Shown in pieces: positions 1 to 64,000 of a stretch of 64,000 nucleotides of DNA. The stretch comes from Pleodorina starrii (taxonomy: Eukaryota > Chlorophyta > Chlorophyceae > Chlamydomonadales > Volvocaceae). Under the pieces are notes generated by a model. The model had not been told where the DNA came from. It worked only from the letters and a program-made list of their open reading frames with translations, and searched no databases. The stretch is taken from positions 124,001 through 188,000 of the forward strand of contig BRXU01000011.1 in NCBI GenBank assembly GCA_030267565.1, in the 5' to 3' direction. The number at the start of each line of letters is the position of its first letter. Positions within the stretch are counted from its first letter, which is position 1. Position numbers and translations under genes: made by a program.

Positions 1-724
1 TGTCCCGCTTCTGCGGCGAACCTCTAGCATCATATCCGAAACATGTGGTCCCAAGTGCTTTCTCCACAAGTGTGCGAGCGCTTGGGCTGGCGAGGGTTTG
101 GCCGGCCGCGCTGTGCCGCGTCAGCTGACGTCATTCTTTGGACGCTGCTTTTCGATTGCTGCTTTTTGGCGGCTTGTGAGCCGCTGCAACTTTGGGTCGA
201 AGAGAGACGTGCACACTACACGCATGGCTTGGCTGCTGGTTCATTACTACATTACCCGCATGCAGCTGCTCGGAACATGCTTGGGGAAGCCTCTCTGCAC
301 CGACTCTGGCGCGCGCGCGACACAGGAGTTGCCAACCAGCTTCTAAACTTGCACATGTTCGCGCTCAACTGCGGCTGCGCGCTGCGGCACCGTGTCATGT
401 GGTCGGCCTTGGACACAAGTCTTCGCCGACATGCTTACCAGTACCCGTTTCTTTTCGTGAAGGGGGTGGGTACGAAGACGGTCGCAGGGCAGGGCAGCCC
501 CCGCGCTCGGGGGGTGCCGCCTCGTTGCTCGCCTCGGCGGTTGTCCTCTCACGTCGCGCCGTACCTGCTTGCGGTTAGTTTGTTAGTTATCGCCGGAGTG
601 GCACCGAAACCCGAAACCCACCGCCGCCTCGGCCTCGTCCAACCCACTCTGCATCCCCCTTCCCTCCCCGTCCCCTCTCCCCCCTTCCCCCTCCCTCGGT
701 CTCCCTCTTCCCCGCCCCGCCCAG
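1..724. other. No exon recognised; probably upstream intron of SKI3
   Basis: I find no conserved coding segment here on either strand. The first recognisable exon downstream (725) opens behind a CAG acceptor and its first base completes a split codon, so transcription and coding must begin before this point. The stretch from about 655 to 724 is pyrimidine-rich, as expected upstream of that acceptor. A short, diverged exon could still be hidden. Confidence 0.4.
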
Positions 725-3700
725 CTATGTGGGCAAGGCGGCCTTCCACCTGCAAGAGACTGCGCAGGTACGGCATATGGGGTACGACATATGGGGAGAT
801 ATGGGGCGGCGCCGTACTGCCGCGAACACACATCCACGCACTCCTCCTGTGCATGTGCGTGCGTTTGTGTTTGTGTGTACCTCTGAAGTGTTCGCCTTTC
901 CTCTGCTTGGGTCGAATCGGGTCGGTCGGGTCGGGCCGTCCAAATGTCACTCCAATTGCTTAAAAGTTGCTTCCATTGCTCCAGCGCCCCCCTCCAACCC
1001 ACCCGGGGTGCCCGCTTCGCCCCCAAGCCCTGAAGCCCAAGTCCCCAACAGCCACAGCACCCCCTTTGGGTCCTGCCCTTTGGTCTTGGCCATATCTCTT
1101 GACTCGCACGGTTATTTAGGGGGCTGGTTGCTGGACCAACCAGGACCAACGATGCGTCTCATTACTCAATAAGAGTATCAACCTCCCCCCCTTCTCCCAC
1201 TCCCCACTGCCCTCACCCCCCCCCAACCCCACCAAGGCGGAAGCCGCCTACCGGCGCGCCGCCGATCTGGACCCCCGCAACCCCCTGGCCTGGCAGGGCC
1301 TGGCGGAGCTCTTCACGGAGACAGGTATTTAGGCGGTTGACCGTTGTTTGGCCGTTGACCGTTCGCGTTGGTTGACCGTTGACCGTTCTATCCCACACAC
1401 CGACGGTTGGACGTTGACCCTGCAATTCGCCATTCGCCATTGCAATTCGGCGCTTCGCGCCTCTTTGTTCGCCGCCGCCCTCCAGACGTTGGGACCCCCT
1501 CCCCCCCGCTACCACCTTGCCTGTTTAGGACTTTTTTTGTCTTCTCTAAACTCAAACCCCCGCCCCCCCCTGGATTCCGCCGCAGGTTCCTGGGCCGCCG
1601 CCGCCGAGTCGTACAGTCGGCTCCTTCAGCTGGCTGACGCCGCGCCGCCGGGGGAGCCGCTGAGGGGCCGCCGATCCGCCTTCCAGCGCCGATTCGCGGA
1701 GGCGGCGGCGCGGGGCGGGCTGTTGGCTGACGCGGAGGCGGCGTGGCGGGCGCTGACGGAGGCGGCGGGGGAGGGCCTGGAGGCGGCGGAGGCGGCAGCG
1801 GCGGCCGCGGGTGGTGGGGGTGGTGGCGAGGAGGGCGGTGCGGCGGCGGCGGCGGTGGAAGCTGCGGAGACGGAGTTGGTGGAGTGCCTGTGTCGACTGG
1901 CGGATGTGCAGGTGGGCTGGGCTGGGGTGGGGTGGGGTTTCTCCTCCCTTCCTTTCTCCTCCCTCCCTTTCTCCATCCTTCGTATGCCAGCTTTGCTGCC
2001 CATCTATCCGCCGACTGCTTCACTTCACCCCCCTTATCTCTTTCTCTCCTTGTTGCCCCTGCGCCGTTATCCTCTGCTGCCCCCCCTCCGCCCCCCCGCC
2101 ACGCAGCTGGCGGCCGATGCGGCGGAGATCGAGGCGCGGGTGGCGGACCGGTTGGCGGCGGAGGCGGAGGCCGCTGCCCTGACGCACGGCACCACTCTGA
2201 CGCCCGAGCAGGCAAGTACCGTTACCGTTACCGTTTCTGTTACCGACTTACCGTTACCGTTATCGTTGTTGTCATTATGACCGTTACCGTTGGCGGGGCG
2301 CGCGTGCCTGCGGGTTTTGGGCGGGCCACTGCCGCGCAGCGGATGGATGCCTCGGGGTGGTGGTACGGATGGTGATGACGTAAGCATCCGTTGTGGATGA
2401 TGACGTCAGCATCCGTTGGCGTTCGATGATGCGAGCGTTCGTGTGTGGACCCACCGTCCCTCCGTGTTTACCCCTCCCCCTCATCCTCCCCCTCATCCTC
2501 CCCCTCATCCTCCCCCTCATCCTCCCCCTCATCTTCCCCCTCATCTTCCCCCTCATCTCCCATGTCCCGTGTCCCTTGTTGGCCCCAATCCACCCCCACC
2601 CCAACCCCAACCCCAGGTTGCCTCCCTGGAGTCCTCTGTTCGCGGCTCCGTGGAGGGCGAGTGGGCGGAGGAGGCTCTGGAGCTGGATGCGGACCACGCC
2701 TCCGCTACACTGCGGCGGATCATTGCGCTGAGGCCGCCCAGCCCGCTCTTCGCACCCTACTACGACGCATTCCTAAAGAGGTGCGCGTGGGGGGCGTGTA
2801 TTGGGGGGGAGGACGTGTGTATTGGGGGGGAGGAAGTGTGTGGGGGTAGGGGATGGAGCGGGGGGCGTGTGGGGTGTGTGTGGTGGGGAGGGGAGAGGCC
2901 GGGGGTGCAGCTGAAGCCAACGAAATCCTGAAGCCATTGACGCAGTGCGCTCCCACCCTTTCGCCCCCCTCGCCCCCCTCGAAGGCTACGCAAGTACATC
3001 CAGGCCGCCCCCCCAGGCTCCATGGACCGCCACTCGCGGAGGGCGGTGCTGCTGGCGGCTGCCAAGGCCACCATGGAGGGGCGCTGCGGGGGAAGGACGG
3101 GTGGGTGGGCGTATAGTGGGGGTGGGTGGGTGGGGAGGGGGGTGGGCTGGTGGGGGGTTGAGAAGGACAGTCCGAAGAGGTCGGGGGGATGGGTGGGCAG
3201 GTGGGTGGGCGGGCGGGTGTGTGTATGTCTGCGGTTGGGGTGGACTGGGTGGGAGGCGCGTGGGATGGGCTGGGGTGGACGGAGGGATTGCGAATGTGCT
3301 GTTGCCCCGTTCCCTCCCTGGTGCCTCCACCAGCTCCACCAGCTCCCCAGCTCCCCAACTCGCTACGCGGCGGATGTCCCCTCCCCTCCCCCCCTCCCCC
3401 CCTCCCCCCATCCTCCCAACCCTCAGGCGGCTGCTGCAGCCCCTACCCCTACGATGCAGCTCTGGCAATGTTGGAAGTGGAGCACGAGGTGGTAGGGGAG
3501 CAGGTGGGGGGGGGGCGGGCTGGAGGGGGGGGGCTGGAGGGTGGATGTGTGTGTATGTGTGTGTATGGGGGGGGTTGAGTGGGCGGAGGTGGGCGGGGTG
3601 GGCGGTGGTACAAAGGATTTAGGATTTTCTTGTACAATGACAGCACTAACCGTTAGCCGCATGTTAGGTTGCAACCGATGTCCCGATCGGGATGGCGGCG

Positions 3701-6700
3701 CGGATGGATGTGCTTCCCGGCGCCCCCAATACACACCCTGGCGTCCCGCAACCCCCTCCCCCGCCCCCCCACCTCCGCAGGACCCCTCCCTGGACCCGGC
3801 CAGCCAGGTGGTCCCCCCCCTGGAGCCCCCGCCCCTGCCTCTCATGGTGGCGGACTGCGGCCGCATCGCCTCGCGCCTCTCACACAGCTTCCCCTGGAGC
3901 CCCACCGCGCAGCTGCACAACGCACTCAGCCTGCGCCGCAGGGCCGTGGTGTACGGGTACGACGCGGCGGCAGGCAGTACGGCCGCATGCGGTGTGGCAC
4001 GGCTGCCGCCGGCGTCGTCGTCGTCGTCGTCGGCGGCGGCGTCCGCGACGAACCGCGCCGCCGGTGCGATTGCTGGAGGTCGGCGCCACCAGGTGATGAC
4101 CCGTGGGTCGCTGCAGTCCGTGAGTCGCTCCAGCCCGTGGGTCGCTCCGATCCACGGCTCGCTCCGACCCATGGGTCGCACACACTGCACTCTGCATGGA
4201 CCACCTGTCCCAATGTGGTGGCTGCCGTCGTCACGTGACGCTGTTGGCACGTGTCTGTTCGTCTTTCACGTGTTTGTTTGTTTGTTTGTTACTGTACTGT
4301 ACGGGTACAGCACGCATACATACATCCTTCTTGTGTTTCAAGGCCACCGCATCCCTTTCGGGCTGCTGCTGTTTGGTTCTGTACGGCACCAGGTGACGGG
4401 TGTGGTGCTGTCGGCGCTATCCCGCGGCGGTCGGGCGGTGTCGGGCTGGCTGGCGGCGGCGGAGCTGCTTTTGGAGGAGGGGGCGGCGGAGGCGGCACTG
4501 GATGCGGCCAAGGAGGTGCGTATAGGGTGGAGGGAGGGGGGTTGGGGGGGTGAGGGGTGGGGGATGGTGGGTCCAACAACAGCTGCCGTCCCAGCGTCAA
4601 ATACTGGCTACGGGGTACCCGGTAGGATGGTGGGTGAGTGAGTACGATGGGTGAGTTAGCCATAACCTGGGCTTCTCGGGGCCCCGTCCCGCCCCGCCCC
4701 GGTTCCTCACACCCCTCGGCCCCGCCACGGTTCCCGGGATCCGGCCTATCCGCCGATAAGCCCTTTCCCACCCACCCACCCAGCCACCCGCCGACTCACC
4801 CACCCACCGACTCACCCACCCACCCACTCGCCCGACCTCCGCTGCGGTATCGTTTTTCTTACCCACCCACCCACCCACCCACCCACCCACCCACCCCAGG
4901 GTCTCAAGTATGTGGCCCAGCGGGACCTGGTGGGTAAGGAGCGGCTGGCGGGTGCGGGGCTGCTGCTGAGGCTGTTGGCGGGACAGGCGCTGCTGAGGCT
5001 GCGGAAGCTAGAAGAGGCGCAGGTAGGGGGGGAGGGGAGGGGGGCGGGGAGGGGGCGGGGTGGGTTTAGGGTTGTGTGTGTGTTTGGGGGGGTGTTAGAA
5101 CACGGGGGGTGTAGGGGGAGGCGAGGGTGCCGGCGGAGTTGTAGGGTAGTTTAAGGGGGGCGGCGGTGTGGGAGATGGGGCGGTGCTCCCGGCGTCACTG
5201 CTCCCCTCCCTCCATTCCTCTCCCTCCCTCCTTCCCCTCCCTCTCTCTCCCTCCCCCCCTCCCTCCCCCTCCTTCCCTCCCTCCCCGCCCCGCCCTCCCC
5301 TCCCCTCCCCTCCCCTCCCCTCCCCTCCCCTCCCCTCCCCTCCCCTCCCCTCCCCTCCCCTCCCCTCCCCTCCCCTCCCCTCCCCTCCCCTCCCCTCCCC
5401 TCCCCTCCCCTCCCCTCCCCTCCCCTCCCCTCCCCTCCCCTCCCCTCCCCTCCCCTCCCCTCCCCTCCCCTCCCCTCCCCTCCCCTCCCCTCCCCTCCCC
5501 TCCCCTCCCCTCCCCTCCCCTCCCCTCCCCTCCCCTCCCCTCCCCTCCCCTCCCCTCCCCTCCCCTCCTTCGCTTCCAGCTGCTGCTGGAGGGTTTGGCT
5601 CATGGAGTGAGTGAGGGCCACGTGGCCTCGGGGGAGCTGGCGGCAATTGCGCCGCTCAACATCAGCCAACACGCAAAGAGGTGTGTATGTGTATGTGGGG
5701 GAGGGAGAGGGCGGGGAGGGCCGGGGGGTGTGCGGGGGATGTGAGGGACGGACAGATGGACCCAGTTATGCCGTACTAATTACCAAGATAGTTTCCGCAA
5801 CCTTCCGCAACCTTACTAATACCTGAGATGTTGATGATGATGATTTTTGACCGGACCGCGCCGGGATCCCGGATCCAGGTTCCTGGCCCACGTGGCGGCT
5901 GCTCGCGGCGATCTGGCGGGCGCCCGCCATCGGTACGACGAGATGGTGGGCGGTCAGTTGATGGGTCGCAGCGCGGCGCCCATCGAGGCGTGGGCCCACG
6001 GGGAGCTCGGCATGCTGCTGATGAGGCAGGGAGCGGCGGTGGAGGTAAGGGTACGGCGGTTGGGGGGTTGGGGGCGAGCGGGGACTAACGGGGGCGAGCG
6101 GGGACGAGCGGGGACGAGCTTTGCGGGTATTTCAAACCACCTCCTCCTCCTCCTCCTCCTCGGCCCTCCTCCTCTTCCTCCCCCCAGGACCTTTCTGGTT
6201 CTTGCCGGCGCCCCCACCCCACCCACGGAGGCCACCAGCCTGTGTGGCTCCTCCTCCGCAACCTCGACCTTTACCTTCACCCGCCCACACACCCCCCAGT
6301 CTACCCACACCGTGACTAATCCTCCCCACCTCATCCCATCCCCTCACCCCCTCACCCTCTCACCCTCTCACCCCCGGCAGGGCGCCCGCTTCCACCTCCA
6401 GTCCGCCCTGGCGGCTCTGCAGCCCTCCCTGGACTCCGCCGCCGCCGCCGCCGCCTCCCCCTCCGCCACCGCCCTCACCGCTCTTCAGCAAGAGGCCGCC
6501 ACCTACCAACTCCATCTGGCACTCGCGCTTTGGGTCAAGGGAGGGGGCCAACTGCCGCCGCAACGACGGAACGACGGCGGCAACGACGGTACGACGGCGG
6601 CGGCGGCGGCAGCGGCGGCGGCGGCGCCTGACGGCGCCGCCGGCGCGGCGGGTCCCACCCTGGAGCCTTTCCGTTCTGATTGTCGGGAGTTGTTGCTGTC

Positions 6701-9700
6701 GGCGGCGGCGGTGGGTGGTCCGCTGCAGGCCGCGGCGTTCTGCTGGCTGGGACACTGGTACGGCAGGGCTTCGGAGCCGGTGGACGAGCAGAAGGCGCGG
6801 CGGTGCTACCAGCGGGCGCTCGCGCTGGACCCCAACCAGGTGGGGGTTTAGCGGGGAAGGAGAGGGAGGGAGCGGGAAGAGGTGTAAGGTAAAAGGAAGA
6901 TACCGCGGCGGAGACGGAGACGGCGTTCGCGAACGGACCCGGAGGGAGGCGGGGAAGTGAGGGTGGAGAGAGAGAGAGAGAGGAGCTCAGAGGGGGGAGG
7001 GAGGGAGGGTGAGAATCCAGCTGCCTGACTGGCTACCTGAGTGTATGTGTATCTGTATCTGGCTGGCTGGCTGGCTGGCCGCTCCTCACGGTCCGTCGAC
7101 CGACCCACCGACCCACTGACCCACCGACCCACGGGTGTCCCCAAACGCCCCCAAAAGGCGGAGGCGGGTGAGGCGCTGGTGGCGGCGCTCGTCGCTGCGG
7201 GTCGCTCCGAAACCGCTGTACAGCTGTGCGAGGAGATGCGCATCCGCTCCGCCGCCGCCGCCGCCACCTCCTCATCCAGCAGCAGCAGCTGCCTGGGTGG
7301 GGGCATCTCGCCCTCCCTGGCGCACCCCTGCCTGCTGCCCACCGGAACTACTGCCGCCGCTGCCGCCGCCGCCTCCTCTGCTGGCGGTCCCAGCGGTGGT
7401 GGTGGTGGTGGTGGTGGTGGGTGGGCTCTGCGCAGTCTGGCTCGTCTCCAGCGAGATGGTGGGTCCAACGAGGCGGCGGTGGCCAGCTACCAGGTGGGAG
7501 AAGGATGAGGGAGGGAGGGTGGGTGGGGATGGGGGGTAGGGATGGGGAGGGGGATGGGGAGGGAGGGATTCCCCCGTTTCCGTTCCCGTTTTCGTTTCCG
7601 TTTTCGTTTCCGTTGTTTTTTTGTTTTCCGTGTGTGTGTGTGCTCGCTGTGTATCCGAGGTGTGCGGCCGGGGCCTGGGCCTCGCACCCACATCGTCATC
7701 CGGTCATGCGGGTACACCGGAAGATAACCGGTACTTTTACTTACAAGCCCACACACTATGTATATAAGGTGGTGAGGAAACCTCGTCGCCTCCGCTGCCT
7801 CCCGCCCCGCCCCTCACCCCTCGTTCCTCGCCCCCCGCCCCCCGCCCCTCCTCCCCCGCCCCCCGCCCCGCAGGCCGCGCTTCGTTTGGCGCCAGCCGAC
7901 TCTGAGTTGTGGGAGGGACTGGCGGCAGCCTACCAGGCGCTGGGGCGCCACACCGCGGCTCTCAAGGTGGGCGGGGAGGTGGGGCTGGTGGGGGAGGACG
8001 GGGGCGTGGAGGAACTTGAGGCGTGGCTGGAGGCGGAGGGTGAGGCGGGGCTGGAGCCGGGGGAGAGCGCGCAGGGCGAGGAAGAGGGCGAGGGTGAGGA
8101 GGAGGTGGGGCAGGGTGAGGAGGAGGTGGGGCAGGGTGAGGAGGAGGTGGGGCAGGGGCAGGGAGAGGGTGATGATGCGGTGGCGTTTGTGAAGGCCGGA
8201 GCGGGGCCGGGGATGGGGGCGGGGAAGGAGGAGGTGGCGGCGGGTTTCGGAGGTTCGGAGCGGAAGGTGGTGGTCGGCGCCTTGGGGGAGGAGGAGGGTG
8301 AGGGGCCGGGCGTACAGGAGGTGACCCGTGGGTCAGTGACTGGCGGAGGGCGGCTGGCGGGGGAGCCCTCGGGCCCGTCGGTCCTCAACGCCGGCTCCGG
8401 CGCGGGCGTTTGAATTTTTCCAGGAGGGGATTCTCGCTGCCTTGACGACAGTTGAGGCGGTTAATGGTTACCCGTTTGGCGGTTATGACGTGTTGACGAC
8501 AAGTGCTGACGAAACTAACCGTGGATTGCAGGGCGCGGCTCAGGGCCCGACTGTTCCCGCCTTTGGATTTGTACCATGTTCTGCTGTGTTGCTCATAGTC
8601 AACGCACGCATGTTGTACATTAGTTAGTTTACTCATGTTTAACCTCCATTTTGTACAACATTTGTACCTCAATTGTGCGGAGTCGGAGTGCGTGGTGCGT
8701 GGTTCTCCTCCTGGTCGGGTCGGGTGCGGCAAAGAGTTACCGGTACTCACTTTTGTTGTTGCGGCGGTGGGGCTCCAGACGTGCACGGAAGAAGGGTTTC
8801 GGGCATGTGAGTGTTTGTGTGCGTTTGGTGACATTACTGTAACGTCGTTGCCTTCTCCGGCCTCCTCTCCGGCATTCTTGGCAGCGGCCTTGTGCGTGCG
8901 ACTTTATGTGTGTCTTAGTCGAGGGTTTAGGTGAGTGGTACCCCGTTGCGATACGTTTGCTGCATGTGCGTCATAATGCAATACAAAAGCCGAGGATGGG
9001 CGCATGGACGCTGGGAATGGAAGGTGGAGGAGTGGAGGGTGAACGGATACGGGGGCCCTGAGCTGTTCGCATTGCCCCGCCCCGGCACGGTGTTTCGCCG
9101 CCTGCCCCTCCCCTTCCCCCTCCCCCTCCCTCTCCTCCCTCCCCGATGCTCCTCCGTCCCCCTGCTTGCACCATCGCCCATCGCCCGGGGGGACTCCGCC
9201 TCCCCCTGATGCCGTCGCGTCGTATTTTGCGCGCCGTATCAGGTACGGCATGGGCCGTCGTACAAGTCGCAGGCGCAACAGCGTCTTTGTCCCCTTTGTT
9301 GCCCGGCTGGCCTGCGGGGTCCCCCCGGGGGGTGATGCGTGTGACAAGAAGGGTGGTTGGGCTGCGTCATTGTCCTACAGCCTTTCCGGGGACCAGGGCT
9401 GCTAGGTGCTGCCCACGTGACATGAACGCCGATTGTTGTTGTTGCTCCGTTTGGAGTCCACACCCTCTGCATCGGACCCCGGCCAGGACGGGGCATTGTT
9501 GTGTTGACTTGGCCAAGAGATTCGTTGTTGAGGTGGTTGTTGTGGTTGTTGAGGTGGTGGTTGTGGCGGTTGTGGTGGTTGCAGTGGGCTCCTCACCGAT
9601 GATGCGTTTATGGCGGAGTTGTGGTGGAGTTGAAACCGAGGAAGGGGAGGGTGTCAACTGTCAACTGTCAACTGCCAACTGTGTGTTGCACGTGGACTCG

Positions 9701-12700
9701 GGCCGTTCGGAGGGAGGGACATAGTTTGTTTTGCGCCACAGTTGGTTGGTTGGTTGGTTTGGTTGAGTGATATGCCACCGGCCCGACTTGGGAGTCTTCA
9801 CCCCCGACTGAATTTGAGACTCTCTTTACACATGCCCCCTTTCCTCCCGTACCCGTGCCTTTTTCGATGTCGTACGCAGTCGTACGGTCGCGCCCTGGAG
9901 CTGTCCCCCGGCCGCCTCTTCAGTCGCCTGCAGGCCGCGGCGTTGCAGTACCAGATGGGAGACATGCCGGCGGCGCTGTCGTACTATCGTACGGCACTGG
10001 CGGCGGCGCCGGGCAACGCCTCGGCGCTGCTGGGTTGTGGTGAGGTGCTGTTGGCGCAAGCGGCTCTGGCGGCGCGGATGGGCGCCGCGGGCGCGGCGGC
10101 GGCGGAGCTGGCGGAGGCGGCGGCGCTGGCGGCGCGCGCGACGGGCCAGTACGGCAACTTACAGGTAGCCGTACATTCGTACTGAATCGTTGCCAAGTCG
10201 GAGCGTCAAACACGCTGCAGCCAGTAATACCGTAAAATCGTATCGCAATCAGTCCTAAGACCCCTCGAACTGTCCCTCTCTCCCTCTTTCCCCCTTCCCC
10301 TCCCTCCCTCCCAGGCCGGCTGGAAGTTGCTGGGCGATGTGCGCATGCAGCACGCTGCCGTACCCACCCTGGACCACGTCGCAGCGACCCGCGGGTCACT
10401 CGCTGGACTACCCTCCTCCGCCGCCTCCGCCGCCTCCGCCTCCTTCGCCTCCGGCGGCGCCGGCGCCGCGGCCGCTTCCGTGGCCGCCGGTTTGGCGGCG
10501 GCTAGCGACCGTCTAGCTCAGCTTCGGAGCGCGCGGCGAGCCTACGCGGCGGCGGTCCACATTGACCCACGGGTCGCTGGGCTGTGGGGCGACCTGGGCA
10601 TGTCGTACCACTTGCAGCTGGAGCTTGAGGGGCAGCACCCGGACCTGGCGGCGGAGGCGGAGGCGGTGGCTGGCGCCCGGGTGAGGGTGAGGGTGAGGCT
10701 GAGGCTGAGGGTGAGGGTGAGGGTTGACTGGTCCACTGACTGGTTTACCGTTTTCATACAGCGTACCGGTAGTAGACGCAGGATGGGGACCGCTGCGGCG
10801 CAAAAGCTGGTTAGGCGTACGAATTGCAGTACTGTACGGCACTGACGAACCATGCACCAACTGTGACGACGATTTGCTTGCTTTGCTTGACTTAGTAAAC
10901 CTACCGTAAATAAGTAAACGCCCCTACGGCCTACGCCCCCCTTGCCTAAGTCCACAGAAGCATACGGGTGCTGCTGCTGCCGCTGTGGGGCGGCTGCGCC
11001 GCAGCGCTCTGTCGTTGGCCCGCGGCGGCCTCCGATTGGACCCCGTCTCCGACTGGTTGTGGGGCTGCTCCGGAACCATCGCCGCCGCCGCCGCCGCCGA
11101 GTCGCCGTCCATGGCCGCCGCCGCCGAGTACTGTTTCAGTCGGGCTCTGCAGCTGAACCCGCGGCGGGCGGCGGTGTGGGCAGCGCTGGGGCGGCTGTAC
11201 GCGGCGCACGGAGAGGGAGGCCTGGCGAGCAGGTACCGTAGCGACCAGATGCGATGCGGGGGGCGGCTTGTCCCCCTTACAACTTGCACCCTTTCCCTCC
11301 TTCCTTCCTTCCTAACTTTTTCCATGATCATCGCTTTCCGTAGCCGTCCCCATCCCCTTCCTCAGCCCCTTCCCACCTTCCTTCCCCTATCCATGACCCT
11401 TCCCCCATACCGGCCCCCTCCATCCGCCCCACCATCTGTCCTTCAAAAGGTGCTTCGATGCGGCCCGGAGCCACGAGCCGACCTCCATTGCGGTGTGGGA
11501 GGCGATGGGCGACGCGGCGCTGCGCCGGGGCGGCGGCGTGTTTTCGGCGCTGGCAGGCGGCTGCGGCTGCGGTGACCCGCGGGTCGGTGCGGCGTGGCGC
11601 GACGCGGCGGATGCGTACGAGCACGCCCAGTTGCTGGGGGGCGACGTGGAGTCTCGGCTGGGTTTCGTGCTGGGTACGTCACACGTCGCACGCGGGGGGG
11701 GGGGCGGGGGGAGCGGAGGGCAGCATGCCGTACTAGGTTGTACGGGGGGTTCCATAGGAGGGGGGACGTCGCACCGGCCAGTGCTGCTTCGACAAGGCAC
11801 CCTACAGGTGTCTTCGGAGCTCTTAAAGGTATTCAATGATGGTCTTAGGGTCATATCTGTCAGGTGAACTTCCCTAAGATATTTGATACCTGTTGCTTTG
11901 AAGCATCTACCAAAGCTATCCTCATTATTGGCCGCCTGCGCTTTGCCAGCGGCTTTCTGCCGTTCCCGTTCGATGACGCTAATGTTGACGAACCGCTGTC
12001 GGCGTCGTTCGCGCCGCAGCGACCCTGACGGCGCGCACCGACCCGCGGGTCACCGCCGCCACCACCCCCGCCGCCGACGGCTCCGTACTGGCCGCCGCCA
12101 CCAAGGCCGCCGCGATGCATCCGCTGCTGGCCTCAGCCCACCAGGCGCGCGCGCTGGCGCTGGAGGCGCGCGGGGACTTTGCCGCCGCCGTACAGGTACG
12201 GCCCCTGCCGTACAGCTTCCGTGCCGCCTGGCGTTCCTTCGTCGGACGCATTCTTCGGACTGTTTCTTTCTTTTCCCTCTTCCAATGTCAGTAGTTATGG
12301 TTAACCCACTGCAACAGCCGCCAGATCATGACCGTTACCGCGACCGTTGCCGTTACCGTTACCGTTGCCGTTGTCGTTGGCAGGCCCTCCAGACGGCGCT
12401 GGCCCTCCTGGACGACAGCGGCGGAGGCCAGCAGCCGGGTACGACATCCGCTCCGCTGGTTCAGCCCTTTGACCCGCGGGTCGCTCCCAGCCCTCGAGCT
12501 GCCCTACAGCTCGACCTGACGCGGCTGCTGGCGGCGGCCGGGCGGGGCAACGAGGCGATTGCGCTGTACGAAACGCTGCGTCAGCAGGGAGTTGTACGGC
12601 AGGACGATTTTGCGGCTGAGTTGTCGTACGCAATGGCGCTGCAGCAGGTACGCGGAAATAGGCCCAACCCGCTGACTTTGCAACTCAAACGGTAAATTAT

Positions 12701-15700
12701 TTGGGACGACTGTGACTTTGGGCGACTATGAAAGGTCGCCAAATAAGAAATCGCAGCCACAGAACAGCGAGTGGGAGTGGGAGTGGCAGCGAGTGGGAAA
12801 ACATTAGTGAATGGGAAAACACGGAAAAACACGATTGAGAGGGTTCGCCGTGTTTTGGACACCGCTCGATCACCGCCTGTGTGGATCACATCGCCGTGGC
12901 ACTGCCGTACACCTCTGTACGGAACTGCTTTCGGTCCGCAGGCCGGTCGTACCGCCGACGCCCTGCCGCACCTGGTGGCCGTGCTGTCCGCCGCCGCGGC
13001 GCCTCCGCGTCTCCGCATCGCCGCCGCCACGGCTGCCGTACGGATCCAAGTTGCGGCACGGCGGTGGGACGAGGCGTACGGCATCGTCCTGACGGCGACA
13101 TCGGACCTGGCGGACGAGGGCTACGGCGCCGCCGCGGCGGAGGCGGCTGCCAAGCTGTGGCGGGTGCTGCTGGCGGGTACGGCGGGCTTTGTATGTATTT
13201 AAATTTTTCTTTGTATTTTTTCGGTGACAACCCTTCAGCTTGCTCACATATCTCTTCACGGCTAAGTCAGTCCCGGCGAGATGACGGAAGCGCATCGAAA
13301 GGCCGCCGCCTCGCCACCGGCAAGGCGGAGGTGTCCTCTTAACCACTAACCACTAACTGCTAACTACCATCCCTGCAGCGCCTGCTTAAGGTGCTGAAGT
13401 GGCTGACGCTCCTCCGTGTTCCTCCGTGTTGTTGCGTCCTGTTGCGTCCAAACTGTGCCCCGTCATTGCCACATTGCCTCGCTCACTCTCGCCTGCATGT
13501 CCATGTGCCAAACACCGCGAAGGCCTGGTGTCGGCTCGCGCACCCGAGTTGGAGCCCCAGCTGCTGGCGGCGATGCGGCGGTGGGCGGCGGGGCGGCGGG
13601 ACCTGGATACAGCGCAGGTCGGTTGGTTGGTCGGTTGGTTGGTTGGTGGTTGGCTGGCTGGATGCCCGTTCACCTTTTCACCTGTTAACACCTGTACCGG
13701 TAACTTTTGTTGCGGCTTGAACTCCGATGCGCCTTTAGCCGCGCACTGCCGGAGGCAGGCTCAAAACCATGGCGTAATTTACCTACCTACCAACCGCAGC
13801 AAAACCACCTTTACTTTACACCGATACCTCCCACAGCACGAGTGCCGCGTCCACGAGCTGCTGTGCGCAAAGCACCGAGCCGCCGGCGGCGGCGCCGCCG
13901 CGCTCCGCCAGGCAGCTCTCGCCGTACGGGCCTGCCCGTACGACAGGGCAGCCTGGGCCCTGCTGTCCCATTCTGCCGTACAAGCCCCCGGCCCGCGCCA
14001 CGCCGCGCTGGCGGCGCGCGCGGCGCCTCGCGACCGCGCGCCGTACGCTGCCGCGGCGGCGGGCGAGAACGCCGCTCCGAGCCTGGCGGCGCCGCCGGGC
14101 GCGGCGCCGCTGGCGCCGTCGGCGGCGGCGGCCCACGCGGCGGGTCTGGTGGCGGCGGCGGCGGCCTCGGCCGCGAAGGGCAGCGGCGCCGCCGACGGTG
14201 TGCTGTTGTTGGCGGAGGTACGGGAGGCGGCGGCGCGGATGCGGCGTGTCGTACATGCGCAGCCGTACGAGGCATCGGCCTGGTACCTCTGCGCACTGAC
14301 GGAGCTCCAGGTCAGTCAGTCAGTCAGTGGGGGTTCGGGGGGAGACCTCTAGTCGTACACATCTGGTTGGTTCGTTGTGTGGTTGGATGGTTGGTTGGTT
14401 GGTTGGTTTCGGGGTTTCTGGGGGAGACGAGCAGGAGCGCCGGCCCCCTTCATTGGCGGCTGAGGGGCGCTGAGTTCCTAGATGGATCCAAGGACGTTGC
14501 TGACGTGGCCGGCGGAGATTCGCACTGGTAGGACGAGCAACTGGTAGGACGAGCAACTGGTGGGACGAGCAGGGGCGCGAGATCGTACTGGATACCGCTA
14601 ATGACTGGAAGCGCTCAGCCCCCAACGCCCCCCGTCGCCCAACGGGTACACCCCCAGCACGCCATCGCGTCCGGAGGCCAGGCCAGGCTGTACGGCAGCG
14701 CCGCCGTCGCGGCACGCGCCGCCGCCGCCAGGTCGAAGGCGGAGCTGGCGGCGCTGCCGACGGAGCCGCCGCCGTCACCTGCGGCGGCGGCGGCGGCGGC
14801 GGTACGACCGCCGATCCCTGGGCTCCCACCCGTACTGGCGCTGGCTGCTGCTGCACAAGCTGGTGAGTCACTCGGGATCTCTGGAGCTAGAAACAAATCT
14901 GGATCTGCGAAAAATCTATTTTACAAAAATCTCCCCGCCAAATTACTGGTACCACACACGCGCTGCTTAGCGGCTTAGCGCAGCTGTCCCAGCACAAAGT
15001 AGAACAGAAGGGAACGGTAATTTACTGTTGGGACTGCGGCCCGTTTATCTGAGGTACCATACTGGGAGGACTGGGCGCCGCGCAGGGACAGAGCCTGACG
15101 AGGTTCGATGGTGGGTGGGTGGGTGGGTGCTGTCCCATTCCGCCCGTCTTCATCGTTGGGCGCTGTCCCGCCAAACCCAACCACTTGCTCCACATTGCCC
15201 TCCGCTCCGCCCCCATCGCATGTCCGGCGATCCGCTGCTGATCCCCGATCCGCGTGTGCCTTTTGGGTGGTAACGGTATCGGTAACGGTGGATTTCCTAC
15301 TCCGCAGCCCGCGCGCACGCCGACGCCGACCCGCGGGTCGCAGCGCTGCGCTGTCAGCGCGCCGCCCTGGCTGACGTGTGCGTGCGGTCGCTGGCGGTGC
15401 TGAGTGAGTGCCGCCTGCAGCTGCGGCTGCGAGGACATGGCGCCGGCGGCGGTGGCGGCGGAGGTGGCGGCGGAGGCGGTGGTGGCGGCGGTGGTGGCGG
15501 GGAGTCGGAGGCGAGGGCGGCTGCTGCGGAGGCGATCAGCCTCGCCTCGGCCAACGGCGTGGATGCCTCTCCGGCGCTCCGACAGATCGCCCGTCTGCAC
15601 CTGGCGGAGGTGAGTGAGTGAGCGGCCGAGCGAGCGAAGGCGAGTGGCCGAGCGAGCGAATTTGTGTTTGTGTGTGGCGGGCGGGCGGGCGGTGTTTGTG

Positions 15701-16785
15701 CGTGGCGGGCGTGCGTGGCGGGCGGGCTGGCGGGCTGCCGGAAGGTGGACACCATTGTCATTATCATCATCCAATTTACCGGTATTCCTGCCTCCCATCA
15801 ATGTCATCCGCACCGGATGCCTTTGACCTGCAGGGCGATATTGCTGCGGCCAACGCCGCTTACGAGCGGGCCTGTCGCGCTGCAGCAGCGGCTGTGTCCA
15901 GCACTCCCACTCCCAGCAGTAGCACCACCACCACCACCACGACCCCCCACAGCTACGAGGTATTGATGACACTGGAGTGGGCGGCGGTCCGGGCGGCGGC
16001 GGGCGAGGCCGCCGAGGCGGCGCAGCTCCTGGCCGCCGCCGCCAGCGGCGGCGGCGGTGGCGTCGCCGTCGCTGTCGTACCATCGCGGCCTGCAGCGGCC
16101 CTGGTCGACGTGGCGTCCGTACAACGGGCGCTGCTGATGCTGCAGCTCGGGGAGGTCGAGGCGGCGCGGTTGGCGGCGGTGGATGCGGCGGCGGTTGCGA
16201 GTGGAAGTTCGGGGGTGGCGGCGGCGGCGACGGCGGCGACGCCTTCTCCCGGGCTGCGTTCCGCAGCGCATGCCGTACAGGCCGCCGCGGCGTTGGTTCA
16301 GGCGACGCTGGCTGAGGCGGCGGCTGCAGCGGAGGAGCCGGCTGAGGCGGCGGGTGCGGCCGGGTGGGCTGCGGCGCGCAAGAAGAGTCTGCTGGAAGCG
16401 AGGTGCGAGGGGCGGGGCGGGGCGGGGCGGGGCGGGGCGGGGGGAAAGAAGCCGAGCCAGTCCGCTGGGTCCTGTCAGCCTCTACCTGCCCACAAGTACC
16501 AAGGCCCACCGATTGGGAACTGCACTGCCTCTCAGCCACGCCCTATCCTGTCCTGTCGTGCCCTGACCTGTCCCAGTTTCTGGAAACTGTTTAGAGGAAC
16601 AGTGCAATCGAGATCTCGGGGCAGCGGCGCAATCGATCTACCGTATTGGGGTGGTCGTGGTGGTATTGCGATTACAGAAGGCTCCAGACCCTAGGAAGAG
16701 TTGATCCAGCCGGCCAACTGGCATATGGTGCACTGCAGCAAAAACAAATGTGTGCGCATGCGCATATGCGTGTGTGTTTGCACGC

Positions 16786-16818
<33 letters not shown>

Positions 16819-17457
16819 ATGTTGCCGATATGCAGGTGGGCCGCGCGTGAGGCGCTCAAGCCGCTGAGCCTGTCGCGACCCGCGGGTCTGTTGGGTCACC
16901 GGGGCAGCGCGCCGCCCGCCGGCCCCGCGGGTCCCGGTGCGGCGCTTGCTGCGGTGCTGCTCAGTCGGGCAGAGGCGGCGCTTGGCAGGGAGGAGGCGGC
17001 GCGGGAGGGGCGGAACCAGGTGCGTGAGTGCGTGAGTGTCACCGCCGGTGGAGGCGGCGGGGGGCCCCGCCGGTGTTGTGGCCCCCGTTGTGCCCGCCGT
17101 GTGGGATGCTGCTTTTTGCTGATTGGTTGATGTCTGCTTAATCGGTTTGCGCAGGCGGCGCGGCTGTGGCCGGACCAATCGGAGCAGCCGCCCGAGCGCT
17201 TCTTCTTCACCGGCCCGAGCGCTTCATTTCACCAAGGCGGAGGTGTGTCGGCAGCGCCGGCAGATGCCTTCGCCGACGACGGCGACGCCGCCGCAGCCGC
17301 ACTCACCCGCAGGGGCGGGGGAGGGGCTGGGGGCGGCTGTCTAGCGGCGATGTCTGCCGGCGGCGGCAGCGGTGCTCTAGCGCGAGCGGTGCACCGCCGG
17401 CCGTGGGCATTAAGGGAGGCGTGGGGCGGCTTGGTGGCCGCGGCGCGGGCTCGATAG
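725..17457 (+). CDS. SKI3: SKI3/TTC37-like tetratricopeptide repeat protein, 5'-partial, 29 exons
   Basis: Scaffold of the SKI complex (with Ski2 helicase and Ski8), which feeds mRNA to the cytosolic exosome for 3'-5' decay. Exons read: 725-767, 1237-1324, 1586-1911, 2107-2211, 2617-2780, 2985-3100, 3427-3491, 3781-4092, 4393-4515, 4900-5022, 5580-5680, 5879-6044, 6381-6839, 7158-7493, 7874-7966, 9880-10164, 10315-10680, 10958-11232, 11450-11673, 12020-12195, 12384-12647, 12942-13176, 13523-13617, 13837-14310, 14619-14862, 15308-15609, 15834-16402, 16836-17019, 17155-17457. Phase is kept at every junction. About 2,200 residues are visible. TPR helices run throughout (for example [55 protein letters not shown]). 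[10 protein letters not shown] and the following [20 protein letters not shown] occupy the same order as in animal TTC37. The protein is longer than TTC37 (about 1,560 aa) because of Ala/Gly/Ser inserts. It ends [15 protein letters not shown] before TAG. Intron 4 has a GC donor. Exons 3, 8 and 25 are least certain because of low complexity. Confidence 0.85.
2218..2290. repeat. TTACCG-type hexamer tract in SKI3 intron 4
   Basis: Degenerate tandem copies of the hexamer TTACCG lie just downstream of the GC donor of SKI3 intron 4. A second tract of the same kind is in SKI3 intron 20 (about 12327-12380). These differ from the Chlamydomonas-type telomere repeat TTTTAGGG. Confidence 0.7.
2465..2562. 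repeat. 12-bp CTCATCCTCCCC minisatellite
   Basis: About seven to eight near-identical copies of a 12-bp pyrimidine-only unit within SKI3 intron 4, about 55 bp before the exon at 2617. It may serve as an extended polypyrimidine tract. Confidence 0.8.
4767..4897. repeat. CCCA tetranucleotide-rich tract
   Basis: Runs of CCCA, interrupted once by a unique segment around 4832-4860, fill the end of SKI3 intron 9 and abut the acceptor of the exon at 4900. Confidence 0.8.
5293..5568. repeat. (CCCCT)n microsatellite, about 54 copies
   Basis: An almost uninterrupted pentanucleotide array of about 270 bp within SKI3 intron 10 (5023-5579), ending just before the acceptor at 5579. One strand is pure pyrimidine, the other pure G-rich purine, so G-quadruplex, i-motif or triplex formation is plausible. 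Confidence 0.95.
7967..9879 (+). other. SKI3 intron 15, with an open in-frame 5' part
   Basis: This 1.9-kb intron separates exons whose products join directly in TTC37 homologues (TAALK followed by [11 protein letters not shown]). The first 447 bp stay open in the upstream exon frame until a TGA at 8411-8413. They would encode a Gly/Glu-rich acidic peptide with three GEEEVGQ heptads (8092-8160). The rest shows GTT-rich stretches (9430-9600) and no recognisable gene. Confidence 0.6.
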
Positions 17458-17627
17458 GGCCCTCTGGCTGCGCGTTAGTTTTGGCAGTACAGCGGCAGTA
17501 AGGTTGGCAGTACAACTTCAGTACGGTTTTGGTTCAGTACTGTTTCGAAGGCATTGACTGTACCGACCCTACGGATGCTGGGAAGCGGTAGTAGGTATGA
17601 AGGCGGGTGCGGCTTTCATACAAACAC

Positions 17628-17632
17628 TTACA
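17628..17632 (-). terminator. Candidate TGTAA poly(A) signal for the FAD monooxygenase
   Basis: The + strand reads TTACA, giving TGTAA on the - strand about 450 bp beyond the monooxygenase stop. If used, the transcript would cross the 3' UTR of the convergent SKI3 gene. Confidence 0.3.
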
Positions 17633-17770
17633 GCGAGGGCTATGCGTATTGCAGCTGATGCATATGGTTGTGTGGTTGGCATGTGACAACCGAGCAAGAA
17701 AGCCTCCCGCTCGGCTGTCGGCTCCCAGTCCTCGATGCGTACCGCCGATTTTCAAATGTTGTGCCCTGAC

Positions 17771-17775
17771 TGTAA
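17771..17775 (+). terminator. Candidate TGTAA poly(A) signal for SKI3
   Basis: The green-algal polyadenylation pentamer TGTAA lies 314 bp after the SKI3 stop. A second copy at 17961 is an alternative. A pentamer this short has weak predictive value alone. Confidence 0.35.
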
Positions 17776-18084
17776 CCCCTGGCGCCCCCCTGGAGCCCAC
17801 CCCGCCTGGCCCTGGCTCTGGCTCGTTCGCTCGCTCCACCTCATGCGTCCATTCAGCCTTCAACCTTGACCTCGACAACAGCCGGCTCTCACACTTTTAT
17901 CTGCTCTGCTCTGTCACACCCTTGCCGCGTCGGACACCACAGATGACCGACTTTACGACATGTAACTCTAAATGTAGCGCCTGCCTGCCTGCCTGCCAGT
18001 ATATCTGCCTGTCGTACCGTATCTGGTGCTGCTGATCAAGACCCGGTTGAAGCTTTGCACCGCATCATGCGCCGCCATGTCGTA

Positions 18085-21000
18085 CTACCACCGCCGACCT
18101 AACCGGGCACCGTCTCTCCAGGCCGGAACGTAGTCCTGAACAGGCCACACGGGAAACGGAAAACAGCAAACAAATCGAGAAACGCCCTGCACACTGCTGC
18201 TGCTCAAACACTGGCATGCCTAGGGCTGTCATGGGGTCAGGTCAAGTCAAGGGGTCTGGTCAGGTCAAGGGGTCTGGTCAGGTCAAGGGGTCAGGTCAGG
18301 TCAAAAGGGTCAGGTCAGATCAAAAGGGTCAGGTCAGGTCAAAGGGGTCAGGTCAGGTCAAGGGGTCAGGTCAGGTCAAAGGGGTCAGGTCAGGCCAAGG
18401 GGTCAGGTCAGGTCAAAGGGGTCTGGTCAGGTCATGGGGTCAGGTCAGGTCAAGGGGTCAGGTCAGGTCAAGGGGTCAGGTCAGGTCAAAGGGGTCAGGT
18501 CAGGTCAAAGGGGTCAGGTCAGGTCAAAGGGGTCTGGTCAGGTCAAAGGGGTCTGGTCAGGTCATGGGGTCAGGTCAGGTCAAGAGGTCAGGTCAGGTCA
18601 AGGGGTTAGGTCAGGTCAAGGGGTCAGGTCAGGTCAAGGGGTCAGGTCAGGTCAAGAGGTCAGGTCAGGTCAAGGGGTCAGGTCAGGTCAAAGGGGTCTG
18701 GTCAGGTCATGGGGTCAGGTCAGGTCAAGAGGTCAGGTCAGGCCAAGGGGTCAGGTCAGGTCATGGGGTCAGGTCAGGTCAAGAGGTCAGGTCAGGTCAA
18801 GGGGTCAGGTCAGGTCAAGAGGTCAGGTCAGGTCAAGGGGTCAGGTCAGGTCAAGGGGTCAGGTCAGGTCATGGGGTCAGGTCAGGTCAAGGGGTTAGGT
18901 CAGGTCAAGGGGTCAGGTCAGGTCAAGGGGTCAGGTCAGGTCAAGAGGTCAGGTCAGGTCAAGGGGTCAGGTCAGGTCAAAGGGGTCTGGTCAGGTCATG
19001 GGGTCAGGTCAGGTCAAGAGGTCAGGTCAGGTCAAGGGGTCAGGTCAGGTCAAGAGGTCAGGTCAGGTCAAGGGGTCAGGTCAGGTCAAGGGGTCAGGTC
19101 AGGTCATGGGGTCAGATCAGGTCATGGGGTCAGGTCAGGTCAAGGGGTTAGGTCAGGTCAAGGGGTCAGGTCAGGTCAAGGGGTCAGGTCAGGCCAAGGA
19201 GTGAGGTCAGGTCAAGGGGTCAGGTCAGGTCAAGGGGTCAGCTCAGGTCAAGGGGTCAGGTCAGGCCAAGGGGTCAGGTCAGGCCAAGGGGTCAGGTCAG
19301 GTCAAAGGGGTCAGGTCAGGTCAAGGGGGTCAGGTCAGGTCAAGGGGTCAGTGGTCAAGCAAGGTGTCAAGACGAGCATTTTGATTCGCTGCGCTTCTGG
19401 TACAGTATTATCAAGCCGGCATCACATCAGCTCGCACCAGCGACAACAACAATAAGACAACAGCAAGAACATCAGCGACGACAATACCCGGTAGCTCACC
19501 TTGAACAAGTACTCAAATTGTTTGTCGCCCGCCCACTTGGGCGTGAGACGGTAGATGGTGTTGCGCAGCCACACCGCAAAGTCGGACTCTGCCATGGCCA
19601 GTGCGGCGACCTGACAGGCAGGGGGGGGACCACACAACACATATAACACAGACACAAACCCTTAGGGGAGAGACGCAGGAAACACAACAGATTAACAGTA
19701 AACATCCACTCCCTGATCTGTATCCTCCGTATGTGTATCCTCTCCTCCATCACCCCCCACCAACCAGCGTTCCACTCCACGGCCGACCCACCGGTGCTGC
19801 CCCCCCCGGGCCCCCTTCCGCACCCCAACCCGACCCGATCCGACCCGCGGGTCACTAACATCTCACTGCATCCAACCTTACACCCACCCACGCACCTGCA
19901 CCGACTGCTCTGCGACCCGTGCCGTACGAGGAGCTCGGGAGGCCTCGTACCGCCGCAGCGCGGCCTCCAACCGCCCCACAGCCGCCGCGTCGTACGACGT
20001 CGACGGCGCCTCCGCCTCCGCCGAACCGCTGCCCGGCGCTACCGCCGCGCCCAGCTCGTTAGCCAGCTCCAGAGAATCCTCGATGGCCATGCAGCCTCCC
20101 TGGACGCATGGGTTCAGCGGTTCAAGAAGTGCGCATAAATGAGCACAAAGACACTGCCTCGCTGGCAAATTCGTTCGGCATTCCGCATTCCGTATATCGC
20201 ATTCCGTATCCCGCATTCCGTATTCCGCATTTCGCACAGCGAGAAGTGTCCCATGCTCAGCACCGGGAAACTACCGGTATCGCCGGAGAGCAGCGAAGCT
20301 GCGCCATGGAAACGAACGAAGCGGACAACTCCTAAACCGCATCGCCTGTATGCACAGCCCGACGCCCCAAAGCACGGAGCGGCACCCCGGGACTGCATTG
20401 TGTCGTTTGCGATTTGTTGGCATCCCACCGCACCCCACACCACCGACACCGCACCCCACACCCCCGACACCGCACCCCACACCGCACCACACCACACCGC
20501 ACCGCACCCACCTGGCCCAGGGTTGGCAGCATGGCGTGCGCCGCGTCGCCCAGCAGGGTCACCCGACCAGCGCCCCAAGGGTCCGGCCGCGGCTCCTGGT
20601 AAAAGATCTTGCCGACGTTCACCCCCGACTGGCGGCGAAGGATGGATTGAGGGGGAGGTGGATGGGAAATGATAATATGGGGGGGGGGGAAAGAGGAGGC
20701 GGAGAGGCGTCAGGCCGTGTCTGGCTGGCTGGTGGTAATGGGCGGGACGTAGGAGAGGCCTCGGCCCTCAGTTGTTGTTTGTTGCCGGCGGGTGCCACGT
20801 AGCCTGCTTCCCGAACGGACAGACAGACAGACAGACGGACGGACGGAGGGCAGCCGAACCCTTCAGAGTCAGCGCGCCCATCGGGCCATGTGGTGTGTGG
20901 GCTTGATCTGGCTATTTGGCTTGATGTGGCTTGATGGGTGTGATGGGTGTAATGGGTGCGATGGGTGTGTGTCCCCACCCCTCGCCTCGTCAGCACCCCG

Positions 21001-24000
21001 GACACGGACCCGTCATCTTTCATTCGACATCCCGAGCCACCCCTCACCGGATCCATGGCCGCCAGCAGCTCCGGAACCGGCGACGAAAAGCCCGCGAACA
21101 TCTCACGCAGCCTCACCGCCTCGTCCGCCCCCGGCTCGGTCTTCCAGGTCTCCGGCCGGTTGGCGAAGGCGTACCTTGCCGGGTGGGGCAGGGGCAGGGG
21201 TAGGAGCAGCGGCAGCGCCGAAGCGGGGTGGGGCCAAAAGAAAAAACAATGTTTGTAGGATTTTGTTCCCACTGTCCGCCAGCAGGCTTCTCCCCCCGGG
21301 TAAGTAACCCGGCACATCGTCTGCACGTGGGCCGCCGTGACCGGCTCCGCCACGGCCCCCTCCACCATCTCCCAATGAAACCAAAACCCACCAAATTTCC
21401 CTCCCTCCCGCCTCTCTCTTCCCCTTCCCACGCGCGGACTCACTCACCAAGCAACTTGCGGCTCGCCCTCGATGCGGATGCCTCCAGGGGCGGCCTCATC
21501 GGGAGTGGCCTGTGTCAGTCGGGGGAGTCCATCGGGCGTTCACACGGGGGCACATGAGCTGTCAGGGTCGGGTGTTGCACCTGTCAATATTGCTGGTTAG
21601 TTTGGGTATGCCGTATGCCGTACCATCTCATGTTGGGGCCCTGTTTACGCACGTTTGACGATTAGGAAGCGTGGTCCAGCTTTAAACCAAACGTGGTTCA
21701 GTTGAAGCGAAACATCGTTTAGCGAAACAACCTGCGGGTTCCTCGTGCCATATTGTCACCGCCGCGCCCTCCCTCCCTCCCGCCATCCCGCCCTCCCTGC
21801 CCTCCCGCCCTCCCTACCTCGGCCCCAACGGTGAAGAAACCGAACCGGATGCCCTTGCCCCAGTACTCGGCCCACGAGTCGTTGTTGATCAACTGATTAG
21901 GAGTACAGCGATCAATGTGTACAGAGAGAAGAGGTAACAAAGACGAACCGCAGCAAAGGAACCAAGGCAGCGAGGGTGTGGGAGGGGCAGTAGGGCAGAA
22001 CCAAGAATATGGTGAGGTCGCGGGGCCCCCGCCAGCTCTGTTCCCGCCTGCCGGTCGGCGCCCCTCCCGCCCCTTCGTCAACGTCCCCTCCGTCGGTCCT
22101 CCATTGCTGCGCTGCGGTTCACACGCCGTTCTACCCCCAGCCCCCAACACCCCACAAAACTCGTTCACCTGCAGCAGCCACTGCGCCCCCCGGCCGATGC
22201 GGCTGAGCGGCAGACGCCCCCGCCAGCACACCGTGCCGCTGTAGCGCAGCTCTGCTGGACCGCCCAACAGCTGCTCGCGGACCTGGAGGCCAGCCAGCCA
22301 CCAGGGTTGGGATGGGATGGGATGGGATGGGATGGGATGGGATGGGATGGGATGGGATGGGATGGGATGGGATGGGATGGGATGGGATGGGATGGGATGG
22401 GATGGGATGGGATGGGATGGGATGGGATGGGATGGGATGGGATGGGGTGACCCGGAGGAGGTGGGGCGGACGGAACCGCCCAACGGTGCGGAGGTCGGGG
22501 TGGCTGGAGGGGACCAGCAGAGCAGATGGGGGCAGCGGATCAGGCGGGAAGGTCCCGTATGCATGGAGGGAGGCGCAGCGGGCCACCCAAAAAAAAAGTG
22601 TGGAGCGAGCAGCCGCCGCCGCCGCCGGCGCGGCTCGCCGCTGGCCCGGCGCTGGCCAGCCGCCGCCTGTGCGGTGCGTGCCGTACCTTGGATCTGATGC
22701 CATCCGCTCCCACCAGCACATCACACTCCTCCACACCGCCGTCCTCAAAGGCGACCTGAGGGAGGGGGGAGGGGGAGGGGGAGGGCGGTGATGAGGCAGA
22801 GCGCGTTGCGGTGATGGGGCGTGTGGGTGTCTGTGTCATTCAGGCAGGAACGCCCAAGCCCGGGGGAAGGCTCCGAAACCCACTGTGGACCACGGCGGCG
22901 GGGGAATTCGCCCCCATTGGCGGTTAGGGCCCCCCGCAAGTACCGGTGTGCCGCTCGGCGAGGGCTCGCCGGGTGGCGGTAAGGGCCCCGCGTTGCGGTG
23001 ATGGGGTGTGAGTGTGGTGGTGGGGGTAGTGGTGGTTACAGTGGGCTCCAGACGGGCCCCGCCCAGTAGCCACTTGGTGGTGCTTGCGCAGCTCCGCACA
23101 ACGACACATCCCAGACCCCAACACATCCCCCCCAGACCCACTTGCACCCTCCCTGGCTGCCCGCTGGGAGGCGCCGTGAAGGACTGGAAGCGCCTGCCGT
23201 ACGAGACGCAGCCGTACGGCAGCGCCGAGTACAGAATGGTCTGCAGCGAGCGGCGGGAGATGCTCAATCCGTTGGATTTGACGTCTTGCAGCCCTGAGGT
23301 GAGCGGGAGGTGGTACGGCAGGGTTAGTACGGCAGGCGAATGCGAAGCTGCGCATCAGCGGCCGTCGCCGGGATTGCGGACCGTCGCAAGAGTGCGAGGG
23401 TGAGTGCGAGTTCGAGTGCGAGTTTGAGGGCGAGTGCGAGGGTGAGTGCGAATGTGAGTGTGAGTGCGAGTGCGAGGGTGAGGGTGAGGGTGAGGGTGAG
23501 GACATGTAAAGTCTCCGAACGGGAATGGTGCCCCGCTCGTCGACTCACCAACCGAATCAATGTCGGCGTAGTAGAGGTAGTCGCCTCGGTCGCTCCGGAA
23601 CCCTCCCGACATGATGGGCCCTCCGACGGCATAAATGGCATCGCTCAGGCTGGCGCCGATGGCGCGGCCCGCGCGGCCAGCGTCGCCGCTGCAGCCGCTG
23701 CTGTCGCTGCCGTCGCGTGCCGGGGGCCAGGGCGATTGCAGCAGCCGCAGCACCTTCTCCGCATTCGCCTGCGGGCGGCAGCGGGAAGCGACGAGGCCGC
23801 TCGCATTTGTGCCCAAGTGCCTGAGACCGTTTCGAGGCGGGTGGCCGTTGTATCCGTTGTCACTAAGCGCTGCTGGTTAGTGGTTACGGTGCCGACCTAC
23901 GAAAGGATGGGTACAGACAGCTCGCACCGCCATTCAAGCGATATATGCATAATAGGGATTGACGTAGCTGCCTTTGAACGAGTTCGCTGCTTGGGATGGC

Positions 24001-24383
24001 CCGGTCAGCTGGTGAGCCTCTTCGCACGCCACGAGCACTTCTACACTTCACACTTTCGTACCGCGCAGCTGAGCTTTCGGCGCTATATTAATAAGTAAGA
24101 AAAACGCAAGACGCAAATTGATTCTTGCCTGTATCTGGATGCCTCCAGGTCCATTCAGAGATTCTGCTTTTGGGCGCGATTCAAACACACGAACGCGGGC
24201 ACCGGCCTCCAGCAGCGCGGAAGCGGCGCTTAAACCACCGATTCCTCCGCCGATAATGATCACATCGAGAGGGCGACTGGATGGAGTTGCGATGGGTGTG
24301 ATGATGTTGCTGGCGGACGCAACACACAGTACACGTCGCCGCGACGTGCAGAGACGCGCATTACCTCTGCGAGCGAGCTGCAT
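18085..24383 (-). CDS. FAD-dependent monooxygenase, zeaxanthin-epoxidase/UbiH-like, 12 exons, 516 aa
   Basis: Class A flavoprotein monooxygenase; substrate not identifiable. Exons in transcript order: 24383-24129, 23768-23549, 23293-23148, 22755-22687, 22282-22169, 21892-21818, 21509-21448, 21174-21048, 20628-20512, 20099-19896, 19610-19500, 18135-18085. All phases agree. Residues 45-50 are the FAD GxGxxG (GGGIGG) after a basic, Ser/Ala/Val-rich leader (about residues 1-35) typical of algal plastid transit peptides. The DG motif (CDVLVGADGIRSK, about 218-230) and the GD motif (VTLLGDAAHAMLPTLGQGG, about 379-397) are intact. VAWYAFANRPETWK is split by intron 7. Intron 1 uses a GC donor (GCAAGA). 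The last exon is only 51 bp (DYVPAWRDGARLGRRW then TAG) and lies beyond a 1.36-kb intron filled with a minisatellite. The family could equally be called salicylate-hydroxylase-like. The terminal exon is the least certain part. Confidence 0.85.
18229..19357. repeat. 1.1-kb minisatellite, about 17-19-bp unit (AAGGGGTCAGGTCAGGTC)
   Basis: About 60 tandem copies of an 18-bp unit with 17- and 19-bp variants and substitutions (AAGAGG, ATGGGG, GGCCAA). It occupies most of intron 11 of the FAD monooxygenase (18136-19499). It is open for long stretches on the + strand only because the unit lacks stops; the resulting GSGQVK-type peptide is not a gene. Confidence 0.97.
22305..22445. repeat. (GGGAT)n microsatellite, about 27 copies
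   Basis: A perfect pentanucleotide array in intron 4 of the FAD monooxygenase (22283-22686). Confidence 0.97.
23396..23508. repeat. GAGTGC/GAGGGT hexamer tract
   Basis: Degenerate tandem hexamers of the form GAGTGC and GAGGGT within intron 2 of the FAD monooxygenase, between exons at 23293 and 23549. Confidence 0.75.
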
Positions 24384-26845
24384 GCTTTGTGATGAAATTG
24401 TTGATTATACGTTGTTCGCCTTCACGAGCAGCTTTAGGCCAATAAGAACCTATTAGTCAGGTATAGGAACGGGAACCTAGAAGAGCTACGAGATGTTGTA
24501 ATTTAGAAGAGAAAATTATTCGCATTCAGAATCATATGCTTGAGTTTGGTATGTTCTGTGTCTTGGAATCCAAGTGTCGAACGTGCGGCCGAGGGCAGCG
24601 TACGGTACAGCAGGGCGGGCCGATGAAGGCAGAGTGGATACAGAACGTTGCCTCTACCCTCGTGTTTGTGCTCAACCCGGTCACATTTCGGTGGAAATGG
24701 ATGAGCACACAGGCGCAAACCGCACCCGACACTGTCGCGGCCGAACCTCGCTCCCCCCTCCCTGGGCCGGCCCAACGTCCGCGGGTGGCTCATGGGGCAG
24801 GACCTGGGGCAGGGCCTTGGGTAGGACCTGGGGTGGGACCTGGGGCAAGACGACCTGGAGGCAGGGCCTGGGGCAGGACCTGGGGTAGGGCCTGGGGCAG
24901 GGCCTCTGGGGTAGGGCCTCTGGGGTAGGACCTGGGATAAGACTGGGGCAGGACCTGGGGTCTGGGACTGGGGTAGGACCTTGGGCAGGGCCTGGGGCAA
25001 GACCTCAGAAGCAGGACCTGGGGCATGGCCTGGGGTCTGGGACAGGACCTGGGTTAGGGCCTGGAGTAGGGCCTGGGGTACGGCGTGGGGCAGGGCCTCT
25101 GGGGTAGGGCCTGGAGTTGGGCCTGGGGTACGGCGTGGGGCAGGGCCTGGGGCAGAGGCTGGAGTCTGGGACTGGGGTAGGGCCTTGGGTAGGACCTGGG
25201 GTAGGGCCTGGGGCAGAGCCTGAGGTCTGGGACTGGGGCAGGACCTGTGGTAGGACCTGGGGCAGGGCATGCGGGCCAGAACCCCCCTGGCGTCACCTTC
25301 CTAACACGGGCCGTACATGGAGTCCACTATAAAGCCCGCAGCATGGACCTGCAGCAGCCAGCCAAAGCGAGGGCCCCCGCCCCTGTAGCATGTGACGCCT
25401 GCTTCACATTCCACACTACCAGTCGCGTACAGAGAAATGCACGAGACGAGAAAAGCGTGTCCCACCATCACGAGAGCAAGCCTTTGCCACAGAAAAAATG
25501 CGCTGCACTGCCATCATCGGCGGCGGCTCCTATTCCATGCTCCTATTCCTACTCCCAACACCGGTCATCATACCGGTTTACACGCAGACACATGTACCTC
25601 CTGGAGGCAGTGAACACGGCCGCCCCCGCACGCTTGCAGAGACTGCGGACCTGAGCTGCCGACCTGTGGACCCGAATGGTCCCGGCGAGCACGACTGTGT
25701 TGGTAGAGTATGACATTATCGTTCTTGTGCAATACTGTAAGCCTATGCAGAAGCAACCGGCCCTGTCACATGAGCCCGTTCGTTGCGCACCGAACCCCCG
25801 ACCAACCATACGTGAATGGTGATCGCCATCCCTGATCGCCAAACAGTGATTGCCGACCCCGCACCCGCACAAAGCGCACCCGTAACAGTGGTGCACTGTC
25901 GAGCGGTCAGCGAGCTGCAGGACCAGGCGCACGCTTAACCGCCCAAAGCGATGACATCATTGCACGGCGAAGCCTTGGTGTTCCGCAAGGTAAGCTACGC
26001 ATGTATATCACCCCGCATTGGCTCCGTCCCTTCGCTGCGGTATCTTCTTCATTTAACCCCGCATTTGCGCCAATTCCGCGAATCCGTCAGTGATGATCAT
26101 TCTTCGCCCTCTCACATCGAACGCCCCCCTCCCTTGCATTGCAGTCAATTTCGCCACCGGGCGACCTGCAAAGCCGCCCCCTGCAGGTCGGAAGGGCACA
26201 GCACAGCAGATACGGTTCAAATGGTGTCTGTCGGTGGCACCATCCTGGCGCGGGGGAAGCTGAAGCAAATGCGGTGCAGTCGCCGTGGGAGGCCGCGAAA
26301 AAACTGGGCGGCAATGGCGGTGCATGTTTTACCTCGTGTGCCGGGAAAGTCAAACACTGACGAGACAACCAATGCAATACGGCAGCGAATCAAGAACTTC
26401 GCGCGAAGAGTCCTCACGCACCTGCTTATTGTGGAGCTTGGGGGCCCGCAGAGGGCGGCTGTGCGACCGGCGCAGGAACGGGTTCCACTCTGCTGGCCCC
26501 TTCTTTCCTCCTCGGGCGGCGGTAGTCATGTTGTGGTGTCATGTATAGGCGTATAGCAGCGTTAACCCCATGCAATCCATGGGCGCATTATCATCGTCAT
26601 CAGGGTAATCAAATGGTTCTTGCGGACCGCGTTGCAGCGGGTGGTGGCGGCCCGGTAACCTCAACCCTCGGTGGGGTTGCGAGCGCATGAGAACGCCGTT
26701 TGTAGAGCACAGCCGCAGCCAGCCCTGTCCCATCCACCCATAGCCTCAAGCGAACATGTGGGCCGAACCGGGTGCCGCCCAGATAGCCAGCCGGGTCGCA
26801 CGAATTCCCGCGCAACACACCGCCCCTTGCAGGACTGTGCCTCGA
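24384..26845. other. Intergenic region between the FAD monooxygenase and the glycosyltransferase
   Basis: It contains the monooxygenase 5' flank, a minisatellite at 24790-25270, and lower-GC sequence from 25270 to 26840. The longest uninterrupted frame there (25951-26556, + strand, 201 codons) has no recognisable motif and no supporting splice or codon signal, so I do not call it a gene. Confidence 0.5.
24790..25270. repeat. 12-bp CCTGGGGYAGGR minisatellite
   Basis: About 40 degenerate copies of a 12-bp G-rich unit, with 14-bp variants carrying an extra CT. It sits roughly 400-900 bp upstream of the FAD monooxygenase ATG. Confidence 0.92.
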
Positions 26846-29800
26846 TTAGAGCCAGGGCAGGCTGGCACGGCAGTTGCGGAACTGCGCCCCCACGGCGGGC
26901 TCGTAGCGGCCCGAGGCCATCGCGCCCAGCGCCTCGTCGCTGGTGACCAGCGAGTGGGCCTTATGCAGCATGAACTTGGTGGTGTTGATGCCCCGGTAGT
27001 ACACGATCTGCGGCGCGGGCGCGCAGGGAGAAGGGCAAGTGGGGGGAGTGCGCGGATCGAGGCCATCAGGGACCGGACTGGATTGGACAGGACCGGACAG
27101 GACGGCAACACAGGGCATGACAATACGGACACGCCGGACATCTCGGCAAACACCGCCCCCATTGCACCACATCCCCTTTGCCCGTCAACACCCGCCAAAT
27201 GAACACCAGCTAACACGGATTGTTACGCCGCAGATGGCGGAGGTCAGGGAGCTCACGAAGCCTTGAAGCTGCGGACGAGCGTCCCGGCAGCAATGCGCTG
27301 CGTCCGCCTACGGTGCCGTACCTGCTGAAGGGCCTGGACGCGGTTGCTGCCGGCGGCCACGCGGCCCGTGGCGATGGACGCCGCAGCCGACAGCCGGTGC
27401 GGCTGGTGCACCAGCCACGCGTCCGGCAGCGCCGCGAACGAGGTATTGGTGTAGGCCAGGGAGGCTACCTGCGTCACCTTGTCCCGGAAGCAGCCCCGAA
27501 ACCGAATGTCGTACGGCATCCGGGTGTACCGCTCCCTGTAGCAAAGAAAACGACACCCACAACAGGGCACCACGACGAAAGAACGAAACATGACGGCACG
27601 ACATTACGGCCATGTGGGTCGGAGGACTGTGCGCGCACCGGCCCGCGTTTGCGGCGTTCACCGACGCTGCGGTCTGCTACGCGGCCGATGTGCACCGGTC
27701 ACGAGCTCGCCGGCTGATTGCGGGGCGCTCACTCACTCGCTAGCTCACCTCGAGGTGATACCCCAGGGCTCGTACCCGCGCGCGTAGCGCACTCTGTACG
27801 GCTGGTCGGCACCCAACCACCTGCGAGCAAGGCACACCACCAACACCCACCAACCGTCACCGCCTGCCTGGCGCACGTGCGGCGCGTCGCCGCCGCTGGT
27901 GGCGACTGCATGGCACCACGCGCACCCGCGGGCAATGGGCCGGCAGAGGCCGGCACCGCGCGTCTCCCGGAGGCCCCTGGAGGCCTGCAGTGTCTCTCAC
28001 CGTCTGTAGTCGGTCGCGTTGTGGCCCTGCGGAAAGATGTCCTCCGAAAATGTTCGCAGGTGGCGGCTCTGCCACAGCATCGAGACCCGCTGCTTGTCGC
28101 CTGCGGCGGACCGGGACTCCATCAGTGGTCAAGAAGGCAGCCGCCGCATGTGGTCGGCCACGGCAGGAAGCCACTGATCGCCGGGCCGGTCCGGTGCGCC
28201 CGCAGGCATTGCCCCCATTACCCTGCTGCTCCTAGAGAGGCCTCTTGGGTGCTAGCAACGCACTTTGGAGCATCCCTGACATGAACTTCGGTGACTATGG
28301 GGCGGATGAAGGGACAGCGCCAATCCGGTGAGGCGGAGCCGACGGCGGAACCAGAGCGGGCGGCCAACCCACCTGCGGTCTCGTCAGCACTGCAGACTAC
28401 TATTTATTGCCAACCCACCTTTGACGGCCGACAGCACGGTGTTGTGCGCGTCCTCCGGTGTCAGGTGGGTCTCCGCCTCCCACGCCGGCAGGACCCAAAA
28501 GGTCGTCGCCGCCCGCTGCAGCGCCTCGATCCTGGTCGGCACGCGCACGCGCGCGCAAGGAAAGGCGGAAGACAGCCGCACAGCCGTAAGGCCCAGGTTC
28601 CAAACGCCCGATCCGATCTGTGGGGCATGGCTGGCCGCACTTGCACGTCTCAGCGCGTGCGCAGCTAGAGGGCAGCTAGAAACGCTTGGCTCGGCGTTGG
28701 AAATGTAAAGCCGCAGGCGGGGCTTGGTGCCCTACGTGCGACCCAGATTGTGCGACCCAGATCGCCGCATCTTCATAGCCCCGCACAGCGCACAACCCAG
28801 ATCGCCGCATCTTCATAGCCCTGCACAGCGCACAGAAGACGACACCCCCGCGCTGGTCGATCCACCCCTATCGTACCTGTTTGGGTCAGCCAGGATGCGC
28901 TTGAGCGAGTCGCTGACCGCGAGGTCGACGTCAATCATGGCCACCAGGGGCGTGCGGATGGCCAGGAGCGCGGCGTTGCGCAGCGCGTTGATGGGCACCA
29001 GGGAGGCCACCGCGCGGTCGGCCGTGATCTCCGTCAGCAGCAGCAGTCGGAGGCTGCAGGCGTCCGGGTTGGTCTCCAGCCGAGTAAACAGCTCCTGCGC
29101 GGGGAATCCCGGTGCGCGAGGAGGGGGGTCAAAGGTGGCGGCAGGAAGAGAGATGCTGACGGGCAAGACCAGTGGCGCGGCGTCGTGATTTTGTGCTAAA
29201 ATAGAGTATTTCGTTGCAAAGCGCTGGGTAGCGTAATCTAGTAGGGTGGCAAGTGATGCCTTGCACACGTGTATGGCCGTGTCTTAGTGCTGTAATCTTT
29301 GAGGGTGGGGAGGCGGTGTGGAACCCGTACCCGCCCCAGATTCACCCCTTCGGGTACCTGCAAGGTAGCTTTGTTCTCCTGAATCAGCAAGATGTTACGG
29401 TTGATTAGAAAAGTGCCCTGGGTCTGCACCAGGGGTAAGTAAACCGCCGCCGAAACCGAGCTCCCCGGAAGCATTTGACACTGCGCGCCAGTTAGCGGTC
29501 AAGTTGTCAGGGTTGTCGATGGCGGCATAACTCGTCCCTGGTTCCAGCCTTACGAGCGACTCCAAGTGGTTCAGCCGGTCCATGGTAGCCGTGCTGAAGA
29601 CCGTCAACGGGAACCTCCAGCTTTTTGCTGATCGCCACACGTGCGAGATGTTGAGGCTGTAATAACAGGGTTGTGTCATCGCATACTTGCAACGCGTTGA
29701 AGAAGAGCTGTGTAACTGCCGTTTAAATACCTTACGGGCCAGCTGGACATGAACGATTTAAATGTTGTTGGCGTCGAATTGTAGGGAGCATTGAAGCATC

Positions 29801-29951
29801 TCTGAACCAGCTCAACATCGTTCACTTGGCCTGCTGAGTCAGGTAGTGCAGTAGCAGCTATGAAGCAAGCCAACAGTGCTGACGCTAAAGCGCCAAGATG
29901 TAGCAAGGGCCTCCGTTTATATTTTACATGGCCAGGGGTGGATTCGGACAT
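26846..29951 (-). CDS. Family 49 (LARGE-like) glycosyltransferase, 9 exons, 441 aa
   Basis: Predicted Golgi type II membrane glycosyltransferase; donor and acceptor unknown in algae (animal relatives transfer GlcA). Exons: 29951-29731, 29656-29554, 29480-29358, 29094-28877, 28531-28419, 28100-28001, 27820-27749, 27535-27322, 27007-26846; phases all agree. A signal anchor spans residues about 14-34 (LLHLGALASALLACFIAATA). Then come MDRLNHLESL and SAAVYLPL, a short NALRN segment and the DVD metal-binding motif (residues 204-206). Further signatures are FWVLPAWEAE, FPQGHNATDYRRWLG, RYARGYEPWGI, RFRGCFRDKVTQ and WLVHQPHR. It ends NCRASLPWL before TAA. This is the only complete copy: exons 1-5 lie inside the first 7.2-kb repeat unit, and the breakpoint at 28183 falls in intron 5. 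The stop of the vasohibin gene lies only 236 bp upstream. Confidence 0.88.
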
Positions 29952-30187
29952 GTCTCGTCACGATGGTAGCGCCTGGTTTATGTTTCTGCAATGAATAGCC
30001 CACACCATATAAATCCCAGGGCTGCAACACGGGGAGCCATGCACATAATCTCACAAGGCATATGCAGAAACACATGGTAATTAATATTAGCCAATTCATC
30101 GTACGGCGAAAGCCGTTAGCACAGTTAGGACGAAGCCGAGACGATCGCACGTTTGCATGCATATGGTCACATTCTGCATGATTTTCG
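29952..30187 (-). promoter_or_regulatory. Short vasohibin-glycosyltransferase intergenic region with TATA-like box
   Basis: Only 236 bp separate the vasohibin stop from the glycosyltransferase ATG on the same strand. It must hold the vasohibin 3' UTR and the glycosyltransferase promoter. A TATA-like ATTTATAT on the - strand (30007-30014) lies about 56 bp before the ATG. The same region recurs in units B and C. Confidence 0.4.
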
Positions 30188-33100
30188 CTAATCATCACCC
30201 TCGCTCAAATAGTCAGCCTCGTCGCTGTCGCTATCTTCCTCCTCGTCATCCTCCTCGTAACGCGACGCAGCCACCGTCCCCGTCCCGCCCCCGCCGCTCC
30301 GCTCCTCCGCCCTGACCTGCTCCCGCAGCAACCGCGCCTGCTCCCTTGCACTGGCGCCCCGACGCGAGCCCGACACACTCGCTGCCGCCGCTGCCGCGGC
30401 GGCCACCGACGCCACACTGCCCGGATCCGAGGAGCGGCGGGGCCGTGCATGCCGCTTGAACCCTCGCGACTGTTGGCTCACCAGCTCCCGTTCCGCCGAG
30501 CGCTGGGATCCCTCTCCATCGCCACCCCTGACGGCGCCGCCGTCACTGCGGCTGGTGACGGCCGCGCCTCCGCCATCGCTGGCACTCGCCTCCTGTTAGG
30601 CCCCGCCGCCAGTGCTGCCGCCGTCGCCACCGCTGCTGCTGCCCTTCCCTCCTGTTGTCGCGTCGCCGCCAGGCGTGGCAACGTGGCCGCTGCCTACGGC
30701 CGCCCCATCCGCGGCGACGATCTCGGCGCCAATCTCGCTGGGACCCGATGCGGCAGCTGTAGCAGCAGCGCAAGAGTGAGCGCTGCTAGCGGCTGCTGCT
30801 GCAGGGCTCTGGCCACTGGGGCTGATGGGGGAGGACGACTTGGCCGCGGAAAGGGGGGCCGGAACTGAGGCTCTGAGCGGAGAGCAGACCGGAGCAGCAG
30901 CGGCGGCGGCGGCTGGCGTGCGCGACGGCGTGAGGGGCCGCCGCGGCAGCGGCGCCGGCGGCGGCAGCGGCACAGGTGGCGGCCGCCGACGTGCTGGCGA
31001 TACGGATTTGGCGCACCTGCGGCGAACCAGAACCAGCGGCCCGCCCCCTAAAGCAAAAGCGTCCGAGCACTTTCGCAAATGCGTCATGTAAGCAGCGTGG
31101 ATCTCGTCGATGCACAGCCGCGCGGACGTCCCCGGGCGACCAGGCTGCCACCGTAGCCGCGGCGCGTGTGATGAAACTCAGCAGCCCTTAATGCGCCATC
31201 CCATGCCGCATCAGCCCATGTGCGCCCCATGCGCCCCAAGGGCTGATTACCAACACGTATGCCGCACGACACGCCCCCGAAAGCCTCTGACACGCGCCGC
31301 GGCCGTATACGATAACCCACCGCACGCCCAACACGCTCACCTGGCAGCTGAGGCGGCTGCGAACACCCCCGGGGCAGTCGACGGTGCTGGCGCGCCCCCC
31401 GCGGCCTGACCCTGGCCCTGGCCCTGCCGTTGCTGCTGGTCTGCGGGGCCCCCCAGGCTGCCCTCCGATGCCGGCTTCCCGCCCATCGCCCGGAACTTCC
31501 CAGCCAGCTTACGCGCCTGGCCTGCAAGGACACGATAAAGAAGAAAAACAAGAAGAAAATGAAGAAGAAGCAGAAGAAGAAGCAGAAGAAGAAGCGTCAG
31601 CAACCGAGGCGGACGGGGCGGCGGCGGCGGCTCGTGCCGCGGTTCCAAAGGCCGAAGACCCCAACGCCCAACCCCAGCGGCGACGCCACTTGAGCCACTA
31701 CGGGTGGGGTAAGGAAACACAGAGTAAGGTGGGGACAACGAGTGCAGCGACGCCTTTCACCTACGCACATCCGCCCCGAGCTGCCCCTCCCCTCATACAC
31801 ACACAGACAAGCCCCGAGCCCCCACGCTCAAACGAGACCCCCCCCCCACCCGCGAACTTGTCCAGGGCTGCGCGGTGGGACGCCCAGGACTTGCGACCCG
31901 CCAGCGACAGACTGAGGTAGCGCCAGCAGACGGGGCCCGGGTAGTAGGTGTCGTGCTCCAGGGGCAGACCCACGTACACCTGCGGGAGAGAGAGAGGGAG
32001 AGGGAGAGAGAGGGAGAGGCCGCAGCGGGAAGGGGGAGAGGGGATGGAGAGGGAAGTGTGGGACGGGTACTGGTTGCTGCAACCAGCCGCGGCGGGGGAA
32101 GGGGGGCAGAGGGCGCAGGTGGGGCTGGTAGCACCCGGCAGGGCAGGGCAGGGCAGGCGGCGTGAGCAGAAGCGAGGTGGTGGGGCACTGAGCAGGGCGG
32201 ACCCCCCGGTGGTCCGGACAGGCTGTCAACTCGCACGCAAGGCTGGGCGCGCCAACGGCACCAGCCCTAGGGATCTGGACCACCCGGATTGCTGTGTGGC
32301 AGGATTTCGTCGACGCACCCGGACGAGCGAGTGCCACCAACGTTCGTACGATTTCTTGTACTCCGAAACCAGATCTGCATGTTGGAGGGGGGGAAAGAGG
32401 ATTGGAGGGCCAAAAAGGGGGCCCAGGACGGAAAGCATGCGGTCACCAGGACGCGGCGATGTGGCGATGTCATTTTCAAGAGTCGGGGCGCTGCCGCCAG
32501 GATGCAAGCCATGAAACAGTCCTGTGCCGGCAATCCAGGCGCCACCGCTGCATGCGTCGGCACCCGTGTCTGAGCCCCGTATCCCAGCCCGCAACCGTGC
32601 CGTACCCGCCAGGCTGTCGTACACCAAGTCCTTATCCATCAGCTCTGGCCGGCGGCTGAGCCCCAGCGCCCCCCACTTGCGGCTGGGGGAGTGAAACACC
32701 GCAAGCACGATATGCCTGGGGGTTTGGAGGGTAATTAAAACGGCGGGGGCGGGGTTCGGTAGTCCAGGGGAGGGACGGAGAAAATGGCGGTGGACATGGG
32801 AGGCGCGAGGGGAGCATGGGCGCGGGAGGGGGGGGCGATTCCTTGGGGACGATGCCAACCCTGCCGTACAGGTGAGGTACGGCAGGGTGCCTCACACACA
32901 CAAACACACACCTGCACACATACATGCGCTCTGCCCCATTGCGCGACACAATGGTGGTGGACGGTGGCGGCAGCTGTTAAGAAAAGAGCACGCGTTACGC
33001 CAGCTTACGCGACCCGACCCGTGGGTCGCGACCCGACCCACCCCACCCCAACCCCCCCGACCCGACCCGTGGGTCGCGGCCCTAAGAACCCTGCTCCGCA

Positions 33101-34522
33101 CCTGTACGTCTGCCCCTGCACGGTGCTCTTGAAGGCCAGCGGCAATCGGTCCAGCTCCGTCCAACCGGCTGTCAGCAGCGCTCCCAGGAACACAGCCTGG
33201 CGGGGGGCCGACCGCCCCCGCGGATGGGGAGGGTGGAACCCGGGCGGGATGGGGGAGAGGGGAGCTGGGGACCACCGGTACATCGATCGGCCGCGATACG
33301 ATACGTTCGCCGGGCCGCAGTCAGACTGATTCGAATCGCCCTCGATCTTCGGCCCCATGGCAACGCCCCATGGCAAGTTACGCGAATGCAGCCCTCTTAA
33401 CTCACTAAAAGTAAGCACCCCACCTCAACCCCAACCCCACCCCACCTCACCTCGAGACACTTGATGGGCAGCGCCGCCCGCAGCGCCTCCCGTGCGGTTT
33501 CCATGATGCGGGAGAAGGGCCGCGACTTGGAGACGTTGTAGTAGTAGCCCGGCGTGTGGTTGTACTGCAGGGAGTTGATCACGTGCTGCGACAAGGAGCG
33601 AGCGAGCGGGCGAGCAGGAGCGAGCGGCCACTAGTGCTTAGCAGGTGGCCCCACCCTCACCGCCTCCCCCTGACCGCTCTTCTACGGTTTTACATTCAAC
33701 ACGGGTTAGGAGCCCACCAGCCCCCCGGGTTGTTTCCTTGCCAGGCCTCGATCCGATAGATCAGGGTCTTCTGCAACAATCGCAAACTGTCCGGCAAAGG
33801 CAGGGACAGCGGCTCCTACCAATGCGAATGTCGTCTCGGTTACTTCTCTGGGTTTCTTTAGGGTTTTCGCCCTTCTCCTTAAGACGTTAAGCGCCCCCCA
33901 CCTGCACCGCTTGGAGCCGCTGCTGCGGGCCGCCCGGCTTGCCGTCGCCGCCCTTGCCGCCCTCTATGAGGCCGCGCGGCACAACCGGACGAGGCGGCGG
34001 CCCCAGGCCCAGATGCGACAGCTCCGCCTCGCTGCACTCCTTGATCAGGCGTTCCTGGGGATCGCAAGAGCGAGTAGGGATGGATGGATGGATGGATGGA
34101 TGGATGGATGTGTGGGTGGTTGAATGGCTAGGGTGTCATTGCCGCATGGGACGCGGGAGTGTGTTAGCGAAGTGTGTTAGCGAGCAGTGTGCTCCGTATG
34201 GTTCGTGCAGTGCGCAGCGTGTTATGGCGTGTGCAGGCGTGCCTGCGCTCGGGGCCTACGCGGGAGGAATGTACGGGAGGGAGTGTACGGTGGCGAGAGT
34301 ACGGTCCCCACAGAAAGCATGCGGGTGCAGGGAGTTGCGGACCTCGACCACGCGGGTTAAGTGATACCGCCCGCGCGTTTGAGTTTTGTAGCCAGCGACG
34401 TCAACCGACCACGAGCGAGGGGCAACGAGCTCATGACTCACCGCCTCTGGAATTTTTTCGTCAGGTAGGGGAAGGCTGTTCAGAAGTCGCTTCAGCTGTA
34501 AGGCTGATGCAGAAAGATCCAT
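30188..34522 (-). CDS. VASH: Vasohibin-like tubulin tyrosine carboxypeptidase, copy A (tail truncated)
   Basis: Vasohibins remove the C-terminal Tyr of alpha-tubulin, normally with the small partner SVBP (not seen here). Exons: 34522-34442, 34054-33902, 33585-33451, 33196-33102, 32715-32606, 32374-32319, 31979-31850, 31521-31341, 31016-30188; all phases agree. Matching segments in vasohibin order are RLQAVQHVINSLQYNHT, SRPFSRIMETAREALRAALP, IKCLE, RLPLAFKSTVQGQTYRHIVL, GALGLSRRPELMDK and EYKKSYERWWH. The catalytic triad is Cys121 (PIKCLE), His156 (RHIVL) and Ser175 (GLSRR). The Cys-His spacing of 35 equals that of human VASH1. Copy A carries TAA at 30598-30596 where copies B and C have CAA, so it would end at residue 453 instead of 589. 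The catalytic core is intact; a low-complexity tail with an acidic C-terminus is lost. The annotated end is the ancestral stop. Confidence 0.92.
34079..34110. repeat. (GGAT)n microsatellite in vasohibin intron 1, copy A
   Basis: A tetranucleotide run in vasohibin intron 1 (34055-34441). The same length occurs in copy B (about 41309-41340); copy C is two repeats (8 bp) shorter (about 48533-48556). Confidence 0.9.
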
Positions 34523-34861
34523 GGCCCTAGGTCAAGGAGGCCGCCGCTCTATCGTTGGCATTACATTTCAGCTACACATGTCGCCGAAGCAAAACACTGA
34601 TGGAGTACGCATCATTTGACCTTGATAAGGGTCCTTCGAATATGTGCCGCAGTAAGGTGAGGACGCGAAAAACATTCAAGGGTTTCAACGACGGAAAAGC
34701 TCCAGCAGCAAGATCGTGCTTTTAGTCTATTTGATACCACATGGCAAGAAGTCCATGTCTTAAGGAGAGTTGCCAAGCATATAAGCAACCATGTTTGTGA
34801 TGATGATGATGATGATGATGATTTACAAGCTTCAGTGAGCTCGTACGGCTCAAACGAACCC
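34523..34861. other. 5' flank of vasohibin copy A
   Basis: No gene recognised. It contains a (GAT)n run near 34798-34822 that is 6 bp longer than in copies B and C, and leads into the palindrome. It presumably holds the promoter; no clear TATA box seen. Confidence 0.4.
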
Positions 34862-35391
34862 GTTCGCTAAGGAAGTGGCTGGTATGTTCGACAAGTTGAA
34901 GGCGGACATGACGGGAGAGATGGTGATCATCATCGAACAGAAGATTGATCAGAAAATGGAGCAGCTATACCGCCCGGGAAAGCTGCTTGTTCGGGCTCCT
35001 CCGGCGATCATTGAACAACTGGCCTCGACATTGGACAAAGCGATTCAGGATACCAGCTGCTTTGGCAAGATACACGTCGACGTCATCCCCCGGCTGGATT
35101 CCCGCGTGGCGCCCAGCCTCTGTAGGCTGGATGGTCGGTGCCGCCGCGCGGGAATCCAGCCGGGGGATGACGTCGACGTGTATCTTGCCAAAGCAGCTGG
35201 TATCCTGAATCGCTTTGTCCAATGTCGAGGCCAGTTGTTCAATGATCGCCGGAGGAGCCCGAACAAGCAGCTTTCCCGGGCGGTATAGCTGCTCCATTTT
35301 CTGATCAATCTTCTGTTCGATGATGATCACCATCTCTCCCGTCATGTCCGCCTTCAACTTGTCGAACATACCAGCCACTTCCTTAGCGAAC
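34862..35391. repeat. 530-bp palindrome A (245-bp arms, 40-bp spacer)
   Basis: Inverted repeat with arms 34862-35106 and 35147-35391, identical by reading, around a 40-bp spacer that itself contains a small AGCC/GGCT stem. Both arms encode, outward to inward, the same segment (for example MFDKLKADMTGEMVIIIEQK), a fragment of the ORF found complete at its 5' end at 49405-50058. It can form a long hairpin in DNA or RNA. Confidence 0.96.
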
Positions 35392-35412
35392 AGTACACAT
35401 TGCTTATCCATA

Positions 35413-37181
35413 GGGCCGGTCCGGTGCGCCCGCAGGCATTGCCCCCATTACCCTGCTGCTCCTAGAGAGGCCTCTTGGGTGCTAGCAACGCACTTTGGAG
35501 CATCCCTGACATGAACTTCGGTGACTATGGGGCGGATGAAGGGACAGCGCCAATCCGGTGAGGCGGAGCCGACGGCGGAACCAGAGCGGGCGGCCAACCC
35601 ACCTGCGGTCTCGTCAGCACTGCAGACTACTATTTATTGCCAACCCACCTTTGACGGCCGACAGCACGGTGTTGTGCGCGTCCTCCGGTGTCAGGTGGGT
35701 CTCCGCCTCCCACGCCGGCAGGACCCAAAAGGTCGTCGCCGCCCGCTGCAGCGCCTCGATCCTGGTCGGCACGCGCACGCGCGCGCAAGGAAAGGCGGAA
35801 GACAGCCGCACAGCCGTAAGGCCCAGGTTCCAAACGCCCGATCCGATCTGTGGGGCATGGCTGGCCGCACTTGCACGTCTCAGCGCGTGCGCAGCTAGAG
35901 GGCAGCTAGAAACGCTTGGCTCGGCGTTGGAAATGTAAAGCCGCAGGCGGGGCTTGGTGCCCTACGTGCGACCCAGATTGTGCGACCCAGATCGCCGCAT
36001 CTTCATAGCCCCGCACAGCGCACAACCCAGATCGCCGCATCTTCATAGCCCTGCACAGCGCACAGAAGACGACACCCCCGCGCTGGTCGATCCACCCCTA
36101 TCGTACCTGTTTGGGTCAGCCAGGATGCGCTTGAGCGAGTCGCTGACCGCGAGGTCGACGTCAATCATGGCCACCAGGGGCGTGCGGATGGCCAGGAGCG
36201 CGGCGTTGCGCAGCGCGTTGATGGGCACCAGGGAGGCCACCGCGCGGTCGGCCGTGATCTCCGTCAGCAGCAGCAGTCGGAGGCTGCAGGCGTCCGGGTT
36301 GGTCTCCAGCCGAGTAAACAGCTCCTGCGCGGGGAATCCCGGTGCGCGAGGAGGGGGGTCAAAGGTGGCGGCAGGAAGAGAGATGCTGACGGGCAAGACC
36401 AGTGGCGCGGCGTCGTGATTTTGTGCTAAAATAGAGTATTTCGTTGCAAAGCGCTGGGTAGCGTAATCTAGTAGGGTGGCAAGTGATGCCTTGCACACGT
36501 GTATGGCCGTGTCTTAGTGCTGTAATCTTTGAGGGTGGGGAGGCGGTGTGGAACCCGTACCCGCCCCAGATTCACCCCTTCGGGTACCTGCAAGGTAGCT
36601 TTGTTCTCCTGAATCAGCAAGATGTTACGGTTGATTAGAAAAGTGCCCTGGGTCTGCACCAGGGGTAAGTAAACCGCCGCCGAAACCGAGCTCCCCGGAA
36701 GCATTTGACACTGCGCGCCAGTTAGCGGTCAAGTTGTCAGGGTTGTCGATGGCGGCATAACTCGTCCCTGGTTCCAGCCTTACGAGCGACTCCAAGTGGT
36801 TCAGCCGGTCCATGGTAGCCGTGCTGAAGACCGTCAACGGGAACCTCCAGCTTTTTGCTGATCGCCACACGTGCGAGATGTTGAGGCTGTAATAACAGGG
36901 TTGTGTCATCGCATACTTGCAACGCGTTGAAGAAGAGCTGTGTAACTGCCGTTTAAATACCTTACGGGCCAGCTGGACATGAACGATTTAAATGTTGTTG
37001 GCGTCGAATTGTAGGGAGCATTGAAGCATCTCTGAACCAGCTCAACATCGTTCACTTGGCCTGCTGAGTCAGGTAGTGCAGTAGCAGCTATGAAGCAAGC
37101 CAACAGTGCTGACGCTAAAGCGCCAAGATGTAGCAAGGGCCTCCGTTTATATTTTACATGGCCAGGGGTGGATTCGGACAT
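35413..37181 (-). pseudogene. 3'-truncated glycosyltransferase copy (exons 1-5), unit B
   Basis: Exons 37181-36961, 36886-36784, 36710-36588, 36324-36107 and 35761-35649 are copies of glycosyltransferase exons 1-5, with intact promoter, signal anchor and DVD motif. The gene then ends in partial intron 5 at the repeat junction (35413), continuing into the palindrome of unit A. Exons 6-9, with the WLVHQPHR segment and C-terminus, are absent. Read-through of the exon 5 donor meets a stop within about 10 codons, so a functional enzyme is unlikely. Confidence 0.9.
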
Positions 37182-37417
37182 GTCTCGTCACGATGGTAGC
37201 GCCTGGTTTATGTTTCTGCAATGAATAGCCCACACCATATAAATCCCAGGGCTGCAACACGGGGAGCCATGCACATAATCTCACAAGGCATATGCAGATA
37301 CACATGGTAATTAATATTAGCCAATTCATCGTACGGCGAAAGCCGTTAGCACAGTTAGGACGAAGCCGAGACGATCGCACGTTTGCATGCATATGGTCAC
37401 ATTCTGCATGATTTTCG

Positions 37418-40400
37418 CTAATCATCACCCTCGCTCAAATAGTCAGCCTCGTCGCTGTCGCTATCTTCCTCCTCGTCATCCTCCTCGTAACGCGACGCAG
37501 CCACCGTCCCCGTCCCGCCCCCGCCGCTCCGCTCCTCCGCCCTGACCTGCTCCCGCAGCAACCGCGCCTGCTCCCTTGCACTGGCGCCCCGACGCGAGCC
37601 CGACACACTCGCTGCCGCCGCTGCCGCGGCGGCCACCGACGCCACACTGCCCGGATCCGAGGAGCGGCGGGGCCGTGCATGCCGCTTGAACCCTCGCGAC
37701 TGTTGGCTCACCAGCTCCCGTTCCGCCGAGCGCTGGGATCCCTCTCCATCGCCACCCCTGACGGCGCCGCCGTCACTGCGGCTGGTGACGGCCGCGCCTC
37801 CGCCATCGCTGGCACTCGCCTCCTGTTGGGCCCCGCCGCCAGTGCTGCCGCCGTCGCCACCGCTGCTGCTGCCCTTCCCTCCTGTTGTCGCGTCGCCGCC
37901 AGGCGTGGCAACGTGGCCGCTGCCTATGGCCGCCCCATCCGCGGCGACGATCTCGGCGCCAATCTCGCTGGGACCCGATGCGGCAGCTGTAGCAGCAGCG
38001 CAAGAGTGAGCGCTGCTAGCGGCTGCTGCTGCAGGGCTCTGGCCACTGGGGCTGATGGGGGAGGACGACTTGGCCGCGGAAAGGGGGGCCGGAACTGAGG
38101 CTCTGAGCGGAGAGCAGACCGGAGCAGCAGCGGCGGCGGCGGCTGGCGTGCGCGACGGCGTGAGGGGCCGCCGCGGCAGCGGCGCCGGCGGCGGCAGCGG
38201 CACAGGTGGCGGCCGCCGACGTGCTGGCGATACGGATTTGGCGCACCTGCGGCGAACCAGAACCAGCGGCCCGCCCCCTAAAGCAAAAGCGTCCGAGCAC
38301 TTTCGCAAATGCGTCATGTAAGCAGCGTGGATCTCGTCGATGCACAGCCGCGCGGACGTCCCCGGGCGACCAGGCTGCCACCGTAGCCGCGGCGCGTGTG
38401 ATGAAACTCAGCAGCCCTTAATGCGCCATCCCATGCCGCATCAGCCCATGTGCGCCCCATGCGCCCCAAGGGCTGATTACCAACACGTATGCCGCACGAC
38501 ACGCCCCCGAAAGCCTCTGACACGCGCCGCGGCCGTATACGATAACCCGCCGCACGCCCAACACGCTCACCTGGCAGCTGAGGCGGCTGCGAACACCCCC
38601 GGGGCAGTCGACGGTGCTGGCGCGCCCCCCGCGGCCTGACCCTGGCCCTGGCCCTGCCGTTGCTGCTGGTCTGCGGGGCCCCCCAGGCTGCCCTCCGATG
38701 CCGGCTTCCCGCCCATCGCCCGGAACTTCCCAGCCAGCTTACGCGCCTGGCCTGCAAGGACACGATAAAGAAGAAAAACAAGAAGAAAATGAAGAAGAAG
38801 CAGAAGAAGAAGCAGAAGAAGAAGCGTCAGCAACCGAGGCGGACGGGGCGGCGGCGGCGGCTCGTGCCGCGGTTCCAAAGGCCGAAGACCCCAACGCCCA
38901 ACCCCAGCGGCGACGCCACTTGAGCCACTACGGGTGGGGTAAGGAAACACAGAGTAAGGTGGGGACAACGAGTGCAGCGACGCCTTTCACCTACGCACAT
39001 CCGCCCCGAGCTGCCCCTCCCCTCATACACACACAGACAAGCCCCGAGCCCCCACGCTCAAACGAGACCCCCCCCCCACCCGCGAACTTGTCCAGGGCTG
39101 CGCGGTGGGACGCCCAGGACTTGCGACCCGCCAGCGACAGACTGAGGTAGCGCCAGCAGACGGGGCCCGGGTAGTAGGTGTCGTGCTCCAGGGGCAGACC
39201 CACGTACACCTGCGGGAGAGAGAGAGGGAGAGGGAGAGAGAGGGAGAGGCCGCAGCGGGAAGGGGGAGAGGGGATGGAGAGGGAAGTGTGGGACGGGTAC
39301 TGGTTGCTGCAACCAGCCGCGGCGGGGGAAGGGGGGCAGAGGGCGCAGGTGGGGCTGGTAGCACCCGGCAGGGCAGGGCAGGGCAGGCGGCGTGAGCAGA
39401 AGCGAGGTGGTGGGGCACTGAGCAGGGCGGACCCCCCGGTGGTCCGGACAGGCTGTCAACTCGCACGCAAGGCTGGGCGCGCCAACGGCACCAGCCCTAG
39501 GGATCTGGACCACCCGGATTGCTGTGTGGCAGGATTTCGTCGACGCACCCGGACGAGCGAGTGCCACCAACGTTCGTACGATTTCTTGTACTCCGAAACC
39601 AGATCTGCATGTTGGAGGGGGGGAAAGAGGATTGGAGGGCCAAAAAGGGGGCCCAGGACGGAAAGCATGCGGTCACCAGGACGCGGCGATGTGGCGATGT
39701 CATTTTCAAGAGTCGGGGCGCTGCCGCCAGGATGCAAGCCATGAAACAGTCCTGTGCCGGCAATCCAGGCGCCACCGCTGCATGCGTCGGCACCCGTGTC
39801 TGAGCCCCGTATCCCAGCCCGCAACCGTGCCGTACCCGCCAGGCTGTCGTACACCAAGTCCTTATCCATCAGCTCTGGCCGGCGGCTGAGCCCCAGCGCC
39901 CCCCACTTGCGGCTGGGGGAGTGAAACACCGCAAGCACGATATGCCTGGGGGTTTGGAGGGTAATTAAAACGGCGGGGGCGGGGTTCGGTAGTCCAGGGG
40001 AGGGACGGAGAAAATGGCGGTGGACATGGGAGGCGCGAGGGGAGCATGGGCGCGGGAGGGGGGGGCGATTCCTTGGGGACGATGCCAACCCTGCCGTACA
40101 GGTGAGGTACGGCAGGGTGCCTCACACACACAAACACACACCTGCACACATACATGCGCTCTGCCCCATTGCGCGACACAATGGTGGTGGACGGTGGCGG
40201 CAGCTGTTAAGAAAAGAGCACGCGTTACGCCAGCTTACGCGACCCGACCCGTGGGTCGCGACCCGACCCACCCCACCCCAACCCCCCCGACCCGACCCGT
40301 GGGTCGCGGCCCTAAGAACCCTGCTCCGCACCTGTACGTCTGCCCCTGCACGGTGCTCTTGAAGGCCAGCGGCAATCGGTCCAGCTCCGTCCAACCGGCT

Positions 40401-41752
40401 GTCAGCAGCGCTCCCAGGAACACAGCCTGGCGGGGGGCCGACCGCCCCCGCGGATGGGGAGGGTGGAACCCGGGCGGGATGGGGGAGAGGGGAGCTGGGG
40501 ACCACCGGTACATCGATCGGCCGCGATACGATACGTTCGCCGGGCCGCAGTCAGACTGATTCGAATCGCCCTCGATCTTCGGCCCCATGGCAACGCCCCA
40601 TGGCAAGTTACGCGAATGCAGCCCTCTTAACTCACTAAAAGTAAGCACCCCACCTCAACCCCAACCCCACCCCACCTCACCTCGAGACACTTGATGGGCA
40701 GCGCCGCCCGCAGCGCCTCCCGTGCGGTTTCCATGATGCGGGAGAAGGGCCGCGACTTGGAGACGTTGTAGTAGTAGCCCGGCGTGTGGTTGTACTGCAG
40801 GGAGTTGATCACGTGCTGCGACAAGGAGCGAGCGAGCGGGCGAGCAGGAGCGAGCGGCCACTAGTGCTTAGCAGGTGGCCCCACCCTCACCGCCTCCCCC
40901 TGACCGCTCTTCTACGGTTTTACATTCAACACGGGTTAGGAGCCCACCAGCCCCCCGGGTTGTTTCCTTGCCAGGCCTCGATCCGATAGATCAGGGTCTT
41001 CTGCAACAATCGCAAACTGTCCGGCAAAGGCAGGGACAGCGGCTCCTACCAATGCGAATGTCGTCTCGGTTACTTCTCTGGGTTTCTTTAGGGTTTTCGC
41101 CCTTCTCCTTAAGACGTTAAGCGCCCCCCACCTGCACCGCTTGGAGCCGCTGCTGCGGGCCGCCCGGCTTGCCGTCGCCGCCCTTGCCGCCCTCTATGAG
41201 GCCGCGCGGCACAACCGGACGAGGCGGCGGCCCCAGGCCCAGATGCGACAGCTCCGCCTCGCTGCACTCCTTGATCAGGCGTTCCTGGGGATCGCAAGAG
41301 CGAGTAGGGATGGATGGATGGATGGATGGATGGATGGATGTGTGGGTGGTTGAATGGCTAGGGTGTCATTGCCGCATGGGACGCGGGAGTGTGTTAGCGA
41401 AGTGTGTTAGCGAGCAGTGTGCTCCGTATGGTTCGTGCAGTGCGCAGCGTGTTATGGCGTGTGCAGGCGTGCCTGCGCTCGGGGCCTACGCGGGAGGAAT
41501 GTACGGGAGGGAGTGTACGGTGGCGAGAGTACGGTCCCCACAGAAAGCATGCGGGTGCAGGGAGTTGCGGACCTCGACCACGCGGGTTAAGTGATACCGC
41601 CCGCGCGTTTGAGTTTTGTAGCCAGCGACGTCAACCGACCACGAGCGAGGGGCAACGAGCTCATGACTCACCGCCTCTGGAATTTTTTCGTCAGGTAGGG
41701 GAAGGCTGTTCAGAAGTCGCTTCAGCTGTAAGGCTGATGCAGAAAGATCCAT
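37418..41752 (-). CDS. VASH: Vasohibin-like tubulin tyrosine carboxypeptidase, copy B, 589 aa
   Basis: Exons: 41752-41672, 41284-41132, 40815-40681, 40426-40332, 39945-39836, 39604-39549, 39209-39080, 38751-38571, 38246-37418. Full-length version: triad Cys121, His156 and Ser175 within the first 310 residues, then a Pro/Ala/Ser/Gly-rich tail of about 275 residues ending in a Glu/Asp-rich stretch (EEDDEEEDSDSDEADYL). The tail contains KRHARPRRSS, a possible nuclear localisation or microtubule-binding basic patch. Copy B differs from C by one tail residue (Ile for Val, base 37927). The last intron boundary is supported by continuity of phase from the exon at 38571. The tail is not found in animal vasohibins and its function is unknown. 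Confidence 0.93.
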
Positions 41753-42085
41753 GGCCCTAGGTCAAGGAGGCCGCCGCTCTATCGTTGGCATTACATTTCA
41801 GCTACACATGTCGCCGAAGCAAAACACTGATGGAGTACGCATCATTTGACCTTGATAAGGGTCCTTCGAATATGTGCCGCAGTAAGGTGAGGACGCGAAA
41901 AACATTCAAGGGTTTCAACGACGGAAAAGCTCCAGCAGCAAGATCGTGCTTTTAGTCTATTTGATACCACATGGCAAGAAGTCCATGTCTTAAGGAGAGT
42001 TGCCAAGCATATAAGCAACCATGTTTGTGATGATGATGATGATGATTTACAAGCTTCAGTGAGCTCGTACGGCTCAAACGAACCC

Positions 42086-42615
42086 GTTCGCTAAGGAAGT
42101 GGCTGGTATGTTCGACAAGTTGAAGGCGGACATGACGGGAGAGATGGTGATCATCATCGAACAGAAGATTGATCAGAAAATGGAGCAGCTATACCGCCCG
42201 GGAAAGCTGCTTGTTCGGGCTCCTCCGGCGATCATTGAACAACTGGCCTCGACATTGGACAAAGCGATTCAGGATACCAGCTGCTTTGGCAAGATACACG
42301 TCGACGTCATCCCCCGGCTGGATTCCCGCGTGGCGCCCAGCCTCTGTAGGCTGGATGGTCGGTGCCGCCGCGCGGGAATCCAGCCGGGGGATGACGTCGA
42401 CGTGTATCTTGCCAAAGCAGCTGGTATCCTGAATCGCTTTGTCCAATGTCGAGGCCAGTTGTTCAATGATCGCCGGAGGAGCCCGAACAAGCAGCTTTCC
42501 CGGGCGGTATAGCTGCTCCATTTTCTGATCAATCTTCTGTTCGATGATGATCACCATCTCTCCCGTCATGTCCGCCTTCAACTTGTCGAACATACCAGCC
42601 ACTTCCTTAGCGAAC
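42086..42615. repeat. 530-bp palindrome B
   Basis: Same inverted repeat as in unit A: arms 42086-42330 and 42371-42615, 40-bp spacer. It lies about 330 bp upstream of vasohibin copy B and just before the junction with unit C. Confidence 0.96.
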
Positions 42616-42636
42616 AGTACACATTGCTTATCCATA

Positions 42637-44405
42637 GGGCCGGTCCGGTGCGCCCGCAGGCATTGCCCCCATTACCCTGCTGCTCCTAGAGAGGCCTCTT
42701 GGGTGCTAGCAACGCACTTTGGAGCATCCCTGACATGAACTTCGGTGACTATGGGGCGGATGAAGGGACAGCGCCAATCCGGTGAGGCGGAGCCGACGGC
42801 GGAACCAGAGCGGGCGGCCAACCCACCTGCGGTCTCGTCAGCACTGCAGACTACTATTTATTGCCAACCCACCTTTGACGGCCGACAGCACGGTGTTGTG
42901 CGCGTCCTCCGGTGTCAGGTGGGTCTCCGCCTCCCACGCCGGCAGGACCCAAAAGGTCGTCGCCGCCCGCTGCAGCGCCTCGATCCTGGTCGGCACGCGC
43001 ACGCGCGCGCAAGGAAAGGCGGAAGACAGCCGCACAGCCGTAAGGCCCAGGTTCCAAACGCCCGATCCGATCTGTGGGGCATGGCTGGCCGCACTTGCAC
43101 GTCTCAGCGCGTGCGCAGCTAGAGGGCAGCTAGAAACGCTTGGCTCGGCGTTGGAAATGTAAAGCCGCAGGCGGGGCTTGGTGCCCTACGTGCGACCCAG
43201 ATTGTGCGACCCAGATCGCCGCATCTTCATAGCCCCGCACAGCGCACAACCCAGATCGCCGCATCTTCATAGCCCTGCACAGCGCACAGAAGACGACACC
43301 CCCGCGCTGGTCGATCCACCCCTATCGTACCTGTTTGGGTCAGCCAGGATGCGCTTGAGCGAGTCGCTGACCGCGAGGTCGACGTCAATCATGGCCACCA
43401 GGGGCGTGCGGATGGCCAGGAGCGCGGCGTTGTGCAGCGCGTTGATGGGCACCAGGGAGGCCACCGCGCGGTCGGCCGTGATCTCCGTCAGCAGCAGCAG
43501 TCGGAGGCTGCAGGCGTCCGGGTTGGTCTCCAGCCGAGTAAACAGCTCCTGCGCGGGGAATCCCGGTGCGCGAGGAGGGGGGTCAAAGGTGGCGGCAGGA
43601 AGAGAGATGCTGACGGGCAAGACCAGTGGCGCGGCGTCGTGATTTTGTGCTAAAATAGAGTATTTCGTTGCAAAGCGCTGGGTAGCGTAATCTAGTAGGG
43701 TGGCAAGTGATGCCTTGCACACGTGTATGGCCGTGTCTTAGTGCTGTAATCTTTGAGGGTGGGGAGGCGGTGTGGAACCCGTACCCGCCCCAGATTCACC
43801 CCTTCGGGTACCTGCAAGGTAGCTTTGTTCTCCTGAATCAGCAAGATGTTACGGTTGATTAGAAAAGTGCCCTGGGTCTGCACCAGGGGTAAGTAAACCG
43901 CCGCCGAAACCGAGCTCCCCGGAAGCATTTGACACTGCGCGCCAGTTAGCGGTCAAGTTGTCAGGGTTGTCGATGGCGGCATAACTCGTCCCTGGTTCCA
44001 GCCTTACGAGCGACTCCAAGTGGTTCAGCCGGTCCATGGTAGCCGTGCTGAAGACCGTCAACGGGAACCTCCAGCTTTTTGCTGATCGCCACACGTGCGA
44101 GATGTTGAGGCTGTAATAACAGGGTTGTGTCATCGCATACTTGCAACGCGTTGAAGAAGAGCTGTGTAACTGCCGTTTAAATACCTTACGGGCCAGCTGG
44201 ACATGAACGATTTAAATGTTGTTGGCGTCGAATTGTAGGGAGCATTGAAGCATCTCTGAACCAGCTCAACATCGTTCACTTGGCCTGCTGAGTCAGGTAG
44301 TGCAGTAGCAGCTATGAAGCAAGCCAACAGTGCTGACGCTAAAGCGCCAAGATGTAGCAAGGGCCTCCGTTTATATTTTACATGGCCAGGGGTGGATTCG
44401 GACAT
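42637..44405 (-). pseudogene. 3'-truncated glycosyltransferase copy (exons 1-5), unit C
   Basis: Exons 44405-44185, 44110-44008, 43934-43812, 43548-43331 and 42985-42873. Same truncation in intron 5 as the unit B copy. In addition, base 43433 (T for C) changes Arg to His in the NALRN segment next to the DVD motif, consistent with relaxed constraint. Confidence 0.9.
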
Positions 44406-44641
44406 GTCTCGTCACGATGGTAGCGCCTGGTTTATGTTTCTGCAATGAATAGCCCACACCATATAAATCCCAGGGCTGCAACACGGGGAGCCATGCACAT
44501 AATCTCACAAGGCATATGCAGATACACATGGTAATTAATATTAGCCAATTCATCGTACGGCGAAAGCCGTTAGCACAGTTAGGACGAAGCCGAGACGATC
44601 GCACGTTTGCATGCATATGGTCACATTCTGCATGATTTTCG

Positions 44642-47600
44642 CTAATCATCACCCTCGCTCAAATAGTCAGCCTCGTCGCTGTCGCTATCTTCCTCCTCGT
44701 CATCCTCCTCGTAACGCGACGCAGCCACCGTCCCCGTCCCGCCCCCGCCGCTCCGCTCCTCCGCCCTGACCTGCTCCCGCAGCAACCGCGCCTGCTCCCT
44801 TGCACTGGCGCCCCGACGCGAGCCCGACACACTCGCTGCCGCCGCTGCCGCGGCGGCCACCGACGCCACACTGCCCGGATCCGAGGAGCGGCGGGGCCGT
44901 GCATGCCGCTTGAACCCTCGCGACTGTTGGCTCACCAGCTCCCGTTCCGCCGAGCGCTGGGATCCCTCTCCATCGCCACCCCTGACGGCGCCGCCGTCAC
45001 TGCGGCTGGTGACGGCCGCGCCTCCGCCATCGCTGGCACTCGCCTCCTGTTGGGCCCCGCCGCCAGTGCTGCCGCCGTCGCCACCGCTGCTGCTGCCCTT
45101 CCCTCCTGTTGTCGCGTCGCCGCCAGGCGTGGCAACGTGGCCGCTGCCTACGGCCGCCCCATCCGCGGCGACGATCTCGGCGCCAATCTCGCTGGGACCC
45201 GATGCGGCAGCTGTAGCAGCAGCGCAAGAGTGAGCGCTGCTAGCGGCTGCTGCTGCAGGGCTCTGGCCACTGGGGCTGATGGGGGAGGACGACTTGGCCG
45301 CGGAAAGGGGGGCCGGAACTGAGGCTCTGAGCGGAGAGCAGACCGGAGCAGCAGCGGCGGCGGCGGCTGGCGTGCGCGACGGCGTGAGGGGCCGCCGCGG
45401 CAGCGGCGCCGGCGGCGGCAGCGGCACAGGTGGCGGCCGCCGACGTGCTGGCGATACGGATTTGGCGCACCTGCGGCGAACCAGAACCAGCGGCCCGCCC
45501 CCTAAAGCAAAAGCGTCCGAGCACTTTCGCAAATGCGTCATGTAAGCAGCGTGGATCTCGTCGATGCACAGCCGCGCGGACGTCCCCGGGCGACCAGGCT
45601 GCCACCGTAGCCGCGGCGCGTGTGATGAAACTCAGCAGCCCTTAATGCGCCATCCCATGCCGCATCAGCCCATGTGCGCCCCATGCGCCCCAAGGGCTGA
45701 TTACCAACACGTATGCCGCACGACACGCCCCCGAAAGCCTCTGACACGCGCCGCGGCCGTATACGATAACCCGCCGCACGCCCAACACGCTCACCTGGCA
45801 GCTGAGGCGGCTGCGAACACCCCCGGGGCAGTCGACGGTGCTGGCGCGCCCCCCGCGGCCTGACCCTGGCCCTGGCCCTGCCGTTGCTGCTGGTCTGCGG
45901 GGCCCCCCAGGCTGCCCTCCGATGCCGGCTTCCCGCCCATCGCCCGGAACTTCCCAGCCAGCTTACGCGCCTGGCCTGCAAGGACACGATAAAGAAGAAA
46001 AACAAGAAGAAAATGAAGAAGAAGCAGAAGAAGAAGCAGAAGAAGAAGCGTCAGCAACCGAGGCGGACGGGGCGGCGGCGGCGGCTCGTGCCGCGGTTCC
46101 AAAGGCCGAAGACCCCAACGCCCAACCCCAGCGGCGACGCCACTTGAGCCACTACGGGTGGGGTAAGGAAACACAGAGTAAGGTGGGGACAACGAGTGCA
46201 GCGACGCCTTTCACCTACGCACATCCGCCCCGAGCTGCCCCTCCCCTCATACACACACAGACAAGCCCCGAGCCCCCACGCTCAAACGAGACCCCCCCCC
46301 CACCCGCGAACTTGTCCAGGGCTGCGCGGTGGGACGCCCAGGACTTGCGACCCGCCAGCGACAGACTGAGGTAGCGCCAGCAGACGGGGCCCGGGTAGTA
46401 GGTGTCGTGCTCCAGGGGCAGACCCACGTACACCTGCGGGAGAGAGAGAGGGAGAGGGAGAGAGAGGGAGAGGCCGCAGCGGGAAGGGGGAGAGGGGATG
46501 GAGAGGGAAGTGTGGGACGGGTACTGGTTGCTGCAACCAGCCGCGGCGGGGGAAGGGGGGCAGAGGGCGCAGGTGGGGCTGGTAGCACCCGGCAGGGCAG
46601 GGCAGGGCAGGCGGCGTGAGCAGAAGCGAGGTGGTGGGGCACTGAGCAGGGCGGACCCCCCGGTGGTCCGGACAGGCTGTCAACTCGCACGCAAGGCTGG
46701 GCGCGCCAACGGCACCAGCCCTAGGGATCTGGACCACCCGGATTGCTGTGTGGCAGGATTTCGTCGACGCACCCGGACGAGCGAGTGCCACCAACGTTCG
46801 TACGATTTCTTGTACTCCGAAACCAGATCTGCATGTTGGAGGGGGGGAAAGAGGATTGGAGGGCCAAAAAGGGGGCCCAGGACGGAAAGCATGCGGTCAC
46901 CAGGACGCGGCGATGTGGCGATGTCATTTTCAAGAGTCGGGGCGCTGCCGCCAGGATGCAAGCCATGAAACAGTCCTGTGCCGGCAATCCAGGCGCCACC
47001 GCTGCATGCGTCGGCACCCGTGTCTGAGCCCCGTATCCCAGCCCGCAACCGTGCCGTACCCGCCAGGCTGTCGTACACCAAGTCCTTATCCATCAGCTCT
47101 GGCCGGCGGCTGAGCCCCAGCGCCCCCCACTTGCGGCTGGGGGAGTGAAACACCGCAAGCACGATATGCCTGGGGGTTTGGAGGGTACTTAAAACGGCGG
47201 GGGCGGGGTTCGGTAGTCCAGGGGAGGGACGGAGAAAATGGCGGTGGACATGGGAGGCGCGAGGGGAGCATGGGCGCGGGAGGGGGGGGCGATTCCTTGG
47301 GGACGATGCCAACCCTGCCGTACAGGTGAGGTACGGCAGGGTGCCTCACACACACAAACACACACCTGCACACATACATGCGCTCTGCCCCATTGCGCGA
47401 CACAATGGTGGTGGACGGTGGCGGCAGCTGTTAAGAAAAGAGCACGCGTTACGCCAGCTTACGCGACCCGACCCGTGGGTCGCGACCCGACCCACCCCAC
47501 CCCAACCCCCCCGACCCGACCCGTGGGTTGCGGCCCTAAGAACCCTGCTCCGCACCTGTACGTCTGCCCCTGCACGGTGCTCTTGAAGGCCAGCGGCAAT

Positions 47601-48968
47601 CGGTCCAGCTCCGTCCAACCGGCTGTCAGCAGCGCTCCCAGGAACACAGCCTGGCGGGGGGCCGACCGCCCCCGCGGATGGGGAGGGTGGAACCCGGGCG
47701 GGATGGGGGAGAGGGGAGCTGGGGACCACCGGTACATCGATCGGCCGCGATACGATACGTTCGCCGGGCCGCAGTCAGACTGATTCGAATCGCCCTCGAT
47801 CTTCGGCCCCATGGCAACGCCCCATGGCAAGTTACGCGGATGCAGCCCTCTTAACTCACTAAAAGTAAGCACCCCACCTCAACCCCAACCCCACCCCACC
47901 TCACCTCGAGACACTTGATGGGCAGCGCCGCCCGCAGCGCCTCCCGTGCGGTTTCCATGATGCGGGAGAAGGGCCGCGACTTGGAGACGTTGTAGTAGTA
48001 GCCCGGCGTGTGGTTGTACTGCAGGGAGTTGATCACGTGCTGCGACAAGGAGCGAGCGAGCGGGCGAGCAGGAGCGAGCGGCCACTAGTGCTTAGCAGGT
48101 GGCCCCACCCTCAACGCCTCCCCCTGACCGCTCTTCTACGGTTTTACATTCAACACGGGTTAGGAGCCCACCAGCCCCCCGGGTTGTTTCCTTGCCAGGC
48201 CTCGATCCGATAGATCAGGGTCTTCTGCAACAATCGCAAACTGTCCGGCAAAGGCAGGGACAGCGGCTCCTACCAATGCGAATGTCGTCTCGGTTACTTC
48301 TCTGGGTTTCTTTAGGGTTTTCGCCCTTCTCCTTAAGACGTTAAGCGCCCCCCACCTGCACCGCTTGGAGCCGCTGCTGCGGGCCGCCCGGCTTGCCGTC
48401 GCCGCCCTTGCCGCCCTCTATGAGGCCGCGCGGCACAACCGGACGAGGCGGCGGCCCCAGGCCCAGATGCGACAGCTCCGCCTCGCTGCACTCCTTGATC
48501 AGGCGTTCCTGGGGATCGCAAGAGCGAGTAGGGATGGATGGATGGATGGATGGATGTGTGGGTGGTTGAATGGCTAGGGTGTCATTGCCGCATGGGACGC
48601 GGGAGTGTGTTAGCGAAGTGTGTTAGCGAGCAGTGTGCTCCGTATGGTTCGTGCAGTGCGCAGCGTGTTATGGCGTGTGCAGGCGTGCCTGCGCTCGGGG
48701 CCTACGCGGGAGGAATGTACGGGAGGGAGTGTACGGTGGCGAGAGTACGGTCCCCACAGAAAGCATGCGGGTGCAGGGAGTTGCGGACCTCGACCACGCG
48801 GGTTAAGTGATACCGCCCGCGCGTTTGAGTTTTGTAGCCAGCGACGTCAACCGACCACGAGCGAGGGGCAACGAGCTCATGACTCACCGCCTCTGGAATT
48901 TTTTCGTCAGGTAGGGGAAGGCTGTTCAGAAGTCGCTTCAGCTGTAAGGCTGATGCAGAAAGATCCAT
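44642..48968 (-). CDS. VASH: Vasohibin-like tubulin tyrosine carboxypeptidase, copy C, 589 aa
   Basis: Exons: 48968-48888, 48508-48356, 48039-47905, 47650-47556, 47169-47060, 46828-46773, 46433-46304, 45975-45795, 45470-44642. Full-length reading frame with the same triad as copies A and B. It is the copy next to the unduplicated right flank, so probably the ancestral position. Intronic differences include 47188 (19 bp upstream of the exon 5 acceptor, in a branch-point-like TTTTAATTAC) and 48114 in intron 2. The coding sequence matches copy A except for the absence of the nonsense base. Confidence 0.93.
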
Positions 48969-49301
48969 GGCCCTAGGTCAAGGAGGCCGCCGCTCTATCG
49001 TTGGCATTACATTTCAGCTACACATGTCGCCGAAGCAAAACACTGATGGAGTACGCATCATTTGACCTTGATAAGGGTCCTTCGAATATGTGCCGCAGTA
49101 AGGTGAGGACGCGAAAAACATTCAAGGGTTTCAACGACGGAAAAGCTCCAGCAGCAAGATCGTGCTTTTAGTCTATTTGATACCACATGGCAAGAAGTCC
49201 ATGTCTTAAGGAGAGTTGCCAAGCATATAAGCAACCATGTTTGTGATGATGATGATGATGATTTACAAGCTTCAGTGAGCTCGTACGGCTCAAACGAACC
49301 C

Positions 49302-49831
49302 GTTCGCTAAGGAAGTGGCTGGTATGTTCGACAAGTTGAAGGCGGACATGACGGGAGAGATGGTGATCATCATCGAACAGAAGATTGATCAGAAAATGGA
49401 GCAGCTATACCGCCCGGGAAAGCTGCTTGTTCGGGCTCCTCCGGCGATCATTGAACAACTGGCCTCGACATTGGACAAAGCGATTCAGGATACCAGCTGC
49501 TTTGGCAAGATACACGTCGACGTCATCCCCCGGCTGGATTCCCGCGTGGCGCCCAGCCTCTGTAGGCTGGATGGTCGGTGCCGCCGCGCGGGAATCCAGC
49601 CGGGGGATGACGTCGACGTGTATCTTGCCAAAGCAGCTGGTATCCTGAATCGCTTTGTCCAATGTCGAGGCCAGTTGTTCAATGATCGCCGGAGGAGCCC
49701 GAACAAGCAGCTTTCCCGGGCGGTATAGCTGCTCCATTTTCTGATCAATCTTCTGTTCGATGATGATCACCATCTCTCCCGTCATGTCCGCCTTCAACTT
49801 GTCGAACATACCACCCACTTCCTTAGCGAAC
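49302..49831. repeat. 530-bp palindrome C (one arm mismatch)
   Basis: Arms 49302-49546 and 49587-49831. The right arm has C at 49814 where the matching position of palindromes A and B has G, so this palindrome has one mismatch. The change turns Ala to Gly in the encoded AGMFDKL (GGMFDKL). Confidence 0.95.
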
Positions 49832-50058
49832 AGTACACATTGCTTATCCATAGCCGCGCTTAGGGCGGCGTCGAGGTCCGCCCTCGTGAGAGGTTGGGCC
49901 ATGGCGGCTTCAAACGCTGCCCGGAGCTCCTGGCGTCTAGCGACTACCTGGGCGTCTAGTTTTTGAGCCTTGGAGCTAAAGCAGTTGTCGCTCTGAGGAC
50001 TGTTAAAACGTTTGCTACCTTTCCGTCCCGACTTCGGTGATCTAACTGGTGAGGGCAT
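49405..50058 (-). pseudogene. Unidentified ORF, 5' part intact, interrupted by inverted duplication
   Basis: ATG at 50058 opens a 217-codon frame. The first about 155 residues look like real protein: a basic, Ser/Pro-rich start (PVRSPKSGRKGSKRF), then an Ala/Glu/Lys-rich, probably helical segment (AQVVARRQELRAAFEAAMAQ; MFDKLKADMTGEMVIIIEQK). After the DVIPRLDSR segment it enters the palindrome spacer and then reads its own sequence backwards, so the true C-terminus is missing. I do not recognise the family; first ORF of a mobile element is one possibility. Units A and B keep only the part inside the palindrome plus 21 bp. Confidence 0.55.
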
Positions 50059-51170
50059 TAGCGGTGCATTTCAGCGGTGCTTCGTGTGTTACGGATGTCA
50101 CGGATTCACTATTCCGCCTCGCTTCAATGCCCGCGAGTTTAAGTGTCGTACACCGTGTCGGGGTTGCCATTGACCCATCGCTGTTGCCTTGATGGCATCG
50201 TTCGTGGAAATGCTCCGGGCTGTAGGCCGGAAGGGCTGTATGTTTCCAAGTAGGCAAGGTGCTGCTTTTGCAAACATTTTTTTGTGCGTGAGAGACGCAT
50301 AGAGGGGATACGGAGGATCATCCCGAGGTCGACGTCCTTCCCTTCAGCCACCATGACACACGAACTCTCTGGCTGGGACGGTATGTGGTGCTTTCCCAAG
50401 TGACACCCTTGTCTGCCTTGCCCGCCGTACACCCCTGTACGCCCCTGAGCATTGAACCTCATTGAAGTACCCGTCTGACCCGTCTGATATACCGGTGCCT
50501 GCCGACGCAATGGTAACCTGTACTGGAACAGGGGGGATGCTGGGATTGCTAGCCGGCTAGGTTATAGTAGCATGCACCGTGTAGCCCACTAATGCTCGAT
50601 GGCTGCCGGACACCGTAGGTAGCAACTCAGTTACGTTGTCCGTCAAGATATTAAATTACACACATCAGGAGTGCCGGGTTTTGAGTCGCCCGGGTACCCG
50701 GGCGAGTTCACCTTGCTGAGCTGTGCGGGGTGCAGCATTTGCGGCGGCAGTTAGGCGACCCTCAACGGATCGCCAACAGCCTGCAAGTCCTAGGCCTCCG
50801 GCTTACTACAAGGGCATCTGACTTCGGTTTGTATGAAATTTACTTTTATATTAATATATTTACTTTTTGAAAAGGATTATTTCAGTGCTGCAATATCGGG
50901 ATTCGGTATTTGTACTGTGCCACAAATTAGTAAACCGTCGACGACGTGGTCAAGATGTCATAACTGCAGCAGTGAAAATTGTTAAGTGACGACAGAACCC
51001 CCTGGTCGTAGTAAGCTCTAACTGGCTGTGACGGTTTGGCGCGAAACATTTACTGCGCTGTTTGCACGCAAATTCGGCTGATGGCAAATGCCTGAGAGTT
51101 AAATGATCGTAAAAATTTTCATGGGTGGATAGATGTTAGCCTGCGGGAGCCTACGTAGAGGGCCCCGACC
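50059..51170. other. Intergenic, no gene recognised
   Basis: Between the divergent unidentified ORF (-) and the helicase gene (+). GC content is lower, with an AT-rich stretch near 50833-50875. A 123-codon open frame on the - strand (50139-50510) has no recognisable motif. The helicase promoter should lie at the right end. Confidence 0.45.
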
Positions 51171-54100
51171 ATGCAGCAGGCCGGCGCAACGTTTCAGCAG
51201 TGCCACCAATCCAGACCGACCTCCAGAGGCCACACCGCTTATGTGACTAACGATGAGCAGGCGGCTCCGTCCCTCTCGAGGCATGTGCCTGCTGCCGCCC
51301 CGGCCCTCCTGCCGCTCGGCCCAGTCTGGCCCCACGCGGGGGCAGCCGGGCGCGGCGTTGCCGGCATCGTGCCTCCTTCGATGCCTCCAGCTAACAGCAG
51401 CAACAGTGTCACGGCTGGGCTGGCAACGCTGACCTGCAACATGGACAATCCTGACACGTCATCGACGCGCCCGCAGCAGCCCCCTTTGTATCCACTCCAC
51501 AAACAGCCGAGGCCGGCAGTGGAACCAGCCCCAGGCCCAGAACCGGCGATATGGCGGCAGCCCCAGCCTTCTGCACTACCTGTTGTGGCTGTAGGCGGTG
51601 GTGCCGATGGCGGGGCAAGGGGCCAAGGGGGCGGTACTTGTGGGGCTCAGGGACCGCTTGCGAATGGGGCCCCGGCGCGCCCGACGGGTACCCATCCAGC
51701 GCAGGGCCCTATACCGGTATCGTACCATCGTCAACCGCCACAACCGCCACTGCAGCAGCAACCGCCACGGCTGCCGCCGCCGCTGCCACCGCCGCAGCTG
51801 CAGCAACCACAGCTGCCACCTCCAGCGCAGCAGGCACAGCAGGCGCAGCACTATCTCCAATCGTCAAACCAGTGCCAGCCGCCGTCACACCAGCACTACC
51901 ACCAACAGCAGCAGCACCACCACCACCACCACCACCACCCTCACCACCCCAGCTCGCATCCGTCGCAGCATCCTTTCGGCTTGCCGGCGCATCAACACCA
52001 CAACCACCACCAACACCACCAGCACAACCACAACCAGCAGCAGCAACAAAATTACCAGCACCACCACCAGCACCACCAGCACCAACAGCACCAGCTCCAC
52101 CACCACCAGCCGCCGCAACACCTGCGTTCGCAGGCGCCGCGCGAGTGGATGCCTGTCAGCAGCGACGGCGGCTGCCCCCCACTGGCACAACACAGCGGCG
52201 GCGGTGGCGGCGGAGGCAAGGATGGCGGCAGCGGCGGCGGCGGCGGCCAGAACGGCTCAACCTCGGGCACCGGCGGGCCAGGCGGCGCCAGCGGCGGACA
52301 GGGCAGCAGCAACGGGCGCGCCGGCGGAGGCGACCAGGGAAACGGGACGGGCGGCGGACTCGGAGCGGGTGGCGGGGCTGGCGGCGGCGGCGGCGGCGGC
52401 GGTGGGGGTCAGCAGGGCGGCTGTGGCGGCGGGTACGGCACGCCGGGCCGCCGCCGGCGCCAGCGGGGCGTCGACAAGGGTACGACTGCCGCCGCCGCCG
52501 ACGCCGCCGACGACGAAGTCCTTCCGACCGTCAACCCCTTTCTCCGCTTCACCGGCAGTCCGCCGTCTGCTGGTAAGAAGCGCAGCGCTGCGGGGGCGCT
52601 CAGCCCGCAGCACCAGCAGCGGCGGCCGCAGCTGCAGCTGCAGCCCACGTCTGCTGCGGCGCAGGGTGGCCCGCCGGCCGCAGCTGGGCCGGAGCCGGGT
52701 GCTCCGCGCTGCGGCCAACATCCGACGCTGCTCCAGCCGCCGCCGCCGCCGCCGCCGCAGCAGCAGCAACAGCATACCTGCAGCATACCTGTGCCGCAGC
52801 TTACGGCGCATCACTATTGGGAGCGGCAACAGCAGCACCAACCGCAGCACCAGCACCAACAGCACCACCAACAGCAGCAGCAGGGCCAAGTGGTGAGTGT
52901 CCCGCACAGCCATCCCGCCGCCCTGTCGCCAGGGCAGTACCCCCCCACTGGACAGCAAGCACAAGCGCAGCAGCACCACCACCAGCCACCCCTCCCGCAA
53001 CCGCAGCCGCCGTACCAGCAACAACCGCTTCAACCGCCGACACAGCATCCGCAGGCCGGCGGCGCGGCAGCGGCGGCGGCAGCAGGCGCAGCGCCTCCCG
53101 AGCCACCGGCCCCGTCGTCGTCGCAGCAGCAGGCAGTGCCTCTGAACCCGGGAAGGCTCCCTCGCCCCGCTTGGCCGCCGCCCCAGCCGCAGCAGCCCCA
53201 GCCAAATCAGCCGCAGCCGCAGCCGCCACCGCCGAATCAGCCAGCTGCCCCGGGACCCATCCCGGCGTCAGGCGCAGCGCAACGCAGCTGGCAGGGTCCC
53301 GCCCCGCCGGCTGCCTCCTGCATCGCCTACCCTGCGCGTCCGCCCAGGGTTGACAGCAACAGCAACAGCAGCGTCAACAGCAGCGGCAGCGGCAGCGGCA
53401 GCGGCAGCGGCAGCGGCAGCGGCAGCGGCAGCTCAGCGCCCCCACCCGGCGTCAGCGGCGGCGGTGGGGCGCCGTCCGCCAGCGCCGCTGCAAGCGGTGC
53501 TCCGAAACCGCAAGTGCAGGCTCCAGATTCCAGCTTGGGTGCGTGGAGCCGGTGGGCTGAGCCGGCGGCGGCGATGGCAGCGCCTGGCCTTGCATCTGGT
53601 TTCGGAGGTGGGCAAGAGCCAGCTGGCCAGCCGGTGGGCGGTGGCCGGTGGCCGGTGGCTGACCCGCGGGTCGCGATGGGTGCTGACCCGCGGGTCGCGA
53701 TGGGTGCTGAACCGCGGGTCGCGATGGGCGCTGACCCGCGGGTCGCGATGGGCGCTGACCCGCGGGTCGCGATGGGCGCTGACCCGCGGGTCACGATGGG
53801 CGCTGACCCGCGGGTCACGATGGGCGCTGACCCGCGGGTCGGGATGGGCGCGGGCATTGGCGGCGAGGACCGCGGGCTGTCCTGGCAAGGCAGCGCCGCC
53901 GCGGCAGGAAGCGGGATGGGCGGCTGCAACGGCAGCAGCAGCGGTGCCAACGTGCCCGCCTTGCCACGGTGGCCGCAGCAACAACAGCAGATAAACCCGC
54001 CGCTGGCGCCGGTGGCGCCGGTGGCGCCGCCGCCGCAGCAGCACTTGCAGCTGCAGCAGCAGCATCAGCAGCAGCCATACCCGCATCAGGCGGCATTGCA

Positions 54101-57100
54101 GCACCAAGTCCCACCGCTCCGTCAAGAGGCGCAACAGCAGTGGCAGCCGCCGCTGCATCCGCCGCCGCCGCCGCTGCCGCCACCGAACGTGCTGCAAGAG
54201 CGCGCCCAGCAGCCCCCGCACCAGCCGCAGCTGCAGCAGCTGCCGCTTCCGGGGTACCCGCAGCCCTCCCTGGTGCAGCTGCCTGCCCCCGGCCAGCAAC
54301 CTCAAGCTAGGCAGCAACACCAGCCGCCTCCGCAGCCGCACCAGCCGCAGCAGCAGCCTTCCACTGGGGTGTTTGCACCCGCACCCGCACCCGCACCCGC
54401 ACCCCCACCCTCCGCGGCCCCACCGCAGCCCTGGGGTGTCGCAGAGATGCAGAGCGCCCCACGCATGCAGCAGCAGCAGCCGCAGCAGCAGCAGCAGCAG
54501 CCGCAGCAGCCGCAGCCGCAGCAGCCGCAGCCGCAGCAGCTGCAGCCGCACCAACACCAACACCAACACCCCGCCGTGCAGCCTCGCCTGCCCCTGCCCC
54601 ACCCGCAGCAGCAACACCAGCAACGCCAGCAGCAGCAAAACCAGCAGCATTGGCAGGGGCAGGCGAACCAACAGCAGCAGCAGCAGCAGCCGCAATACCA
54701 CCAACCCTACCAGCACCACCCACAACAGCAGCCGCTTCCGCCGCAGCAGTGGCAGCATCAGCATCAGCATCAGTGGCAGCAGCAGCAGCTTCTCCCACAG
54801 CGACATGGACCCCAGGATCCGCAGCCGCCGCAGCCGCAGACTTGGGCCCACCAGCCGCAAACGTTGCTCGGCACCAGACCGCCACAGCCACCCGGTGCCG
54901 TCGGCAGCGGGTGCGGTGGCGGCGGCGGAGGCGGCTTCCGCAGCGGCGGCGGTGTCGCTGGCGGCGGCGGCGGCGGCAACAGCGGTCCACCACCCCAGAC
55001 GGAGTTCCGGGGGCGGTGTCCGTACGAAAGGTATACGACGGTGTACGACAACAAGGGGATGCACCCGTGGTTGAACGCCATGGCATGCGAGCACCGTCCT
55101 TCTCTCTTGCCCCGTCGCATCAGGATTAGAAGCGCCATCTTCACCGCGACCTTCGCCCCCATCTTGGCCCCCATCTTCACCCCCACCTGTGCCCCCATTG
55201 CCATCCCCCCACCCGCCTCGCGCCCCCTCAGGTGCCCGGGCGTGTACCAGCCCTGCCACGGCGAGCTCCGGTGGATCCGTCCGCCCGCCTTCATGATGCA
55301 GCAACACATGACGATGCAGCATCAGGGCCCCAGCGGCGGCGGCCCCGGCGGCGGCGGCGGCGGCCCCCCGCCGGCGCTGTACGAGCCGCTGGGCTACTGG
55401 CGCTGCTGCCGCTACCCCGAGTGTGGCTGGCGCTACTACCCGCACCCGCGGCTGCGTGAGCCGGTGCTGTCGCTGGAGATCGTGGGGGATAACGTGTTCA
55501 AGGTGAGGGGAGGGATTGGTGGGTTGGTTGGTTGGGTAACTGGGGTTCCATATCTCCATACCTGGTTTATTTGTACGGCAGGTACGACAAGGTACGGCTG
55601 CAAGGGGCTGTGGAGAGGGTACGGGCGCTTGGCACCGCTTGAGGGCGGCGGGGCTGCGGCGGCTGTGGGGCTGGTGATAACTGTTCGCGATGCTCGCGAC
55701 GTCTCATCTTCTTGCCGTACCGTGTGTTTAAAAGTACGGCATCGCACCAGTGTATTGACGACGGTTTGTGCCCTCGCCACCGTCCGTCGTTTCGCCACGC
55801 GGCGGCAGGTGGTTCCCTTCCCTGGAGCGGAGGACGCCGTCGCGGCGGCCGGCGGCGTGGCGTGTGTTCTGGCGGGCGCTGGGTTGGACCTCAGTTCGGC
55901 GCTGACGCCCGGACAGGCGCGGGCGCTGGTGCGGGTCGGCGGAGGCGGAGGTGGCGGCGGAGGCGGCGGGGATGCAGCGGCGGCGCCGCGCGACGCGGCG
56001 GCCGGGTTGGAGGCATCTGGAGGGGGTGGTCCGAATGCGGGCGTGACGTCATCGGGCGCACTGGACTCCTCTGAGGATTTCGATGTAAGACGGTCTTCTT
56101 GCCGTTGCTAGTCGCTCTCTCCCTCTCTCTCTCACGCCCTCGCTCTCCCCTCTACGAACTGTTCGCCTTGGACAACCCCTCCCCCTCCCCCGCCATCTTC
56201 ACTCCTCCTTGCTTTCCCTCCCCTCCCCACCCCCTCCTTCCTTCTCTCTCTTTCTCCCAGCCTCTCCCGACCCCCCCACCCGACCCCGTTCACGGGCTCC
56301 GGCCTAGAACCCCGGGAGGGGTGGATAACCCCTCCAACCCCGCTGTCCCCTTTCCCCTTCCCTCTCCTACTCCCCCCCTTTCCTACCCCCTTCCCCCCCT
56401 CCCTCCCTCTCTCTCTCAGGACTGTTCGCTGTTCTTCCCCCTGGACAGCTACGAGCGGCTGCTGGCCCCACTGCCGCCCCACTCCTCGCTCTTCAACGCG
56501 GGATCGCTCATTCCGGAGCCGGTGCGGAGGGCGTACAGGTGCGTGTGCCTAGGAAGGGGGGGGGGGGGCTGGGGGCGGGGCGTACAGGTGCGTGTGCCTA
56601 GGAGGGGGGGCGGGGGGCGGGAGGGCGGCGGGGGGTGATGAAGGAGATGCGGTGTATGTAGGATACCTTGGGCGGGAGAGGAGGACGGGGCGGGAGGGGC
56701 GGGAGGACACAACGGCAGTCTCGGGTAGGATTCACAAAAGTAATTCCGTCGTTCGAGTAGGGGGGGGAAGGGGGCGCTGCTGCCCGCCCCCCACTCCCCC
56801 GCCTCCCGCTCCCTCGCCTCCCTTCCCTTCGGTACCAGTGTGCCAATCGACTTGGGTTTTGGCTACTTAGTTTCCCCCGGGAGGGGGAAGAGGGGAGGGT
56901 GGGAGGGGAGGGCGGGGAGTCGCCTCTCTTGAGTCGCTTTGGCTGCGGGTCCTGTTTGTTTCCCCTCCTCCAACCCCCATCCCTTCCCTCCCTTCCCTTC
57001 CCTCCCGTCGCTTCCGCAGGGGCTGCTTCCGCGAGCGCGCGAGTCCGGAGGAGGTGGCGGCCCGGCTGCGTCGGATGCCGCCCTCGCTGCGTTCCGCGCT

Positions 57101-60100
57101 GATGCCCTTTCAGCGCCTGGGGGTGGAGTTTGGGCTGGAGCGGCGGGGGCGGTGTCTCATCGCGGACGAGATGGGGGTGGGCAAGACGGTGCAGGCGATC
57201 GCGCTGGCCGCCTGTTACGAGGTGGGTGGTGAGGAGGATGAGGAGGTGCGGAGGCGGTGGGGTGTACCCGGGTTCCGGTGTTTTGCCGGGCTGGGCTGGG
57301 CTGGTTTGGGTAGGGTTGGGGCCCGCCAAAAGGCCTGACACGGCGTTTTGGATTTTCTCCGAATGTGTTTGATGCTCTGTGCGCTAATGCGCTGCGCTGC
57401 ACTGTGGGGTTGCCCCGCCCCGATGTGTGCCGGCGTGTACGGCCCTGTACGGCCCTGCCGTGCAGGACGAGTGGCCGCTGCTGTGCATCGTGCCCGCCAG
57501 TCTGCGGCTGGTGTGGGCGGAGGAGCTAGAGAAGTGGCTGCCGCACGTCAGGTGCGCATGTGGGCGGGTGGGTGGGTGGGTGTGGGATGGGGGCAGGGGG
57601 TGGTGCACATGCGCGGATGTGTGTGTGTGCATTGGGCGATGTGGGGTCGTGTGGGTGTGGGGGGTGGGGTGGGGGGTTGGGATGTCTGAAGGGGCGAAAA
57701 GGCTGGTGACAGGCCCTCCTCGCACCTCCCCCCCTCGCGCACCCCCTCCTTCCCCCTTCCCTCCCCAGACCCAGCCACATCCACGTGATCGAGGGGAAGG
57801 CCAACCGACTGACGGGCCGTACAGCCAGAGGCCAGGTGGGTGGCGTGTGTGGCTGATGAGTGACTGGCCCAACTGACCTAAACCTTCCCCCCTCCCTCCC
57901 CCCAAAAAAACTTCACAATCCGCTAACGCCACCCCTTTTAAGTCGGCTCCCTTCCTCGCAATCATCAAATGCCCCCACTCCTTCTTACCCCCCACCCTCA
58001 CCCCCTCCAGGCCCTCCCCCGGGTCACCATCACCAGTTACGAGATGATGCGCCGCCTCACCTGCCCCGCCTGCTCCAAGATGAAGCTAACACCACCGCCA
58101 CCACCACCACCGCCATCAGCGGCAGGGCCGGGGGCGGCTGGGCCGGGGGCAGACGCAACGGGGGCCAAGGCGTTGGCAGCCGGCGGCGGGGATGGGGCGA
58201 CGTTGGGCCCCGGCCCTGGCGGCGGCCCTGGCGGCGGCGGGGGCAGAAGCAGCGGCGGCGGCGGCGGTGCCAAGGCGGTGTGCTGGGGTCCTGGTGCGTG
58301 GGGTGGCGGCGGCGGGTGTCGGTTCTCGGCAAGACACGGCGTGACTTGGGTTGGCTTGGCTTGGCTGGCTTGGGGGGTTATCCACGTATACCGGTAACCC
58401 CACGTAGGGGGGGATGTGTTTCGTTTCAAACACCCGATGTTGCAGCGCTTACGTCCTGTGCCCCCCAGCTTGCCCCACCTACCCGCTCGCCCTACCCTGC
58501 CGCCTCCCACTCCCCCCTACCCACCCCGCCCTCAACCTGCGCTGGCGGCGCTCCTTCCCCACCCGGCCCTCCACCCCCCTCCCCTCCCCTGCCCTTTCCT
58601 CTCCACCTCCGTTCCATCACTGCGGCGTCTTAAGACTTGTAACCCTTGCCCCTCCCCCTGCCTCTCCCCTTGCTTGCCCCCCCTGCTCCCCCGAAGACCG
58701 CTGCATGGCGGCCATGCCCTGGGGTATGGTCATCGTGGACGAATCCCACAACCTGCGCACCACCAACTCACGGGAGGCCGACTCGCCCCACACGGAGGCT
58801 TGTGCGGCAGCGGTGGGCCGGGCGCGGAGGGCGGTGCTGCTGACGGGCACCCCCAGCCTGTCCAGACCCTATGACCTGTTCAGACAGGTGAGGGAGACGG
58901 GAAGGTTTGTACGTGGCGGTTTGTGGGATTTTTAGGTGTGTATGTGGGCACACCCGTTTCCCCCACATGCACATGCACATGCACATGCACATGCACATGC
59001 ACATGCACATGCACATGCACATGCACATGCACATGCACATGCACATGCACATGCACATGCACATGCACATGCACATGCACATGCACATGCACATGCACAT
59101 GCACATGCACATGCACATGCACATGCACATGCACATGCACATGCACATGCACATGCACATGCACATGCACATGCACATGCACATGCACATGCACATGCAC
59201 ATGCACATGCACATGCACATGCACATGCACATGCACATGCACATGCACATGCACATGCACATGCACATGCACATGCACATGCACATGCACATGCACATGC
59301 ACATGCACATGCACATGCGAGCGTATACATGCACATGCACATGTGAGTGTGAACATGCGCATCCCTGCCCCACATTCCCCCCCTCCCCCTCCCCTCCCGC
59401 CCCCCCCACCCACATCCCCCTCCCGCCCCGGCACCCACATCGCCTCCCCCCGACCCTGCCTCAACATCGGCCCCCCGACCCTGCCTCAACATCGCCCTCC
59501 CGCCCCCACACTCACCTCCCCCCCGAGCCTGCCCCCACATCTCCCTCCCGCCCCCGCACCCACATCCCCCTCCCGCAGGTGGACGCTCTGCAGCCGGGGC
59601 TGGTGGGCGGCAGCAAGCAGGCCTTTGCATTCCGGTACTGCGACGGGCGGATGGTGCCGCATCGCATCACGCCGCACGCCGCGAAGCCCTTCCGAGGCGG
59701 CGGGCCGCCGGGCGCCGACAACCGGGAGCAACCGACGGCGGCGGCGGCGGCGATGATGCCGCCGCAGCGGAAGCGTCTGGAGACATCCGGTCGGTCGGTA
59801 AGGGGGTCCCCCATATGCCTCCTTAATGCCCCCCACATACCCCTTAACCCCAACCCTGCTTTCCCGTCACACGGTGTGAGTACGGCGTTTGGAGTACCGG
59901 AACCTGTTTTTTGATTCGGTGGGCGCCCCCCCCCCCGTTGTTGGCGAACCGGGCAAGCTTCGCAGAGCCGCGCTTGCGCCCTGGCCGGTTTAGGAAATCT
60001 TGTCATGCGTGTGTGTATATTCAGGTGTACTCGTGTGCGCGTGTCCACGCGCACGTGTGTACGGCACGCAGGTGGCAGCCGGCTGTACGAGCTGCACGGC

Positions 60101-63100
60101 CTGCTGACGCGCGAGATCATGATCCGCCGTCTGAAGCGGGACATCATGGCGCAGCTGCCGCCCAAGAGACGGCAAGTCGTACGGCTGCCGTACCCCAAAA
60201 GGTAACGGCTTGCGGCTTGTTGTGGCAGGGCAGGGGGCTCGGTCCGCTGTGCTGTGTTCCTTTTCCTTTCCGTATAGGGTCCTGCTATTTACTTTGGGGT
60301 GGCATACGGCGGGCGTTGTGTTGATGTGCAAAATGTTGATGCGCATAATGTTGATATTGCAAAATGTCCTTTACCCCCCGGCCTTTCGCAAATCCCTTCC
60401 GGCCCGGTCACTCCCAGCTGGCCCGGCTCCGCCCCGAAGCCGCCGCCATCCTCCGAAACCAACGCTGCCCCTGAGCCGTCGAGCACCAGCGGCGGCGGCG
60501 GCGGCGGGAAGCGCGACGCCGCCGCTGCTGGCGGCGGCGGCGGTCGTGGGCGCGGCGGCGGCGGCGGCGGCGGCGGTACGGGCAGGAAGAAGGCGGCGGG
60601 GGCGCCGGGGCGCGGACGTCCAGCGAAGCGGCCGCGACGGAACGCCGCTGGCGACAAGCCGGCGGGCGGCGCCAACGCTGACGCCGGCGGCGAGAGTGAC
60701 GACGATGACGATGACGGCGGCGGCGGCGCTGAAGATGAGGAGCCTGAGGGCCCCGGCACGGATGACGGCGATACGGACGAGGAACGTCGGGACGAGGACG
60801 GTGAGGTCGCGGTGGCGCCGTTGGTCTCGGTGAAAACGTTCGGTGCAAAGATGAGGATTGTCAGTATTACAATCATGGAGATTATCCCCCTGATTCAGTA
60901 AAGGTATATAAAATAAAGAAAGGAAGTCGGCAATCTAGTAGTACAAGTATGAAAAATAAGGCGTACCTTGGTGCAAATCCTGGTAATCCAGGGCCCAGCG
61001 CAGGCGGAGGCGGGGGCGGCACCGGCATGAGCGGTGCCGCCAGCGGCGCCAGCGGCGGCAGCAGCGGCGACGCCGCCGCCGACAAGATGTCCAGCGCCCA
61101 CCGTACGGCACTGGCCAAGCTGCCGGACGCCATCAGCTGGCTTATAGGAGCGCTGGGGGGCGGTGGAGTGGCGGCGGAGGGGGGCGGAGGGGGCAGGTGC
61201 GGAGGGGTTGCGTGGTTGCGGGTGTGGGCACTTCGCAGGGCTCACGTTCAGCAACGAGGTAACCTAGAGGGGCGAGAATCTAGAGTGGCGAACCAGCACC
61301 GCACCGCAAAGCACCACCACCACACCACCGCAGGGGAGGCAAGGCTGCGAGGCCGCGCAAGGTGGGCTCCGCGGCTGCGGCGGACGGTGCGGAGCAGCCG
61401 CCGCTGGGGCCCCGAGGGGCGCCCGCGGGTTCAGGAGCGCCCGGCAGCTCCGACGTCGCACCTGCCGGCGGCGACGGCGCCGCTGCCACCGCCGTGTCAT
61501 CTGCCGCGCTGGCCCCCGCCGACCAGCCGCCCAAGTTCCTCGTGTTCGCTCACCATAGGTGGGTGGGTGGGTGGGTGGGTGGGTGGGTGGGTGGGTGGGT
61601 GGGTGGGTGGGCGACTAGGGTTTGTGTGGTGGTGGTGGTTTGGTGCAGGCCCTGTCCGAGTTGCGATTTGCTGGGGACCAGGAAAAAGGAAACATGCTGG
61701 AGAAGGATCCAGGCCAGGCTTGGCTTAGGGTTGATTTATCTTTCCGGGGCTGGAACGGATTGTAGACGGAATGCCATGGCCCCGAGTCCCCAGGGTCCTT
61801 ACGCAGAGCGTTCCGAAGGCGGTGGTCGTGTGTCCTGTTCTGGACATGTCCTGTCGCGTATGGTGTCCGCAGGCCCAATTTAGCAATTCTCCGTTGTTAA
61901 TTCCGCGCTTCGCCTTTTTGTTTCCGCGCTTCTGCCTACCTCGGCCTGGCTCTCAGGGACGTGATGGACCGGCTGGCGGAGGCGCTGCAGGGCTTTGACG
62001 GCGCCGAAGGCGGCGGAGGCGGCGGCGACGATGACGACGGCGGCGGTGGCGGTGGCGGAGGCGGCGGCAGCGGAGGCGCGGTATGGCAGGGCGTGAATTA
62101 CGTGCGCATCGACGGCAGCCACGACAGCGCGGAGCGCCGCACGGCGGTGATTCGTTTCCGGTGGGTTGAGTTGGGTTGGGTTGGGGGGCCGTCCTCACAC
62201 CGGCGGGGACGTTTCCGGGGGGTCCCGGAGGCGGACGTGTGGCGAAACCTTCCCGGTGGGGGTGGGAAGGGAGGTGGCTGATGGAAGCTGGGACAGCCGC
62301 ACCCTCGCCGCAAAGCTGCCGCTGCGCGCACCGCTGTGAATACGTGCTAAGCCGGTAGTCCTTTGTAGGAGCCAGCCAGCCAGCCACCCCAGCCAGCCAC
62401 TCCGCGACCCCCCCCCCCGCCCCGCCCTCTGAATCACCGCATCATCTCACAGTGAGGATCCGGGCATCCGTGTAGCGTTGCTGTCCATCACGGCGGCGGC
62501 TGTGGGTCTGGACTTCAGCGCCGCATCCGCAGTCGTGTTTGTGGAGCTGCCTAACGAGGTGGGAGGTGGGGGCGGATACCGCTGCCACAGCACCCGCTGC
62601 TGCCGCGTCTTATGACCTCCTGACCGTAGCGCCTTGTTCATAATGCACTGCTGCTGCTGTCTCTGCTGCTGCTGTTATTGCTGTCTCTGCTGCTGTCTCT
62701 GCTGCTGCTGTCTCTGTTGCGGATGCTACTGTTGCTGCAGGTGTCTCTGCTGCAGCAGGCGGAGGATCGAGCTCACCGCAAGGGTCAGGCCCACACGTGC
62801 GTCAACGTCTACTTTCTGTGCGCCAAGGGGACGTGCGACGACAAGCGGTAAGAACATGTAACTGTGTGTCTCTCTCTGTGAGTGGGTCTGTGTATGTGTC
62901 TGTGTGCCTGTATGTGGGGAGAGAAGGTGGTAACGGCGAAGATACCGGTATTGCAGCGACGGGAAGGCGGTGCGTGGGGGCCATTCATTCACTCGTCCAT
63001 TCGTTCGTCCATTCGTTCGTCGATTCATTCGTCCATTCGTTCGTCCATTCGTTCGTCCATTCGTACATATAGGCCGACCCATAGACCGACCCATAGGCCG

Positions 63101-64000
63101 ACCCATAGGCCGACCCATAAACCGACCCATAGACCGACCCATACGCCCGCCCTTAGATCGACTCTTAGGCCGACCCATGGGCCGACCTATAGGCCGACCC
63201 ATAGGCCGACCCATAGACCGACCCATAGGCCGACCCATAGGCCGACCCATAGGCCCGCCCATAGATCGACCCATAGACCCGTCCATAGACCGACCCATAG
63301 GCCCGCCAATAGACCGACCCATAGGCCGACCCATAGGCCCCCCCATAGGCCCGCCAATAGAACGAACCATAGGCCGACCCATAGACCGACCCCTGGGCCG
63401 ACCCACGGGCCGACTCTTTGGCCGACCCATAGGCCGACCCATAAGCCTACCCATAGACCGACCCATAGGCCCGCCCATAGGCCGACTCCTGGGCCGACTC
63501 TTAGGCCGACCCATGGGCCGACCCATAGACCGACCCAGAGACCGACCCATAGACCGACCCCTGGGCCGACTCTTAGGCCGACCCATGGGCCGACCCATAG
63601 GCCGACCCATGGGCCGACCCATAGGCCGACCCATAGGCCGACCCATAGGCCGACCCATAGACCGACCCATAGGCCGACCCATAGACCGACCCATAGGCCC
63701 GCCCATAGACCGACCCATAGATCCGCCCATAGGCCCGCCAATAGACCGACCCATAGACCCGCCCATAGGCCCGCCCATAGGCCCGCCAATAGAACGAACC
63801 ATAGACCGACCCATAGACCGACCCATAGGCCCGCCCATAGACCGACCCCTGGGCCGACCCATGGGCCGACTCTTTGGCCGACCCATAGGCCGACCCATAA
63901 GCCTACCCATAGACCGACCCATAGGCCCGCCCATAGGCCGACTCCTGGGCCGACTCTTAGGCCGACCCATGGGCCGACCCCTGGGCCGACTCTTAGGCCG
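51171..64000 (+). CDS. SMARCAL1/ZRANB3-type SNF2 annealing helicase with giant low-complexity N-terminus, 3'-partial
   Basis: ATP-dependent DNA translocase family that reanneals ssDNA at stalled forks. Exons: 51171-55030, 55232-55502, 55809-56084, 56420-56538, 57020-57221, 57466-57551, 57769-57835, 58011-58293, 58697-58887, 59579-59789, 60072-60201, linker exons about 60410-60850 and 60990-61196 (uncertain), 61334-61558, 61957-62160, 62453-62558, 62741-62847, then beyond the window. Residues about 1-1290 are Gln/His/Pro/Gly-rich. A Cys-rich module follows (CPYERCPGVYQPCHGELRW ... CCRYPECGW), like a topoisomerase zinc ribbon. Helicase motifs: LMPFQRLGVEF, motif I DEMGVGKT (about 1558-1565), II VIVDESHNLR, III LLTGTPSLSRP, MIRRLKRDIMAQLPPK, FLVFAHHR, YVRIDGS, V SITAAAVGLDFSAA and VI QAEDRAHRKGQ. 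DESH and the FAHH element match SMARCAL1/ZRANB3 rather than remodellers. An acidic/NLS insert (RGRPAKRPRR) sits between the lobes. Any HNH or other C-terminal domain lies outside. Confidence 0.9.
53386..53432 (+). repeat. Coding (GGCAGC)n tract, Gly-Ser repeat
   Basis: A hexanucleotide run in exon 1 of the helicase gene that encodes alternating Gly-Ser, between a Ser/Asn stretch and a Pro/Gly-rich stretch. Confidence 0.9.
53658..53850 (+). repeat. Coding 24-bp minisatellite, eight ADPRVAMG octapeptides
   Basis: Eight 24-bp units starting with GCTGACCCGCGGGTC; the third has GAACCG, and later units vary Ala to Thr or Gly. Each carries the dispersed palindrome GACCCGCGGGTC (first base 53661, then every 24 bp). 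Confidence 0.95.
58964..59318. repeat. (ACATGC)n microsatellite, about 59 copies
   Basis: A nearly perfect 355-bp hexanucleotide array in helicase intron 9 (58888-59578), strictly alternating purine-pyrimidine. It gives long dipeptide open frames on both strands that are not genes. Confidence 0.97.
61557..61612. repeat. (GGGT)n microsatellite at a splice donor
   Basis: About 13 copies of GGGT begin exactly at the donor of the helicase exon ending FLVFAHHR (61558), so GTGGGT occurs repeatedly after the exon. Confidence 0.9.
62985..63066. repeat. 8-bp (CATTCGTT)/CGTC tract
   Basis: Tandem copies of CATTCGTTCGTC-type units in the last visible helicase intron, immediately before the larger minisatellite. 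Confidence 0.8.
63067..64000. repeat. 12-bp ATAGGCCGACCC minisatellite, continues past window
   Basis: About 78 copies of a 12-bp unit with variants (ATAGAC, CTGGGC, CTTAGG, CCGCCC) in the helicase intron that begins at 62848. Higher-order blocks of several units recur, for example around 63387-63490 and 63844-63960. The array is still running at base 64000. Long frames with MGRP/WVGL repeats are artefacts of the unit. Confidence 0.95.

Follow-up and report, generated by a model that had tools for sequence, protein, structure and literature searches.

An apparently young tandem triplication containing a vasohibin gene in the colonial green alga Pleodorina starrii

Three direct copies of a 7.2-kb segment containing a vasohibin gene lie side by side in the genome assembly of the colonial green alga Pleodorina starrii NIES-4479. 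From their sequences, the copies look real and young. We consider it likely that they arose by local tandem amplification and are so far near-neutral, that a second occurrence of the array on another contig is redundant, and that the genome holds three vasohibin copies, a number read solely from the assembly. The array looks like an ordinary young duplication, not an evolved boost in dosage.

Layout of the array

Comparison of unit against unit delimits the three repeats in the window, that is, the whole stretch of 64,000 nucleotides that was analyzed, which lies on a contig here called C11 (Table 1). The units differ by 10 substitutions and by the lengths of two microsatellites, (GGAT)n by 8 bp and (TGA)n by 6 bp. 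Base 49853, a shared G, lies just past unit 3, which would be 7217 bp if this base were counted in. Among seven flanking open reading frames tried, none matched a Pfam family above its cut-off.

An earlier note on this DNA saw three direct units with about ten differing bases and two microsatellites, and read them as a very recent tandem triplication that takes in a vasohibin gene of a flagellate alga. The comparison of units bears out both statements, the alga being volvocine, and all four positions that it named (30069, 30598, 37927, and 47188) are true differences. Its account of what a unit contains was correct for the vasohibin core, but missed the 5' half of a GT49 gene, the LINE and palindrome at the boundary, and the second copy of the locus on contig C9.

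Table 1. Features of the array and its edges (positions in the window)
Feature	Position	Strand	Description
Unit 1	28183..35412	-	7230 bp; vasohibin copy 1 with premature stop; 5' half of the array's only complete GT49 gene
Unit 2	35413..42636	-	7224 bp; vasohibin copy 2, full-length, with Ile421; GT49 fragment, truncated
Unit 3	42637..49852	-	7216 bp; vasohibin copy 3, full-length, with Val421; GT49 fragment, truncated
Vasohibin gene, unit 1	30188..34522	-	9 exons; early stop at codon 454
Vasohibin gene, unit 2	37418..41752	-	9 exons; 589 aa
Vasohibin gene, unit 3	44642..48968	-	9 exons; 589 aa
Premature TAA, unit 1	30596..30598	-	CAA in units 2 and 3
Complete GT49 (LARGE-like) gene	26846..29658	-	Across left array boundary; similarity to Gonium protein starts at 29658
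GT49 fragment, unit 2	35413..36888	-	Truncated; 5' half only
GT49 fragment, unit 3	42637..44112	-	Truncated; 5' half only, with Arg-to-His
PLESTB_000888400 join region	34442..36813	-	Four unit-2 GT49 exons, 5-base exon, unit-1 vasohibin exons 2-9
New junction 1	35412..35413		Joins end of unit 1 to start of unit 2; 1-bp microhomology
New junction 2	42636..42637		Identical to junction 1
Palindrome, unit 1	34862..35391		530 bp, near-perfect; 96.4% identical to own reverse complement, gaps counted
Palindrome, unit 2	42086..42615		Same 530-bp palindrome
Palindrome, unit 3	49302..49831		Same 530-bp palindrome; 96.1% identical to own reverse complement
LINE-type retrotransposon 5' fragment	49541..50071	-	Spans right array boundary (unit 3 into flank)

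Assembly classically fails on tandem repeats that are almost identical, and the same assembly is probably redundant elsewhere (see below). Nevertheless, we judge it quite unlikely that the array is misassembled and in truth holds one, two, or more than three units. The assembly was built from PacBio high-fidelity reads, deposited as DRA015329, and polished with Illumina data. Usual HiFi reads are longer than a 7.2-kb unit, and both contig copies give the same three units, though reads may be shared between them. The 10 unit-specific substitutions point the same way, and they uphold the argument of the earlier note against a trivial duplication of reads.

A vasohibin gene in each unit

By family profile, PDB sequence, and predicted fold, the gene is a genuine vasohibin. 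Residues 71-255 match the Pfam family PF14822 (Vasohibin), scoring 191 bits where the cut-off is 24, and a PDB sequence search gave a VASH2 match (E = 1.3e-42). The AlphaFold model has an overall pLDDT of 66.8 and a pTM of 0.53, and pLDDT exceeds 90 in 19 of the first 27 blocks of ten residues. In a Foldseek search, the top 23 matches are all VASH1 or VASH2 chains, with TM scores of up to 0.83 normalized by target. One of these chains is titled "hypothetical protease" and is named VASH1 in the PDB sequence search.

Residues C121, H156, and S175, which by human residue numbers we take to be the catalytic triad, align with VASH2 and can be read in all three units, as was previously proposed for the Cys-His-Ser triad. 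H156 and S175 never vary across 29 sequences, of which 90% or more have C121. The deposited vasohibin model of Tetrabaena is without C121.

The Pleodorina protein thus shares the profile, the fold, and the Cys, His, and Ser residues with VASH1 and VASH2, but adds an extended C-terminal region of low complexity. This region has a predicted helix and an acidic end, both of which recur in Volvox africanus and, less strongly, in Tetrabaena. Also, the partner SVBP was not recognized in the Pleodorina genome by a weak profile search, in which a short, intron-split gene is easily missed and the one match scored 17.3 bits, below the cut-off of 27. The idea that the protein carries an SVBP-like segment in cis was considered and is unsupported, the C-terminal helix (residues 536-553) being only predicted. 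Two alpha-tubulin gene ends were found, both with the terminus GEEY and hence the substrate end EEY; removal of the tyrosine itself is a prediction. Chlamydomonas likewise has a green-algal vasohibin-like gene, VashL (Cre05.g241751_4532), a putative counterpart that we liken to the present gene by its description, not by sequence; its loss lowers detyrosinated tubulin (PMC11770126).

The interrupted GT49 gene and a deposited chimera

The left breakpoint of the array falls between two exons of the GT49 gene, whose 3' remainder is retained beside unit 1 only. The upstream coordinate given for this gene marks the start of similarity to the Gonium protein, and its downstream coordinate is that of the stop codon read from the sequence. 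For PF13896, the GT49 half gene within the deposited protein PLESTB_000888400 scores 40.8 bits (cut-off 27), and the Gonium homologue scores 110.3 bits. A single predicted protein of Gonium holds vasohibin and then GT49, which supports this order as ancestral.

PLESTB_000888400 could be rebuilt exactly as a chimera of the unit-2 GT49 and the unit-1 vasohibin, joined through a 5-base exon at 34442-34446 and terminating at the premature stop of unit 1. By comparison, the unit-3 vasohibin is identical to the deposited PLESTB_000805100. The rebuild uses GT/AG splice sites, and the annotation pipeline drew on RNA-seq, both of which favor reading the model literally, as a new gene in which a GT49 promoter and 5' exons are spliced into the next vasohibin copy. 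However, the model requires an exon of only 5 bases, leaves out the greater part of vasohibin exon 1, and terminates at a premature stop. Moreover, gene predictors often fuse neighbors, and the Gonium model likewise joins both genes, in the opposite order. We therefore regard new chimeric genes as very unlikely. It is similarly improbable, in our estimation, that the triplication has already diversified, such that the GT49 promoters of units 2 and 3 give expressed chimeras with the vasohibins of units 1 and 2, one of them tail-less. If this diversification were true, the tail-less chimera may act on different microtubules, and a tubulin-code enzyme would have gained isoforms through a tandem duplication inside a single strain.

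Junctions and probable origin

The two inner junctions match each other exactly for 609 bases leftward and 796 bases rightward. At the outer edges, the GT49 exons are unbroken across the left boundary and the LINE fragment is unbroken across the right boundary into the flank. This continuity marks the outer edges as ancestral and leaves the inner junctions as the sole new ones.

The right breakpoint lies 21 bp past the end of the 530-bp palindrome, which is LINE-derived. The palindrome arms differ at 2.4-2.8% substitutions, versus 0.055-0.125% between units, and the palindrome is therefore older than the array. Its position makes it a notable and plausible trigger of the duplication.

Several other origins were rejected. 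Homologous recombination between flanking repeats is one, because comparison of the two outer edges, over 300 bases on each side, gave no match better than 10 bases. Gene conversion as the cause of the near identity is another, because the substitutions are evenly spread over the units (KS p = 0.92; with 10 sites, a weak test). A transposon carrying the vasohibin gene was rejected because, among the 38 of 354 candidates scored in a whole-genome DNA search with unit 1, the listed matches were of three other kinds: the LINE 5' fragment, a 40-base repeat that adjoins this fragment at the right edge of unit 1, and GT49-like exons. This search did not list the array copies, and vasohibin copy counts were instead taken from the family profile search. 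In-frame LINE copies encode their own endonuclease, not vasohibin.

The amplification would have started in a P. starrii lineage with a single vasohibin gene just upstream of the GT49 gene. A 7.2-kb stretch, from the point between GT49 exons to 21 bp beyond the palindrome, would then have been duplicated in tandem, probably by replication template switching or end joining at the stalled palindrome, because the break shares only 1 bp. The second junction, being identical to the first, would fit an unequal exchange that took place later between these two copies; one-step amplification would be an alternative. The array now holds two full-length vasohibins (units 2 and 3) and one tail-less vasohibin (unit 1), together with one intact GT49 gene (unit 1) and two stumps.

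Substitutions, the premature stop, and dosage

The earlier note held that all three vasohibin genes are complete. This is not the case, because in unit 1 base 30598 makes codon 454, out of 589 in the frame, a TAA stop, whereas units 2 and 3 are full-length. The stop removes the C-terminal tail (the last 136 residues), and the catalytic residues stay. When the tail was aligned against the last 150 residues of each relative and compared with 500 shuffles, it was conserved in Volvox africanus (score 222 versus a shuffle maximum of 85) and more weakly in Tetrabaena (118 versus 112), with no shuffle reaching the score in either. Conservation is borderline in relatives P0008 (5/500 shuffles reach the score) and P0005 (18/500), and was not detected by this test in P0007 (61/500), P0019 (98/500), and P0010 (254/500).

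Three of the 10 substitutions lie in modeled coding exons, where about 3.1 are expected by length, and all three change a protein: the nonsense change in unit 1, Ile/Val in vasohibin, and Arg/His in GT49. The branch counts of 3, 1, and 6 are not significantly uneven (p = 0.15), and for this reason we claim no order of duplication. Based on these 10 substitutions, the extra vasohibin copies are probably near-neutral so far, and the dosage increase previously suggested is not supported.

An adaptive reading would have three active vasohibins raising tubulin detyrosination in flagella or cytoplasm, and selection keeping the array. In its favor are the catalytic core, intact in all three units, and the EEY ends of both alpha-tubulins. 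The pathway also matters in a relative: in Chlamydomonas, mutants of the vasohibin-like gene are reported to be depleted of much of their detyrosinated tubulin and to show defects in IFT (PMC11770126). However, one copy in three is truncated by a nonsense change, coding change has not been depleted since the duplication (on 10 substitutions only), and no separate SVBP scored above the family cut-off in the weak search described above, while mammalian vasohibins require SVBP (PMC12714142). Taken together, we think adaptive dosage very improbable, and prefer near-neutral copies.

A second copy of the locus in the assembly

The whole locus occurs again on contig C9, with the same three units. Over 80 kb, C9 and C11 show 0 mismatches; indels occur at just two sites, each of them a simple repeat. 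Quickmerge, which is reported to leave duplicated sequence, had been used to merge the assembly. Because of this merging, the pair is probably redundant: the C9 array is most likely an assembly redundancy, and the real vasohibin number three, not six.

The alternative is that both loci are real, as a segmental duplication of at least 356 kb, at 584-940 kb on C9, that carries the array and gives six vasohibin copies. If so, its age would be less than about 16,000 generations at the Chlamydomonas incerta rate. Several observations are consistent with this idea. Sequence of C11 beyond the shared block has no counterpart there in C9, one 300-base sample of this sequence is unmatched over more than about 100 bases in any other contig, and the two indels do set the contigs apart. 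The block shared by a second identical pair, C1 and C7, which on C7 lies at 1.80-2.66 Mb, is internal to both contigs and not terminal. The assembly authors had also already run Purge Haplotigs to remove duplicated contigs, but this program acts on whole contigs. Conversely, an absence of substitutions in 80 kb, with differences in simple repeats only, resembles two assemblers' versions of one sequence. C11 starts exactly within the shared block, and the end of this block is close to a 14-base satellite. Finally, the assembly (136.1 Mb) exceeds those of the female (135.0) and male (134.8) by 1.1-1.3 Mb, which approximates the sum of both shared blocks, a weak comparison since all three assemblies are fragmented. 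Overall, two real loci seem rather unlikely to us, and we favor redundancy.

The C1/C7 pair contains the GCS1 cluster that was published as duplicated: the GCS1/HAP2 cluster is stated to be duplicated in the bisexual genotype of P. starrii. The presence of identical blocks on two contig pairs bears on this statement.

Relation to known duplications and significance

The closest parallel is an established general class, that of young tandem duplications in which a gene at the edge is broken. The array has in common with these its direct repeats, the 1-bp microhomology, one breakpoint between exons and another in a transposon, an edge gene that is present once intact and otherwise truncated, and an early loss-of-function change in one copy. 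Nothing about it is categorically different, although the adjoining 530-bp palindrome is notable. Gene models need care at this locus, given the truncated copy and the chimeric deposited protein. If confirmed, the array would provide a clean, datable example of the onset of tandem amplification, with one copy already broken, in a gene family that is tied to ciliary transport in a relative.

A vasohibin gene in three tandem units

Three direct tandem units each carry a minus-strand vasohibin gene modelled with nine exons; its unit-2 and unit-3 versions encode 589 residues. A protein search names the product PLESTB_000805100 of Pleodorina starrii; the unit-3 protein is identical to this deposited sequence, and that of unit 2 departs from it solely at residue 421. 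The product scores 191 bits in the Pfam vasohibin family and matches VASH2 among PDB sequences (E = 1.3e-42). Its predicted structure has a confident core and a poor tail (overall pLDDT 66.8), and the top 23 Foldseek matches of this model are all VASH1 or VASH2 chains. By family, PDB sequence and predicted fold, the gene is thus classed as a vasohibin.

An earlier note had described three direct, near-identical units, each with a complete gene and an intact Cys-His-Ser triad. Near-identity was borne out, as the aligned units differ by 10 substitutions and the lengths of two short repeats. Of the substitutions, three occur in unit 1 alone (30069, 30598 and 31319), one in unit 2 alone (37927) and the other six in unit 3 alone, giving pairwise counts of 4, 7 and 9 over ~7.2 kb. 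The two inner junctions match exactly for 609 bases leftward and 796 rightward. The triad is also present, with Cys121, His156 and Ser175 encoded in all three units. Completeness was overstated, because codon 454 of unit 1 is TAA (base 30598; CAA in units 2 and 3). The change in dosage that the note proposed was likewise put too strongly. We consider it probable that the array is a real, young tandem amplification, a new example of a well-known type.

The unit-1 stop removes 136 residues and retains the catalytic domain. The tail has an acidic end, and a helix is predicted in it at 536-553. Against the C-terminus of its Volvox africanus homologue the tail scores 222, where 500 shuffles reach at most 85; Tetrabaena gives a weaker match (118 versus a maximum of 112 in 500 shuffles). 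In five further relatives, the match was borderline in two and absent in three. The vasohibin-SVBP complex (SVBP being the vasohibin partner protein) is reported to bind the microtubule lattice through disordered N- and C-terminal regions (PMC11770126). Because the C-terminal region is among those reported, the truncated product may, by analogy, bind differently.

Every unit also carries the 5' half of a glycosyltransferase-49 (GT49, LARGE-like) gene. Since this gene runs across the left edge of the array, it is whole in unit 1 only. The deposited Gonium model has vasohibin and then GT49, which supports this order as ancestral. A second deposited protein, PLESTB_000888400, is on sequence evidence a chimera, either produced by a duplication junction or predicted across one: its exact sequence is obtained when unit-2 GT49 exons are joined through a 5-base exon to exons 2-9 of the unit-1 vasohibin, read as far as the early stop. 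Elsewhere, among the matches listed, equal-score GT49-like exon matches lie 19.5 kb apart at C24:1697836 and C24:1717366, on another contig, possibly marking a further tandem pair from this glycosyltransferase family.

The long open frame at 51159 has no Pfam match. It is divergently oriented relative to the unit-3 vasohibin, and the two may have an upstream region in common.

Features of the array and its surroundings (window positions)
Feature	Position	Strand	Remarks
Unit 1	28183-35412		direct repeat
Unit 2	35413-42636		direct repeat
Unit 3	42637-49852		direct repeat
GT49 gene	stop near 26846		crosses left edge (28183) between two exons
PLESTB_000888400, GT49-vasohibin chimera	34442-36813	minus	exact reconstruction
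(TGA)n run, then 40-base sequence	34798-34862		just beyond palindrome
LINE 5' fragment	49541-50071		contains right edge of array, runs on into flank
Open frame	51159-56108	plus	1650 codons, stop to stop; simple-repeat-rich
Satellite	18228-19351		18-base GTCAAGGGGTCAGGTCAG, ~62 copies
Diverged tandem array	63069-64000		continues past right end into locus L030 (~1.7 kb); copies roughly 80-87% alike
C9/C11 indel	5287-5302		10 bases in all
C9/C11 indel	58963		6 bases

Origin and age of the array

The LINE 5' fragment matches copies elsewhere in the genome at ~90%; downstream sequence in one of them (locus L009) codes for an endonuclease/exonuclease/phosphatase domain (45 bits). The right edge lies within this fragment, which is continuous with the flank; it follows that the inner junctions are new, whereas the outer edges represent the ancestral state. 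A palindrome of 530 bp, created by an inverted copy of this fragment, stops 21 bp short of the unit edge. Its arms diverge by 2.4-2.8%, far exceeding the 0.055-0.125% between units, so the palindrome is older than the units. The inner junctions share 1 bp, and no homology better than 10 bases was found between the outer edges. The array would have begun with a tandem duplication that arose close to the palindrome without homology, and unequal exchange would have followed.

The 40-base sequence recurs at 100% in at least 15 genome places. Together with the (TGA)n run, it may belong to the same LINE, as its 3' end and tail; if so, 49244-50071 would be one internally rearranged insertion.

The single-nucleotide rate reported for Chlamydomonas incerta, a species of another genus (11.56e-10; PMC8383909), dates the separation of the units to between 2.4 and 5.4 x 10^5 generations before present. 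Three of the 10 substitutions fall in modelled coding exons, compared with ~3.1 expected by length (with a provisional 5' end for GT49). All three change the protein (the stop, Ile/Val in vasohibin and Arg/His in a GT49 stump); in this small sample of 10 substitutions, coding changes give no sign of constraint.

Identical blocks in the assembly

A whole-genome family search places vasohibin at two sites: the array on the window's contig (C11) and an equal array on contig C9, with six of the 12 exon matches on each. Over 80 kb aligned, the contigs show no mismatches and indels at two sites, both simple repeats. The first base of C11 aligns with C9 base 584103, and nine further C11 points (base 1 to 356,300) are identical to C9. 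For nine points between 380 kb and 2.9 Mb, the C9 stretch compared held no match; the 370-kb point lies within a 14-base satellite common to both contigs, and two stretches read N. The shared block thus equates C11:1-356300 with the C9 interior from 584103 to about 940000 (loci L021-L067 and L110-L117), is at least 356 kb long and is identical at every sampled point. The window, C11:124001-188000, lies inside it, and therefore the window genes are present twice in the deposited assembly.

The deposited genome has 136,057,477 bases in 95 contigs; its published description gives a bisexual strain, NIES-4479, and 95 contigs totalling 136.1 Mb, assembled with Flye and NextDenovo and merged with quickmerge (PMC10256686). 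This program reportedly leaves genes in duplicate if a merge does not succeed or if a single contig overlaps two references (PMC9635638). Against redundancy, the authors report running Purge Haplotigs (PMC10256686), and C11 continues into other sequence. We still regard assembly redundancy as likelier than a real second copy, which would have to be younger than ~16,000 generations; that C9 and C11 are two real loci seems unlikely to us.

A second such block was observed at C7:1.80-2.66 Mb (loci L080-L109), where all eight points sampled inside are identical to contig C1 and the offset is nearly constant; the seven points outside had no match within the C1 stretch compared (8 of 15 matched in all). 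One point, searched genome-wide, occurred exactly twice. The assembly thus holds two large identical contig-pair blocks, C9/C11 and C1/C7. The GCS1 cluster was published as duplicated in the bisexual genotype, with roughly 130 kb compared (PMC10256686). Because the 32 HAP2-GCS1 domain matches listed fall into 16 pairs, each with one member on C1 and its twin on C7 within the block, this duplication may reflect redundancy in the assembly or belong to a duplication that greatly exceeds roughly 130 kb.

Possible consequences for tubulin

The genome family search gave no SVBP gene above its cut-off, a weak test. Our literature search, with subscription journals mostly outside its reach, found no paper on vasohibin in Volvox or Pleodorina and, by title, none on vasohibin gene or tandem duplication in algae; the main text of the Pleodorina genome paper mentions neither "vasohibin" nor "tubulin" (PMC10256686). 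Alpha-tubulin is the likely vasohibin substrate, and in both alpha-tubulin genes whose ends were found the sequence closes with GEEY. In Chlamydomonas, loss of a vasohibin-like gene is reported to lower detyrosinated tubulin and disturb IFT (PMC11770126). An increase in vasohibin dosage in Pleodorina, which at most two full-length genes would support, is possible.
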